Positions 1 to 64,000 of a stretch of DNA of 64,000 nt are shown here, one piece after another. The number at the start of each line of letters is the position of its first letter. The stretch's first letter is position 1. The position numbers and the translations under genes are program-made. This DNA comes from Norana najaformis (taxonomy: Eukaryota > Annelida > Clitellata > Crassiclitellata > Hormogastridae): NCBI GenBank assembly GCA_964023275.1, contig OZ029923.1:7546445-7610444 (forward strand), written 5' to 3'. The notes under the pieces are model-generated. The model was not told the origin of the DNA and did not search any database. It was given only the letters and a program-made list of their open reading frames with translations.

Positions 1-149
1 AGACCAGCTATTTTACGTTAACCATCTTCAATAGAAAACTTTAATAGAAAAGTCACACAGCAAGTGTATCAAATCCATTTCCTTAACTCAAATGATTACA
101 GATTGGATATAAAATAAAATTGACAAATTCTATGCTTTTCTTGCCTCAG

Positions 150-3100
150 TTAGCACTGCGATAGAACAAGCTGCTGGAAAAGGTCTAACAGAAGAACTGG
201 CAACATTGAGTGGTTGCCAGACTGGAGAAGCAAAAACAACTACAGGTATACATGCATGAATACATCCATACATATCCATACATACATAGGCCTACATACA
301 TGCATGCATGCATACATTCATGCATACATATATACATATGTAGGCCTATACACACATAGGCCTACATACATGTAATACGTACATACATAAATACATACAA
401 AAGTGCATACATACATAATTATCTATATAGATAAATACATACATATATACATACACAAATATATAGACATATATGCATATATATATATACATACACGCAT
501 TACAAGCACAACTGTTTAACATAATTAATTTTATTTTAAATGAGATATAAAGTAAAATTTGTCATTTCGATTTCAGGTTACAGATTGCCAGCAAAATGTA
601 AGTGCTTAAATCTAGTGTGGCATGACTAACTTGGTTTTGGTCATATTCTGACTTATACTGTACGTTAGCCTACCAGTTTTTTATCAGTAGGGTTCTAACT
701 GGGCCAATGCAACCTATAATGCCTCTTTAGCTAGTGTACTAGCTATTTAATTCTTAGATAAAATTAGGTTAATGCTTGAGCGAACTAATTATTTGAATTA
801 CATTAAGTTCTTAAGTTCCAAATGTGAATGGCTTAGTTAGATGATGAACTAAAGCTTTATATTCTAACAAATCAAATTGCCTCATCTGAATGTTAGGCTA
901 CGATTTCAGTAAATCGGTAAAACGTAGTTGCCATTTTATGACTTTGTTTCTGAATGTAGAATAACCCTCCCAACATGCCCATATGGACCCAAATGGGGCC
1001 CACATGGGACCCATATTTTCATATGTGATCCTTTTAAATGTTCGTCAAAAGTTCTTGGGCATGCCGGCAGAAAACGTTCACATAAAATAGATTTATGCCG
1101 TTCCAAACTTGTGCAGATATTGTACACACAGTGGGACCTCAAGATAATAATCAGCAACTTCTGGACACGTGCTACAAGAGCTGTTTGGAGCAAATGAATC
1201 TAAAGCAAATGAAATCACTGGTGAGAATAATTTGTGCGTCACCTCTTATTTGCACATTAAAAGAATTAGAAAGTTGATAACAATGTCAGATGCCCTGTAA
1301 ACACGAACATTAAGTAAAATGCAGGCTACACAAAAGTCGTAGTGAGAAGATTAGACATCAAGAATGAACAGTGCGTTAAGAAAATATTGTCAGGCGAAAA
1401 CGTAAAAAGGAGTAAGTAAAAATAAGATGGTAAGTGGCATGAGCATGTGCTACATAGAGAACAACAGGAATGCCACATATCACCTAAGAAAACTAAGACA
1501 ACGAAAGCGCAGCATAGTCTAATTATATGCTGCAATCAATTGTTAACAGTAAGAAGTTCGCCTAAAGAAACTTCCCAAAAGCTCGCTTGCTAAATTTCGG
1601 CAAGAGATCCTGCATTTTGCTGTTGTGGGTTCCTTTAAATATCTGAGTGCAGCTTGGATAGAACCGATTTTGTGGTAAATCAAGAAGCTCAATTACTAAT
1701 AGAAAATAATTGCGTTTTAGTTTGAGTTCTTTCTGGAATCTCACCGAATTCCATCAGAATATATTTTTGTCAAGGCTCTATAACAAGATTAAAAGCATCC
1801 CGTCACAAATATTAAATCCTAATTTTGCAATTTCATGCTTTTCAGGTCTTCTGCTGCATATCGACGGGTGCCTATGGTTAGTTTATTTTAAAATCTTAAG
1901 TTCTTTAAGATGGGAAATTTTCTAATCATTCTAAACGGGCCTTAAACCATGGAGTTCAGGCAGCTCTTTGCGAAATCCGCCTAACTATGTAGTTCCGTGA
2001 ATGTTCAGCGATTTCGAGTGATTCCCTATTTATTAGATAGTAGCGGTTTATAAATAAATGAATACATAAATAAGTCTATCTTCCATTCAAAGTATGAGGC
2101 AAACCATCTAGTAAACCTTTAGGCTATTTACCATGCTTACATGTTTGCAAACTCGGAAACATTAATGGGCACAGCATTAATTAATATATTGCCTAATTAA
2201 TTTTAAGAGAAACATTTTCTGTCTTAGGATGTCGCAATTCATTTTGAACGTCTTGTACGCCTTGTGTTTTAATTGAACCAGGTTATCCAAACGAAGCGGC
2301 GGCTCAAGTTGCCTTGAAAAGAGTTAGACTGTGGTTAGAAGACCTGAAGAAACGACAAGAAGTGAAACCATACTTTACCATATAACAATAACTTAGCACT
2401 GTCTTTGTCCGAATTAGCGTAAACTAAGCAGTCTTGATTCCGTGACACACTAGTAGAAGAGACATATTTTTATGTAACTGTTACATTACTTCCCAGCTTG
2501 ACCCCCGAATCCTGACCTGGCATTAAAAGCTGACCAATGAAGCCGACTCTTGCGGACTTGATTTGATATAGCCTGGCGTTAAGCTGGTTTCCGTAAAGAG
2601 GCTTTTATGTAGCGCTGAAAATCTCAGAGATTTACATTTACATTATATTTACATTTAAGGATTTGAGCCTACTATAGTTGCATTTATATTCGCAGGTGTA
2701 TAACAGAAATTGGCAGTACCCAATACTGATGCGTTTCGTAATCATAAGATGTAGATTTTCACATTAAATCTCATAATTATAATTTAATATCTGCAAGCAA
2801 GACAGGCATGTAGCTTGTCACGTATCTGTTTTGTAAACTAAAACAATAAATGCATATTTGTCAAGTACTTGTTTAATAACCCGTTAATAATACTTATCTT
2901 CAGTTGGACCAGATTGGTCGCATCGTATTTTGTCTTCTCGCATCAAAAGACGTTTCTGCCTACAAAACATGGACTCAAGTTTACTTCCCCTGTGGATCAG
3001 AAGGTTTGCCATACATGCTAAACTTTGAACACAAATTACGAATTTACCTCGATTAGGTACTCTACAAGTATGCGATTAGACTATTTTTGACACTTTGATA

Positions 3101-5579
3101 AGGCCATATTTCTATTATTTCGCAGGCAAGCAGACAAACAAGCAGGCAGACAGGTACTTATTAAAGTGGATGTTAATTTATTTAAAAAATATGTAGCGAC
3201 GTACTTTTTTATTACTGTTTTTCTTTCATTTATAATGCCCATGGGTAAAGAAAAAATAATTTTGACAGACTTGTTTGATCTGAGATTTATGTTGTGGGTA
3301 ACGCCCTGGCGCTGCTGTTCCCACCCTGGAAGATGCAGTGAAATTATTCTTTAGGCCTACTTGATTGGTGACAGTCCATGAAATGCTCTGTGGAGATTGC
3401 GCGGGTTACATCTAAATGATTTTCAAAGCAGGTGATGATGTTATTAATGTAATCTATAGTTGAATGGCAACGATTCTGATAAATTGCTATTGAAGTGTGT
3501 AATTTAGTGTATTGCCTTAACTTTCAACCTTTTAGCTGTTACTAAAACAAAACAATTCTGATTACTACAACAGATTATAATATACAGGATGTAGAGGTGT
3601 AGACCTACCATAATTTATATGTAGAATTTTTGCCATATATTTGGAATCACGTATTGCTAGGATATGTTTATTTAAATATATACATATTTAGATATTCTTG
3701 TTTGCTACCATACTAATTGGTCAATGGAGTTGTATATGTGATTAATTAATGTTACTGCAAAAAAATTATTTCGTTAAAAATCAGACAGTTATAAAGAATG
3801 GATGCTGCAGCAAAAGATTTCTGCTCTGCAACCGTTGGATGGATTCATTCAGATAACCACAACAGAACCAGATATGATTTTTGGCGATGATGATCCTAAC
3901 AGCAAGCGTGCAAAGATGCCTTGTGGTCACGTAATTGGTAACGTATCTTAGATGTACTATGAAATATGTGACCGTGCCTGAGAAAACCATAGTATGAAAG
4001 CCCTCAGAAAGTCGGAAAATCAATAAGCGGGAAATCGACTCAGAAGGAAGCTATGCATAAAATGGGTCCTAAATAGTTTGTGTATAATTTTCTCAAATAA
4101 GTGCATTATATCCCTCAAAAATGTTTCATGTCAAAGTTCATTCTACAAAACTAATTTTGCGAGTGAAAAATCTTTTTCATTTAGGTTAGATTCTACTGGC
4201 GATTTTCTAGACTTCTCGCGCAGAGATGTATATGTTTAATAGTCATAACATTTAAACTATTTTGTGATTAAACGTACAGTTTTCGCCAAAATGCTCTGCA
4301 CTTCCAACCCAATCCAACACAATTAAACCAATTTTCGATTTTTCAGAATTTGTTAGGGTTTTTCAGGCACAGTCACGTGTATAAGTCTGTATGCATCTTT
4401 CTGATTCGGTCGACTTCCCAGGTTTATGAATTTTGACTTGGAGTCGACCCAAAACAATCTGCCCTCTGGGTTTAGTCTTCATATTAGGTTCTGTGAATAA
4501 CCTCGTATCTTTGATATGGTTGTTTTAAACCCGGTGTTGATTGTTTCAAGAGTATAATTATGGTTACATTAATTAATTATTTATAGCTATTTGATACTAG
4601 TTCAGACAACTGTGCCTTTTAAAACCAGTTTATTTTATTACGTGTATTCCTCATCAGCTAATTTTCACAACTTTATACCTTGGTTTGTGTCTATGCTGAT
4701 TCAGAATTGACGCATAAACTATTTCATATACCTTTAAAGCTTGAAAAGGCTGTCTCGGAGTTTATGTACGACTTTTTCGCTACCAACTCAAAAAACTTCT
4801 GCACTGTGCAGAAGTGACAATATATTATTATAAATTTTAAAAGTTTCCTTTATTATGTCGCCTTAGGCTTGATATATATTTTTCAGATTGATAGATTGAA
4901 TGTCACAGAATGTTATACTTCCAACATGTCTTACTTTCTAGGACCTAAATCTATGACAGAGTGTTGCAGAGAGATTTTGAATCAGGGAAAGTACGCATTC
5001 TCCTGTCCAGATCCGAGTTGTAACGCAGAATGGCAATACTTCCTTGTAAGACACGTGGCCTGCTTGATGCCTTCTGAGATGCAGGAGTTCGAGAAAAGAA
5101 TATCGGAAAACTTCATAAAGAGAGAAGAGGAAAGTGCACAAAGGTGTCCCGGGTGTGACATATACTGCACCAGAAAGAACAAAAACAACAACTGTGTCGA
5201 GTGTCTTTTTTGCAGCAAGAAGAATGGAGTGCGTTACTTCTTTTGTTGGAAGTGTCTCGGCACCTGGAAGGGCGGAAACAATAACAGATGCGGAAACACA
5301 CGATGTCACGAGATTGATAATAGAGTTGAGATATTGGCAAACTGTCTTAATAAGTTGATTCTTGACAAATTTGATGCTCCGTCTTTGCGCGGTTGCCCAA
5401 AGTGTGGCATGTTGATTGAATACTTACGCTATTGCACTCAGATGAACTGTAAAGGTTGCGGGCACTTCTTCTGTTTTCTGTGTCTGGAAGGTGCTAAAAC
5501 AAAAAAGGAGCTGAAGTGTAATCCTTACAACTCAACTTGCAAGATTGCACCTCGTCAAACAGAGCTACCTGGAATGTAA
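150..5579 (+). CDS. Macro-RBR fusion ligase A (5' partial)
   Basis: MacroD-type macro domain fused to a C-terminal RING-between-RING (RBR) ubiquitin ligase module. The first two exons lie left of the window. Exons: 150-245, 577-597, 1117-1220, 1846-1876, 2282-2361, 2904-3003, 3785-3937, 4942-5579 (TAA); all junctions have AG/GT ends and the phases close in frame, giving about 406 residues. Macro signatures seen: GYRLPAK, IVHTVGP and STGAYGYP, as in MacroD1/2. The 3785-3937 exon carries TEPDMI and KRAKMPCGHVIG, half of a RING1. The last exon holds an IBR (CPGC to FCWKC), a RING2 (CPKC to FCFLC) and the family tail APRQTELPGM. Known of the families: MacroD proteins bind or remove ADP-ribose, and RBR ligases pass ubiquitin through a RING2 cysteine. 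Odd: the RING2 catalytic motif reads CTQ where genes B, D and E have C-x-H. Product assignment is firm; substrate is unknown. Confidence 0.9.
246..500. repeat. Degenerate CATA/TACA tetranucleotide microsatellite
   Basis: Imperfect CATA-type repeats fill most of an intron of macro-RBR gene A, broken by AGGCCTA words. Copies differ too much for a clean array, so it looks old. Confidence 0.85.
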
Positions 5580-5650
5580 TTGCTCATTAATCACTTTGAT
5601 TTTTACTCTTATCAAAAGATCAGTTAGGGATAAAGAAAAGCTCGGATTAC

Positions 5651-5656
5651 AATAAA
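5651..5656 (+). promoter_or_regulatory. Polyadenylation signal AATAAA of gene A
   Basis: AATAAA stands 72 bases past the stop codon of macro-RBR gene A, a normal distance for a short 3' UTR. Confidence 0.55.
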
Positions 5657-6490
5657 TTTAGAGCAACGATTATGTATTCAAGATTATTGAATTTTTAATT
5701 TATTTTTGCAAATGCCCGCGCTGAATGGAAGTAAAAAAAGCAGAATTCATATGGCACATCGTTTATGCCAACATTCCCAAACAGGCCATACATTAAGCAA
5801 TCGAGTTGGCACCCACATTCCATGACGAACCAATATTAAATCTGTACTTTTGGTAATTTTATTGGCTTCTTGTAAAAGCCTACAATGACTATATATTTGT
5901 TTCATCGAACATTTTTATTTCGATTCTGCATAAACTTACATTTTAAAAGCTTGCATGCATTCATACGTGTAAGAAGTCTTAGTCTTGCAGATATTTTATA
6001 AAAATATCTATCCGGGTTTTACATTGTTTATAGTGGCTTTGTTCATTGCATTTCATTTTATAGCCAATTCGCAATCGATTGTTAACAATGCTTACAACAC
6101 TAGAAACTTTAAGAACTTTGTTGTCATTTAAATGGCATTACTTTAGCTTATAATATCCAGTTTAACTGGTATGGAAGTTTGGCTTGTCGACATGAATTTA
6201 GCTTTCAGTAGGATTTAATTCTTAATCCCAACAGCAATTATAACGGTAGTAATTAGCACATAGACAAATGGGGTAGTAATTAGCATATAGATATACCAAG
6301 GGTTAGGGTTAGGGTTAGATGGATGCACACCCAAACTGTAAACTTGGCAGAGTGACATTTTCGATAAATTTAATAGGGCAATCACTATTATTTCCCATAC
6401 TCCAATTTCGCTTACCTCTTTAATTTCTGAAAGTCTGAATCCGCCTCTGAAATAGTCAAACATATTCTATGCTTTTGCATTTAGCCTAGT
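5657..6490. other. Gap without a recognised gene
   Basis: AT-rich sequence downstream of gene A. The only structure I see is a short run of TTAGGG-like copies near 6300-6325. No RBR, macro or Ubl exon relic was recognised. Confidence 0.5.
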
Positions 6491-6499
6491 TTATCCAAC

Positions 6500-7055
6500 C
6501 GTGAAGGATTGAATACATCATTCAGGCATTTCTCGAAAGACCTATCGAGCGTATTATGCGATGTCAAAATGCCGGTTCAAGTCAAAGGAAAGGTGTACAA
6601 AATAATGATAAGGCCAGTGATGATATATGGAGCAGAAGCATGGACACGGATAAAAGAGGAGGAGAAGCTGCTGGAGAGAACAGAAATGAGAATGCTGTGA
6701 TGGATACTTGGAATTTCACTGAAAGACAGGAAAAGGAATGAGTATATCAGACAGAAATTGGGAGTGGCATGTATATCTGACAAGGTACGAGTAGCCAGGT
6801 TGAGATGGTACGGTCATGTGATGAGGAGACAGGAGGAAAACTGCATTAAAAGAATCTTGACAGCTGAGGTTTACGGACGCCGCAGTCGTGGACAAAAGAA
6901 GAGATGGGGAGACATGATTCAGCAAGACCTAAAGCTCCTCAGATTGAAGAAAAAAGATACTGAAGACAGAAACAAATGGAAAAGAAAGATTCGTGTGGCT
7001 GACCCCTCTTATAGGAGGGATTAATTCCAGCCAGAAGGAAGAAGAAGAATTAAGG
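6500..7055 (+). mobile_element. Non-LTR retrotransposon, 3' end of reverse transcriptase ORF
   Basis: The translation gives the C-terminal part of a LINE reverse transcriptase: IRPVMIYGAEAW, TEMRML, then RWYGHVMRR, a GRRSRGQKKRW stretch and RVADPSYRRD. This order is typical of the thumb and C-terminal region of non-LTR polymerases. One TGA interrupts the frame after TEMRML; otherwise the reading is continuous. The end is followed by a GAA-rich tail. The copy is 5'-truncated and dead. Clade is not certain (RTE-like is my best guess). Confidence 0.8.
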
Positions 7056-7123
7056 CATTTCATTAGTAGGCCCAATGTGTCACCTCTTCATTCTATTGGT
7101 TAGTGATATCTCAAGGCTACATA

Positions 7124-7635
7124 TGGAATTAGACAATTTTTGCTTTGCAAACCGTGAAGGAAACTTGTTGCTCTGCGTGCCTGTTATTTGTACTTATTCT
7201 GCATGTGTATGTATGTATTTCGATAAATTCATTGAGAAACGAGCAGGGTTGAGGCAAAACTGTCACTGTAGAAAACCGTGTACATTTAAATTTTACATTT
7301 ATTTTGATATTTATATGGAGCATTTTGCGAGTCGCTCAAAGGCATTGAAGCACGGTTATCTAATAGATATGAAGTCATGCGACTTAAAAGGGCACGACGT
7401 ATGAATGCGGATTATTAATAAGATGGCCCCGAATCTTAGCTTCGTTGGTCGCTGTATAAATCTCGAGACTGCCTAATATATTTATTATCATTTAAATTGA
7501 GGGTTGTTACTGTTCTGAAAGACGTCATAGAACGTCCACGAACTGTTTTTAGAAGGCAAAATGCAACTTGTGCGCAATGGAAAAATGATCGGAATTTCCT
7601 GGCTTTCGTTTTCTCTCTTTCATCACTGCGGTAAA
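7124..7635. repeat. Left copy of ~500-bp direct repeat flanking gene B
   Basis: This stretch matches 16932-17432 in the same orientation with few differences, starting at GGAATTAGAC and ending near the TTTCTCTCTTTCATCAC region. The two copies bracket the whole of macro-RBR gene B. No coding potential is recognised; it contains CGAGCAGGGTTGAGG and a CGCTGTATAAATCTCGAGA word that resembles other repeat tails in the window. Confidence 0.8.
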
Positions 7636-7934
7636 AAATGACAAAGCTACCAGGTCATTAGGGTACAACCTACAACGTAGAAGAGACCATCGTCCGCTTA
7701 CTTAGGGCCGCACATTAACATGCGATACGAGGCTATACATATGGCCACGAAAAACCTCACTTAATGTTTAGTCAATAGCCTATAAAGTGAAATCTTAACA
7801 TTGCTTAAGTCAAAGAAAGTGGGTCATATTCATGATTTCATAAGGGTCATGAATACGAAGAAAATCATGGATATGACCATACTTATAAAATCAAATCAAT
7901 ATTATCCATTGTTCTCATCGTACTAGGCCAACTT

Positions 7935-8085
7935 TTAAATCTCGGTCCGTACACGGGGACCTTAAATGGCGTGGCGCCCATTCAAACGGGCAGCGGTGGT
8001 GAAGGATCTCACCCAATCAATTCATTGCAAAATGAGCAGGGTCGAGGCCATACGATCGTTATAGATAAAGTGGACATTTATATAT
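7935..8085 (+). mobile_element. SINE fragment, 3' part
   Basis: Contains the body of the SINE found complete at 31503-31760: CGGTCCGTACACGGGGACC, GGCGCCCATTCAAACGGGC and GAGCAGGGTCGAGGCCATAC. The tRNA-like head is not recognisable here. The same fragment occurs at 58000-58150, so it predates the B/F duplication. Confidence 0.7.
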
Positions 8086-8698
8086 AACTATATTGAATCA
8101 TATTACATTATTTCACATCACAGGCTTCTCGCTGCGTTGCTTCGCTTCACGTAGGGCATACATTCGTTGACTGGAATTCAAGAGTCGATTAGAAATGAAA
8201 GTGAAATCCTATGAGCCTCTGACGAAAAATTCTTCCAGCCGCTTATTATAGCAGGCCTATAGGACAATACGGTCAGTAGTCATGTTGTGCTGTTGCCGGA
8301 TAACATTCTTAGGCCTAAGCCTCTAAGTAGGACTAGGCTAAGACCTTGGAGGCATGGGGCTAATCAGAAAACCACAGCCTCGCTAGACATGCAGTGCTTT
8401 TTGCACACAAGCTTTGTACCTTGTTCAGCTTTTGAGCTGAATAGCCTGCGTGTACATGTAGGTCTCACTCGTATCAATAATTGCAAGTGATCGTCCCGCA
8501 GTTCAAATTAGAAAATTGGGCGTTAAACCTAAATCTTTAAATCAAGTTCACACAAGGTGTTTGCAATAGATAGGTTGAAATGGGTCCAGCTTGCACGCAG
8601 CCCCACAGTTCAGAGTGACGATCTTAAAGCCTTGGAATTTGCATCGTTCCTTCTGGCTGGGTGGTACGCCTTTGTGCTGGAAATAGGTCAGCTATCCG

Positions 8699-11600
8699 AT
8701 GGCCAGTTTGTTTGCGTCGTTTTGGAGATGGGTTCGGAGAGGAGAAAGAACCACTAGAGAAGAAAGAACCGCGAGAGAAGAAAGAACCACGACAGAAAAA
8801 GTCTTCAGGCTGAAAGATATTAAGACATGGACGGAGAACTACAACGAGAACAGACGGGAGTTGGTCGAATCTCTAAACGGTAAGTGTATTTTAATCTAAT
8901 CTAATCTAGTCTGGTCTAGTTTGGTGTTAATGCATAACCATGTATTAATATATAATTAATGCTTGGAGATGTATAAATACCGCTTGTGTTTCTTAGGAAG
9001 CGATGAATTGCCACGCTTCGCAGAAGATCGGGAGATAAACGCGAAGGTATCTATTTATACAGGCGACATAACCTCTCTGCAGGTCGATGGTATCGTTCGG
9101 TCAACAGATGCCAGCCTGACATCCTCAGAAGGAAGTGAGTGCCATGATTGCAGTCCTCCAACTGACTGGACTTCCACAACGGATTACGACTTTTGACTAT
9201 TGTTTCTTTTGAAATGACTATCGATTGATGCTTCGTGCATTATGTTCACGGCGCTATAGAAGTTATTAGATTAGATTATATCAGGTCAGACCAGATTAGG
9301 TTAGATAAGTGATTTAAGGGAACTGAAGATGTGACATGAAATTGCAAAAGCACAATATTTGCACTTCGCCTCTGTTGTATTGGTCGAATTCCACTTAAAA
9401 CCAAGAGAAAGGTCCCAAAGCCTTGAACACTTTTTATACAGTTGAACAGTTGCCCGGGATATTGTTGTTGTTATTATTATTAATATTATTAATTAGTAAC
9501 TTCTATAGCGCCAGTGTATAATGCAGAAAGCATCATACTTGAGTGGGCGTTGTTATAGAGCATTTATTATTGTGGCGTGCAGCTGCTAAGCTTGCTTATA
9601 TAAGTATAATTGTATTTGTAATGACGACAATTTATAAGTAGCGAGCTACTTTCAGGGTATTTCACAATGTCTTTTCTCAGTGCACGTCCTATTGGTTAAA
9701 TAATAGATCGAATTTCAACTGTTGATGTTGCAGTTAGCGGAGTCATAATAAGAGCGGCTGGACCAAAGTTGAATTCGGAGCTGATATCCCTTGGAGGATG
9801 CAGCCCAGGAGAAGCCAAGACAACTTCAGGTATGATTTTAAGTCTGAAATCAGGGCATTGATTATATATCAAGTTGATAAGCTACATCCCAACTTCATAT
9901 ACAACAGAGCAGGCAAAATATTTCATTTATGAAACGTGAGAATAAAACTTGTCCAAATGAAAGCGATACTTTCGTTGTATGTAAGTAGCACACACGTCTT
10001 AAGTTTTGACTACAGCTGGCCCTTTTTTGGCTACCAGCCGCAACAACAGTCAACTATTTCTTCAAGATACGTACTGCAGTATGGTAGGGATATAAAATAC
10101 AACCATTCTCCATGCATCAAAATGAAATAGGTAAGGGTATAACACATTTTGTAAATTTACATGTTTTTCTGCAGCGATTGTATGGCCTCGACCGTGCTCA
10201 TGTTTCAATGAATTGATCGGGTGAGATCCTTCACCTCCGCTACCCGTTTGAATGGGCGCCACGCCATTAGGTCCCTGTGTACGGACCATACTAGCCCAAG
10301 ATTAAAATCTCTGAAATGTAGCCACTAGCGGTATGCGAACCGACGTATTCACGTCCAAAGGCGTTTTGACGTACGCTTTAACCAAATGCAGCAGACCAGG
10401 CAAGCGATTTGTTTATATCTTTCTATTGAAACTCCTCAGAAGCGCAGCCTCGGTCTAGAAAGTAGGCAGAGATTGAAACAGATCGAGTTATAATCAAACG
10501 TAATAGTAGATATGTTTGTAAAGGTGCACTATAGTAACACACCTTTATATACGCATTGTACAATTATTATTTAGACTTATGCGCTTCTGCTATAGCAGAG
10601 ACTTGTTTCTTTTCATTTGTAGGTTTCGACTTACCGGCAAAATGTAAGTACAGGCCGCTGCACTGATTTTCTTAATTTGGCTTCGAATTTTTTATGCAAT
10701 TTCAACGAGTTTTAAGCACCTCGCAGTACTTTAAAGAGGTACCTAAAAGCATGATTACTAGGTAACATGAACTTGTTTTCTTGTCACATTATTTTAAGCA
10801 TTTATCTTTTCAATTCCATCTATTTCAATGTTTAGAGAAGGTAAGATAAAGTACAATAAGGTAAGATAATGGGTCATTTAGTAAACAGATCCACCAACAC
10901 CAGTCCTGAGAAGTATAGACCTGAGGTCGAAGAGCATTTCGACTGAAGCACAAACATGACAGTAATAAGCCAATTATTATACAGAGGTGACGACATATTG
11001 TCGGTTTCACACGACGAATCGTGATTCGAATCACGGACGCTAAAGCGGAAGACAAAGACACGTGATCATGCATAAAAACCGGAAAAGCACAAAGCCGGAA
11101 AAGTTAATTTGCGAGAAATGCAGTTAGAAGGCAAGTAGGCATATGAAGGTCAAAATGAGTTCTTTGTTCCTTGTTCTGTGTTAACTATCAAACTATAAGT
11201 CCTTAAGGATAGTTTCATTGTCGAAGTATTTTTATATGAAGTTTATTATGATAACCTGTAACAAAAAAATCAAACATGTTCCCAGGTACCCTAATTTTAA
11301 GTCGTGTGCATCGATAATTATTAAGCAAATAACGTAAATATTTTTCTTACCAATTTTTATAGACATTTCATTGATGACAGCTAAAGAGGCGAATTAATAC
11401 GCGTCAATTTACATTTCTCATAAACGTTCACGACCCCAAGGCACAGCGACTTAGGTCGTGTCATATTTATGGTTAAACTTCACTCGCGATTACTTAAAGT
11501 AGCCGGGAAGAGATCTACATCTTTAAAAATTGTAACGTTTTTACTACTTGTGATAGAAAATGCGTTTTTCATTTAATTGTTCAGCAATTCCACCCCCATC

Positions 11601-14600
11601 CAGTGCAATATCAAACTCAGTATTGCTTTTTTCCGACGTTGTGATGGTCTTCTTATGCAGGGTCACATATTAGCAGTCTGCCATTGTGAAAAACGGAAAA
11701 CAGTGTGCATGGCCTTGCCTTCTCGTGTGTTTGACCTTCTTTACCAGTCCAAAGTTACCCTGTTCAAAGTTACCCTGACCTTTTCAAAATGCCTTTAAAT
11801 ACACTTGTTTAGATCAGTTAGATAGTAGTGTGAGCAGTTTTTTGTGAGGCACTTAAAAGGCGCTATATTAAGTGTCTGTATATATATATATATATACATC
11901 CATGGTCTAATATATTACACATTTCTATCTTAGATATTGTGCATACGGTCGGCATAAAGCAAGAGTTTCCAGACATTTTGGAGAGGTGCTACAAAAGTTG
12001 TTTGGAGCAGATGAAGTTGAATAACATGAAATCTCTTGTTAGTCTCTCTACATTTTCTTTAGTTATCTGTTTTAATGCACACTTTTAAATTTGGATTTAA
12101 TCATAATCAATATTTTCATCACAATAATAAATAAAAACATTTAGATGTTGATAATAATTAGGCCTATTGATATACTTGTCATATTCAAACACTTTCATGT
12201 AATCGTCCTGAATTTGCCTTTATAAGATTTCCTTATATTTTTCAGGCATTTTGCTGCATATCGACTGGCATTCATGGTTTGTAAAATTTTAAATGTTCAG
12301 ATTTTATTTACTGTTCATAAAAATAATTTCTTACTTAAAATTCTGTTTTTACAACAGAAATGGCAAAGTAAGCTTGAGTATCAGAATGTATGTTTGTTTG
12401 TGCATCCAATGCCTTTATTGGTAATGAGGTTAGCAGGCAATGTTAATGTTAAGTTGCTAATAGTCGAGCAAGTGCATGGCCTCGCTTACTGCAGAGCAAA
12501 GTACTGTTTATCATGGTGGAACTGTGACAATTGGCATCTAGCTAAAGGGCTTCAGCATTGTTGCCTAGTACAGCGAGTACGGGAAAGATTGGTAGACGTG
12601 GATTCAGGGTTTGATGTTAGGGCGAAGTGACAAAATGACAAAAGTTTTATGTTCGTTAGTAACTAATGCATTTGTTAACACGCCATATGTCCATCAGCTG
12701 ATCGAGGAATCGTAGGCATGGGTGGGTCACAGAGGTCAGATAATAAATGCAAGACGGCACAAATAGGTCTTAAGCCGCTTTACGAATATGTTAAGCAAAA
12801 TGACAATATTTTGAGTAATACAAACAAGGAGAGTGTGATGTTGATGATATGACACTGGCAATTATTTTGAAACTAAGTAATCATGCCCATGTGTGTATTT
12901 CTATACATTTTAAATTTTATGGTGATGCTTAATATGTCCTACGCTTATTGTTGAACAGGCTATCCGAATGACAAAGCAGTTCTGGTGGCTTTGGAAACTG
13001 TTCGGCTTTGGTTGGAAGAGTTGAAAACGGAAAACAAGGTGGGATTTGGTTACATGTATCAAGTGGAAATATGTAACTAACCATACAAATCATTCGATAG
13101 CCTACATTATGGGAAAACTCCACTTGCTTGCTATTATAGTAGAAGTGATACTGCATGTATAATACAGCCTATATGAGCATCCTGTAATGTATAAGCCCTA
13201 TAGTTTTGGAAAAGATAAGTCTTTAAAAAGATCAACAAGATATCGCGAAATTAGCAAGTGTGATCATATGTTCTGTTATGCTATGTCATGTCCTGTTATG
13301 ACGTGTTATGTTGTTTTGTTGATGACCAGCTGGATGAAATAGACCGCATCGTGTTCTGTTTGTTTTCGGAGCTTGATGAAATGCTGTACAGCTTCTGGAT
13401 GCAAGTCTTCTTCCCTTGTCCACCAGAACCAGAAGCCATATGTGCACCAAGTCAGTAAACTCGTTCTAAACTCTCTCTCTCTCTCTATTATATATACATG
13501 TACACTGTATGCTCTCTATATAGGGCTAAGACACATGTATTCAAACCATGCAGGGTTCCTTGTCGTTTTTGCCAAAAATGTGCGGTCGTTACAAGGTTAA
13601 GAGGAGGGAGAGGCTGGAGAGAGGTTAAACCGGGAGCAACAGGGAATTTTCTCTGGAAGGAACGTTTTGCTAAACTAGAGCGTGGATGCTCTGCGCGTAA
13701 GAGTGGAGTTATTAAATAACGTCGATCAAATGAGCCCATGAAAGAGAGCTGCGTTGTATTTATTGGCTAATTAAAAGCTATTTTGCCAAATTGACAAAGG
13801 TAGCCGTCCTGTGCCTCAGAGCATGTGTTCGTTATACGTGTCCAGTATCCGAAATGTTTATTATCACGAGTTTTTTTGTACCGTATGCCTCTAACCAACA
13901 CCAGACAGGCTGAATAGTTTCTTGTGAGACCAAGTTATAGCATAAGTGGGAAAGAAACTTAGGCAGCATGTAGCACGTGCGGCCATACTTAGGAGGCTAG
14001 AAAATGCATAACAACATACACAACAAGATGTTCTTGACATAAATTTTTATATGACATTTTATTTTGTAGCGTTTTACTAGACATAGATCTGATGAATTAC
14101 ATGTAAAGAATATTTATGCATGGGTTACAATTTTATAGTGTCTGTACCTGATCTCTCAAAGACCACACGATCTGACTATCTGACAGATCTAAATGATGTG
14201 ACTTAGTGTAAGACGAAAATGTTTATATAGCGCCCTTTGCAGATTTCTACTCGGAGTTAATGTATAATCATGACGTTAAAGGTTTGTACGCAAAGTTAGC
14301 GTATGGCGTGTTTGTTAGATACAGAAATCTTACCTCCAGGAGTGGATGGAAAGTGTCTTTCGGGTCCAAATAACGGAGACTTTGAAGACAGCTTCTCGTC
14401 GGTGGGAAATTCCATTCAGCTGGAACTAAAGGAACTACGCCCTCTGCCGGGCTTCATTGAAATAACTACTGAACCGGATATGATAACTCTTGATGACGAC
14501 CAAGACACGAAGCGAGCAAAGATGCCATGCAGCCACGTTATCGGTAGGCTGTGCAGAGAGATTAGAGTAGTTAACACCGATACTTCTTAGTGTACTAACT

Positions 14601-16545
14601 TGTCGATGACTATTAATATTATTATATTTTACCCGAGGTAGAAATGATCCCCCAGGAACTAAAAAATTAAATTAGGAGTATAAAATGATCTCTGAGAAAT
14701 TGGGTCTCGTCCCAGTAGTTTATAGTAATAATAATAATAATAGTTATTATTATTTTTCGTCATCATCGTCGTCATCATCATCATTATTATTATTATTTTA
14801 TCATTATTGTAATTACTATCATTTTCATTTATTACGAGTGCAGTTAGTTAACCTGAATCTGAGGCGCGGAACAATTTTAAATGAAGGACTTGCTCGAGGT
14901 CCCTAAGTAATAATCGACTAAGGAGTTGCTCGAACCCATACTCTCCGCGTTACATGCCGAATGCTAGATAAATTAGGCTACCGTACCACTTTCATTTGAA
15001 ATAGATGAAGAAATAAGCCCAACAAATATTATTTTACGACTTAATCTAAACTCGAGACTCGTCTGTTTTACTTGGTTACCCAAGGTAGCTTAACTTCTAG
15101 TTTTTCTGACCTATCGCAATTTGACCTGGCTACTACAATGGATGGATTATGAACTTGATTATGATTTCATTTGAAGCGATCATCGATTGATGCCTTGGGT
15201 ATTATGATATCGGCGCTATAGAAATTATCAGAATAGATTATATAAGTGACTTCAAAATGCACACTGGAAGACAGTTCTCGGTCTGTTCATTAGCTGGCTC
15301 TACTGTATATTCTGCAGCTTTCTTTATCTGATCGTACGAATTAATTGTAACTGACCCCCTCTCTCTTCAGGAGGGGATTTACCCGTAGACTGCTTATTTA
15401 TGAAAATAGGTTGTATCTTCTGATCTATTTAGTGTGAAGGACTTGATTAATAGACTGTCTCTCTTTGACTTAGTATCAGAAGGTACGCAAGGTCGACATC
15501 GATGACCTGGGCAGCCATAAAATGTGGTTAAACAGTGGATACTTTAAGACTATGGGATCACTGCACTGGATAGGGCCTACTATATTAGTACTGCTTAATC
15601 TTCAAGTCCACAGGCTCACTATCTGTTAATGTCGATCAAATTCCTCACTGTGTTTCTCCGTTCGGTTCTGTCCTGTGTCAGTTTGGTCAACTTGTGCTCA
15701 TCCGTCTTTTACCAATCTCTGTCGTCATACTTTGGTCTAACTCTGACTCTTGTACATCATTCTACTACATTTATTACTACTACTAGATCCATTATTACTA
15801 CAACATTTGTTATTAACTATACAAATACCAATGCAGGAACCATGCACTAGAACGATTAATTTATGCTGTCAATGAATCTTATGATGCAAATCTTAGCCCG
15901 TTGCCTTTAGGACCTGATTCGATGACAGAGTACTTCCGGGCTATACTAAAGGAGGGCAAATTCAAGTTCTACTGTCCGAGTAAGGACTGCAACCGCGAAT
16001 GGGAATACTTTCTAGTTCGTCACGTCGCCTGCCTCACAGAGGATGAAATGCGTGAATTCGAGAAGAAGCTAGAGAATAACTTTCTGCAGAAAGAGAAAGG
16101 TAACCAGATGTGCCCGGGTTGCAAGACTTGGTGCGTGCGAGTTCAGGGTGCCGCTAACTGCGTTCGTTGCCCTATCTGCACTAAGTCTAGAGGTAAGAAG
16201 TTCGACTTCTGTTGGATGTGTCTCAATGAATGGAAAAATTTCTTTCCGTTCGGATCCTGTGGAAACCCCGGCTGCGGAAAGGAAGAACGAATCGAAATCC
16301 TGGCCAAATGCCCCACAAAGAAGATCGACTATTGCTACAACTGCCCGACCTTTCGCGGGTGTCCAAAATGTGGACTTCTGATTGAACACCGAGACAAGTG
16401 TGGACACGTGACTTGCAACAACTGTGACTACGGTTTCTGTTTCATCTGTTTGAAGGACAAGCAAAACGGTAAATGGCAGTGTCGACCGTACTTTGGTACG
16501 TGCGTGCTCGCACCACGTCAAAAAACTTTGCCCGGAAGTCGATGA
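8699..16545 (+). CDS. Macro-RBR fusion ligase B (complete)
   Basis: Complete ten-exon gene, 541 aa: 8699-8879, 8997-9134, 9734-9829, 10623-10643, 11934-12037, 12246-12276, 12959-13038, 13330-13450, 14325-14543, 15911-16545 (TGA). The start ATG opens MASLF and is conserved in gene F. Residues 1-60 resemble the MacroD1/2 lead-in (RLKDIKTW against RLKKIPTW). The macro domain spans about 73-252: GDIT at 83-86, GFDLPAK, VHTVG, STGIHGYP. The MacroD catalytic Asn and Asp positions read Asp98 and Ser108, so hydrolase activity is doubtful. Residues 318-330 give half of a RING1 (with CSH instead of CGH), IBR spans about 398-452 and RING2 481-510 with catalytic Cys494 and His496, followed by APRQKTLPGSR. 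Predicted role: ADP-ribose-guided ubiquitin ligase. Exon 1 carries an 18-base in-frame repeat not present in gene F. The exon 8 donor is GTCAGT, slightly weak. Confidence 0.93.
8738..8791 (+). repeat. 18-base in-frame tandem repeat in exon 1 of gene B
   Basis: Three units of 18 bases (8738-8755, 8756-8773, 8774-8791) encode RGERTT, REERTA and REERTT at residues 14-31, followed by a partial unit. The corresponding place in gene F has a single short spacer, so this charged linker expanded after the genes split. Confidence 0.9.
9210..9290 (+). mobile_element. LINE/SINE 3' tail in intron 2 of gene B
   Basis: Carries the shared tail: ATCGATTGATGC, GGCGCTATAGAAGTTATTAG and a TTAGATTAGATTATAT end. 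The same tail ends the LINE at 38755-39600 and recurs at 15165-15245, 36615-36668, 51440-51510 and 60492-60565. The 60492 copy is the duplicated counterpart of this one. Confidence 0.65.
10149..10400 (-). mobile_element. tRNA-derived SINE in intron 3 of gene B
   Basis: On the minus strand it has a tRNA-like head near 10330-10400 and a body matching 31503-31760 (GGGCGCCACGCCATTAGGTCC on the plus strand). The homologous intron of gene F at 61136-61665 lacks it, so it inserted after the B/F duplication. Confidence 0.8.
14723..14810. repeat. AT-rich trinucleotide microsatellite (AAT/ATC)
   Basis: Runs of AAT, ATT and ATC triplets in the last intron of macro-RBR gene B. Confidence 0.85.
15165..15245 (+). 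mobile_element. LINE/SINE 3' tail in last intron of gene B
   Basis: Reads GCGATCATCGATTGATGCC, then ATATCGGCGCTATAGAAATT and a GATTATAT end, matching the 3' end of the LINE at 38755-39600. Confidence 0.6.
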
Positions 16546-16639
16546 CTTCGCGTGCACTATTGAAAATCAGCAGGGTCGAGCTATAGAAAAACGTGTGCAT
16601 TTACATTTTATATTTACTCCTGTTAGACCTGTTTGTGCA

Positions 16640-16769
<130 letters not shown>

Positions 16770-16931
16770 TATCAACATGAGTGAACATCTGTTGTCTCAA
16801 GTCTGTATTGTTACAGTCTATGCTAAATTTATATAACCGATATCACACATTTGAATCTATGTGCTCTTATGCTTAACGTTTTTTGCTAAAGGGTTAGGAT
16901 GTGAATTTCCAGCAACGTAGCTGAAGTCGTT

Positions 16932-17432
16932 GGAATTAGACGAATGTTGCTTTGCAAATCGTGAAAGAAACTTGTTGCTCTACGTGCCTGTTATTTGTAC
17001 TTATTCTGCATGTGTATGTATGTATTTCGACAAATTCATTGAGAAACGAGCAGGGTTGAGGCAAAACTGTCACTGTAGGAAACCGTGTACATTTAAATTT
17101 TACATTTATTTGATATTTATATGGAGCATTTTGCGAGCCGCTCAAAGGCATTGAAGCACGGTTATCTAATAGATATGAAGTCATGCGACTTAAGATGGCA
17201 CGACGTATGAATGCGGATTATGAATGAGATGGCCCCAGCGACTTAACTTCTTTGGGCGCTGTATAAATCTCGAGACTGCCTCATATATTTATTATCATTT
17301 AAATTAGGGGTTTTTGGTGCCCTGGATGACGTCACAGAACGCCTATGAACCGTCTTTAGAACCAAATTGCAAGTGCGCAGGTGAAAACGAGCGGAATTTC
17401 ATGGCTTTCATTATCTCTCTTCTTGTCACTGC
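16932..17432. repeat. Right copy of ~500-bp direct repeat flanking gene B
   Basis: Same-orientation partner of 7124-7635. Together they bracket a segment of roughly 9.3 kb holding gene B, a configuration that favours unequal crossing-over. Confidence 0.8.
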
Positions 17433-17894
17433 TTATAGCCATCCGATCGGAGAATTCACTTAGCACAATAATAAAACTACCATAGATCTAAAGTGATTCA
17501 CATAACTTTAGGGACTTTTGACCTATGTGTCAACCACTTCAGCATTATCATATTGCAAAGTGACTTTGACTCTGTTTCAGTGTAGTTCAGATTCATGTAG
17601 CCTACCTAACTACCAACGACTTATAAGCCTGTGCGTCTAATTTACATTCGATGGTCTGATCAATCGCGTGCAATCATAATAGGTCACGATCGTATGGTTG
17701 AGCTGATTTAGAATCCTACTGTACAGTGTTTCATTTTTCTACTCTTGTGATGCAGCGAATAATATTGACAGCACCGTTGACTACCGTGTTCTATAGGCAC
17801 GTAGCGCGATTCATGACAGTCGATATTTAGGCCTACGCTCGGTTCTTCCTTCTCGAGACCTCCTTTCTGATTTTATGGCGTAAAGCTCCTCCGG

Positions 17895-17899
17895 CCAAT
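17895..17899 (+). promoter_or_regulatory. CCAAT-like box upstream of gene C
   Basis: CCAAT within GGCCAATCAAAAG lies 39 bases before the ATG of Ubl-RBR gene C. No clear TATA box was seen. Weak on its own. Confidence 0.3.
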
Positions 17900-17937
17900 C
17901 AAAAGCAATTTTTCACGTTCTAGTGTATTGACGAAAA

Positions 17938-20900
17938 ATGTCAGCTATTGTGATACGAGTGAGCGTCGCAGAGAAGACGTATTCGGTTGTGCTAAATTCG
18001 GTAAGAGTAAAGACTTTACTAACTTCGATGTAGGCCTATGTCACGTAGACAATTGGTCTATATTAAGAACATCAGAAAGCGAATCTTGCAAAGCGAATCA
18101 TTGATCAACGGTCCTGATGGGCCTACACGAAAACTGGATTGATTGGAACTTAATCGAGCGAGGAAAGAAAATCAGAAGAAATCATTAACATGTACATAAC
18201 GCTAAAGCATTGATATATGTGTTTAGTGATGTAATTAGGTATGTATTTAACTCAATGTGATTGCCAATTTGCAGGCATTAAACCTTGCCATCCATGGAGA
18301 CCTTATTTGTTCATATTAAGTTGGAGTTTTGTGGATAGATCACGGTTGGTGTGATCTGAAGTTAGGCACGCCTTTGTGCACAAAACAGTAGAAGAATATA
18401 GTCAATGACTGGATTGAACATTAATTTTTTCTTTTTTGTTTTGCTTTGTGCTACCATTGTTTGATGAAATTATATATATATATATAGATATATATATATA
18501 TTATCATGAAATTATCCATCCCGCCTCGTAAAACGTGTTTTCCATAGGGAGGTAAGGCAATATAAACTAAATAGTGTAAGGTTAGGCAAGCATAAAAACA
18601 ATGTAATCAATTCTTTAATATGGTATGCCTTTATTAACCGCTAATTTGGTGTTATGTACATTAATTATTATACAAAGGAGCAAGTCATGTAAACATAGCG
18701 GAGATCTAGCCGTTCAAGATGATTTGTCACTTTCTCCAGACATTTTTAAAATCTTGTGGGAGCATGTCTACATGGGGGGAAAAGTTAATGTAAATATCTT
18801 GCTTAGCCAGTTTTATATGAAGATTTCATTAATGACAGACCATGCAGAGGCGTATGAATAGTTCCAATTTACTATTCTCATAATCATTCACGACCCCTAG
18901 CCACAGCGACTTCGAGTCATAGATTCTGTTAAACTTTCTCAAAAGTAACAGCGAAGAGACCAACTTGTTTAAAAATTGTAACTTTTTTACTATATGTGAT
19001 AGAAACATACGTTTTCCACCTACATGTAATTCCTCAGCAATTCCAAAAAGTGAAATGTCACACTCAGTTTTGATTTTTCTTACTTTGTGAGAATTTTCTA
19101 ATGCATAATCACATAAACTGCTTACGGTTATTTCTATTCAATACCTGTCTCTTTTAACTGATCTGACTTTCAACGTAGTTTTTGTCGTCTTATACACGAT
19201 TCATTTGTGCAGTTTGTTATTGCTGTTGTTGGTGTTGTTGTTGTTAAGTGCTTGAGACATTTTCTGTTGTTGTATAGAAAGCAAACGTTGATGACCTATT
19301 CAGAGCTGTCAGCAAGGAATGTGCACATGGAGTGAATCCTGCGGAATTAAGACTCCTATTTGGAGGTAAATTTAACGTAACAGTTCAAATATTTTATTTT
19401 AAACATTTTACTGACACCTGAAAACGTGAGTTGAAATATGTGTATGTGAGTAAGTAAGAAAGTAATTCAGGATTTAATATATACTTACATAAATGTAGGG
19501 CTTACATTGTATTATTTAGTTGCGTTCGCCTTGTGCGGCGGAGTGTGCGGGTTGGAGCCTCCCTTGAGACGGTTGGTATGTAGGGACCTTTAGCAAGTCA
19601 TTCTTGCATAGGTTACTTATCGATTAATGCTTTGTTAGTAGTTACAGGCGCTTAGTAAATGCATAAATAATAATAGGCCTGCGAGTAGCTGGATATAAAA
19701 CAACAGCATTAGTTAAAACAGGCTTCCAGAGGCGCTCATAAAGCATATGTTCTATTGCTTATAAGTGTGCAAATAGTTTTCCAAAATGAAGAGAGCATCG
19801 ATATTTTAAAAGAAGTGTAGTGTCACTGACATTTCGTTTACTAATCCACGTAGCCTCGTAAAACAAGGTCTACATAGTAACTTATTTGCCGACCTAAACA
19901 TTAACATATTAATTTTGTAGCGCTAATGATTTCTTCTGATTTTCTATCCTCGCTCAGCCGGCTGACTTACGGCGTGATAACAAATGCATGACTTACCTAA
20001 ACGAGATTCAATGATTTAAATTTTCCCCTATTTCTTATAGACGACATCTTGAAATATAATGAAGGGAAAACCCTAGAGGATTACAAGATGGTTAATATGT
20101 CCACTGTTACTATGGTTGTCCGACTTCATGGGGGAATTTGGCCGCTCGATGCGATCGAGGCCAAGACCCGCGACCTGTTTCCACTTCCTGGATTCATAAC
20201 CGTCACAACATCACCCTCGGAACCGGACATGATCAGCTTTGACGACTGTCAGACAAAGAAGCGCGCCAAGATGCCATGCGGTCACGTGATCGGTGAGTGA
20301 ACGTACCACTTGCTTTTTATCCTCAGTTCTTTGTCTCCGTTTTTGTCCAATGCGATTGTGACTGTTGTCGTGACTGTAGTTGGATTGCAATTGTAATTAT
20401 AATCGTAATCTCTGTTGTAATTGTAGCTATGATTGTGATTATAATTGTAGATGTACCGCTTAGCAAACTCTTATTAATAGCTGTTGCATATATATGTAGT
20501 GTAATATATAACATATATGTATTTATTTTATTTTATTAAAACACTTATAACGCGTGCCATATCAATACACCTGAAACTGAGGTGCGGATATATGTTCGCT
20601 AGGACCCAAGATGGAATCATGCAAAAGCTACGGGGAAGTAATGAGTCTGTGGAGAAGATCTAGTTCTAGCGGAAGCTGTGGAAATCCGGATTGTGACGGA
20701 AAAGATAAAAGACTCCGGATCCTTGCCACCTGTGTAACCAAGAAAATCAACAACTACTTGGAGTGCCCGAGTATTCGCGGATGTCCGAAATGCGGCATTC
20801 TCGTTGAACACAAGGATGCTTGTGCACAAGTTGGCTGCACCAACTGCGATTATGAGTTTTGTTTCATCTGTATGAAGGTTGAAGAAGAAGACCTATACCA

Positions 20901-20970
20901 AATGGCAGTGCCTTCTCTGGAACCCTCTGAAGTCGAAGCTGTTCATATTGTCCGCTTTGTGTTGCAGTGA
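17938..20970 (+). CDS. Ubl-RBR ligase C, RBR internally deleted
   Basis: Four exons: 17938-18000, 19278-19365, 20041-20292, 20603-20970 (TGA), 256 aa in frame. Residues 1 to about 81 form a ubiquitin-like fold: a first hairpin (MSAIVIRVSVAEKTYSVVL), helix (VDDLFRAVSKEC), LRLLFGG and the ubiquitin-like end STVTMVVRLHGG. A linker with SEPDMISFDD and KRAKMPCGHVIG follows in the same exon. The last exon opens GPKM but then jumps to SCGNPDC, so the second half of RING1 and nearly all of the IBR are missing against genes A, B, D and E. RING2 (CPKC to FCFIC) keeps its cysteine but reads CAQ, not C-x-H. After FCFICM the usual APRQT tail is lost through a frame change: the nucleotides still spell the KWQC codons in another frame. 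Possibly a dying ligase or a Ubl-RING2 regulator. AATAAA stands at 21066-21071. Confidence 0.85.
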
Positions 20971-20981
20971 CCAAATACAAA

Positions 20982-21031
20982 CGTATTTCCCATTTACCCC
21001 ATTCGGACCATGGGGTAAATGGAAATATACG
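20982..21031. other. Hairpin in 3' UTR of gene C
   Basis: Inverted arms of about 20 bases (20982-21001 and 21011-21031) around a 9-base loop; cores CCATTTACCCCA and TGGGGTAAATGG are complementary. It starts 12 bases after the stop codon. Confidence 0.7.
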
Positions 21032-21065
21032 TGGCGATTGTGTTATAAATAGCTTAGTAGTGTTT

Positions 21066-21071
21066 AATAAA
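21066..21071 (+). promoter_or_regulatory. Polyadenylation signal AATAAA of gene C
   Basis: AATAAA about 95 bases past the stop codon of Ubl-RBR gene C. Confidence 0.5.
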
Positions 21072-21099
21072 TTAGATTAATTGATTGACTTATAATAAG

Positions 21100-23118
21100 C
21101 AACCTGTTTGCAAAAAAGATCGATTGACTTGTAATAAGCAACCTAAAAAGATGCACTATTTGAATATCCCATACGTTAAGACCCACGCTTAAGATTTTAA
21201 GCTGCATTATACAGGCCTACATTGTAATGCTACTGATACCACCTAGATCTGTATGTAAACTTTAGACTTTTTGAAGTCCTTTATAGGAACGGCTTCTACA
21301 TTACGTTCATTTGCTTTTAAACAAAGGTAGAGAGTTCCTATCCGCCCCATTTGGTAACAATCATAAGTGGAAGCAATCCCTTTTAGCTTAAATTGATGAC
21401 AACTTGGCTTGTTCTCCAATGCGTAGTATAATTTATGGTTTGTCAATATTATTGTTGTCTTCCTCTATTAATCAACGTAATTTTCGTTCCTTTTGAAGAA
21501 ATAGCTTAAAACACAGATCTGTGTGTAGTTGCTAGTTAACGACGCTGTGTCTTAACGAAGATGATTAGCATCGCCCTCCCCTTTATCTTGGCTTGGAACT
21601 GGCGCCACTCGAACACGGCAGTGGCGGAGTTAACTGGTCACTCGAAGCTGTTGTAGTGACGCTGACCGGCGCAGGTAAAGTTAAGCCGGATTATTTCTGC
21701 GACGCGTGATCGTCTGTAGAACACCACGCCACCTGGCGTAAACACAACCTGACGTGGCGTTTGTTCCACAAACTTCACTACTGCACTCAGCTCTCCATCC
21801 TTTATATATCAATCTTCTTTTTGCCCAAACATTGGTACCACAATAAGCAAAACACGGGAAAAAAGAAAAAAACATCAAATTGATAACGACGCATACCTGT
21901 CTGTAATGTTATACTACCGGTGGCACAAAAATTCAATCAGTTATAGTGACTGAACAAAATTAGACAGAAAACTGGAAGCAGTAATTTCACTGAAAGAACA
22001 TTTCTGGAAATATCGTAGTTTTCTGATCAACCAGAAGTCTTTAATGCTAGGTTCCAGCGTGAAGTGCAGTATAGCCTCAATGTTGCTATGATTGATTTTG
22101 AATATTTTACATATGGCAGTGCTGTAATTGTACTCCAAAGAGTTCAGCTCACCGTTGGTAAGGCTAACAGATAACAGTAAAGCTATGGAATGGTAAATGA
22201 GTACCAACGCAAGTTGGAAGTTTGTAGCTTTAGTTGATTAACTAATAAAATGCCGATATTGTCATTGGGTCTACCATCTTTTTAGAACTAAGGAACTGAG
22301 TAGGCTATGTGTAGTTAAGAACTGAGTTAACCTGATAAAATACAAACGTGGTATCGCATCAACTTTAGACAAATCTTGTTCACAATTAAGAAACTGCAAG
22401 GATGTATTTTCTTAGAAATATAGTTAACAATTTAGGTTATATTTTCTATGAGCAAATTTAGCGCAACATTACCGCTTGAATAAAACCAATAAAACCCATG
22501 ACTCTCACTGGAAAACCCATGCGAGTTGCTTCATTTTCATTTTCTGTACAGCGTTTAGTCTATAGTCTGAAGCTATAGACGCTTATGCGGTTTGAAATAC
22601 ATTTTAAAGCCAAAAATTCGAAGCCAAAACGATTTCTACAATTTTTGCTGAAGGAAGCTTAGGTAGGCTTATAGATTAGTCCACTGGTTTTAAATTAAAC
22701 TCAGACCTGAAGCAACATACGATTTCACAGGAACGCCGATATAGGCCTACCATATCGTCTAAGCTTTATCTACATAGTTAGATGTCTATCTATTGGTAAT
22801 CATGCGATGCAGGCTAAAGATTTTAGGCCTAGTATTAACGGGAACGTGTGACGTCCCATTTCACTCATAAGCATGTGCCAGTATCATAAAGAACAGTTAG
22901 AGAAGCTTTGGGTATTACCTGAAAAACTTTCCAGATTTTCAATAACTATATTTAGATTCATATATATTTATATATAACTATATTTATATTTCAATAATTA
23001 TATTTGGCCCATCTCTTTCAGTTTTCCGTATGGTGGACGAATACGGTAAACTGAAGGAAGAAGCCCAAAAACATCAGGAAAGGCGCCATTGGACGTTCGA
23101 ACCTGCCCGGTTACTAGA
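21100..23118. other. Gap without a recognised gene
   Basis: AT-rich sequence with several AGGCCTA words. A more GC-rich patch near 21580-21790 has no recognisable protein. No module relic, RNA gene or repeat family was identified. Confidence 0.45.
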
Positions 23119-23126
23119 TCACGTGA
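23119..23126 (+). promoter_or_regulatory. TCACGTGA E-box upstream of Ubl-only gene 1
   Basis: Palindromic E-box core CACGTG, 239 bases before the ATG of Ubl-only gene 1. Such sites bind bHLH-zip factors in animals; use here is inference. Confidence 0.3.
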
Positions 23127-23190
23127 TTTGAAAAACCCGGCCGATTTTAGACGTAGCTTTCTGTTTTGTTTATAACATACGTAGATCAAA

Positions 23191-23217
23191 AGCACGTTTA
23201 GATCTTCTAAACGTGCT
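23191..23217. promoter_or_regulatory. 27-bp palindrome upstream of Ubl-only gene 1
   Basis: Perfect 12-base arms (AGCACGTTTAGA and its complement) around TCT, ending 147 bases before the ATG at 23365. Could be a dimeric factor site or chance. Confidence 0.5.
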
Positions 23218-23364
23218 GTTTACTTCTATAATTTGCTAAATCTTTGGCGACGCAGAATACTTTGGGGTTAAATTCACGACGACAATAATGATTTCGTGCT
23301 GACCCAAATGAAATCATCTTGGATTTGCTATTAAAGGCTAGTTGAAGGCAGAGCTGTTTTCAAG

Positions 23365-25149
23365 ATGTCTGGCGTTATTCAGGTTTTTGTAACAGTGGGA
23401 AAGGACACTCGTCCAATTCAGCTAATGGAAGTAAGGAATTCGTAAACAAGAAAAAATATTTATCACTAATGTCGTCAGCTATTAACTAATTTTGGACCGT
23501 TGTTTTTAATTGCCAATAAAGCAGGAACTTTTCATATTCAGGTAAAGCCAGTAAGGTAGGCCTACTCGTTAAACCTAGCTGTACAGAATGCCTCTCAATG
23601 TTGTCGTCAACTATTAACTAATTTTTGCATCATGTCTTACAATGTTAAAGCAGTTTGCCAAGAAAACCAATAGACCTATGTGATACAAAAGTTAGCCTAT
23701 CACTAGTTTATTTCAGAGTGCCTTTATGTTCAGAAAATGTGAATTTATGAGTAATTCTGATAAGTGGCAATCGCTCTATATAAAGAGTCTATAAAATCGG
23801 ACAGACAAAAAGGAGAAAATTATAATTTAAAAAGCATACAACTCTACGTGTGTGGAATACTAATGGAGACCGGTAACGAGACAAAAAAGCCTTATGTGTT
23901 ATGAGCTTCCTAATTGTTGATAGCAGCAAAACAGTTTTAAACGAGAAGAAGATGGCCAATGTGTCATGAGCTTAATGTTGTTGTTTTTGATGATGATGTT
24001 ATTGTTCCTTATAACATAGTTAGCTGATAGAACTAATAGTTAAACTGTTTAAAAAGCACCGTTAAGTTTACTGTAAATAATTGGTGCTGTGTTTAGACGG
24101 ATGACATCGATGCAGTTTTCGTAAAAGTCAGCAAACTTGTGTATGGAATCAATCCGCAGGACTTAAGACTGATATTCGGAGGTACACATAGACTAAATTT
24201 ACATTTTTAATTGTACGGAAAAGATATAGCACAACCAGAAAGTCTGATTATACTAGCTTTCAACACATGCAGTACACGAATCATTGTTATTATTTTTAAA
24301 GAAGTGCTACATAAATTTTTATACAATTACAGTAATAATTAAATTTCCTATAATGAGCAGGGTAAAGGTCACAACATCAGAATCAAACCAAACTTTTGCG
24401 AAAAAAATACAAGCAAATTGTTTATGTGTAAGTTATATAGGGCACCCATGGCAAAGCGTTAGGCCTAAATTCTGCTTCTGCATGCCATTCCAGATAAATT
24501 CGTTTACATCGCTTTGCAAGCATTTTTACACTTATAAGCTTCGTTGTACATACTGAACAGCATCATTCATTTCTGCTATCCACCTACCTAGCTTTCTGTC
24601 AACAATTATTAATTGTCTCTAAAGACGCTATATATGTTGGTTGATACATTGCCTACGTGATAGGTTATATGCTGACCTATACAAGGCCTTATTGCCCATG
24701 TCTCATTAGGTATGGCAACATTTATGCTAAATATAAAAAAACAAAGCTACGGTGATAATGTACATCCGGCAAAATATTTTCTTACTTACCAAAAGTAGCC
24801 CAAATGACTTAAGAAACAGTGTAGCATTTTTATCAAGATATCTGCAGGACCAAAGCTACTCATATACACGTGAGAGTGTTTAAACATGTAAACAGAATCA
24901 GATCCATTAGTTAACAACTTGTGTTTGACTAAACTGGCATAGAGTGCATTATTATGTCTCCGATGTTTTCACTGATTTATACAGAGAGGCTGTTGTGTTA
25001 TTTTATTGTTTATTATAGGCCAAGAGTTGGAATACGGTGCAAAGAAGAAATTGAGTGACTACCAATTGACTCATTTGTCAACGTTGACGATGTTGCTTCG
25101 CGTTCCAGGGGGCAAATGCGATAGGACATTGAAAAACGCAGAAGACTAA
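23365..25149 (+). CDS. Stand-alone ubiquitin-like protein 1
   Basis: Three exons: 23365-23430, 24097-24181, 25019-25149 (TAA), 93 aa. Same exon plan as the Ubl part of genes C and D: exon 1 ends phase 0 after the first hairpin, exon 2 ends phase 1 at the Gly of FGG. Fold landmarks: MSGVIQVFVTV, helix VFVKVSKL, DLRLIFGG (ubiquitin QRLIFAG), KLSDYQL (ubiquitin TLSDYNI), HLSTLTMLLRVPGG (ubiquitin ESTLHLVLRLRGG). After the GG comes an 11-residue tail, KCDRTLKNAED, then the stop; no RBR exon follows. Ubiquitin precursors have a similar GG plus tail that is cut off by a peptidase, so a conjugatable modifier is plausible but inferred. An alternative is a decoy or truncated Ubl-RBR gene. The positions matching ubiquitin Lys48 and Lys63 are not lysine. 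Confidence 0.88.
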
Positions 25150-25537
25150 CATTACATATACGGACTATCACGATTACACAAATTTATTTATACTCGAGTG
25201 GGCTTTGCCTGAATATAACAGGACAACTTTAATTTAAAAGAAGTTAAGAGGCGTTATCTATTTGCCGTTGACATACGATTATGTCTGTTGTACTTCGGAA
25301 AATATCTGTTAGCTTTCAATATTAACTCTAACGAACAAAGAGATTAAACCTAAAACAATAAGATTTCGCGTCCCTCAGTTCTAACAGCTTTTATATATAG
25401 ATCCGTTTATAGATGAGCCCACTGCATCATTCGCAAGCTCCCTAAAGCTGACCGATCTGGGTGTCCTTAATGGATCTTTCTCGAAATCAATGAGACATGA
25501 CGGAGTGCATAGCATAAAGCGCTCTAATATGGTGACA

Positions 25538-25798
25538 TCATATTCAGGTTCGATTCCGAAATCAATTAGATAGATAGATTCCACCATGGGTTCAACGCCC
25601 GTAGGTGCCGGTACTGATCTCCGGTTTCAATGCCATCAGTCCTTAGGTGGCCACTAGTGACCATACATCGGCGGTAGATGGCAAGTCTTACCCGCCGAAC
25701 CCAAGGTTATCTACGCAGTGAAACTGCTACTCATTTTACTACTGCCCTCTGGCGAGTAGCGGCTGAGTCATATTCAGGTTGGATTCCGAAATCAATTA
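25538..25798. repeat. 31-bp direct repeat pair around ~200 bp
   Basis: The 31 bases at 25538-25568 recur at 25768-25798 with one mismatch; both contain a B-box-like GGTTCGATTCC or GGTTGGATTCC. The pair may mark an inserted element or a SINE tandem remnant. Family not recognised. Confidence 0.6.
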
Positions 25799-25967
25799 CT
25801 AGACCTTATGTAGTTGACGCGGAATGTAACTTCTTCATATAGGACTGCGTGCGGAATTGCATAAAAACTTTTACCCAATCCCGTTGTTGTTTACGCTGTG
25901 TCATGACGGATATGAATAGCTTTTCCCTCCTCCTATATCAGGCTTGTGGCTGTCACCAACTGATTAA

Positions 25968-26105
25968 AGGCTACTGTGGTCCAACGGATGAGACGGTTGC
26001 GTGTTCAAATCACGTCAGGGCCAACGTTTTGGGGTATGGTAGTCGATTGGTTTGAGCATTCGACTTGTAAAACGGAGAGTACGGGTTCGAGTCTTCGCCG
26101 AGGCG
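25968..26105 (+). mobile_element. Two adjacent tRNA-like SINE heads
   Basis: Around 25968-26022 a B box (GTTCAAATCAC) follows a tRNA-like 5' part; around 26036-26105 an A-box-like TAGTCGATTGG and B box GGGTTCGAGTC are followed by GCCGAGGCGACAG. Neither folds as an intact tRNA by eye, so SINE remnants are likelier than tRNA genes. Confidence 0.5.
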
Positions 26106-27583
26106 ACAGCTGTTTAGAGACCTTGAATAAGCCTTTCATGCACATTGCTCAGTCATATGGTAGTGTGCACTTCTGAACTTTGGAAGTAGGACAGTATCAA
26201 TTACAGTTGTATTTGTATTTGAACACACAACCTTCTGATCTGGTGTAATGTACGTTATATTTACGCCACGCAGTCTCAACAATGGACGAAATTAAACTGC
26301 CTGCAAATGTCAATTAACGACAACCAGATATCAATCACCAGACCCACTGTAGCTATTATTTGATTATAAAATAAGCATCAGAAGATGTTGACGAAAGCGG
26401 CGATTTTAGCAAATGAGGAAAGTTTCAGTACGGAACATAGAACATAGTTATACATATACCGTACAATTGCGAAAGCTTGACAGACGCCCAGGACTTAGCC
26501 GGGTGTGTTGCCAGCTTACTATGAAAAAAAAGTGATTTTGCAGTGAGGAGAGCTGGAGAGATGGGCTCCACCGCAGACTGAAGGCTTCAGGTTGGATTCA
26601 GCATTGTCTGTAGACCCTAATCTTTGTAAATTACATTGACGAAATTGCTCAGAGCAAAATTCTGAAAACTGTAATTGATAGTCCATTAAGTTGTTTATAA
26701 ACTGAATTAATGTTTCTGGATTGCTGTAGACGTGTTTGCAACTCAGTCGAATGATATTTCGACCTCAGAAACTTGATTCAGAGGCGTTTCTATAGAGAGG
26801 TGTCAACATTATAGTTAAATAATTACTTAATTAATAACTTTTATCAAGCTGGTGTCTAATACACATTGCATCAATCGATAACGCATTACCATAACCAAGC
26901 CGGAATCAGGTCCAGAAGATCAGTCCCCTATGATAGAGAGGCAGCCTATTGTGGATTAGCAATTTGCAAAATTAAGTCTTAAGTCGAGAACTAATTAACA
27001 CAAGCGACAGAGCAGAAGGAAGCAGATACAGGATACATAAAAAAAATGGAAGTCTAAGAGGAGACCAACATGTTACCCATGTGCCGTGAAGCAGCAGATA
27101 TTAAGCTACAGTATTGTTGAAACCTTACTGCTGTGGAAGCTCATCAGCATGGGGTTTGAAATTACTTAGACTACGCTTTTTGTCCATTTTACGTATTCCA
27201 TTAAACGTTGATATTCATTCATAAAACCTGTTATACCGGAGCTATAGAAGTTTTCAGATTCTTGTGTAGTTTATGCGATAATGAAAAACGCAATCTGAGT
27301 TTACTAACGACTACGGAAAATGGTGTGCTTTTCACATTTGCTTTGTTCTTGATTGTGCGGTGATTGCAACACCTCCGTAACATAAGGAACAATGCTGGTG
27401 GAAAATTTTCAGCATTATGTAAAAACCCAGAACAAACTACTTTCGGTTTTTCATCGTCTATAATACTTACACAGCAAGAGACACAAGTGTAGATTTCTGT
27501 TCTCTTGGGTGTATAGTTCATTCATTCGAAAACTCGTAATAAGTTGATTTTTGAATGACGCAATAAAGTATCGTTTGTGGAGA

Positions 27584-28992
27584 ATGTCAGAGTTAAACGT
27601 AATTAAAATATACGTGAGCATCGGAGAGAATTCTCATATTATTACATTGCAACGTGTAAGTCTCGACACAAAATTTCAATCAAACTTGAAGTATCTGTTT
27701 ACAGATTAGTACACACAATAAATTATTCAAAAGAGATAGTACTCATCAAATCTTTAAATTTTGTTTTTTTCCAGCAGTTACTTTTTTCAGTGTTTGAGAG
27801 ATACTAAGAGCTTTTAAAAAGTATTAGAAATGGCTATATTAAGTGTCTCACATACATAAATACATACCTACATACATACCTGTATAAATATATATACATA
27901 CATAGCTGTGCATACATTACATACATACATATCTGTACATACATATATATACATAAATACCTATACATACATATATACATCAGTAGCATGTAAAAACGGT
28001 AAAAGTAAATTTCTTTTGACGATACAAAGGTAGCATCAAGCTCATATGGAATAATTAGCTGCTTAGCCATCAAGTACATTCGATGTGCCCATCTACCAGA
28101 TACTTCTGTGCAAATATTCAGACATTTAATCCGTTGTTTTACTGCAGAATGCTACCGTAGATGATCTCTTTCGAACCATCTCTCAAGAGTGCGCAGATGG
28201 ACAAAATCCGGATGATATGCAATTGTTTCATACAGGTATATATTTATATGTGTGAATGGTGCATATATGTATGTATATACGTATGCATGTGTCTTTGTGT
28301 GTATCTAAGTATGTACATGCCTGAACGCATGTAAGGCGAAGACGAAGATGTTGTAGCCAAGACGAAGATGTTCTGGTAGGTTATCTTTATTCGATTGCAA
28401 CTACGTTTGTCGAAGGGCAGCTCCTCTGCAAATTCTCGATTCCAAGGCGAGTCTGCTGAGGTGTATTACAACTTGCGGTTTTATTTCTTGACAGAGACGG
28501 TTACAAGGTCAAAATAAATTATTTCTGTGTCCATCCGTCAGTCCGCTTATCTGTTCATGTCTCTCTTTCCAGGCCTTTGTCCGTCTGACATGATAATGTC
28601 TGCCTTTATCCTGCGTGTGTGAAAGTTCTGATTCATTCTCTCTTGATCGTTGTGTCGTTCTGTCTCTCGCACTTTCAGACTGTGACGTTCGCTCGGTGTA
28701 TGCATGAGCTTGATCTGATATTTCTGCCTGTCTGTAACTGCCTTGACTGTCTGTCTACGCACGTGGTTGGAATAATAAGCTTTCGTCTGCATTGGAACCT
28801 ATCACACGGTTGCTTTTCTTTATGCAATTCATTTGCATCAAACTTCGATTCCTGAAATCCTTTATGTTGATCTTTTTAGGTGAACCTTTGGCCTACAATC
28901 AGGGAAAAACTCTGAAGGACTACCATATCGTCCATTTTTCTACGGTGATTCTAGCGGTCCGGCTTCATGGCGGAATGAAGATTGCAGAGTAA
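27584..28992 (+). CDS. Stand-alone ubiquitin-like protein 2
   Basis: Three exons: 27584-27655, 28148-28235, 28880-28992 (TAA), 90 aa. Landmarks: MSELNVIKIYVSIG hairpin, NATVDDLFRTISQEC helix, KTLKDYHIVHFST loop, AVRLHGG end. Only five residues (MKIAE) follow the GG, the shortest tail in the set and the closest to a ubiquitin precursor. The FGG of the other copies reads HTG here. Lys48 and Lys63 positions are Glu and His. Introns sit at the same places and phases as in the other Ubl genes. AATAAA at 29255-29260 is a plausible polyadenylation signal. Near-duplicate of Ubl-only gene 3. Predicted to be a small cytosolic modifier-like protein; function is inferred from fold and diglycine only. Confidence 0.88.
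27845..27985. repeat. CATA microsatellite in intron 1 of Ubl-only gene 2
   Basis: Imperfect CATA repeats after the tail-like phrase GGCTATATTAAGTGTCTCA. The phrase, followed by CATA or TA repeats, also occurs at 11860, 31900 and 62970, so it looks like a retroelement 3' end. Confidence 0.8.
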
Positions 28993-29254
28993 TGCATTTC
29001 GAAACTGCTGACAATGAAATAAGGCAGACCAAGCAGCTCACGTCAATAGTCAAATGAGATGCGTGAAGTATCCATGCAAAACCCCTCATATTGCAATGTA
29101 TCTTACATTCAAAAATATAGCTTCAACAGTAATAAGATGACAATGAACTGGTTAATTTAAAGCATCGACTAATTAGGCTTATAGTTTAAACCACTCCACA
29201 TTAAAAAAATTATCATAAATCTTCATAAATTTTATTGAACATTTTTATGAATAT

Positions 29255-29260
29255 AATAAA
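29255..29260 (+). promoter_or_regulatory. Polyadenylation signal AATAAA of Ubl-only gene 2
   Basis: AATAAA 263 bases past the stop. The duplicate gene 3 has lost the matching hexamer. Confidence 0.4.
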
Positions 29261-29739
29261 CGTTCGATGCATCATATCTATAGATGGCTTATCATTGAAC
29301 ACATTCTAATGATCAAATGCTATCACATTCTTCCATACCAGGTCAAGTTTAATGCTGCAAATATACAGTCAGCTTAAGCATTTTATGTTCATCAGACGGA
29401 CTAGAGACTGCATTAAAAGATACTACATATTTTATCAAAAGATTTTTGCACTTTTTGTCAAATACATGATATTATGTCTCTACACTAACCCTCAGTATGT
29501 CAACAAGCTTCCAGTATCACTGCATTTAAAACTCCACATTTTGGCCTCGGGGCCGAAAATGGAAATCGTTTGAGTAGGTGATTTGGAATGGGCATGTCCG
29601 TCGACACTAAAGGCTCGACTGAAACACACAAAATATCCATCTAGTGTAATGTGATGTCAAGACATCTCTGCAGAGCAGTGCATTAGCAAAGCATGCGTAC
29701 CTTGTATACCATCACCTTGAGCTGTGTGTGAGTTGAAGG

Positions 29740-30345
29740 GGGGTCATCAGACTGGTTTAGAATTGACAGTGGAATTAGGGTGATCCGACGGCTTAAAAAC
29801 TTTTGCGGCACCATTTGACGAATTTATGAAGCCCAGGTTCAAGTAAGGCAAGGCGGGCGCCAATATCGAGAAGATCTTCACCGACCTAGACTATGCAGAC
29901 GATGTCTCCTAGTTGGCTTAGATGGCAGAACTATTACTCCATGCTCTGGAAATTTCGAGCGTAAAGGCCAAGGGGTGTCAGTGTGGAGATCAACTGGGAA
30001 AAGACTAAGATTCATATCACCACGGACTTTCCCCTTGCCAGCTCCTTTCAGTGGCTGCAGATGACATGCTGGAGGTCGTGGATGCATTCACATACCTAGG
30101 CAGCCAAGTACTACCTAGTGGATATAGTGAACAGGAGATCAAACGCCGAATAACCATTGCCAGAACCTGCATGGTTTCTCTGAAAAAAGACCATTTGGCG
30201 CCCCACAATTGAGCTGAACACCAGGTTGCAGTTCTACAAACGGTACACGTTGCTGGTCCTCCTCTGCAGTTGCGAGACTTGGACGACCACAGAGGCCCTT
30301 AATAAGAAACTAGACACTTTCGACGTGTGATGCCCCCACTTCTGA
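29740..30345 (+). mobile_element. Non-LTR retrotransposon fragment, copy 1
   Basis: Broken frames give reverse transcriptase pieces in order: DLDYADDVS, then LEVVDAFTYLGSQVLPSGY and EIKRRITIARTCMVSLKK, then a CSCETWTTTEALNKK stretch. This is the Y-A-D-D box and thumb of a LINE polymerase. Several frameshifts and stops. The same fragment occurs at 34070-34640, so it inserted before the unit duplication. Confidence 0.75.
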
Positions 30346-31375
30346 AACTCCTGGTTCCAGTAGATTCTATTAAATATGAATAAAATTAAATCTGTGGCCA
30401 TTGGAACTGAAATTTATGTTCACTTTGTAGTCATACCAGCTATGAGGGACATCGTAGGCCCTACATTTGATTCCCAGCCTCCAAACTGAGCAAACGCAAT
30501 GCGCAATACCTCTTGAAAAGTGACTAATTATTAACCTCCATTATACGAGTTTCTATTTAGGGATGTCAACATATGGTTGCCTATGCAGTAGTTACTTATT
30601 TAGGTTAATTAATAACTTTTATGGCAAGGGTGTCTAACGCATAGCCAAAACCAAGCCCCAATCAGGTAAATATACAGAAGATCAGGCCCCTATAAGACAG
30701 AGAGGCAGCCTGTTGTAGATTAGCAAGTTGCAAAAAGTAAGTCCTAAGTCGAGAACGAAACGACACAAGCGATCGAGCAGAGCGAACATATAGAGGATAC
30801 ATTAAGAATGGAAGTCTAAGAGGAGAATGATGTGTGACCCAAGTGCCGTGAAGCAGCAAAAATTAAGCTGCAGTACTTTTCAATCCTTACTGCTGTGGAA
30901 TCTGACCAGCATCGGGTTTGAAATTACTTAAGCTACGCTTATTTTTGCCGTTTACGTTTACGCTTCAATATAACCGTGGACATTCATTCATAGAACATAA
31001 GTCATTCACAATAACGGCGCTGTAGAAGTTTTCAGATTCTTGCGTAGTTTATGCGATACTGAAAACGCAATCTGAGTTTATTAACAATTACGGAAAATAG
31101 TATGGTTTCAATTTACTTTGTTCTTGCGATGTTTGCAACGCCTCTGTTAGAGCTCTGTAACATAAAAGATAATGTTGGCGGGAAATTTTCAGTATTATGT
31201 AAAAACCCAGAACAAACTACTTTCGCTTTTTCATCGACTATAATACAGACACAGCAAGAGACACAAGTGTAGATTTTTGCTCTCCTGGATGTTTAGTTCA
31301 CTCATTCGAAAACTCGTCGAAAGTTAATTTTTGTCTAACGAGAACACTGATGCATTACAGTATCGTTTGCGGAGA

Positions 31376-33375
31376 ATGTCAGAGTTAAACGTAATTAAAA
31401 TATATGTGAGCATCGGAGAGCATACTCGTATTATTACATTGCAACGTGTAAGTCTCGACACATAAAATATCAGTTAAGCTTGAATTATCTGTTTACAGAT
31501 TAATTGTAAATGTATAGGTTTTATACAGCGACCGTATGGTCTCGACCCTGCTCATTTTGCAATGAATTTATCGGGTGAGATCCTTCACCACCGCAGCCCG
31601 TTTGAATGGGCGCCACTCCATTTAAGGTCCCCGTGCACGGACAGTACTAGCCCGAGATTTAAATCTCTGAAATAAGCCACGACCGGGACGCGAACATGGG
31701 ATCCTCACGCATAGAGGCTCCTTGGCGTACGCACTTACCGATGTAGCTAACTAGGACCAGCAGATTAGTACACACAATAAATTATTCAAAAGAGATAGTA
31801 CTCTTAGAAGCACACAAGCTTTAAATGTTGTTTTCCGGCAGTTACTCTTTTTCAGTCTTTGAGAGACACTAAAAGCTTTTAAAAGGTATTAGAAAGGACT
31901 ATATTAAGTGTTTCACATACATACATACATACATACATGCATACCTGTACATACATGCATGCATACATACATACATACATGCATACATACATACATACAT
32001 ACATACATGCATGCATGCATACCTGTACATACATACCTGTTCATACATACCTGTTCATACATACATACATACATACATACATACATACATACATGCATGC
32101 ATGCATACCTGTACATACATACCTGTTCATACATACCTGTTCATACATACCTGTTCATACATACATACATACATACCTGTATACATATATACATACATAC
32201 CTGTGCATACAGTACATACATACATACCTATGCATACAGTACATACATATATATACATACATACTTGTACATACATATATACATCAGTATCGGTATATTT
32301 CTCTATAGCATGTAAAAAAGGTAAAAGTAAATTTCTGTTGACGACACCAAGGTAACAACAAGCTCATATGGAATAACTGTCTGCTTAGCCATCACGTACA
32401 TTCGATGTGCCCATCTACCAGATACTTCTGTGCAAGTATTCAGACATTTAATCCGTTGTTTCACTGCAGAATGCTACCGTAGATGATCTCTTTCGAACCA
32501 TCAGTCAAGAGTGCGCAGACGGACAGAAACCGGAGGATATGCGATTGATTCATGCAGGTATCATATATTCATACCTGTGAATGGTGCATGTATGTGTGCT
32601 TATAGGTATGTATGTGTCTTTGTATGTATCTAAGTATGTACATGCCTGTATGCATGTAAGACAAAGTTTGGAGGGTGACGACGATGTTGTAGCCAAGACG
32701 AAAATGTGCGGGCAGGTTGACATTTATTCAGCTGCAACAGCGTTTGTCAAAGGGCAGTGCCTCTGCAAATTCTGGATTCCAAGGCGAGACTGCTGAGGTT
32801 TATTACAACTTTGCGGTTTTATTTCTTGACAGAGACGGTTACAAGTTCAAAATAAATTATTTCTGTGTCCATCCGTCAGTCCCCTTATCTGTTCGTGTCT
32901 CTCTTTCCAGGCCTTTGTCCGTCTGACCTGATAATGTCTGCCTGTATCCTGCGTGTGTGAGAGTTCTGTTTCATTCTCTCTTGATCTCTCTCGCGCTTTC
33001 TGCCGGTGACGTTCGCTTATTGCATTCATAATCTTGATCTGAAATTTCTGCCTGCCTGTTACTGCGTTGGCCCTCTGCCTATGTGCGTGGCCGGAACAAT
33101 GAGCTTTCGTCTGCATTTGAACCTATCAACCACGGTTGCTTTTCTTTATACTATTTACTTGCATCAAACTTTGTTTACTGAAATCTTGTATGTTGATCGT
33201 TTCAGGTGAACCTTTGGCCTACAATCAGGAAAAAACTCTAAAGGACTACAGAATCGTCCATTTTTCTACGGTGATTCTAGCCGTCCGGCTTCTTGGCGGA
33301 ATGAAGATTGGCACAGTAACGCAAATCGAAACTGCTGACATCGAAATTACCAGACCTATCAGCTCACGCCTATGA
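31376..33375 (+). CDS. Stand-alone ubiquitin-like protein 3
   Basis: Three exons: 31376-31447, 32470-32557, 33206-33375 (TGA), 109 aa. Close copy of Ubl-only protein 2 (same MSELNVIKIYVSIG start and NATVDDLFRTISQEC helix). Differences: HTRIITL for HSHIITL-type strand, MRLIHAG for MQLFHTG, and AVRLLGG for AVRLHGG. A single-codon change avoids the early stop of gene 2, so 24 residues (MKIGTVTQIETADIEITRPI, then SSRL) follow the GG. Intron 1 carries a young SINE and a long CATA array, intron 2 a C/T-rich stretch shared with gene 2. Whether the longer tail is trimmed or the protein acts unprocessed cannot be told from sequence. Confidence 0.87.
31503..31760 (-). mobile_element. Complete tRNA-derived SINE with target duplication
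   Basis: A 258-bp insert flanked by CAGATTA at 31496-31502 and 31761-31767. The matching site in unit 1 (near 27705) has a single CAGATTA and no insert, which fixes both ends. On the minus strand the head has an A box (TAGTTAGCTACATCGG) and B box (TGTTCGCGTCC), then a body with GGTCCCCG and GGGCGCC elements. It inserted after the unit duplication. Confidence 0.9.
31908..32290. repeat. Long CATA tetranucleotide array, ~380 bp
   Basis: Nearly pure ACAT units with interspersed CCTGTACATA and CCTGTTCATA variants, in intron 1 of Ubl-only gene 3. Both strands stay open over long stretches only because the repeat has no stops; none of these is a gene. Confidence 0.97.
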
Positions 33376-34069
33376 TCAAACGAGATGCGTGAAGTATCCA
33401 CCCAAAACCACTCATGTTGCAATGTATCTTGCATCCACCGATATAGCTTCAACAGTAGCACGATGAATTCAACTTTAAAATGGTTATACTAGCAAATTAG
33501 GTTTTAGTTTAAACTACTCTACATTAACAAATTGATTACAAATCTGCACCAATTTTGTTAAATATTTTTACGACTGATGAACGCTCGATGCGTCATATTT
33601 ATAGTTGGCTTATCTCTGAAAAATATTAGCGATCAAATGTTATAACAATCTTTCATTCCAGGCCAATTTTAATGCAGTAAATGTACTGTACAAAACAGCT
33701 TAAACATTTTTTATTTATCAGACGGTCAAGAGACATTACCTCTACTGCACAAAAGAGATACTAGACATATTAACAAAAGACTACTGCATTTTATTGTCAA
33801 ACGCACGATATTAGGTTTCTACCCTAGCCCTATGTCAACAGGGGTCCAGTAACACTGCATTTATAACTCCCCATTTGGCCGCTGGCCGAAAATGGATATC
33901 GTCTCTGTAGGTAATTTGGAATGGACATGTCCGTAGATATTAGGGACCGACTGAAATAAACAAAATATTCACCTAATGTAATGTGATGTCAAGACAACTT
34001 ACATAAAGCACTTCAATAACAAAGCATGCGTACCTTGTAAACCAGCACCTTGAGCTGAGTGCCAGTTGA

Positions 34070-34640
34070 ATGGGACTGATTTAGATCAGACTGATTTAGA
34101 GTTGGCAGTGGAGTTAGAGAATCCGACGGCTTTTTGGGGCACCAATTGAAGAAATTATGAAGCCCATGGTCCATTATGGCAGGGTGGACGCCAATATCGA
34201 GGAGAAGATTTCCATAGGCCTAGACTATGCAGACGATGACTCCTAGTTGGCTTAGCTGGTAGAACTATTACTCCAAGAGCTGGAAGTTTTGAGCATAAAT
34301 GTCAAGGCCGTCATTGTGTAGATCAATTGGGAAAAGACCAAGATTCATACCACCAAGAACTTCCCCCTAGCCAGCTACTGTCAATGGTTGCAGGTGATAT
34401 GCTGGAGGTCGTAGATGCATTCAGCCAAACACTACCCAGTGGATCTAGTGAACAGGAGATCAACCGCCGAATCACCATTGCCAGATCCTGCATGGTTTCC
34501 CTGAAGAAGACCATTTGGCGTTAAACTGAACACCAGGCTATACCTCCACAAACTGAACGCGTTGCCTCTCCTCCTCTGCACTTGAGAGATTTGGACGATC
34601 ACAGAAATCCTTAATAAGACACTAAACACTTTCGACACAT
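34070..34640 (+). mobile_element. Non-LTR retrotransposon fragment, copy 2
   Basis: Duplicate of the fragment at 29740-30345: GDMLEVVDAF, SSEQEINRRITIARSC and MVSLKKTIWR are readable. Part of tandem unit 2. Confidence 0.75.
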
Positions 34641-35281
34641 GATGCCCCACTTCCAAAATTCCTGGTTCTAGTGGGTTCTATTAAACATGCATAAAATTAA
34701 ATCTGTAGCCCTTGAGACTGAAATTTTCTGTTCCCTTGGTAGCCATACCAGCTATGAGAACGTCGTATATTTGATTCCCAACCTCCAAACTGAACACAGG
34801 CAACACGAAATTCCTCATAAAACGTGATTAATTATTAACCTCGATTGTTCAAAGGACGCCCCAACTCTTCCTGAAAAGTGGTTAATTTTTAACCATTATT
34901 ATATTAGCAAAACACCACGTTTCATAAATTTTTATTATGCTGACTTTGCTGGAAAACCATGAGGTTTGAAAAATTCAATTATAAAAGGCTACATTATTAT
35001 AACCACCAATTTAGCCCTATTGGCATGTGACCTGTAGATTAGGGAAATTATTCAGATCATTGTTTTCATTTTCACTGTCTAGGCTGAGAGGTTTATCAGT
35101 ATAGGAAAAGTAAAAGTGTAAACGAAATAAAATTCCGACTATATCCTGCCTTGATAATAAGCTATATCAGATAGGCTTAGAGGTAGAATGTAGGAAGTAA
35201 CTACTGGTCAGATATACTAGAATTAATGCGATCAGGCCAAAATTCTTTGCAACATTTTCACCCAACCACTGAAAGTGAATA

Positions 35282-37110
35282 ATGCCTAATTTAATCCAAC
35301 TTCGAGTATCTGTTGGAGCTGCTTCACGGCTGATTGTAATTTCTCGGGTGAGTTTCTAATAAAACTTCAATTCTTTCAAAAGTTTTCTTACTTTAACATC
35401 GCCTGGTTCAACTTGCAAGCTGTGTGGATTGATGTTATAGAAAGGAAATCAAAATTTATCATATGACGAATACGCCTTTAGTTTAGCTGAAATATAGCGC
35501 TTGTAGTGTATGTATTGTAGAATTTTTAATGTGCGTAAACATGTTGGTTTTAGCAAGTATCTTTCTAGAACACTTAATTATTCAAGAAGCCTACCTCACA
35601 AAAGCATTGACTTTACAAGCCTGAATGGTGCAACAGTTCATTAAGAACAAACTGTTCTTAGCTCTTACGCAAATCATTTAAGTCCCAAACGATCAGTTCT
35701 TTTGCTTTTAGGATGCTAAAGTCGACGAACTATTCAATATGATCACTAAGATTTACATCACCGGAATAAATCCGTCTAACATGAATCTTCTGTGTGGAGG
35801 TAATTCGCTTTAAGTACAATATAACATAAGCATGGAGCAAAATGTTTGTATGAACAACACGATTGACCTGATCAGAACATTCAGATGTCTATGTAGTCTA
35901 TATACCTTTTATATCATATCTATATAGCCAAGAGTCGTAATTTATATACGACTTTATAGGTTCTTGTCATTTCTTTATATAGCCCTAGCATTCTTCAATT
36001 TGTTATATCTGTACTTTTAAAAAGCGCATTTTAAGAATCTCTCAAAATCTGCCGGAACATGGCTGCCCACAGGATTTATGATCGAACCGGCAGCCATTTG
36101 CGTTTACACGCCAGCGAGCCACATCTGACATCAGGTATTGCAACTGCAAGTTTAACTGAAAATTTATATATAGCCTATTCAAGATAAACTGATCTGAGCC
36201 TTTCCCTTTGCTAGCCTTAACGATGTTTAATGTCACTGGGAACAGAAAGTTCATTAGTTAGCGAGCAGTGTTCAGATAACTAGAAAAGTCATCAGTGGTA
36301 GCTTCCGCATACACGTCGATCCCAACCAACGGATCCCATACAGAGTTGAAAGTCGACACTGTGTTCAGGGTTCACGGACGACAGGCGATGTGGTCCGCCG
36401 CTCAGGGCACACGATTGTTTCATAGTCAAATAGGTCCTCGTCGACACAGCGTCAGCACATATCTCGAGCCACAAATTCGGTGCAGATTAGGTATTCAAAT
36501 GGTCATAGAACCTCTCCCTGATTGACCTGCGATGCCACTCCAAGACCCTCCTCGCTCTTCCTTCACCGAATCCAAAATTTTACCGGTTGCAGTCGGCCAT
36601 ACAGGTCTGCTGACTTGAAGCGACCATCGGCTGATGCTTTGGGCATTATGATAACGGCGCTATAGGTCTGAGCTGGAAACCTGCCACTCATAGACAGTAG
36701 ACAGGTCCAATGGCGGAGAGGTATCGGTTGCATCCAAAGCACACACAAAATTAAGAAAAACTCGAAAATGCAGACTCTTTCTCAGTGAAAATCCGAACAC
36801 GTGAGAATAATGGACCAAATTTCGCACAAGAGGAAGAAACTAGTGAAAATCCGAACACATGAGAATAATGGACCAAATTTCGCACAAGAGGAAGAAACTG
36901 CCAAATGACAAAATTAGGTAAAGTACGACCAATAGAAAAGCATAAATGCGCCGATCTATAATTTGCTTCGCTGGTGCAAAACATTTTCTTTAACATAAAC
37001 TTTGACCTGGCGTCAGACTTATTCCTTGCTTATTGTTTTTCGCCAGCAACGTTAAAGTAATATGCAACGGTTCTCTAGAAGTTGTCTGTGGGCGGCCCAT
37101 CATCATAAAT

Positions 37111-37146
<36 letters not shown>

Positions 37147-40100
37147 TTATCTTGACACAATGTGTTAGACAATGCACTGAATTCATGCAATGTAATAGAA
37201 TTTGAAAAAGCGCCAAAAATATTTTAAAATATTTGAATTTTAGACAAATACCTGGAATACGGATACGAAAAATGTTTCAAAGATTACAGTTTGACTCATC
37301 TTTCAACAGTGATAGCGGTCCTGCCGGCGTGCGGAGGCATTTCGCCACTTCAAGCTATTGAAGAAAGAAAACGAAGCCCAGTTTCTAGTTCTGTATACCT
37401 AACAGAAACATTATCGCCGGATATGATCACATTTGATGACAGTACGGATGAGAAGCGAGTCAAAATGCCCTGTGGACACGCCATTGGTCAGCATTGATAA
37501 GTTTTCATAATTAATTTGATCGAATAAGCATAAGTCTAAAGGCGACCGTACACCTATTCGATCCGACCAGCCAATCGAATCGGATCATACTGGATTTGAA
37601 CTAGTCCTTGCCGGATTTTAATTCCACTTGAAGTCATTAGTTTCCATAGTGAACGGCTACATCGTCAATATCCTTATCGTAATCGTAATCGTAAACTCGA
37701 GATTTCTACAGCGCTTCACGAAAGCTAAGTCGCGGAAACCAGCTTATTCATAGGAAAATATCATTATTTTCTTCAGCTGCATCTGTATAAGTATTTACAT
37801 GTTATCACTATGGTGCCGAATGACTTTGTTGAAGGTGCCGCTTTAATTATGTTAATTATTTTAAATATATGTTAAATGCTTAAATAAACAATTTATTTGA
37901 CTGTAATAAATTCGATACATTTTGATCTAAGCGGGTCTGATCGCCTTAAATTAAGGCACTGATTAAACAATTTAAGTATACTTAATTGTCCTCAAAGACT
38001 ACGTTTTAAAATTATTACCCTCTTTGATTATGCACGGGATAGAAAACGAAAAGCCAACAATCGAAAACTTTTCTTTGGGGTTTCTTGGCGAGGCTTGTTC
38101 GAAGTATGCTCTATTTCTAAAGTTTTTTGTCTTTTAGTAATACTGTTTTCCTTAAAATACCTTTAACGTAAATATAATGCGTTGTCAAGATATTTTAACT
38201 TGATTATGAACGTAATTTTATACCTCTTTTAGGGCGTGTGTGTCATTACGCTTAAAGTAATGTAGCCTATGTATGATTTATAGTAATACAGTAATGTGTG
38301 ACAAGTATATGCCAGCCTCTCTATATCTGCAGTCCGTAAGCGTAAGCTTGTTATTTCTAATGCCAGATATCCAACTGCTAATGTTCCTTGTTCTTAAGTT
38401 AGTCGTACGCTTGCCACGTCGTAGGCATGGTCTATGCTGACCAATCCCGTTACAGCGTGCGCAATAGTCTAGAGGTTAGTGTGCTGGACTGTCGTGCCAG
38501 ATATCGATGGTTCAAATCCCCGCCTCGGCAGAGAGATGTTTGTTATTTTCTGTTTCTTATTCTGTTGCACCTATAGAGTGATCTGTTGTATAATGTAAGT
38601 AACTTTAAAGTGTTACTTATTGGCCACATTGAGATTTTGTTTATTGTGAAAAAAATAACCAGCTCTTTCAGTCTATTATCTAACATCTTTAACTGAGTTC
38701 AGTCTTGGATGGCAGAAAATGGACTGCTTAAACTTCACAGCAACTGAGCAAATTTAACTCTTTGAATTCTGTCCATCTAGGCATCTCTGTCATTCAACGC
38801 AGTTGTTCAGCAGTTTTGATGTTGTGTTTGACTCCAGTAAACAAACTAACTCCATCTGTAGGTCTGCCACTACACATCCGTGATATCCGTAAGATTAGGC
38901 GCTACATTCCCTTTTCTTCCCTGGTTTGTTTAGCTTATGCCCTGGTTTCCAGCCGTCTTGACTACTGCAACTCACTGCTGACTGGCATTTTAAAAGCTAA
39001 GTGGATGAAGCTGCAAAGGATCCAATATACCTTGGCAAGATTTATTACTACAACTCCGAAATGTGAACTTATAACACTTATCATAAAATCGTTGCATTGG
39101 CTACCCATAGAAAAGCGATCGTTTTCAAAACTGGGCTAATCGTATGCAAGATTACATTTCAGCCAACCTCACTATCTTCATTCTGCACTGACCCCCAAGA
39201 CTTGTCTCCACTCGACCGGGTCTTCTGCCTGCTTAATCTGACTATTCCGTGTAAAAGGACAACTCTCGGCAGGCGTGCCTCTTCTGTCCCTGTCCTTAGA
39301 CTCTGTGACTCTCTTCCTGAAGACGTTCGTTCTGCTAAGTCTGTTTTGGCCCTCAGACCTCGACTAGAAACTCTGTAGGTCTGCCCACTACACATCTCTT
39401 CCTGGGTTCACTTCCTCCGTAGACTGTTTCTGTGTCTTCTACGAGTCCTTCTTGGCTTTTCGACCCGATTCACCCTGGAATTTGGATTGCACAATTTTTT
39501 GCTTAGCAGCGACTATCGACTGATGCCTTGAGCATTGTTACATTGGCGCTGTAGAAGTTCTTAGATTATATTAGATTATATTATATAAATACCTCAATTT
39601 TCAGGCTGGGTGATCCGATAGCTTCAAATCTTTGAGCAGCTAGAAAGTGTCAAGCTGCTTGGAATCATCCTATAACATAACCTTTCTTCTTCAAACCATG
39701 TTGATGTGGAATAAAGTATATAGCAGAACAACTGATTGCTTGAGCAGAAAAGGAGCTCTTCCAGAAATCGCAGTTTCCCGAGCACTGCCTTCACCAGCTC
39801 TTGCCATTTCTTCGTGAGGTCAAGTATTCGCTTCGCAAGAGAGGACGCCCTTAGTGTTACCTATTGTTAAATCTAAACTGTGCAAACGTATACTATAGTT
39901 TTGTGAATCGATGCATGTATGTTTATTATATTTGCCAGTGTTTTAATCTCGTTTAAATGTATATTTAATCAATCTATGCAATGTAATGCATGTGATATTG
40001 TCAGATGCTAATAAATGCTACTTACTTAGATATTGGTGCTTTGAGTTTTATGCAAAATAGATTTAAAAATTAATTTCATTATTTTGCAGGGCCAAGTTCG

Positions 40101-40745
40101 ATGACCAGCTATTGCCAGAGTTTGCTATCAGAGGGCAAGTACAAATTTTACTGTCCATCAGTTGACGAGTCCGGTAAAGGCAATTGCAATCGTGAATGGG
40201 AATACTTTCTCGTCCGCCAAGTAGCCTGTCTTAGCCCGGATGAAATGAAAGAGTTTGAGAGGCAGATCTCCACCAACTATCTAAAGAAAGCCGAGGGCTA
40301 TCATACATGCCCCGGTTGCAATGCTTGGTGTTATAAAGGAGGTGACACTGGAAACTACGTGAGCTGTCCTCTGTGTAAAAAGAGCTTTTGCTGGGTATGC
40401 CTGAGGGATTGGATTAGCCAAAGCAGCAGTGAGTCGTGTGGAAATTCTGATTGCGATGGAAGGGAAAGCAGAATACGGGCTTTAGCTGATTGCCAGACAA
40501 AAAAGATCAACGAGTGCAGCGCATGTCCTATTCTACGTGCTTGTCCCAAGTGTAACATGCTGACGGAACACAAAGAGAAATGTGCACACGTTACATGTCC
40601 CAGTTGCGGGCATGGCTTCTGCTTCATATGTCTCAAGGGAAAGAAACGCAAAGGCGACTGGTCTTGTAGCTACAATGGTACCTGCATCCTAGCTCCACGT
40701 CAAACCAGCGCACCAAAAAGCGGTAGAGGATGCACAATATTGTAA
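35282..40745 (+). CDS. Ubl-RBR ligase D (complete, CaaX-like end)
   Basis: Four exons: 35282-35347, 35712-35799, 37244-37486, 40090-40745 (TAA), 350 aa. N-terminal Ubl: MPNLIQLRVSVG hairpin, DAKVDELFNMITKI helix, FKDYSLTHLST, ending LPACGG where other copies have RLHGG. The third exon continues into the linker (SPDMITFDDSTDEKRVK) and MPCGHAIG. The last exon carries SSMTSYC, the C-terminal half of RING1 (CP...CNREW), IBR (CPGC, CPLC, SFCWVC, CGNSDC) and RING2 (CPKC, catalytic cysteine in KCAHVTC, FCFIC), then APRQTSAP. Unlike its relatives it ends GRGCTIL, a CaaX-type box with Leu last, as used for geranylgeranylation, which would tether the ligase to membranes. The last intron is 2.6 kb and holds a tRNA-like SINE and a dead LINE. 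Predicted active: both the RING2 Cys and His are present. Confidence 0.92.
36050..36125 (-). mobile_element. tRNA-like SINE head in intron 2 of gene D
   Basis: On the minus strand TGGCTCGCTGGCGTG is followed by GCCGGTTCGATCA, an A-box and B-box pair with tRNA spacing. Body not recognised. Confidence 0.4.
36615..36668 (+). mobile_element. LINE/SINE 3' tail
   Basis: GCGACCATCGGCTGATGC followed by GGCATTATGATAACGGCGCTATAG, the tail shared with 38755-39600. The preceding sequence from about 36290 may belong to the same insertion but I could not place it in a family. Confidence 0.55.
36785..36900. repeat. 58-bp tandem duplication in intron 2 of gene D
   Basis: Units 36785-36842 and 36843-36900 differ at very few positions, so this duplication is recent. 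Confidence 0.95.
37115..37145. repeat. (TA)n microsatellite
   Basis: Short TA run in intron 2 of Ubl-RBR gene D, upstream of its third exon. Confidence 0.9.
37670..37760 (+). repeat. ATCGTA-tailed dispersed repeat, copy 1
   Basis: Starts with repeated ATCGTA, then CTCGAGATTTCTACAGCGC, GAAAGCTAAGTC and CCAGCTTATTCA. Same family at 42468-42660, 43090-43260, 43655-43835 (minus), 45776-45960 and 49626-49720. Read on the minus strand the hexamer run lies at the 3' end, as in a LINE or SINE tail. Confidence 0.7.
38458..38530 (+). mobile_element. tRNA-like SINE head in last intron of gene D
   Basis: TAGTCTAGAGGTTAGTGTGC (A box region) and GATGGTTCAAATCCCCGCC (B box region) are spaced as in a tRNA. 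The 5' acceptor end does not pair cleanly with GCCTCGGCA, so a tRNA-derived SINE is likelier than a working tRNA gene. Confidence 0.55.
38755..39600 (+). mobile_element. 5'-truncated LINE (L2/CR1-like) in last intron of gene D
   Basis: Encodes the end of a non-LTR reverse transcriptase: IRDIRKIRRYIPF, ALVSSRLDYCNSLLTGI, MKLQRIQYTLARFITTTPK, KSLHWLPIEKR, then, after one frameshift near 39110, a stretch ending RPRLETL. These blocks are typical of the L2/CR1 group. The 3' end carries GCGACTATCGACTGATGCC, GGCGCTGTAGAAGTT and a TTAGATTATA repeat, the tail seen at five other sites. Dead copy. Confidence 0.85.
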
Positions 40746-41370
40746 AAAATAAGCAAACATTAACAGCTTATTAATGTGTATTTGACAATACGTTCTGAAT
40801 CTGCAGAAGTTAACATAGTCGTAATTGCAGAAGAAGCTATATTTACAATTGCTATGGCTACAAATTGGCTAATAACAATAGTCTAACAATTACTACTTTC
40901 GGTGCTTATTTGCAATCCTTATCGAACGTGTTATGTTACTTTCACTTATGTTACTTTCACATGCATGGCAGTCCCACAGTATAATTTATTCCTGAAGGCC
41001 AACTTTCGCCGCTTTCTTCGACAGACGATGATAGGCCTATTACAGTTAAAAGCGATTTGACTGTTGTCTTAAGATTAAGAACTACTGCTCTGAACATTTA
41101 CGCTATTCGATACACTATAAACTTACTAAGACCTAAAGCTTACTAAATTATGCTTACATAAGCCTATAGTAAATGTATAAATTGTAAAGTATTTGAAAGT
41201 GTTGGATTATGTTTACAAGATGCCTGCACTACATCTGACGGTCAGAATATTACACTTTACATGTACTTTATGTATTACTTTTATATCGGAAATACATAAT
41301 AGTTGATGTTGCTCATAAGACGCTGGTAAGCACGACTCGCTCCTGGAAAATAGAAGTATGATGATGATGG
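40746..41370. other. Gap downstream of gene D, nothing recognised
   Basis: AT-rich 3' flank of Ubl-RBR gene D. No AATAAA close to the stop; no RNA gene or protein seen. Confidence 0.45.
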
Positions 41371-41379
41371 CAAGCAAGG

Positions 41380-41465
41380 TGAAGTTAAGCAATGTCGAGC
41401 CCGGCTATTACTTGGATGGTGAATATTCATTCAAGTACTGTGCTATTCTGGCTCGGTGTTACTCT
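41380..41465 (+). pseudogene. 5S rRNA-derived fragment
   Basis: GAAGTTAAGCAATGTCGAGC, then CCGGCTATTACTTGGATGG, matches the central part of metazoan 5S rRNA (GAAGTTAAGCAACGTCGGGC, CCGGTTAGTACTTGGATGG), which includes the internal promoter. The 5' part is not recognisable and the 3' part diverges after GGATGG. Either a 5S pseudogene or the head of a 5S-derived SINE (SINE3 type). Confidence 0.7.
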
Positions 41466-42100
41466 GTCCTGAATATTCCTAGTTGTGGTCTGCAAAAGGA
41501 AAACGTCATGGTTGTAATTTTAGGTTTACTGTATTTTCAATGAGACGACTGTCTATTCAAATTTAGGCCTACTAGACAACCTGGTCCTGTCGGGACGCCG
41601 GTAATCAGTACAATAACCAGATTCGACCGACTATGTATACAAAGTCATTCCTATCTATTTACAATCTGGTCCATGACGAAGCATCTAGAATCTGAATGCA
41701 AATGTAAATGTACCTATCCGAAATTTCTCAGCGCCACGGAAATAATGCAATCCAGCCTATTCGCCGGCGTTGTATCAAATCAAGTCCGCAAGAGCCAGGT
41801 TATTGGGTCTGTTTCGGTGTCAGGTCAGAATCCGGGGTGTCTGGCCTATATATTCCCAGAAAGTGCCATGGGACAACGTCAGTAGTCTTTTATCAACACA
41901 ATTAATCTTTATTAAGTTTAAGAGTTAATTACTCTCAATTGCTTCCCATTATAGTAATGACTTTTAAGCAGAAGAATGTCTGTGAGTTACGAATAGCTGC
42001 TACAATCGAGAGTCAGTCTTGATCAGTTTCAAACTAGTGTTTAAACGCGGGCCGACAACAGAGTGTTGTCACATTACGGGAAACTGGATGTTCGACTGTG

Positions 42101-42193
42101 GCTAATTCAGGACCAGATGAAAAAATCCTCACAATTGACGAACCTACCATGAGGGAAAGAACTGTGAGGATTTCTATCTGGTTCTGAATTAGC
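42101..42193. mobile_element. Foldback hairpin element, MITE-like
   Basis: Arms 42101-42136 and 42160-42193 are nearly perfect inverted repeats (GCTAATTCAGGACCAGAT at one end, its near complement at the other) around a loop of about 23 bases. No coding content. Could be the remnant of a small non-autonomous DNA element. Confidence 0.65.
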
Positions 42194-42467
42194 AAAAGGC
42201 ATGACTGTAGTTTTCGTGTTTTATTAACGAAATTAAAACTAAACAAAGAACGATTTCAAAGCTTCGAAACAACGAACGTATACGCAGTCACAAAGAACCG
42301 CAGTAAATATGTAGACAGTCAAGGAAAACATAAAACCGGACACTATTTTCGGTCCGTCGAGAGTAAAATTATAGTAGACGACCGCCTTAATTCTCATTCC
42401 TTCAGGACAGACCCTCTTTCCCCGAGAGTTAAACTCCAACTGCTCTCCAAACAGGGTCTGTCCACCA

Positions 42468-42660
42468 TAGTATAATCGTAATCGTAATGGTAATTCCGAG
42501 ATTTCTACAGCGCCGAACGAAAGCCACGTCATGGGGACCAGCTTATTCACAGGCGCTCAGTCAAAACAAAGTCGATAGGCAAAAGGGTTCAGTTCCAGGT
42601 CAAGATCCAAACGTCGGACAAAGAGACAGCGTGGCAGCTAAGGTGGGTGATGTTTGGAAT
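42468..42660 (+). repeat. ATCGTA-tailed dispersed repeat, copy 2
   Basis: Longest-reading copy: hexamer run, GAGATTTCTACAGCGCC, CCAGCTTATTCACAGGCGC, TCAGTCAAAAC, then TTCAGTTCCAGGTCAAGATC and a GGTGATGTTTGGAATTG end. Confidence 0.7.
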
Positions 42661-43089
42661 TGAAGCGGAAAGAGAGATAAGAGGAAGAAGGGGAGTGGCG
42701 GTGGTGACGTGAACTTACTCCTTAATGCCGCGTTTATATTCATACAAAACACACCGGCACTGAACGGCGTGCGACTTGTACAGATAAATCCTCAGACAGT
42801 TAGTATTCGTCGGCCAAAAAACACGCGTGCCAAATCCTAACATACGATGTAAATAGGCTACTAGCATGAAACTTATCAAGGCTAACTAGGAATCAATTAT
42901 AGCAGTTTTTCATAATAGTATGCTACATAAATAGTTACAATCTGATTTCTGAGTTACTAGAGTTTCTGAGTTACTAGTTCTGCAATCTGAGTTACGCTGA
43001 TAATAACAATGACGATGATGATGAAGCGCCGGCAGAGCATGGGATGAGAAAAATGAAAATGATGATGACGACGAATGGTGACAACGACG

Positions 43090-43260
43090 ACGATGACAAT
43101 CGTTACTGTAAACTCGAGATTTCTACAGCGCTCAAAGGAAGCTAAGTTCGATAGGCAGAAAGGGTCAAGTTCAGTCCCAGGTCAAGATCTTAGGGTCAAC
43201 AGGCAGACAGTCAGATGGCTACCGTGGATGGTGTTTGGAATTGGAGTGGTAACACAGGTG
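43090..43260 (+). repeat. ATCGTA-tailed dispersed repeat, copy 3
   Basis: Same order of words as the copy at 42468-42660; forms an inverted pair with 43655-43835 across about 400 bases. Confidence 0.7.
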
Positions 43261-43654
43261 AAGAGGAGAAATAAGAATAGAATTTGTGGAAGAGGAGTGT
43301 ATTTTGTGTGAGTGAAAGGCCTGCGCAGTGGTTGCAAGGGGTGAAATTTTGGTGGGTTGGTAGAATGGGTAAGAATTATATTTGTCGTAATTCTGTTTAA
43401 AAGGTTTTTGTAGAGGTGGAGCAGCTGTAGCTATTGAGCTATTTCCAAATTTTAAGAGTGAGGTGAGGGAGGGCGGAGAAATGTTAGGGCGGAAGAGGAG
43501 CGGATTGAACGGATATTTAACGAAGACAGGAGAGTTCGGGGAATTAAAGTGTGTTATAAGTAATGGCTGGACTTTGGACGCATTTCGTTCAGGTATTTTA
43601 AGCCAGTGAATTTATTTGAGAACACGAGTGATGTGTTGGGGTCTGTGATGGGGC

Positions 43655-43835
43655 TTATCCCCCTATCTATCCTGCAGATCCGATTCCAAACTCCACCCAC
43701 CGTAGCCGTCTAACTGTCTGCCTGCCTAGATCTTGACCTGGAACCGAACCCTTCTTGCCTGTCGATTTTGTATTGACTGAGCGCTTGTGAATAAGGTAGA
43801 AATCTCATGTTTACGATTACGATTACGATGGGGGT
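43655..43835 (-). repeat. ATCGTA-tailed dispersed repeat, copy 4 (inverted)
   Basis: Minus-strand copy: ends on the plus strand with TTTACGATTACGATTACGAT, preceded by GACTGAGCGCTTGTGAATAA and GATCTTGACCTGGAACCGAA. Confidence 0.7.
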
Positions 43836-43887
43836 TTTGGTGACGACGAATGATAACGACAGCGATGACAATGATACTTTGTGAAGA

Positions 43888-44324
43888 AAAGGATGAGAAG
43901 AAGTAGGATAATGATGATATGGATGATGATAAGTATAATGATAATGATGGACGCTGGTCTGAAGTTTAACATAGCATTAAATGCTTTTCAAAGATGGCGC
44001 ATTCATAGTTAGTTTTACTTGTATTCGGAAGTTTGTTTAGGAAATTATCCGCTACCATGGAATAGGTCAGCCAACTGTTTATTGACATTGTATTAGCTAA
44101 AGGATGAGAAGAAAACGATGAGAAGGAGGAGGAGGATAATGATGATAGGGATGCTAAGAATAACGATAATGATGAACGCTGGTCTGAAGTCTATCAGAGT
44201 ATTGAATGTTTATCAAAAATGGAGTTTGTATAGTTAGTTTTACTTGTGTGGGGAATTATTTTTCGGAAATTACCAGCTACCACAGAATAGGCCATCCAGC
44301 TGTTTGTAGGCATTGTATAGGCTA
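43888..44324. repeat. ~215-bp tandem duplication
   Basis: 43888-44100 and 44101-44324 align along their length (AGGATGAGAAGAA, GAACGCTGGTCTGAAGT, TAGTTAGTTTTACTTGTGT-type words) but have diverged considerably. GAT-rich at their starts. No coding potential. Confidence 0.75.
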
Positions 44325-44663
44325 AACGCTATTCTTAACGTATTGACGAATCGGTAATTTTCCAGGCAGGGGTTTTTCCACTTAGTTTTCCCAGTAATCA
44401 TCGATTTCTAGTATAAATAGTATACTATTCAGTATACTATTAATAGAGATTACCGTTAACAATGAAGAGTTAAACAGAACAGTTAGGTATTAGCCTAGAA
44501 ACCTAGGCGTATATAGGGTATATGAGAACAAAACTTAGAATAGTTGATTAAAAGAGAGTTGGCTAGTTGATTGTTGGAATGGGTTAAGAAAACGTGTACT
44601 TCACCTTAGTGTTACTTGATTCCCCCTTAACTTAGATTCTGCGACGCAGTACCAAAAAGCCCA

Positions 44664-44683
44664 AGTGAAAACATATTTTCACT
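44664..44683. promoter_or_regulatory. GAAA/TTTC palindrome upstream of Ubl-only gene 4
   Basis: AGTGAAAA and TTTTCACT face each other across CATA, ending 175 bases before the ATG. AANNGAAA-type halves are bound by IRF-family factors in animals; role here is inference. Confidence 0.4.
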
Positions 44684-44858
44684 TTCAGATCGACGATAAA
44701 CTACGTGTTTGCAATTGTACCAAACGTAGACTATTGAATAACAGTACTATATTGAAGTCGTCTTTTTAATTTCAAAGAAACGTAGTTATTCTATTAATTT
44801 CTGAGTTTGTTTCGGATAATCAGGATATTTTAAATGCATATAATTTTCACACGGACAA

Positions 44859-46653
44859 ATGGCTTTAATCCAATTTAACGTTAGCGTTGGAGATAAGACT
44901 CGACCTATTCACATACAAACGGTGAGTTTCTGTGGATCTTAGTTTGTAGACCTACCAACATTTTGATATTTGGTGACTGTGAATCTTATTCTTCAGAAGA
45001 CATATTAAAATAGAAAAGTCTTGATAAGTAGCCAGCATAGGTGTAACTGAAAGAGAAAATAAATGACAGCCGAGCCTTCAACGTCGCCATATTTGTTTTT
45101 GGACGGAGGCCTAAAATGGCTGTAGATTCAGAAATTATTTTCTTAAAAATAATGAGTGTGCCTTTCACCACTGCTTTCAAGGTATTAGAAACACATGAAA
45201 AGGTGCAAGTCTTTGTGCTGATGGTTACATGCATCATTTCCCAAGATGCTCAGAAGCAAAACAATTACACTCGAACATCTATTTGACAAGGTCATCAGAT
45301 CTTGACCTTTTACTTCCCAAAAACAAGGAGGCAACTTTTTCCGAGTTCCTATAATATGCTTAGTTGCAACGCAAACGCAGTTATACCACGGTAAATGCCA
45401 CATTTCATTCAAACTTAGAACTCAGCATCATCTTAGCAAAACCTCTTAGAAATACGATACTTAATGCGGCTTCCAAAGTTAAAGTTATGAGATGTTCCAG
45501 GTAGCAGTAGTGATATACTGATACACAGTAGGTAGTCGTTACGACGAAGACAAATGCAGGAAATTTATAAACTATGCAAATTTGCATCAACCATATTTGA
45601 ATTACCTGAACTTTAACAGTTACTGATATTTAAATTAATGTTTCCTATTTTAGAGTGCTGGAGTCGACGAACTGTTCCGAAAAGTTAGTGTGGAATGTGC
45701 CAACGGTGTCAACCCAGAGGATATAAGACTCGTGTTTGGAGGTTGATATAACAATACTTTTCTTCACAATAAGTAATAGTAATCGTAATCGTAATCTCAC
45801 AAATTTGTAAAGCACTACTTTAAAGCTAAGAACATAGTACCAGCTTATTCACGAGCTTTGAATCAAGCCGGGGGGGGGGGGTCCGAAGATACCAAGTCCG
45901 ATGCCAGAGGACCAGAGCGAGGAGCTCTGGTGTATTGAAAGATTCAGGGTAAGATAAAGATAAAGGTAAGATAAGATAAAGACGGTGTATTGAAAGAATC
46001 AGAGTAAGATTGACAAGGTAAGACTTCAGTTTTGAATGGAATGCCTGAGAAAGTAATAGATAGACGGGCTTTAGACAGTTGATGGTGGGTGAACGACAGA
46101 TGAGCAGAGAAATGTAGAATTTGCGAAATTCAGGAGGAAGATCGTTCCAGAGTCGAACCTCTTAAGACATCACTCCACATCAAGAATTAGGCTTGTTAAC
46201 TCAAATTGCAGCATCCTAAACATTATGGTAGGGCTAGGACTAGAGTTAGGCCTAATTTTATGGTTAGCGTTAGGCTTTCAGTTAGAGTTAGGGTTAGGGT
46301 CAAGATTAGGTTCAGGCTAAGGGCAGTGCTTGAGCAAGATTACGTTATGGTTTGGGTAAGATTAGGGTTAAGATTGGGGCTAAGGCTAAGGTTAGGAATC
46401 GAACTACACCTGAGTTCATACACTCAGTCAGGACAATGGCCGTTAATGTTGGAGATAAGCTACTGCAGTTTCTCTAGACCATATTGGTGGCATTGATTTT
46501 ATAGATGTTCAGCTGGAATATAACAAGAACAAAAGCTTCAAAGACTACAGTTTGGTTCATCTGTCCACTCTGACGTTGCTTGTTAGACTTCATGGCGGCG
46601 GAAATTCCAATGGCCGGAACAGGAGCCAGCTCTATGAAAACCTCTATGTATGA
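44859..46653 (+). CDS. Stand-alone ubiquitin-like protein 4
   Basis: Three exons: 44859-44921, 45654-45741, 46505-46653 (TGA), 99 aa. Landmarks: MALIQFNVSVGDKTRPI hairpin, SAGVDELFRKVSVEC helix, DIRLVFGG, KSFKDYSLVHLST, LLVRLHGG. A 17-residue tail (GNSNGRNRSQLYENLYV) follows the diglycine. Intron places and phases match the other Ubl genes, and there is no RBR exon before the next gene. Lys48 and Lys63 positions are Asp and His. Intron 2 holds a dispersed repeat and TTAGGG-like copies. Of the four Ubl-only proteins this and number 2 have the most ubiquitin-like ends, which fits a processed modifier. The exon 2 donor is GTTGAT, weaker than its relatives. Confidence 0.87.
45776..45960 (+). repeat. 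ATCGTA-tailed dispersed repeat, copy 5
   Basis: Hexamer run AATCGTAATCGTAATC, then AGCTAAGAACATAGTACCAG and CTTATTCACGAGC. A poly-G run follows at about 45870. Lies in intron 2 of Ubl-only gene 4. Confidence 0.6.
46228..46405 (+). repeat. Degenerate TTAGGG-like interstitial repeat
   Basis: Many TTAGGG, TTAGGC and GGTTAGGGTTAGGG copies with substitutions, in intron 2 of Ubl-only gene 4, ending about 100 bases before its last exon. Too degenerate to be a recent telomere addition. Confidence 0.7.
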
Positions 46654-48409
46654 AGTCATTCCTAAATCCTAAATCTTGTTGACTGATCTCAAAGTGATTG
46701 AGATCGTAAGTATGAGTATAAATATGCACGAACTTCATTCACTCGTCAGCTTTCAACTCCCCACAACCGTACTCGGATGGTGCCAGTCCGTAGCCTGGAT
46801 AAAGGATGAGGAAGACGCTAATCATCTTCGCTATGACACAACGTCCTTGAACGGAAACTACAGCAACAAGCGTCTTGTCTCGAATTCATGCAAACGAACT
46901 TGTTATCTAGGTCAAATACTAATAGCCATTGTTTAATCATTTATCAAGGCTGACTTTTAGATATAATAGAATATTCTATGTTAGCTTCTATTATAGTTGA
47001 AACAATCAGTCTTTGTCATTGGACTAATTCTGCAATTCTTTCAAGTCATAACCTCTAGAAATCTTAGTGAATCAAATCTTATTTGGAATAAGTTATAAAG
47101 TGTTGTTTATGACTGTTAACATCTGAGATCCTGTATAAGCAGTATTTTGTGATTATTGAAATTCTATTGTGATAAGCAGCAAGCTTGATCATGTCTAAGG
47201 TAGGCTTAAAACCCAGGTGGACTGAACTGCATTTTACTAATGGAAATCCACTCATTAAATGGCGTTAACAATCTCTGATGTACTTGTATATTGTACGTAT
47301 GTACGTATGTATTTAGTATGTGTGTATGTATGTATTTGTGTATGAAAGTATGTATGTATGTATGTAGGTAGTCAGGTAGGTTCGCACGCACGTAGGTATA
47401 TAGCGAGATAGGCATGTAGGCATGTAGATACGTATGTAAAAATGTACAGATAGGGCACGATAGTCCCGTGGCCTCTGAGGTGCAAACTCGACGATAACAA
47501 CCCAACAAGAGGACGCCTTTTAATAGTAGACAGCTGACAAGCTCATCAGGTCATGCATGACCTTCTACTTCCAAATACCAAGAGACAACTCTCCGATTCC
47601 CAGATGAATTTGCCCCTGAGAAAATAATCCTTCTCAACTAACAACCTGGAGGAAACTTGCCTTCATCCTCAGCGCATAAAAAGCCCTGTCCGCTAAAAAG
47701 AAGAGCAGTAAAGTTAACTTCGAGAGGTAGCCACGGGTATGAAATGTTAGCTACTTCATTTTTTAGTCTAGGTACATGAGATTGGGTGACCAGTCTTCTC
47801 CTTCGCCTCCCGATCCTCACATTGACAGCGTACGGGCTTGAAACTTCAGTTGATATCACAAAATGAGTGCCCGAGACGGACTTTGTTCACATGCATTTAT
47901 TTGAAATTAGAAAAAATCAATATTATCTAACATCTAAGCATAGCTTAGGCAGCAGTTAAATTGGTTAAAGGGAAATTGTTTGCATTACTACCAATTAAGT
48001 TTTCACACTGTTACTAATTTAAGAACTTAATGGCTATAATTTTGCCTTGCTTTGTCTTGTGAACCACTGTGGGTATACTTAATAACCGCGCGATGTTTGT
48101 CTCGGGCAGTTCTTGGTCATATAAGCTTAACCTTTGTTACATGACTAGCAGTTATAAATAGCTATCGCTCTGTGCAAGATTAGGCTTGCTGTGAATTTAT
48201 GAGCAAGATATTTAACCATCGCAGTCTACGAAACGAAAGAGGAATCTGTGTTTCTAGTTTGCACTTTGTTTACAAGAACATGTCTCACTACAAGAATTGA
48301 TACTAAAGCTTATTTGCCCAATAACGAAATATCTGAACAGATATTTAGCTTCCGACAGTTCTTCCTATATTTCCCACTGAACATCGAAGAACCACAAAAT
48401 AAGAGCAAC
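46654..48409. other. Gap between Ubl-only gene 4 and macro-RBR gene E
   Basis: Holds an ATGT/GTAT microsatellite at about 47290-47440. A stretch near 47530-47600 resembles 45283-45345 (GACAAG, TCATCAG, TTACTTCCAAA words), so a further unnamed repeat is present. The region 47640-47880 is more GC-rich but shows no recognisable protein. An in-frame ATG at 48248 could extend gene E by 54 residues; no MacroD-like match supports it. Confidence 0.45.
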
Positions 48410-50620
48410 ATGTTGTTGCAGTTAGAAGGAATACCAACATGGACAGAATTGTACAACAGCGATAAAGAAGAGCTGGTCAAGTGTCTACTAACCAAAGGTC
48501 TGCTGAATTTTTCGACAATATTTGATTATAATGTACTATTAATGTGTAAACAAATATGGTCATGTTTATTAGGACTAGTGCAGCTTAACATGCTGCAGAA
48601 GTGACAACTCCAGCTCTGGGGTTCAATTCCCGCAAGAGAAGAAAGATGTTTAGAATTTTTTCTGCTCAACTTGTGCCCCTATCGAACTCAGCTAAAACGA
48701 GAACACTGACCGTACACTGTCATATGCCGAGGCTAAGAAAAATGAAGCCGCTAACACTTCCTGCCCATGGCTGCTTCTCGTGGTTATGTTAATGGGCTTA
48801 AAAGGAGTTTAAATGTCACTGTTCAGACTTTAGTTCCATGGAATGTTTATAAACTTAGGTCTAATGTCTAATTGAATAATGTGCTAGATGCTCATGGTCG
48901 AGTTTTCGATTGGAATCAGTGGGAGAATGGGAAATAGGTGCTAAATGAAAGAGGAAGTACATATGAAACAAAGATAGGAAGTTTTCCAATTCCTTTATAT
49001 ATCTCACCCAACTAGTATATTGCGTTACATTTATTTTCTGAGATAGGTGATTAATTAGAGCTATTAAGATTCTGCATATATTTGCAAATTTGATGACAGA
49101 GAAGTTTTAGTTAGTGTGCCTTATATTCAATTCTAATCAAATTTTAGGATCGCTATGAAATCATTTCTGACAATACAGCAGACCAATCGCTTAACCCAGT
49201 CTCGAAAGGCAGCCAATAATATAAATTGTTAAGGGTTTCATTTTCTGAACGTCTATATGGTTACTTTGAACCTATTCATCAATTTACTATGAGGATAATA
49301 GCATTGGAGAATATTTAATTAAAATTAAATACTCACAGTTTACGTACTTATTATCATTAACTTTACGCAAGTGATTGTGCTAATTTTTAATGCAGTGTAG
49401 GCGATACTGAGTCAGTAAAACAATTCACGAGTTTACCGTATGTCCAGGTGATACGTGTAGGCAAGAAATTGAAAGTGAATTTGAGATAGATCCGGAGATC
49501 AACAGCAAAATTTCACTTTTTGAGGGCGATATTACCTGTCTTCAAGTAGATGGAATCGTCAGTCCAAATAATAACTATCTGGAAGCTACTGGAGGAGGTT
49601 TGTTTTTTCTATCTGATTTGTTACCTATCGTAATCCTAAATCGTAATAATAAACTCGAGATCTCTACAGCGCCCTTAGAAAACAGTGTCGTGAGAATCAG
49701 GCGCTCAGTCAAAATAACAAGTGACTTAGAAAGTTCTTGCTAAAATAACCAGCATACAAAGTCGGCGCATAAACATATGATTTTAGAATAGCTAATTATT
49801 ACTCGCGACATAAAGATGAAATTTTCTATCATGTACATTGCATTATTCACAAAATGTCTATATTATATGAATGCAGTGTGGAGTCAGACTTTAAATCGTC
49901 ATAGGCCTACATCTCCCTATTTTTGGAAAATAGTGTCTATTATCGAGACAAACCTCATTATTTGACTTTTGAACTTTTTTCTTGTAGAATTGACCCAGGA
50001 GAACATGACATTACTCGCATAATGCGAATATTGCTATTTTAACAGCGTAAATGACAAAGTAATTTGGTCATCCAATTTGGAGTGACTAATTAGTTACAAA
50101 GTGTTAAAAATGTACCTTACCGCGTCTGACACATGATTAAAACCACCTAACACATATGCATACATGCACAGAAACACGCACACAAGCAAAATTACATACA
50201 CGCATGCATACGTTCATACATGCATACACACATGCACGCATACATGCATATATACATACACACATAATGGATGCATGCACATACTTACATGAAAATATTT
50301 TAACATTTCGTTGGTTTTGGGTTGTTTAACTTTCAGTTAGTCTTAAGATTCAAACTGTTGCCGGTCCAGAGTTTGAGAACGAAACAAGGAAGTTGAATGG
50401 GTGTCAAACAGGAGAAGCCAAGACAACTTTGGGTAAGCAGAGGCACATGCAAGTTACATTGTTTAGGCCATAAGGCACGGTTTTCACTTCTTCACTGGAG
50501 GAGAATTTAATTGATTGCATTCGATTATATTAGAATTTACTAGAATAAAAGTGAATTTCATTGCACCTCAGATTCATATAATTTCTCTTTGACTGTGTGC
50601 ATCATCAATTTTCATAATGA

Positions 50621-50663
<43 letters not shown>

Positions 50664-53600
50664 AAAATAATAGAATGTATTAGAATGAAATAGTATTGTT
50701 TTGTGTTGTTTGTACTGTATTATAATATATTGAATAGACTATAATTTACCAAAATATTATAGAAATGATTCATTGAAACAGACCGAGAAAAGACCTAATT
50801 CATGTAACTAAATATCTAAATTTAACAAAAATTATATAAACTAAAGTAAAATAGAATTAAACAAATTAAATCATTTTGGATCAGGTCATATTGCATTAGA
50901 GATCATTTCTGGCAATATTCTTATTTACTGATCGGCCATTTATGCTTTCAGGTTTCAAATTGCCAGCCAAATGTGAGTGTGACTTTCAAATGAATAAAGT
51001 ATTCCTATGATTTGAAATTTATTAATAAGCTACACATGCCAAGTCTCAAGGAACTTGGTATCTACTTTAATTTATAGCTTACAAAATTTCTAAAGATTCG
51101 GGATCATTAGACAACCTATTCGAATATAATTTTTTTTCTGCAGCCGTTTCAGGCTTCATTGTGTAAAATCATTCATTTTATGAATTGCTCTAGCTGTTCT
51201 TTCAGTATCTTCCATTGTTATCTGCAAAACTACTCAATTAGTGTATAAGTGTGCTACCTTTATCTTTTACCTTAGACGTCGTACACACAGTTGGTCCACA
51301 GGAAGTGGAGCCAACACTTTTGGAGAGTTGTTACAGAAGTTGCTTGGAAGAGATGAATAAGTGTCCAATGAAATCTCTGGTAAAGTTACCTTCTTCTATA
51401 TGATTTATTCTTTTCAATAGAAGATCATAGACCATCAGTTTATAAATGACCATGGATGTTATGATTACGGCGCTATAGAAGTCAAAGGATTTGAGTAGAT
51501 TAGATTAGAGACATTTGGAAACATTTTCTATTACCTGGAGCCCAAAAACGCTCTGTTCGGGCATCTCTCCCTCATTCTCTCTTTTCTTCGTTGGCATTCT
51601 ATGTGAAACGTCAAGAATGCAACCTTTGAACCTACTTAAATATTACTATTCTTATAGCATTTCTTTGCCATTTTCATTTACTGGATTTAATATTAGTTTA
51701 TGAGTTCTGTTTTAGGACGTAATTTTGTTTCTAATTTAGCTGGCAGTAAGACCCGTTTGACCCCGTTTTAGGCTATTTATCGTAGACTTATTTTATATTA
51801 TTTTCATTAACTGAATTGTTTAATTAATTAAGTCATATTTTAATATATTTTACTCTTTTCGATATTTTATTTGTCAAAATAGATGGCTGCAAATTTGGCA
51901 CCAAAATGTATCGGAGTTTAAGTAATTTTGAACTTCTTATTTGCAGGCATTCACCTGCATTGCTACAGGTTCATATGGTTAGTAACTTTATACAGCCAAA
52001 TGTATTACCCAACCCATAATATTTTCCAATTAAGGTCGGGAGAAAGTGCAAAGTTTACGAATAAGTTTAGACTTACGACTCTTTTGTACGTAGACTACAG
52101 TTTTAGTTGGCCATGATTAACCTGGAAAAATTCGTTCTTTCTCTTGAAACGATTTGGATTTACACGAATTCGCTTTAAACATAGTAATTTTCACCCCAAT
52201 TGAAGAATATCACGAAGAGATATAATTAAAAAGCAATACTCGATGATAAACTGCTTAATAAACACCGCCGCTGTGAATTAATTGTGGAAAACGTTGAAGA
52301 TACTATGACAAATTCACACAAGTTACTTAACAAAAGATCATTGGAAAGCTATATACTTTGTCGAGAATATTGATACAGGTGTCTTGCCTACATATGAATG
52401 GTTTTAGTCTTACTTGATGTCCCCTAATTCTAATTTGTTCCTTAAAGACAACTTTGCCAAATCTACTCTTGTGCTTTTTTATATTTCTAACAGGATACCC
52501 AAAAGACAAAGCCGTTCTAGTGGCGCTGAAAACCGTTCGTGTATGGTTGGAAGAACTAAAATACCAACAACAGGTAAGTTTTTTATAGTTATTTTAGGCT
52601 TGCAACTTTGTGCGTATAATCTAGCTGAACAGTTTAATGTTGAGCAACTTATGCAATGTCGAAATAGTGTAGATTAAGGCTTAGACATGTGTCAAGATGT
52701 TATAAACACTCCGAACTGTTTGGTAATTGGTATCAGGCTCGGATTACCAAACGGGCAATTGATGATACCTTTAAACTTTTAAGTGTATATTCATTTTTTC
52801 TCATTTTTATAGCCGCTCTATCTAATTTCCATTATCAGGATGCATTGCCTTCTTGTTGATGGTTTCTATACAGTGATCGTTTCGGGAGAATCGATCTTTT
52901 AAGCCAAATTATAACTAATTCGTTTAAATTAAACACGAGGTCACATTACTCTGTAATTGTATGCAAAACAAGTTCTGTAACTTTAATTAGCCGCTTATTT
53001 CAGCTGGATAAGATTGATCGGATCATATTCTGTCTGTTTACACCGGGCGACTTGTCTCTGTATAGAACCTGGATGCAAGTTTTCTATCCATGTCCGGAAA
53101 TACCTCACAGTAAGTCGTTGTATCGCATACATAAAGAACATTAGTAACATACATGCTGTCATGGAGTTCACGGTAAATGAATATATCAGACTGTTTGTCA
53201 TTAAGGATGCAAAATCTTTCACATTTCGCTCCTGCTCGTGTGTATTTTCCTTAGTGGCAATCACAAATTGCAGAATACAGCAATCATATAATTCTGAATT
53301 TTTTATTCTTTACAGAAGTTTACTTTAAGAAGATTTTGAACTGTAATAAAGGAACTGAACATTAATGTAAGCTGCTTAAATTGTTGCTTAAAATATTGAA
53401 TAGAGAACTTCTTCCGTTGCGTGGATACATCAAAACAACCAGAACAGAACCAGATATGCTTGGTTTAGATGAAAGTCCTGTCCGAGCTAAGATGCCCTGC
53501 GGTCACGTAATCGGTATGTCTTCAGTTTCTACAAAACTTCAGACTTTGGCTCAGAAAGTACTCTCAAAATAACATTGTAAAATTATGCCTTTTAAAAATA

Positions 53601-54892
53601 ACTATATGCCCATTACACTCTTATTCGAAGTTCTTTATTACAACAGTTTGGCCTTGAATCTTGTCACTTTCGCAAGGGTATTATTATTATTATTACTACT
53701 ACTACTACTACCACTACCACCACTACTACTACCACTACTACCACTACTATTATTACTACTAATATTATGCCTATAACTAATTCTGCATTTATTAAGCTCC
53801 ATTATCTATTTACTAAGCATCAAACAATGGCGCTGAGCAACTGTGAGTGAAGGACTTACTCAGTAGCAGTCCCTGGGAGGTCCGAAACCGTACTCATTGC
53901 TTTACAAGTGCAATCGGCTACTAAGCTCCAGTCAATTTCACTCGAGAGAGTAATCTCTTAAGCTCCACATCCACGGCCATTATGCAACCAGATATTCTGT
54001 TAAACAGCTGCAAATTTAACAAACACAAAGGCAAACAGACACTAGACTCTACATTTTATATCAAAGTTAGTGGAGCCGAATAAGACGACAGTAGAAATAG
54101 CTTGTTTTAAGCACCGCACGACCCCTGTAAACCAATATTTCTCGCTGGATTTTGTACTCACTTCCTGTTTAATCTCACTATCAATGATATGAAATTTAAG
54201 AATGACAATGTTCGTTCATTTTCACAGTGGTTCTTGTTTCAGGACCAACGTCAATGACAGACTACTGTAGAGATCTACTCAAAAACGGTCGATACAAGTT
54301 CTACTGTCCTTCTAATGGACCCCCATCGTGTAACCGTGAGTGGGAATATTTCCTCGTTCGTCATGTCGCTCGTCTAACCGAGCAAGAAATGCACGAGTTT
54401 GAGAGAAATATATCTGAAAATTATCTGAAGAAGGCCAGTGGAATGCAGAGGTGTCCTGGTTGCCAGACCTGGTGCTTTCGTGCTCCGGGCACCGGCAGTT
54501 GTGTCCGATGTCCAATGTGCACCACACCCAGCGGCAATCATTTCGATTTTTGTTGGTGGTGCCTGAAAACCTGGAGAGCTGCCAGCGCCAATCAACCATG
54601 TGGTAACACAGGCTGCGATGGAAGAGATTTAAGGCTCAAAACCCTGGAAACTTGTCCTACGAAGAAGATAAACTACTGTCAAGACTGTCCAAGCATTCGC
54701 GGATGTCCAAAATGCGGCATACTTATTGAGCATAAGGACAAATGCGGACACATGGACTGCACCAATTGCGGCAACTATGGATTCTGTTTCATCTGCCTAA
54801 AGGAAAAGAAGAATGGGAAATGGCAATGCTCGCCTTGGGAAGGAACATGCAACCGTGCTCCACGCCAAACTACTCTTCCTGGAACTCAGTAA
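48410..54892 (+). CDS. Macro-RBR fusion ligase E
   Basis: Exons: 48410-48497, 49448-49597, 50337-50432, 50952-50972, 51276-51379, 51947-51977, 52494-52573, 53004-53109, 53406-53513, 54243-54892 (TAA), about 477 aa. The start at MLLQLEGIPTWTELY is chosen because IPTW begins the MacroD-like lead-in. Macro signatures: GDIT, VDGIV, NNN, GGG, GFKLPAK, VVHTVGP, ATGSYGYP. This is the copy closest to canonical MacroD: the Asn is kept, but the catalytic Asp position is Ser. The RBR exon has RING1 half, IBR (CPGC to FCWWC), RING2 with KCGHMDC and FCFIC, and ends APRQTTLPGTQ. Two weak splice sites: donor GTCTGC after exon 1 and acceptor GAG at 53406, chosen because only it restores phase 1. A strong acceptor at 53315 leads to an early stop, so a macro-only form is possible. 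Confidence 0.88.
48571..48645 (+). mobile_element. tRNA-like SINE head in intron 1 of gene E
   Basis: B box GGGGTTCAATTCCCGC preceded by a tRNA-like left half and followed by AGAAAGATGTTTAGAATTTT, resembling the sequence after the SINE head at 38458-38530. Confidence 0.5.
49626..49720 (+). repeat. ATCGTA-tailed dispersed repeat, copy 6
   Basis: AACTCGAGATCTCTACAGCGC after an ATCGTAA run, ending near GGCGCTCAGTCAAAATAAC, in intron 2 of macro-RBR gene E. Confidence 0.6.
50621..50662. repeat. (ATT)n microsatellite
   Basis: Pure ATT run in intron 3 of macro-RBR gene E. A CATA/CACA-type tract lies upstream at about 50150-50290. Confidence 0.95.
51440..51510 (+). mobile_element. LINE/SINE 3' tail in intron of gene E
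   Basis: GATTACGGCGCTATAGAAGT followed by TTAGATTAGAG, the tail shared with the LINE at 38755-39600. Confidence 0.5.
53316..53365 (+). other. Possible alternative terminal exon of gene E
   Basis: TTTTTTATTCTTTACAG is a far better acceptor than the one used in the RBR-containing model. Joined to exon 8 it adds 16 residues and ends at TAA (53363-53365); AATAAA lies inside at 53345-53350. It would make a macro-only protein. Confidence 0.4.
53680..53768. repeat. (ATT/ACT/ACC)n trinucleotide microsatellite
   Basis: Triplet repeats in the last intron of macro-RBR gene E. Confidence 0.95.
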
Positions 54893-57000
54893 AGTCAAAG
54901 GCATGAGCGTTTTCACAGCTACGTGTATTGGGCTCACATAGTGACCAAAGATGACCATCAATTTCGACCAGTGACGTAAAGCACACAAGTGACTGAGTCG
55001 TTCGTTCTTTGCAAATGAAATCATTACTATGCAGCTCGATGAACTCACTAAGCGCTTTTCAGTCTGTCTTGCTCATTTGCTAAGCGTTTCACGAATCCGT
55101 ATGCGTTACATGATTATGTAATCTCGACTTCTAAGCCTCGGCCCTTTGTCGCATGGCGTTGGACTCGCATTTGGACGCCTATTAGAAAGGAATTTTCTTA
55201 CGTTTTATAACTGTTAGCAAAACGAACTGTGTTAATAGTTAAGTTAAAACATCATAACTGACAGGAAAAAATTCTCTGTGTTAAATTTGTAAAACCTGTG
55301 AAATCTGAACTCGGAGTCTCTACTGCTATATTATGCGACTTTTATTGACAATATTTACAAAGGTTTAGGCGAATGTTTTAGCAGTCTGTGCTCTTAACAG
55401 TGTGTTTACAGCACTGTTGTGACATTTTGGTTTCTTCCTTTGGCTTTCGGGCGTATTAAAGTGCTTATAAAAGTCTGCCTCTGTATCAGAAAGCCGAAAG
55501 GGATAATTAGCTTAGTGTGAGTGGATATTTAGAAAATAATAGCGAGTCATTTGAGACGAATATATTATTTATCCAGATACACAATATGAAAAGAAATCTT
55601 TAGAATTAGTCAAAAGGGCACGGGTAAGACAGCTTAATTTCCTACTAGGTTGTCATGTACCTCGTTACTCAGTCATCCAACGATTTCATCTCCTCTGTTC
55701 TTCAGAGGTTAATTCACAGCAGAGTGTCACAAGCTGCAGCAGCAGCAGTAGAAGTAGTTGTAGTAAGAGTAGTAGAAGTAGTAGGAATCGTAGTAGCAGT
55801 ATTATTATCGCGTGTTTAATGACGTCTTGTGTCTGGCGTTGATGTTGACCTCGCTTCGTATTAGAGGTGACCTAGAAACCCCGCAGCCAACTGGCTGAGA
55901 TTGGTCGAGCGATCCATGTTGTCGTCATGCGATAGCCGTCGGTCATTCACAAGAGACTTCTGATGGCGTCTGGACAAAGAGCGCGTCGCTCCATCTGGCG
56001 CAAAACTGGCAGTCACAAAGCTTCCGGTTGACAGTTCTACTTATGCGCATCACGAATGAGCGCTCTTTCTTGTTCTCTGCCCGTCTGTCTACATGTCTGG
56101 GTCGTTCTCTATATATTATTGTCTTTGTCTATGTGTCTGTGTTTCTATTCTTTGAGTCCATCTAATGAACAATTTTAGTTAAAGCTGAATTGCCTAATGA
56201 CAGAGCACGGATGGGGGGTCCGTGTATCCGTCTCTCTGTATCTCTCTCCCCATCTTATTTCTGTCTCTCTGTCTCTGTTTCTCTCTGACAAACACCGACC
56301 GACTTTCGAGCCATTAGCCGCTGGCAGACAAGACCTGGCGTAGCCAAACGCGTGCGATGAATGAAAATTCTTGGCAGGTCGACGTATGCACAAAAACACG
56401 AATCGAGGCCGTGATGTGACGTTACTAGATCGGCAGAAGAATAAGGCTAGGGGTTTCTATTATGCACACTGGTCCTGATTCTGCTTTCCGGAAGGGACAT
56501 CAGCAGTCGATGTTTATTATACGCTAGTGGCGGAGTCGGAAATATCGCTTAAACAATAGCTGATTGGCATTTAGAGGCCGATGAATGTATCCAACAAACA
56601 TTGATAGACTACGTCATTGATCTCAATATTATCAACAGTCTTTGACTGTTCATATTGAAACTAGGACCTAACTGATCCACAGTTGTTATGTGTGTTATGT
56701 GTAAAGGCATTTATTATTGCGCGTTTTAAGCACGTAACAAGCTGCTTGTTATTCGCCGCGTAAAATGTTTCATGCCCTGGATATGGGTGATTCTGTTATC
56801 CGGACGCATATTGCCAATCGACACAGTAAAAGGTTCGTAGAATGAAGGTTCGTGTGCTTTATCTCAAAGCGCCATGAGAGCCATATGTCTAGCTTCTGTG
56901 TCCACTGGTGGGGCGTTCCCTTGCAGCACATCTCGAACTAACGCAGGACATAATGTAACGTAAAGTATCACATATCCTACAAGTGAGACGTAGAGGAGGC
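54893..57000. other. Gap downstream of gene E
   Basis: Contains an AGC/AGT triplet array at 55735-55800 and C/T-rich stretches near 56060-56290. No macro, Ubl or RBR exon was recognised, and no clear RNA gene. Confidence 0.45.
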
Positions 57001-57245
57001 GCTCATTTTCATTTTCTTTAGGCCATTAAGCCGGTAATGAACGAATTCCAAGGTCCTGTACAGTGGGCCTGTACAACTAAGAACTTGGCATTTACTTCCC
57101 AGCTTAAGCCGGTACTAAAATACTGCTTGGTGACAGAGACACGTGTACGCAAATGACTTGCCCAGGGTCGTTACACGGATTCGAACCCGAAATCGAATGA
57201 TCATTGATCAAACGCGTTACCGATAGAAGCGAGACCACCGTGCCA
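57000..57245 (-). mobile_element. tRNA-derived SINE upstream of RBR relic
   Basis: On the minus strand: GGTGGTCTCGC and GGTAACGCGTTTGATC in the left half, GGGTTCGAATCCG as B box, then CCCTGGGCAAGTCATTTGCG and a body ending in GAAAATGAAAATGAGCGCC. The phrase after the B box resembles the conserved start of several animal SINE bodies. Confidence 0.65.
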
Positions 57246-57545
57246 TGCATTAAATTACAACCTTTGTAGAAAAGCAGAACAATGTAGTTTTATAGAAGTA
57301 TGTTATGCAAACTGTCATAAAGTAAAACTGCATGACAACAAGAGCCTCGTAAAACAGTACGCTAAAAGCAGTTTAGCGCGTTGCATTCATGGCACGTTTT
57401 GCAGATGGCTGCCTGATATTAGTAGGCTAGTGTTTTGTGATGCTATTTATTAAAACAAAATCTAGGAAACATCAAACCAGAGGGCCAACATAAATAGAAT
57501 TGTTCCTCCAATCCAGTCCGGAAACCTAAACTTTTGACTACCTTC

Positions 57546-57641
57546 AGACCAAGAAGATCGACCGACGCAAAGACTGTCCGAGCGTTCGCGGATGTCCAAG
57601 ATGCTGTCTACTGAATATGCACAAGGATCGATGCGCGCAAG
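57546..57641 (+). pseudogene. RBR relic, RING2 fragment
   Basis: Reads TKKIDRRKDCPSVRGCPRC, then CLLNMHKDRCAQV, matching the IBR-RING2 linker and first part of RING2 in the cluster ligases (compare CPSIRGCPKCGIL in gene C). It stops exactly where the duplicated block of gene F begins, at GTGCGCAATGG, so the rest of RING2 was cut away by that rearrangement. The CAQ triplet points to a gene C-like parent. No upstream RBR half was found nearby. Confidence 0.8.
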
Positions 57642-57999
57642 TGCGCAATGGAAAACGATCGGAATTTACTGGCTTTAGTTTTCTCTCTTTCATCAGTGCT
57701 GTAAAAAATTGACAAAGCTAGGTCATTAGGGTGCAACCTACAACCTAGAAGAGATCATCGTCCGCTTACTTAGGGCCCCGCATTAACATGCAATACGGGG
57801 TTACATATGGCTACGAGAAACCTCACTTAGGCCTAATGTTTAGTCAATAGTCCATATAGTGAAATCTTAATTGTACTAAAGTTAAAGAAAAGGGGTCATA
57901 TTCATTACCTTGTAAGGGTCATGAATATGAAGCAAATCATGTATATGACCATACTTATAAAATAAAATCAATATTACCCATTGTTCTCATCATACTAGC

Positions 58000-58150
58000 C
58001 CAACTTTTAAATCTCGGTCCGTACACGAAGACTTTAAATGGCGTGGCGCCCATTTAAACGGGCAGCAGTGGTGAAGAATCTCATCCGATTGCAAAATGAG
58101 TTGGGTCGAGGCCATACGGTCGCTATGTAGACCGTGAACATTTACATTTA
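58000..58150 (+). mobile_element. SINE fragment, 3' part (duplicate)
   Basis: Counterpart of the fragment at 7935-8085, with TGGCGTGGCGCCCATTTAAA and GTTGGGTCGAGGCCATACGG. Confidence 0.65.
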
Positions 58151-58750
58151 ACTGCATGGCCCCATATTACATTATTTCACGTTAAAGGCCTCTCGTTTCG
58201 TTGCTTCGCTTCACATACATCACATTTGCCAACTGGAATTCAAGCGTCGATTAGAAATGAAAGCGAAATCGCATGAGCCTACGATGAAAAATTCTTCCAG
58301 CTGCTTATTATAGCAGGCCTACGTGGCAACATGGTCAGTAGTCATGTTGTATTGTTGCCTAAACCTATAAGTAGGACTAAGCTGAGACCTTGGAGGCCTG
58401 GGACTAATCAGCAAACCATAGCTTAACACTTGTGCACCTTGATAGGCATGCCGTGCTCTACACATAAGCTTTGTACCTTATTCAACTCTTGACCTCAGCA
58501 GCTTGCATGTAGGCTTCATTCGTAGCAATGATTACAAGTGATTGCCCCGCAGTTCAAATTAGAAAATTGCGCATTACACTAAATCTTTAAATCTAGTTCA
58601 TGCAAGGTGTTTGGAATAGGTAGGTTGGAGGGTCAAACTTGCACATACCTCTACAATTCAGAGTGACGACCTTAAAGCCTTGGAATTTGCAACGTTGCTT
58701 CTGGTCGGGTTGTTCGCCTTTGTGCTGGAAAAAAACAGGCCAGCTATCCG

Positions 58751-61700
58751 ATGGCCAGTTTGTTTGCGGCGCTTTGGAGATGGCTGCGGGGTGAAGAAGC
58801 AGTCACCAGAAGAGATATCGTCAGGCTGGAAGATATTATAACATGGACGGATCTGTATAACGAGAACAGACTGGAGTTTATTGATTCTTCAAACGGTAGG
58901 CAAATTATAATCAAATCTAGTCTAGGATGGTCTAATTTGGTGTTGGTATGGTGTGATCCGATCTGATCTGATTTGGTCTGGCCTGGCCTGGTCTCATCTT
59001 ATTTGGTCTAGTGTGAGCTAGTCTAGTGTCTTGTCTGGTATAGTGGTCTAGTCGAGTTTGGTTCGGTGTGGTCCGGTTTAGTATGGTCTAATCGGGTCTA
59101 GTCTGGCCTGGTCATGTCCGATTTGTTCCGGACCAGAGTGATCTGGTCTGATGTGGTCTAATGTCTAATCTATAAGATAATAAAGAATGGCTATAATGAG
59201 TAAATCTTTGGAACTATGGGATTTCGATTGGTCTCAGAACGTAAGCTGGATCGACCAGGAACTGTCGCAACCGGATGCAGAACCTGGATAAATAGGATGG
59301 AGCCAGTCCATGCTGGCATTAGTAGGCAATCATAGCTAGTTTGTAGTCAACTCTTTGTGGAAGAGACAGCCAGGGTAATTGCTGCCTCATCAGATCTGAC
59401 ACACTGGTTGAACTTGGCAGACGGAGCGTGAGTCGCGCGGCAGTACGTAAGACAGATTGAAGTTTGCTGTACATTATAAGAATCGGGGTAAACCTGCCAG
59501 AATACTGTTACAGTAATCAAATCGACATATAACCAAAGCTCGCACCAAGGCATGCGCAGTCTCCTGAGTAAGCGAGCGACGAACAAGATATAAACGCCCA
59601 CATGCAGGAGCAGAATATGTACTAATCCTATTTTATTCCGACGCAGTAGGTTTCCCTAAAGAGAATTTTCCATTTCTATAGCGTGCGACATTGTGATACC
59701 GCGCGTGGTTGGTAACCGGTCGATTGCGGGTTCGAGCTTCTACTGTAGCCAGCTCGGACAAATTGTTTATGCCAATGTGTCTTTCTCACAAAGCAATACA
59801 ATTTGATATCGGTATGAGAAGGTAAGTGAACAGCAAGTGTGATTCACCTGCTCCGGATTAGCCCACTGCTGCCTCGAAGTCCTACGAGTCGGAAATAAGC
59901 GCCTCCCCTACGTCTTCATATAGCGGTGTTATCGTAGCACTCAATGTATGAAATCGATCGAATGTCAATGGTAGACAATGGAAGAGAAGTGTAGGCCTAT
60001 ATATGCGTGACGTATCTTATGAGTTTGACCTTTATACAGCGCCTTTAAGAACCTCTTACAGGCTTCTACTTGGCTCATGGAACTCATGCCGTCTGAGCAC
60101 ACTTAAAACAGTTTAATTACAATCTTCTGTTTTAATTAACTTTAACATAATTTAGACCAGCCTAGACAGCGCCTCTGATTAGTTTTTTTTTTGAAGTGGC
60201 ACTATGTAAATTTCTTCTTGCAATTACAATTAAAGTTAAGTACATTCTTAAACAAGACTGCCGCTTGTGTTTTCTTTAGAAAATGATGATTTACCACAAT
60301 ACACAGAAGATCGGGAGTTGAACGCGAAGATATCTATTTACAGAGGCGATATAACTTCTCTCCAGGTCGATGGTATCGTTCGATCAACGGATACCAGTCT
60401 GACATCCACAGATGGAAGTGAGTGCAATTGTTGAAATCCTCCGATTCAGTGGACTTCCACTACGCATTACGACTTTTTACTACAATTTCCTTTTAAATGA
60501 CGATCGATTGATGCCTCGTGCATTATGGTAACGGCGCTATGTATGTCATTAGATTAGATTATTCTTGATCAGATCAGACTAGGTTAGACAAGCGATTCAT
60601 GGTAACAGAAGATGTGAGATATAAAATTGCAAGAAACACATCTTTGCAAATCTCCTATATTGCATTGGTTGAACGACACCTAAAGCCAAGGCTAAGATCC
60701 TAAAATCTTGAACAGTTTTTGCACAGTTGAACAGATGCCCAGGATATTATTATTATTAATTAGTAACTTTTATAGCGCCTGTGTTTAATGCATAAGGCAT
60801 CAAGCGGTGGCGCACTACACTTGAGTGGACACTGTTATAGAGACGTCTATATTGATCAGTAATTGCATTAAATTGGCGTGCAGTTGCTAAACTTGCTTAT
60901 ATAATTGTAACTGTAGTTGTAGTGGCAACGATTTATAAGTAACGATCTACTTCCATGGTATTTCACAATGTCTATTGTCAGCGCAAATGCTAGGAATTAA
61001 ACAATAGATAGAATTTCAATTGTTCTGCTGATGTTGAAGTTAGCGGTGCCATAAAAAGAGCGGCTGGCCCGAAGTTGAATGCGGAGCTGAAAGCCCTAAA
61101 AGGATGCCGCCCAGGAGAAGCCAAGACAACTTCAGGTATGACTTTAAGTCTGAAATCAGGGCACTGACTATAAGTCAAGTTGATAAGTTATATCCCAGCT
61201 TCGTTTGCAACGCCGCAAACAAAGTATTTTTTTCTGAACCTTAGGAATAAGTCTTGCAAAAACTAAGGTGATGCCTTCATTGTATGTATGAAGTATAAAC
61301 GTCTTCATTTTTGATTACTGCTTGTCTTGTGTTAGCTAAGAGCTGCAGCAGCAACTTCTCCTAGACACGTACTGCCGTATGGTAGGGATATAAAATGTAT
61401 TCATTCTCCTTACATGCATCAAATGAAATGGACAAGAGTAACACACGTGTTTGTATTCTAAAGAAACTCCTGAGAGGGTGAGCCCTTGTCTAAAAGAAGG
61501 CAGAGATTAAAACAGGTCGAGTTATAACCAAAAATAATAGTATATTATATAAGCTTATGTTTGCCAGTGTACACTATAGTAACGTGCCTTTATTTACGCA
61601 TTGTACAATTTGTAATTAGAGTTACCCGCTGCTTCTTTAGCAGACTTGTTTCTTTTCATTTGTAGGTTTCGACTTGCCAACAAAATGTAAGTAGAGACTT

Positions 61701-63956
61701 TGGTCCCTTCTGGGTTCTCCTTTTGTTTCCTTCAACAATTGTGAATATTATGCTTTTCGCTGTTATATTTCTCTTTTTGGATCAATAAAAAAGAATGTTA
61801 TGTTATGTTATGTTGCACTGATTTTCTTACTTTGGTTCTAAACGTTTCATACAATATTAACAATTTTATGCAACTCTCAGCGCTTTTAGAGATACCTAGA
61901 AGCATGATTACTAGATTACGTCAGCTTCCTTTCTTGTCACATTATTTGTAAAAATGTACTTTTTATTTCTACCTATTTCAATATTTAGAGAAAGTAAGAC
62001 AAGGTACGGTAAGGTAATGGTTGATTATTACACAGCTCCACCAACGCCAGCCTTCCTATGTGTAGTCCCGAGGTTAAGGAACATTTCGACTGAAGCGCAA
62101 ATACGACAGTAGCAAGCCAATACCTAGAGTTGTTCCTTATGAACAACGAAAGAGGTGACGACAAATTATCGGTTTCACATGACATACCGGGATCGGAATC
62201 ACGGTCGATGAAGCGGGAGGCAAACATGTGCGACCATGCTTAAGAAAACCCTTACAAAGTCGGAAATGTTATTTGCGAAAAACGAGCTTAGAAGGCAAGC
62301 ATGCATAACATATGTCAAAATGAGTTTTTTTCATATTTTTATTACTTGTTGTGTTAACTATCAAACTATGAGTCCCTATAGAAACTTTCGCTAAGTATTT
62401 TTATTTCAAGTTTATTATGATGCCCTGCAAGAAAAAATCAAACATGTTCCTTGGTGCCCTAATTTAAAGACGTGTGCGTCGATAACTAATATGGAAGTAA
62501 CGTAAATATTTTTATGGACATTTCGTTGATGAAATTCAGAGGCGAATGAATACGCTCCAATTTACTATTCTCACGGGCATTCACGACCCCTAGGCCCAGT
62601 GACTTAGGGCAGGTCATAGTTATGGTGAACCGTAACTCGCGATTACTCAGAGTAGCCGGGAAACACGCGGTTTTCTTTTAATTGTTCAGCAATTCCATGG
62701 CACAATCGAGTCCAATATCAAACTCAGTTTTGTTTTTCCCGAAGTTGTAAGGGATTTCTTATGCTCGGTCACATATTAGCAGGCTGCCATTATGAAAATC
62801 GAAAAACACTGTGCATGATCAGTGTGCATAGCCTTGTCTTCTCGTGTGTTGGACCTTCCTTAACAGTCCAAACTTATCCTGCTCAGCGAACCCTTTCAAA
62901 CTGCCTTTAAATGCACTTATTTCAATCAGTTAGATTGCCATGTGTTCAGCTGTTTGTGAGGCACTTAAAAAGCGCTATATTAAGTGTCTTGATACATACA
63001 TATATACATGCATGCACACATACATATATATATATGGTCTCATGCATTGCACATTTCTGTCTTAGATATAGTACATACTGTTGGTACAAAGCAAGAGCAT
63101 CCAGACATTTTGGAGAGGTGCTACAAAAGTTGTTTGGAGCAGATGAAATCGAAAAACATGAAATCCCTCGTTAGTCTCTACATTTTCTTTGGTTTTCTGT
63201 TTTAATGCACGATTTTAAATTTAGAATTTAAACATAATCGATATTTTCATCGCAATTATAAATAAAACATTTAAATGTCGATGCTAATTAGACCTATTGA
63301 TGTACTTTTTATATTCAGAAACTTTCGTGTAATCGTCCTGAACTTGCTTTTTTAAGAATTTTCTTATTTTTTCAGGCATTTTGCTGCATATCAACTGGCA
63401 TTCAAGGTTTGTAAAATTTAAAAATTGCAGCTTTTAATTTACCGTTCATAAAAATTATTTGCTACTTGAAATTCTATTTTTACAACGGGAATGGCAAACT
63501 TAGTTTGAATATCAGATTGTATGTTTGTTTATGTATCCATTGCCTTGTGCTAATGATAAGGTCAGAAGGCTATGTTCATGCTAAGTGGTTAATAGTTGAG
63601 CAAGTGCATGGCCTCGCAGAGCAAAGTACTGTTTATCATGGTAGACTGTGACATTTGACACTTAGCTAATTGGCTTCAATATTGTCGCCTGGTACAGTGA
63701 GTACTGGAAAGATTGGTAGATGTGGATCTAGGGTTTGATGTTAGGGCGAAGTGACAAAATGACACTGGCAATTATTTTTGAAACAAGTGTAACTATGTCC
63801 ATATGTGTATTTTTTATATATTATAGTTTATTTATAGTTTGTGGTGTAGTTGATAAGACCTGCCCTTTTTGAACAGGCTATCCGAGTGATAAAGCAGTTC
63901 TGGTGGCTTTGAAAACTGTTCGACTTTGGTTGGAAGATTTGAAAAAGGAAAACAAG
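58751..63956 (+). CDS. Macro-RBR fusion ligase F (3' partial)
   Basis: Seven exons in the window: 58751-58895, 60280-60417, 61040-61135, 61666-61686, 63066-63169, 63376-63406, 63877-63956, coding 205 residues in phase; the rest lies to the right. Recent duplicate of macro-RBR gene B: MASLFAALWRWLRG start, RLEDIITW lead-in, GDITSLQVDGIV, GFDLPTK, VHTVG, STGIQGYP. The MacroD catalytic Asn and Asp positions are again Asp and Ser. Exon 1 lacks the hexapeptide repeat of gene B. The exon 3 acceptor reads GAAG rather than TGCAG, still an AG but a poorer site. An RBR end is expected from the family but not seen. No premature stop occurs in the visible exons. Confidence 0.88.
58905..59172. repeat. Degenerate TCTGG/TCTAG pentanucleotide satellite
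   Basis: About 270 bases of TCTGG, TCTAG and GGTCT variants in intron 1 of gene F. Gene B has only about 40 bases of a similar TCTAA/TCTGG tract at 8894-8933, so it expanded in this copy. Confidence 0.85.
59680..59755 (+). mobile_element. tRNA-like SINE head in intron 1 of gene F
   Basis: GCGTGGTTGGTAACCGGTCG and TGCGGGTTCGAGCTTC form an A-box and B-box pair; the right half does not pair as an intact tRNA. Confidence 0.5.
60492..60565 (+). mobile_element. LINE/SINE 3' tail in intron 2 of gene F
   Basis: GACGATCGATTGATGCCTCG then GGTAACGGCGCTATG and a TTAGATTAGATTATT end; duplicated counterpart of 9210-9290. Confidence 0.6.
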
Positions 63957-64000
63957 GTAGCAATTAATTACACATATGAAATAGCACAAAAAGACCAAAA

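What the first reader, a model, noticed from the sequence alone, without database searches (positions are those of the whole stretch)
150..63956. Single-strand cluster of ten genes mixing macro, Ubl and RBR ligase modules
Seen: ten genes in one orientation, combining only three modules as macro-RBR (four), Ubl-RBR (two) and Ubl alone (four). Known: MacroD domains handle ADP-ribose, RBR ligases transfer ubiquitin, and vertebrate antiviral factors such as PARP9-DTX3L pair macro domains with a ubiquitin ligase. Inference: this is a lineage-specific pathway in which cluster-encoded Ubl modifiers and ADP-ribose marks are read by dedicated ligases, possibly in defence. I know of no described MacroD-RBR fusion.
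Basis: partly seen in the sequence, partly recalled or inferred. Interest (0 to 1): 0.92.

Follow-up and report, generated by a model that had tools for sequence, protein, structure and literature searches.

The report
Macro-RBR ligase and ubiquitin-like gene cluster
A eukaryotic, probably animal, genome carries ten neighbouring genes in which either a MacroD-type (ADP-ribose-binding family) domain or a ubiquitin-like domain sits in front of one kind of ubiquitin ligase, or the ubiquitin-like domain stands alone; this hints at a home-made protein-tagging pathway whose function is untested.

Summary
Spliced models give four macro, two Ubl-RBR and four Ubl-only genes, all on the + strand. Pfam finds Macro in 4 of 4 (E 3e-27 to 3e-31). 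Macro exons include 21- and 31-nt microexons; no score in 200 shuffles reached the observed one in any of eight intervals. Corrections: the RBR of the last gene and the first exons of the first lie outside the window; one Ubl-RBR has lost most of RING1 and IBR. The macro part derives from MACROD: an intact gene with the same exon structure lies 4.3 Mb away. All four window macro domains changed the His/Asp dyad, so they are probably readers, not erasers. These four form one clade, but the RBRs of the five macro-RBRs do not: modules were reassorted. Free Ubls end in R-x-x-GG plus a short tail, like Ubl precursors. Best explanation: a macro domain replaced the Ubl of an older Ubl-RBR ligase, making ligases aimed at ADP-ribosylated targets. 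Transcripts, biochemistry, other animal genomes and any defence role are untested.

The parts
150..5579 (+). G1 macro-RBR, partial (exons 150-245, 577-597, 1117-1220, 1846-1876, 2282-2361, 2904-3003, 3785-3937, 4942-5579; M0 and M1 lie upstream in L001)
   Evidence: Macro E 4.6e-29; IBR E 4.3e-7. Donors GTGAAA and GTTTGC after M4 and M5 are weak
8699..16545 (+). G2 macro-RBR, 10 exons (8699-8879, 8997-9134, 9734-9829, 10623-10643, 11934-12037, 12246-12276, 12959-13038, 13330-13450, 14388-14543, 15911-16545), 520 aa model
   Evidence: Macro E 3.2e-27, IBR E 5.4e-6. The acceptor of exon 14388 is one of several phase-1 choices
17938..20970 (+). G3 Ubl-RBR with eroded RBR (17938-18000, 19278-19365, 20041-20292, 20603-20970): RING2 kept, most of RING1 and the IBR missing, divergent C-terminus
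   Evidence: ubiquitin E 2e-5 (below cut-off), IBR_1 E 1.8e-6
23365..25149 (+). G4 Ubl alone, 93 aa, ends LRVPGG + 11 aa (23365-23430, 24097-24181, 25019-25149)
   Evidence: ubiquitin E 6.8e-7
27584..28992 (+). G5 Ubl alone, 90 aa, ends VRLHGG + 5 aa (27584-27655, 28148-28235, 28880-28992)
   Evidence: ubiquitin E 5.2e-6
31376..33375 (+). G6 Ubl alone, 109 aa, ends VRLLGG + 24 aa (31376-31447, 32470-32557, 33206-33375); lies in a DNA-level duplicate of the G5 stretch
   Evidence: ubiquitin E 4.5e-6
35282..40745 (+). G7 Ubl-RBR with a full RBR exon (35282-35347, 35712-35799, 37244-37486, 40090-40745), 350 aa; Ubl end LPACGG has lost the R72 equivalent; C-terminus CTIL
   Evidence: IBR E 2.8e-10; no Pfam ubiquitin match, Ubl by alignment to the family
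44859..46653 (+). G8 Ubl alone, 99 aa, ends VRLHGG + 17 aa (44859-44921, 45654-45741, 46505-46653)
   Evidence: ubiquitin E 9.5e-4, below cut-off
48410..54892 (+). G9 macro-RBR, 10 exons (48410-48497, 49448-49597, 50337-50432, 50952-50972, 51276-51379, 51947-51977, 52494-52573, 53004-53109, 53406-53513, 54243-54892), 477 aa model
   Evidence: Macro E 2e-29, IBR_1 E 5.9e-4 below cut-off
58751..63956 (+). G10 macro exons M0-M4 (58751-58895, 60280-60417, 61040-61135, 61666-61686, 63066-63169, 63376-63406, 63877-63956); M5, two L exons and RBR follow in L002
   Evidence: Macro E 3e-31
57530..57685 (+). RBR relic with stops around it, between G9 and G10

Best explanation
The cluster is a family of RBR-type ubiquitin ligases whose older form is Ubl-linker-RBR (inferred: other RBR loci of this genome show Ubl-like parts, macro only here). 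In one or more genes the Ubl exons were replaced, at the DNA level, by the exons of a MACROD gene, giving macro-RBR proteins (inferred from exon structure). The fused macro domains lost MacroD catalytic features and most likely bind, rather than remove, ADP-ribose or a related ligand (inferred). By this reading macro-RBR proteins are drawn to ADP-ribosylated targets and pass ubiquitin, or a cluster Ubl, from an E2 through the RING2 cysteine to the target (inferred). In parallel some Ubl genes lost the RBR and became free Ubls with a GG end and a short tail, either modifiers in their own right or trans-acting activators of the RBRs (inferred). N-terminal modules and RBRs have been reassorted between neighbours (shown by discordant trees; recombination is the inferred mechanism). 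The setting may be stress or defence, with no direct evidence.
For: Fusion: phases match, and there is no credible alternative first exon in the 296-bp M5-L gap of G9. Origin: MACROD2 is the best PDB match of the macro profile (E 8e-55); a MACROD gene at C11:11.847-11.850 Mb shares the exon structure, both microexons included, and keeps NAAN and VDGAIH. Changed catalytic features: Asp102 position to S in 4 of 4 window macro domains, the dyad His position to E, I, Q, K; NAAN altered in 4 of 4 (roles of dyad and loops from PMC7050489 and PMC10221186, passages). Reassortment: the four window macro domains form one clade against the MACROD gene (99/97), but one RBR clade for the 5 macro-RBRs is rejected (p-AU 7e-68; run after the tree was seen, the group being defined by the macro domain). 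G10 has a G2-like macro (82.6% identity; 76% with the first exon), a G9-like RBR (91%) and two L exons, 93.5% identical to that of G2 and 97.2% to that of G9. RBR: ARIH2 and ARIH1 are the best PDB matches; the cysteine aligned with the RING2 catalytic cysteine (its identity recalled) is invariant in 18 of 18 copies aligned. Ubl: ubiquitin is the best PDB match with GG in register. Context: PARP catalytic domains have 48 exon-level matches in this genome.
Against: No transcript evidence; splice sites are predicted, some L acceptors are ambiguous and the M5 donors of G1, G2 and G10 are weak (GTTTGC, GTCAGT). [quoted passage not shown] G1 and G9 keep an N at one NAAN position and G1 has A-Y in loop 2. 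G1 has N for the D of GDIT, so its binding is doubtful. RING1 lacks the usual first Cys pair, so E2 binding is uncertain. 5 of 18 aligned RBRs, G1 among them, have Q in place of the His near the RING2 cysteine. AlphaFold of the RBR exon was uninformative (mean pLDDT 47.5).
Confidence: 0.5

Rival explanations
1. Separate genes: single-domain macro genes and RBR genes alternate, and the join is only apparent.
For: M5 runs to a stop a few codons past its donor in G2 and G10 (CAPSQ then stop), so a macro-only product is possible; no cDNA was available.
Against: M5 donors are phase 1 in G1, G2, G9 and G10 and phase-1 acceptors exist before L. Candidate ATG exons with a phase-1 GT in the gap: G9 6, none with a good donor; G1 10, one of three codons with a better donor; G2 24, one with a better donor; G10 270, the ten better ones printed all in a reverse-transcriptase frame. 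The Ubl exons that supply the start in Ubl-RBR genes were not found there.
Confidence: 0.12
2. The macro domains do not bind ADP-ribose at all; they became protein-binding or structural modules, and the RBR works on unrelated targets.
For: Loop residues changed in all four window copies; G1 has GNIT; G2 and G10 have RSTD and IH/IQ in the two loops.
Against: GDIT is kept in G2, G9 and G10 and GYP in all four; the 4 of 6 macro pairs with an estimate have dN/dS 0.105-0.46.
Confidence: 0.25
3. The free Ubls are not conjugated; they act in trans as activators or decoys of RBRs that lost their own Ubl, as ubiquitin-type ligands do for some known RBRs (recalled).
For: Free Ubls sit beside macro-RBRs, which lack a Ubl; PMC3940038 (passage) describes regulation of parkin by its own Ubl.
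Against: 4 of 4 free Ubls keep GG with an R at the R72 position, whereas fused G7 lost the R and fused E1 lost the GG; but fused G3 and E4 keep both, so the contrast is weak.
Confidence: 0.3
4. A decaying tandem array with little function.
For: G3 eroded, relic at 57530, in-frame stop in the L exon of E4, a broken RBR in L006; dN/dS of the recent pair G5-G6 is 0.64.
Against: Open frames with consistent splice sites in nine of the ten window genes as far as they were seen; dN/dS 0.105-0.64 in the 19 of 42 pairs that gave an estimate.
Confidence: 0.1

Closest known systems
PARP9-DTX3L and related macroPARP-Deltex systems (vertebrates)
   Same: A macro domain works with a ubiquitin ligase; reader-type or inactive macro domains occur (PMC10221186, PMC12687431, passages).
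   Different: There the two are separate proteins and the ligase is of the Deltex type; here a MacroD-type domain and an RBR appear in one predicted polypeptide.
MACROD1/MACROD2
   Same: Best PDB match, E 8e-55; same exon structure as a MACROD gene of this genome.
   Different: Joined to an RBR; His/Asp dyad and NAAN changed.
Parkin and HOIL-1 (Ubl-containing RBRs; architecture recalled)
   Same: N-terminal Ubl followed by an RBR in one protein (G7).
   Different: Only a short linker between Ubl and RING1; RING1 lacks the first Cys pair; nearest RBRs in PDB are ARIH2 and ARIH1, ahead of parkin.
Ubiquitin and Ubl modifiers made with a C-terminal tail, such as NEDD8, SUMO and ISG15 (tails recalled)
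   Same: Single Ubl ending in R-x-x-GG followed by a short tail; best PDB match is ubiquitin.
   Different: Conjugation unknown; the genes share exon structure with the Ubl part of Ubl-RBR genes next door.

Membership tests
MacroD-type macrodomain | Macro fold by profile | tested here: met
   PF01661 E 3e-27 to 3e-31 in 4 of 4; MACROD2 E 8e-55
MacroD-type macrodomain | His/Asp dyad (Asp102 of MACROD2; the His number is recalled) | tested here: not met
   S and E/I/Q/K in 4 of 4 window copies; intact in the MACROD gene of L021. The review says the Asp is not in all members
MacroD-type macrodomain | Loop 1 Asn/Ser..Gly and loop 2 hydrophobic-aromatic | tested here: inconclusive
   G1 CCNN/AY, G9 SPNN/SY, G2 RSTD/IH, G10 RSTD/IQ against NAAN/IY (criteria)
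MacroD-type macrodomain | ADP-ribose binding or hydrolysis | not testable with these tools
   needs protein
RBR ubiquitin ligase | RING1 with two zinc sites | tested here: not met
   In the ten L exons listed no Cys-x-x-Cys pair lies in the roughly 30 residues before M-P-C-[GS]-H (L010 has one single Cys there), so the first Cys pair is missing; judged from sequence only
RBR ubiquitin ligase | IBR followed by RING2 with catalytic Cys | tested here: met
   Cys pattern and the catalytic-position Cys invariant in 18 of 18 aligned; ARIH2 E 1.5e-10. G3 was not in that alignment and lacks most of RING1 and the IBR
RBR ubiquitin ligase | Thioester intermediate and transfer | not testable with these tools
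   needs protein
Ubiquitin-like modifier | Ubiquitin family by profile and C-terminal GG in register | tested here: met
   Family profile matches ubiquitin with GG aligned; GG in 4 of 4 free Ubls; Pfam over cut-off in 3 of 4 free Ubls, G8 below it
Ubiquitin-like modifier | Maturation and conjugation | not testable with these tools
   needs protein and cells

The most novel reading that the evidence does not exclude
A self-contained conjugation pathway: cluster-encoded Ubl modifiers, matured at GG, are handed by the cluster's macro-RBR ligases to ADP-ribosylated targets (or to the ADP-ribose itself), with ligase specificity reshuffled by swapping macro and Ubl modules between neighbouring genes.
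Probability: 0.2. Interest if true: 0.92.

Novelty: new variant of a known kind. Interest (0 to 1): 0.7.

Why it matters
In the systems described in the papers seen here, reading of ADP-ribose and ubiquitin transfer are coupled through WWE, PBZ, Deltex or macroPARP partners (PMC12687431, passages). One polypeptide joining a MacroD-derived domain to an RBR would be a direct link between the two modifications that seems to have arisen separately, and the neighbouring free Ubls would make it possible to ask whether a new Ubl system can arise by splitting a Ubl-ligase gene. The intact MACROD gene in the same genome is a natural control for testing a step from eraser to reader.

Tried and rejected
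Rejected or uninformative: (1) AlphaFold of the RBR exon with four window sequences: mean pLDDT 47.5, so no fold search was made. (3) Relatives in viral and prokaryotic collections: none confirmed (14 and 273 pattern matches, none a relative). (4) Rfam: no match. NCBIfam: no match for two RBR exons. (5) A Ubl or macro N-terminus was not found for the C2:42 Mb copies (L014-L017) or for L010, so their N-terminal module is unknown. In the tree the label Ubl rests on linker similarity only for L019a, and on weak matches for the C7 copies and L020; E1 has U2 at E 7e-7 and U1 at only 0.06. (6) G3 (RING2 only) was dropped before the tree was built; E2 was not in the macro alignment and tree.
Full report
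What is there. Self-comparison of stop-to-stop frames of the window gave a small set of + strand modules that recur: macro exons, a linker exon that ends in the start of RING1 (L), a long RBR exon (R) and Ubl exons (U1, U2). Reading the borders and searching for first exons and microexons gave ten spliced models (the first exons of G5, G6 and G7 were corrected). G1, G2, G9 and G10 are macro genes; G3 and G7 are Ubl-RBR; G4, G5, G6 and G8 are Ubl alone.

How sure. Pfam finds Macro in 4 of 4 macro models (E 3e-27 to 3e-31), ubiquitin in 5 of 6 Ubls (over the cut-off in G4, G5, G6; below it in G3 and G8; none in G7), and IBR families in the RBRs, over a cut-off in G1, G2, G3 and G7 and below it in G9. 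A 21-nt exon (GYRLPAK, GFDLPAK, GFKLPAK, GFDLPTK in G1, G2, G9, G10) and a 31-nt exon (VFCCISTGAYG, AFCCISTGIHG, AFTCIATGSYG, AFCCISTGIQG) lie in the expected intervals of all four copies; in 200 dinucleotide shuffles of each of the eight intervals the observed score was never reached.

Corrections. The RBR exon of G10 is outside the window, in L002. The first two exons of G1 are in L001. G3 lacks most of RING1 and the IBR and has a divergent C-terminus. An RBR relic lies at 57530-57685. The window is part of a larger array: a Ubl-RBR (E1), a broken RBR, a macro-RBR (E2) and Ubl exons at C11:7.41-7.43 Mb, and a Ubl-RBR (E4) at 7.54 Mb that has an in-frame stop in its L exon. Genome-wide the RBR exon of G7 matched 32 places at E up to 0.001 (42 candidates scored), on C11, C2, C5 and C7; some hold stops.

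Are macro and RBR one protein? Donors after M5 are phase 1 in G1, G2, G9 and G10, and phase-1 acceptors exist before L, although G1 and G2 have more than one choice and the M5 donors of G1, G2 and G10 are weak. In G9 only 296 bp separate the two exons and none of six ATG-to-GT candidates has a good donor. G1 has ten candidates, one of them (three codons) with a better donor; G2 has 24, one with a better donor; G10 has 270 in 3.5 kb, and the ten better ones that were printed lie in a reverse-transcriptase frame inserted there. In G3 and G7 the Ubl end and the linker share one exon. I take the fusion as likely; no transcript was available.

Origin of the macro part. The macro profile best matches MACROD2 in the PDB (E 8e-55). 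In this genome a query from G9 gave 27 matches at E up to 1: 18 in the five macro-RBR copies (four here, one at 7.42 Mb), three in a gene at C11:11.847-11.850 Mb and six in more distant macro loci (exon by exon, best candidates only). The 11.85-Mb gene has the same order of exons, both microexons, NAAN and VDGAIH. The four window copies are 53-54% identical to it and form one clade against it and human MACROD2 (99/97). Introns were kept, so DNA-level duplication is more likely than retroposition (inference).

Catalytic residues. The Asp102 position is S in all four window copies, and the dyad His position is E (G1), I (G2), Q (G9), K (G10). NAAN reads CCNN, RSTD, SPNN, RSTD; loop 2 reads AY, IH, SY, IQ. 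E2, which was not in that alignment, shows RSTD, S-G-A-I-K and IH. So reader is an inference, weaker for G1 and G9 than for G2 and G10.

The RBR. The profile of 18 RBR exons matches ARIH2 (E 1.5e-10) and ARIH1 best. The cysteine aligned with the RING2 catalytic cysteine (identity recalled) is invariant in 18 of 18. In the ten L exons listed there is no Cys pair before M-P-C-[GS]-H, so RING1 seems to lack its first pair. Five of 18 (G1, E1, both C7 copies and L015) have Q where others have H two residues after the catalytic cysteine; G3 has Q too.

The Ubls. The Ubl profile best matches ubiquitin, with GG in register. The free Ubls G4, G5, G6 and G8 end LRVPGG, VRLHGG, VRLLGG and VRLHGG with tails of 11, 5, 24 and 17 residues. 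In fused copies the GG (VG in L018) is followed by a linker, with W-P in G3, E4, L018, L019 and L020. G7 has LPACGG and E1 has no GG, while G3 and E4 keep R and GG. This hints at retention of a usable end in the free forms, on few cases.

Reassortment. In a tree of 20 RBR exons (G3 left out) G1 pairs with E1, which has a Ubl (100/99), while G2 pairs with E2 (100/100) and G9 with G10 and L010 (100/99), in a group with the Ubl-RBRs G7 and E4 (89/96). One clade of the five macro-RBRs is rejected (p-AU 7e-68, run after the tree was seen). G10 has a G2-like macro (82.6%) and a G9-like RBR (91%), and two L exons, 93.5% identical to that of G2 and 97.2% to that of G9: a hybrid gene.

Selection. Nei-Gojobori ratios could be estimated for 19 of 42 pairs: 4 of 6 macro (0.105-0.46), 3 of 21 RBR (0.12-0.41) and 12 of 15 Ubl (0.12-0.64); the rest were saturated, and many estimates rest on dS above 1. 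Recent pairs: G2-G10 macro 0.46, G9-G10 RBR 0.41, G1-E1 RBR 0.26, G5-G6 Ubl 0.64. This suggests constraint that is not strong; positive selection was not tested.

Context. PARP catalytic domains have 48 exon-level matches at E up to 0.001 in this genome, so likely writers of ADP-ribose are present. No relative was confirmed in the viral or prokaryotic collections. Ten literature searches listed no macro-RBR protein; the library holds open-licence papers only, most lists were capped, and I read passages of seven papers, none in full and no supplements.

Verdict. A real cluster of an unusual architecture; the fusion and its MACROD origin are well supported by sequence, the function is inference.

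Noticed in passing
window 40731-40742: The G7 protein ends CTIL, which looks like a CaaX prenylation box (motif recalled).
   Followed up: no
L002:1385-2654: Long reverse-transcriptase frame of a LINE-type element (type recalled) in the G10 intron between M5 and L.
   Followed up: no
L007:4265-4370: Fragment of true ubiquitin ending LVLRLRGG with an in-frame stop, inside the array.
   Followed up: no
L011:5916-7409: The C7 copy has a long acidic, repetitive insert (SVAESxPxxTDEE-like) between a weak Ubl match and RING1.
   Followed up: no
C10:1886082-1886528 (own genome): Two tandem Ubl matches in one 167-aa frame, ISG15-like in layout.
   Followed up: no
C10:19.93-20.00, C14:15.88-15.90, C7:30.25 Mb (own genome): PARP and Macro matches lie close together, suggesting macroPARP genes in tandem.
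   Followed up: no
L008:2-6679: Open frame of about 2226 aa on the minus strand.
   Followed up: no
C15:412069-412726 and 570464-571281 (own genome): Nuclear COX1-like fragments with stops.
   Followed up: partly
window 43883-44326: 225-bp tandem duplication between G7 and G8.
   Followed up: no
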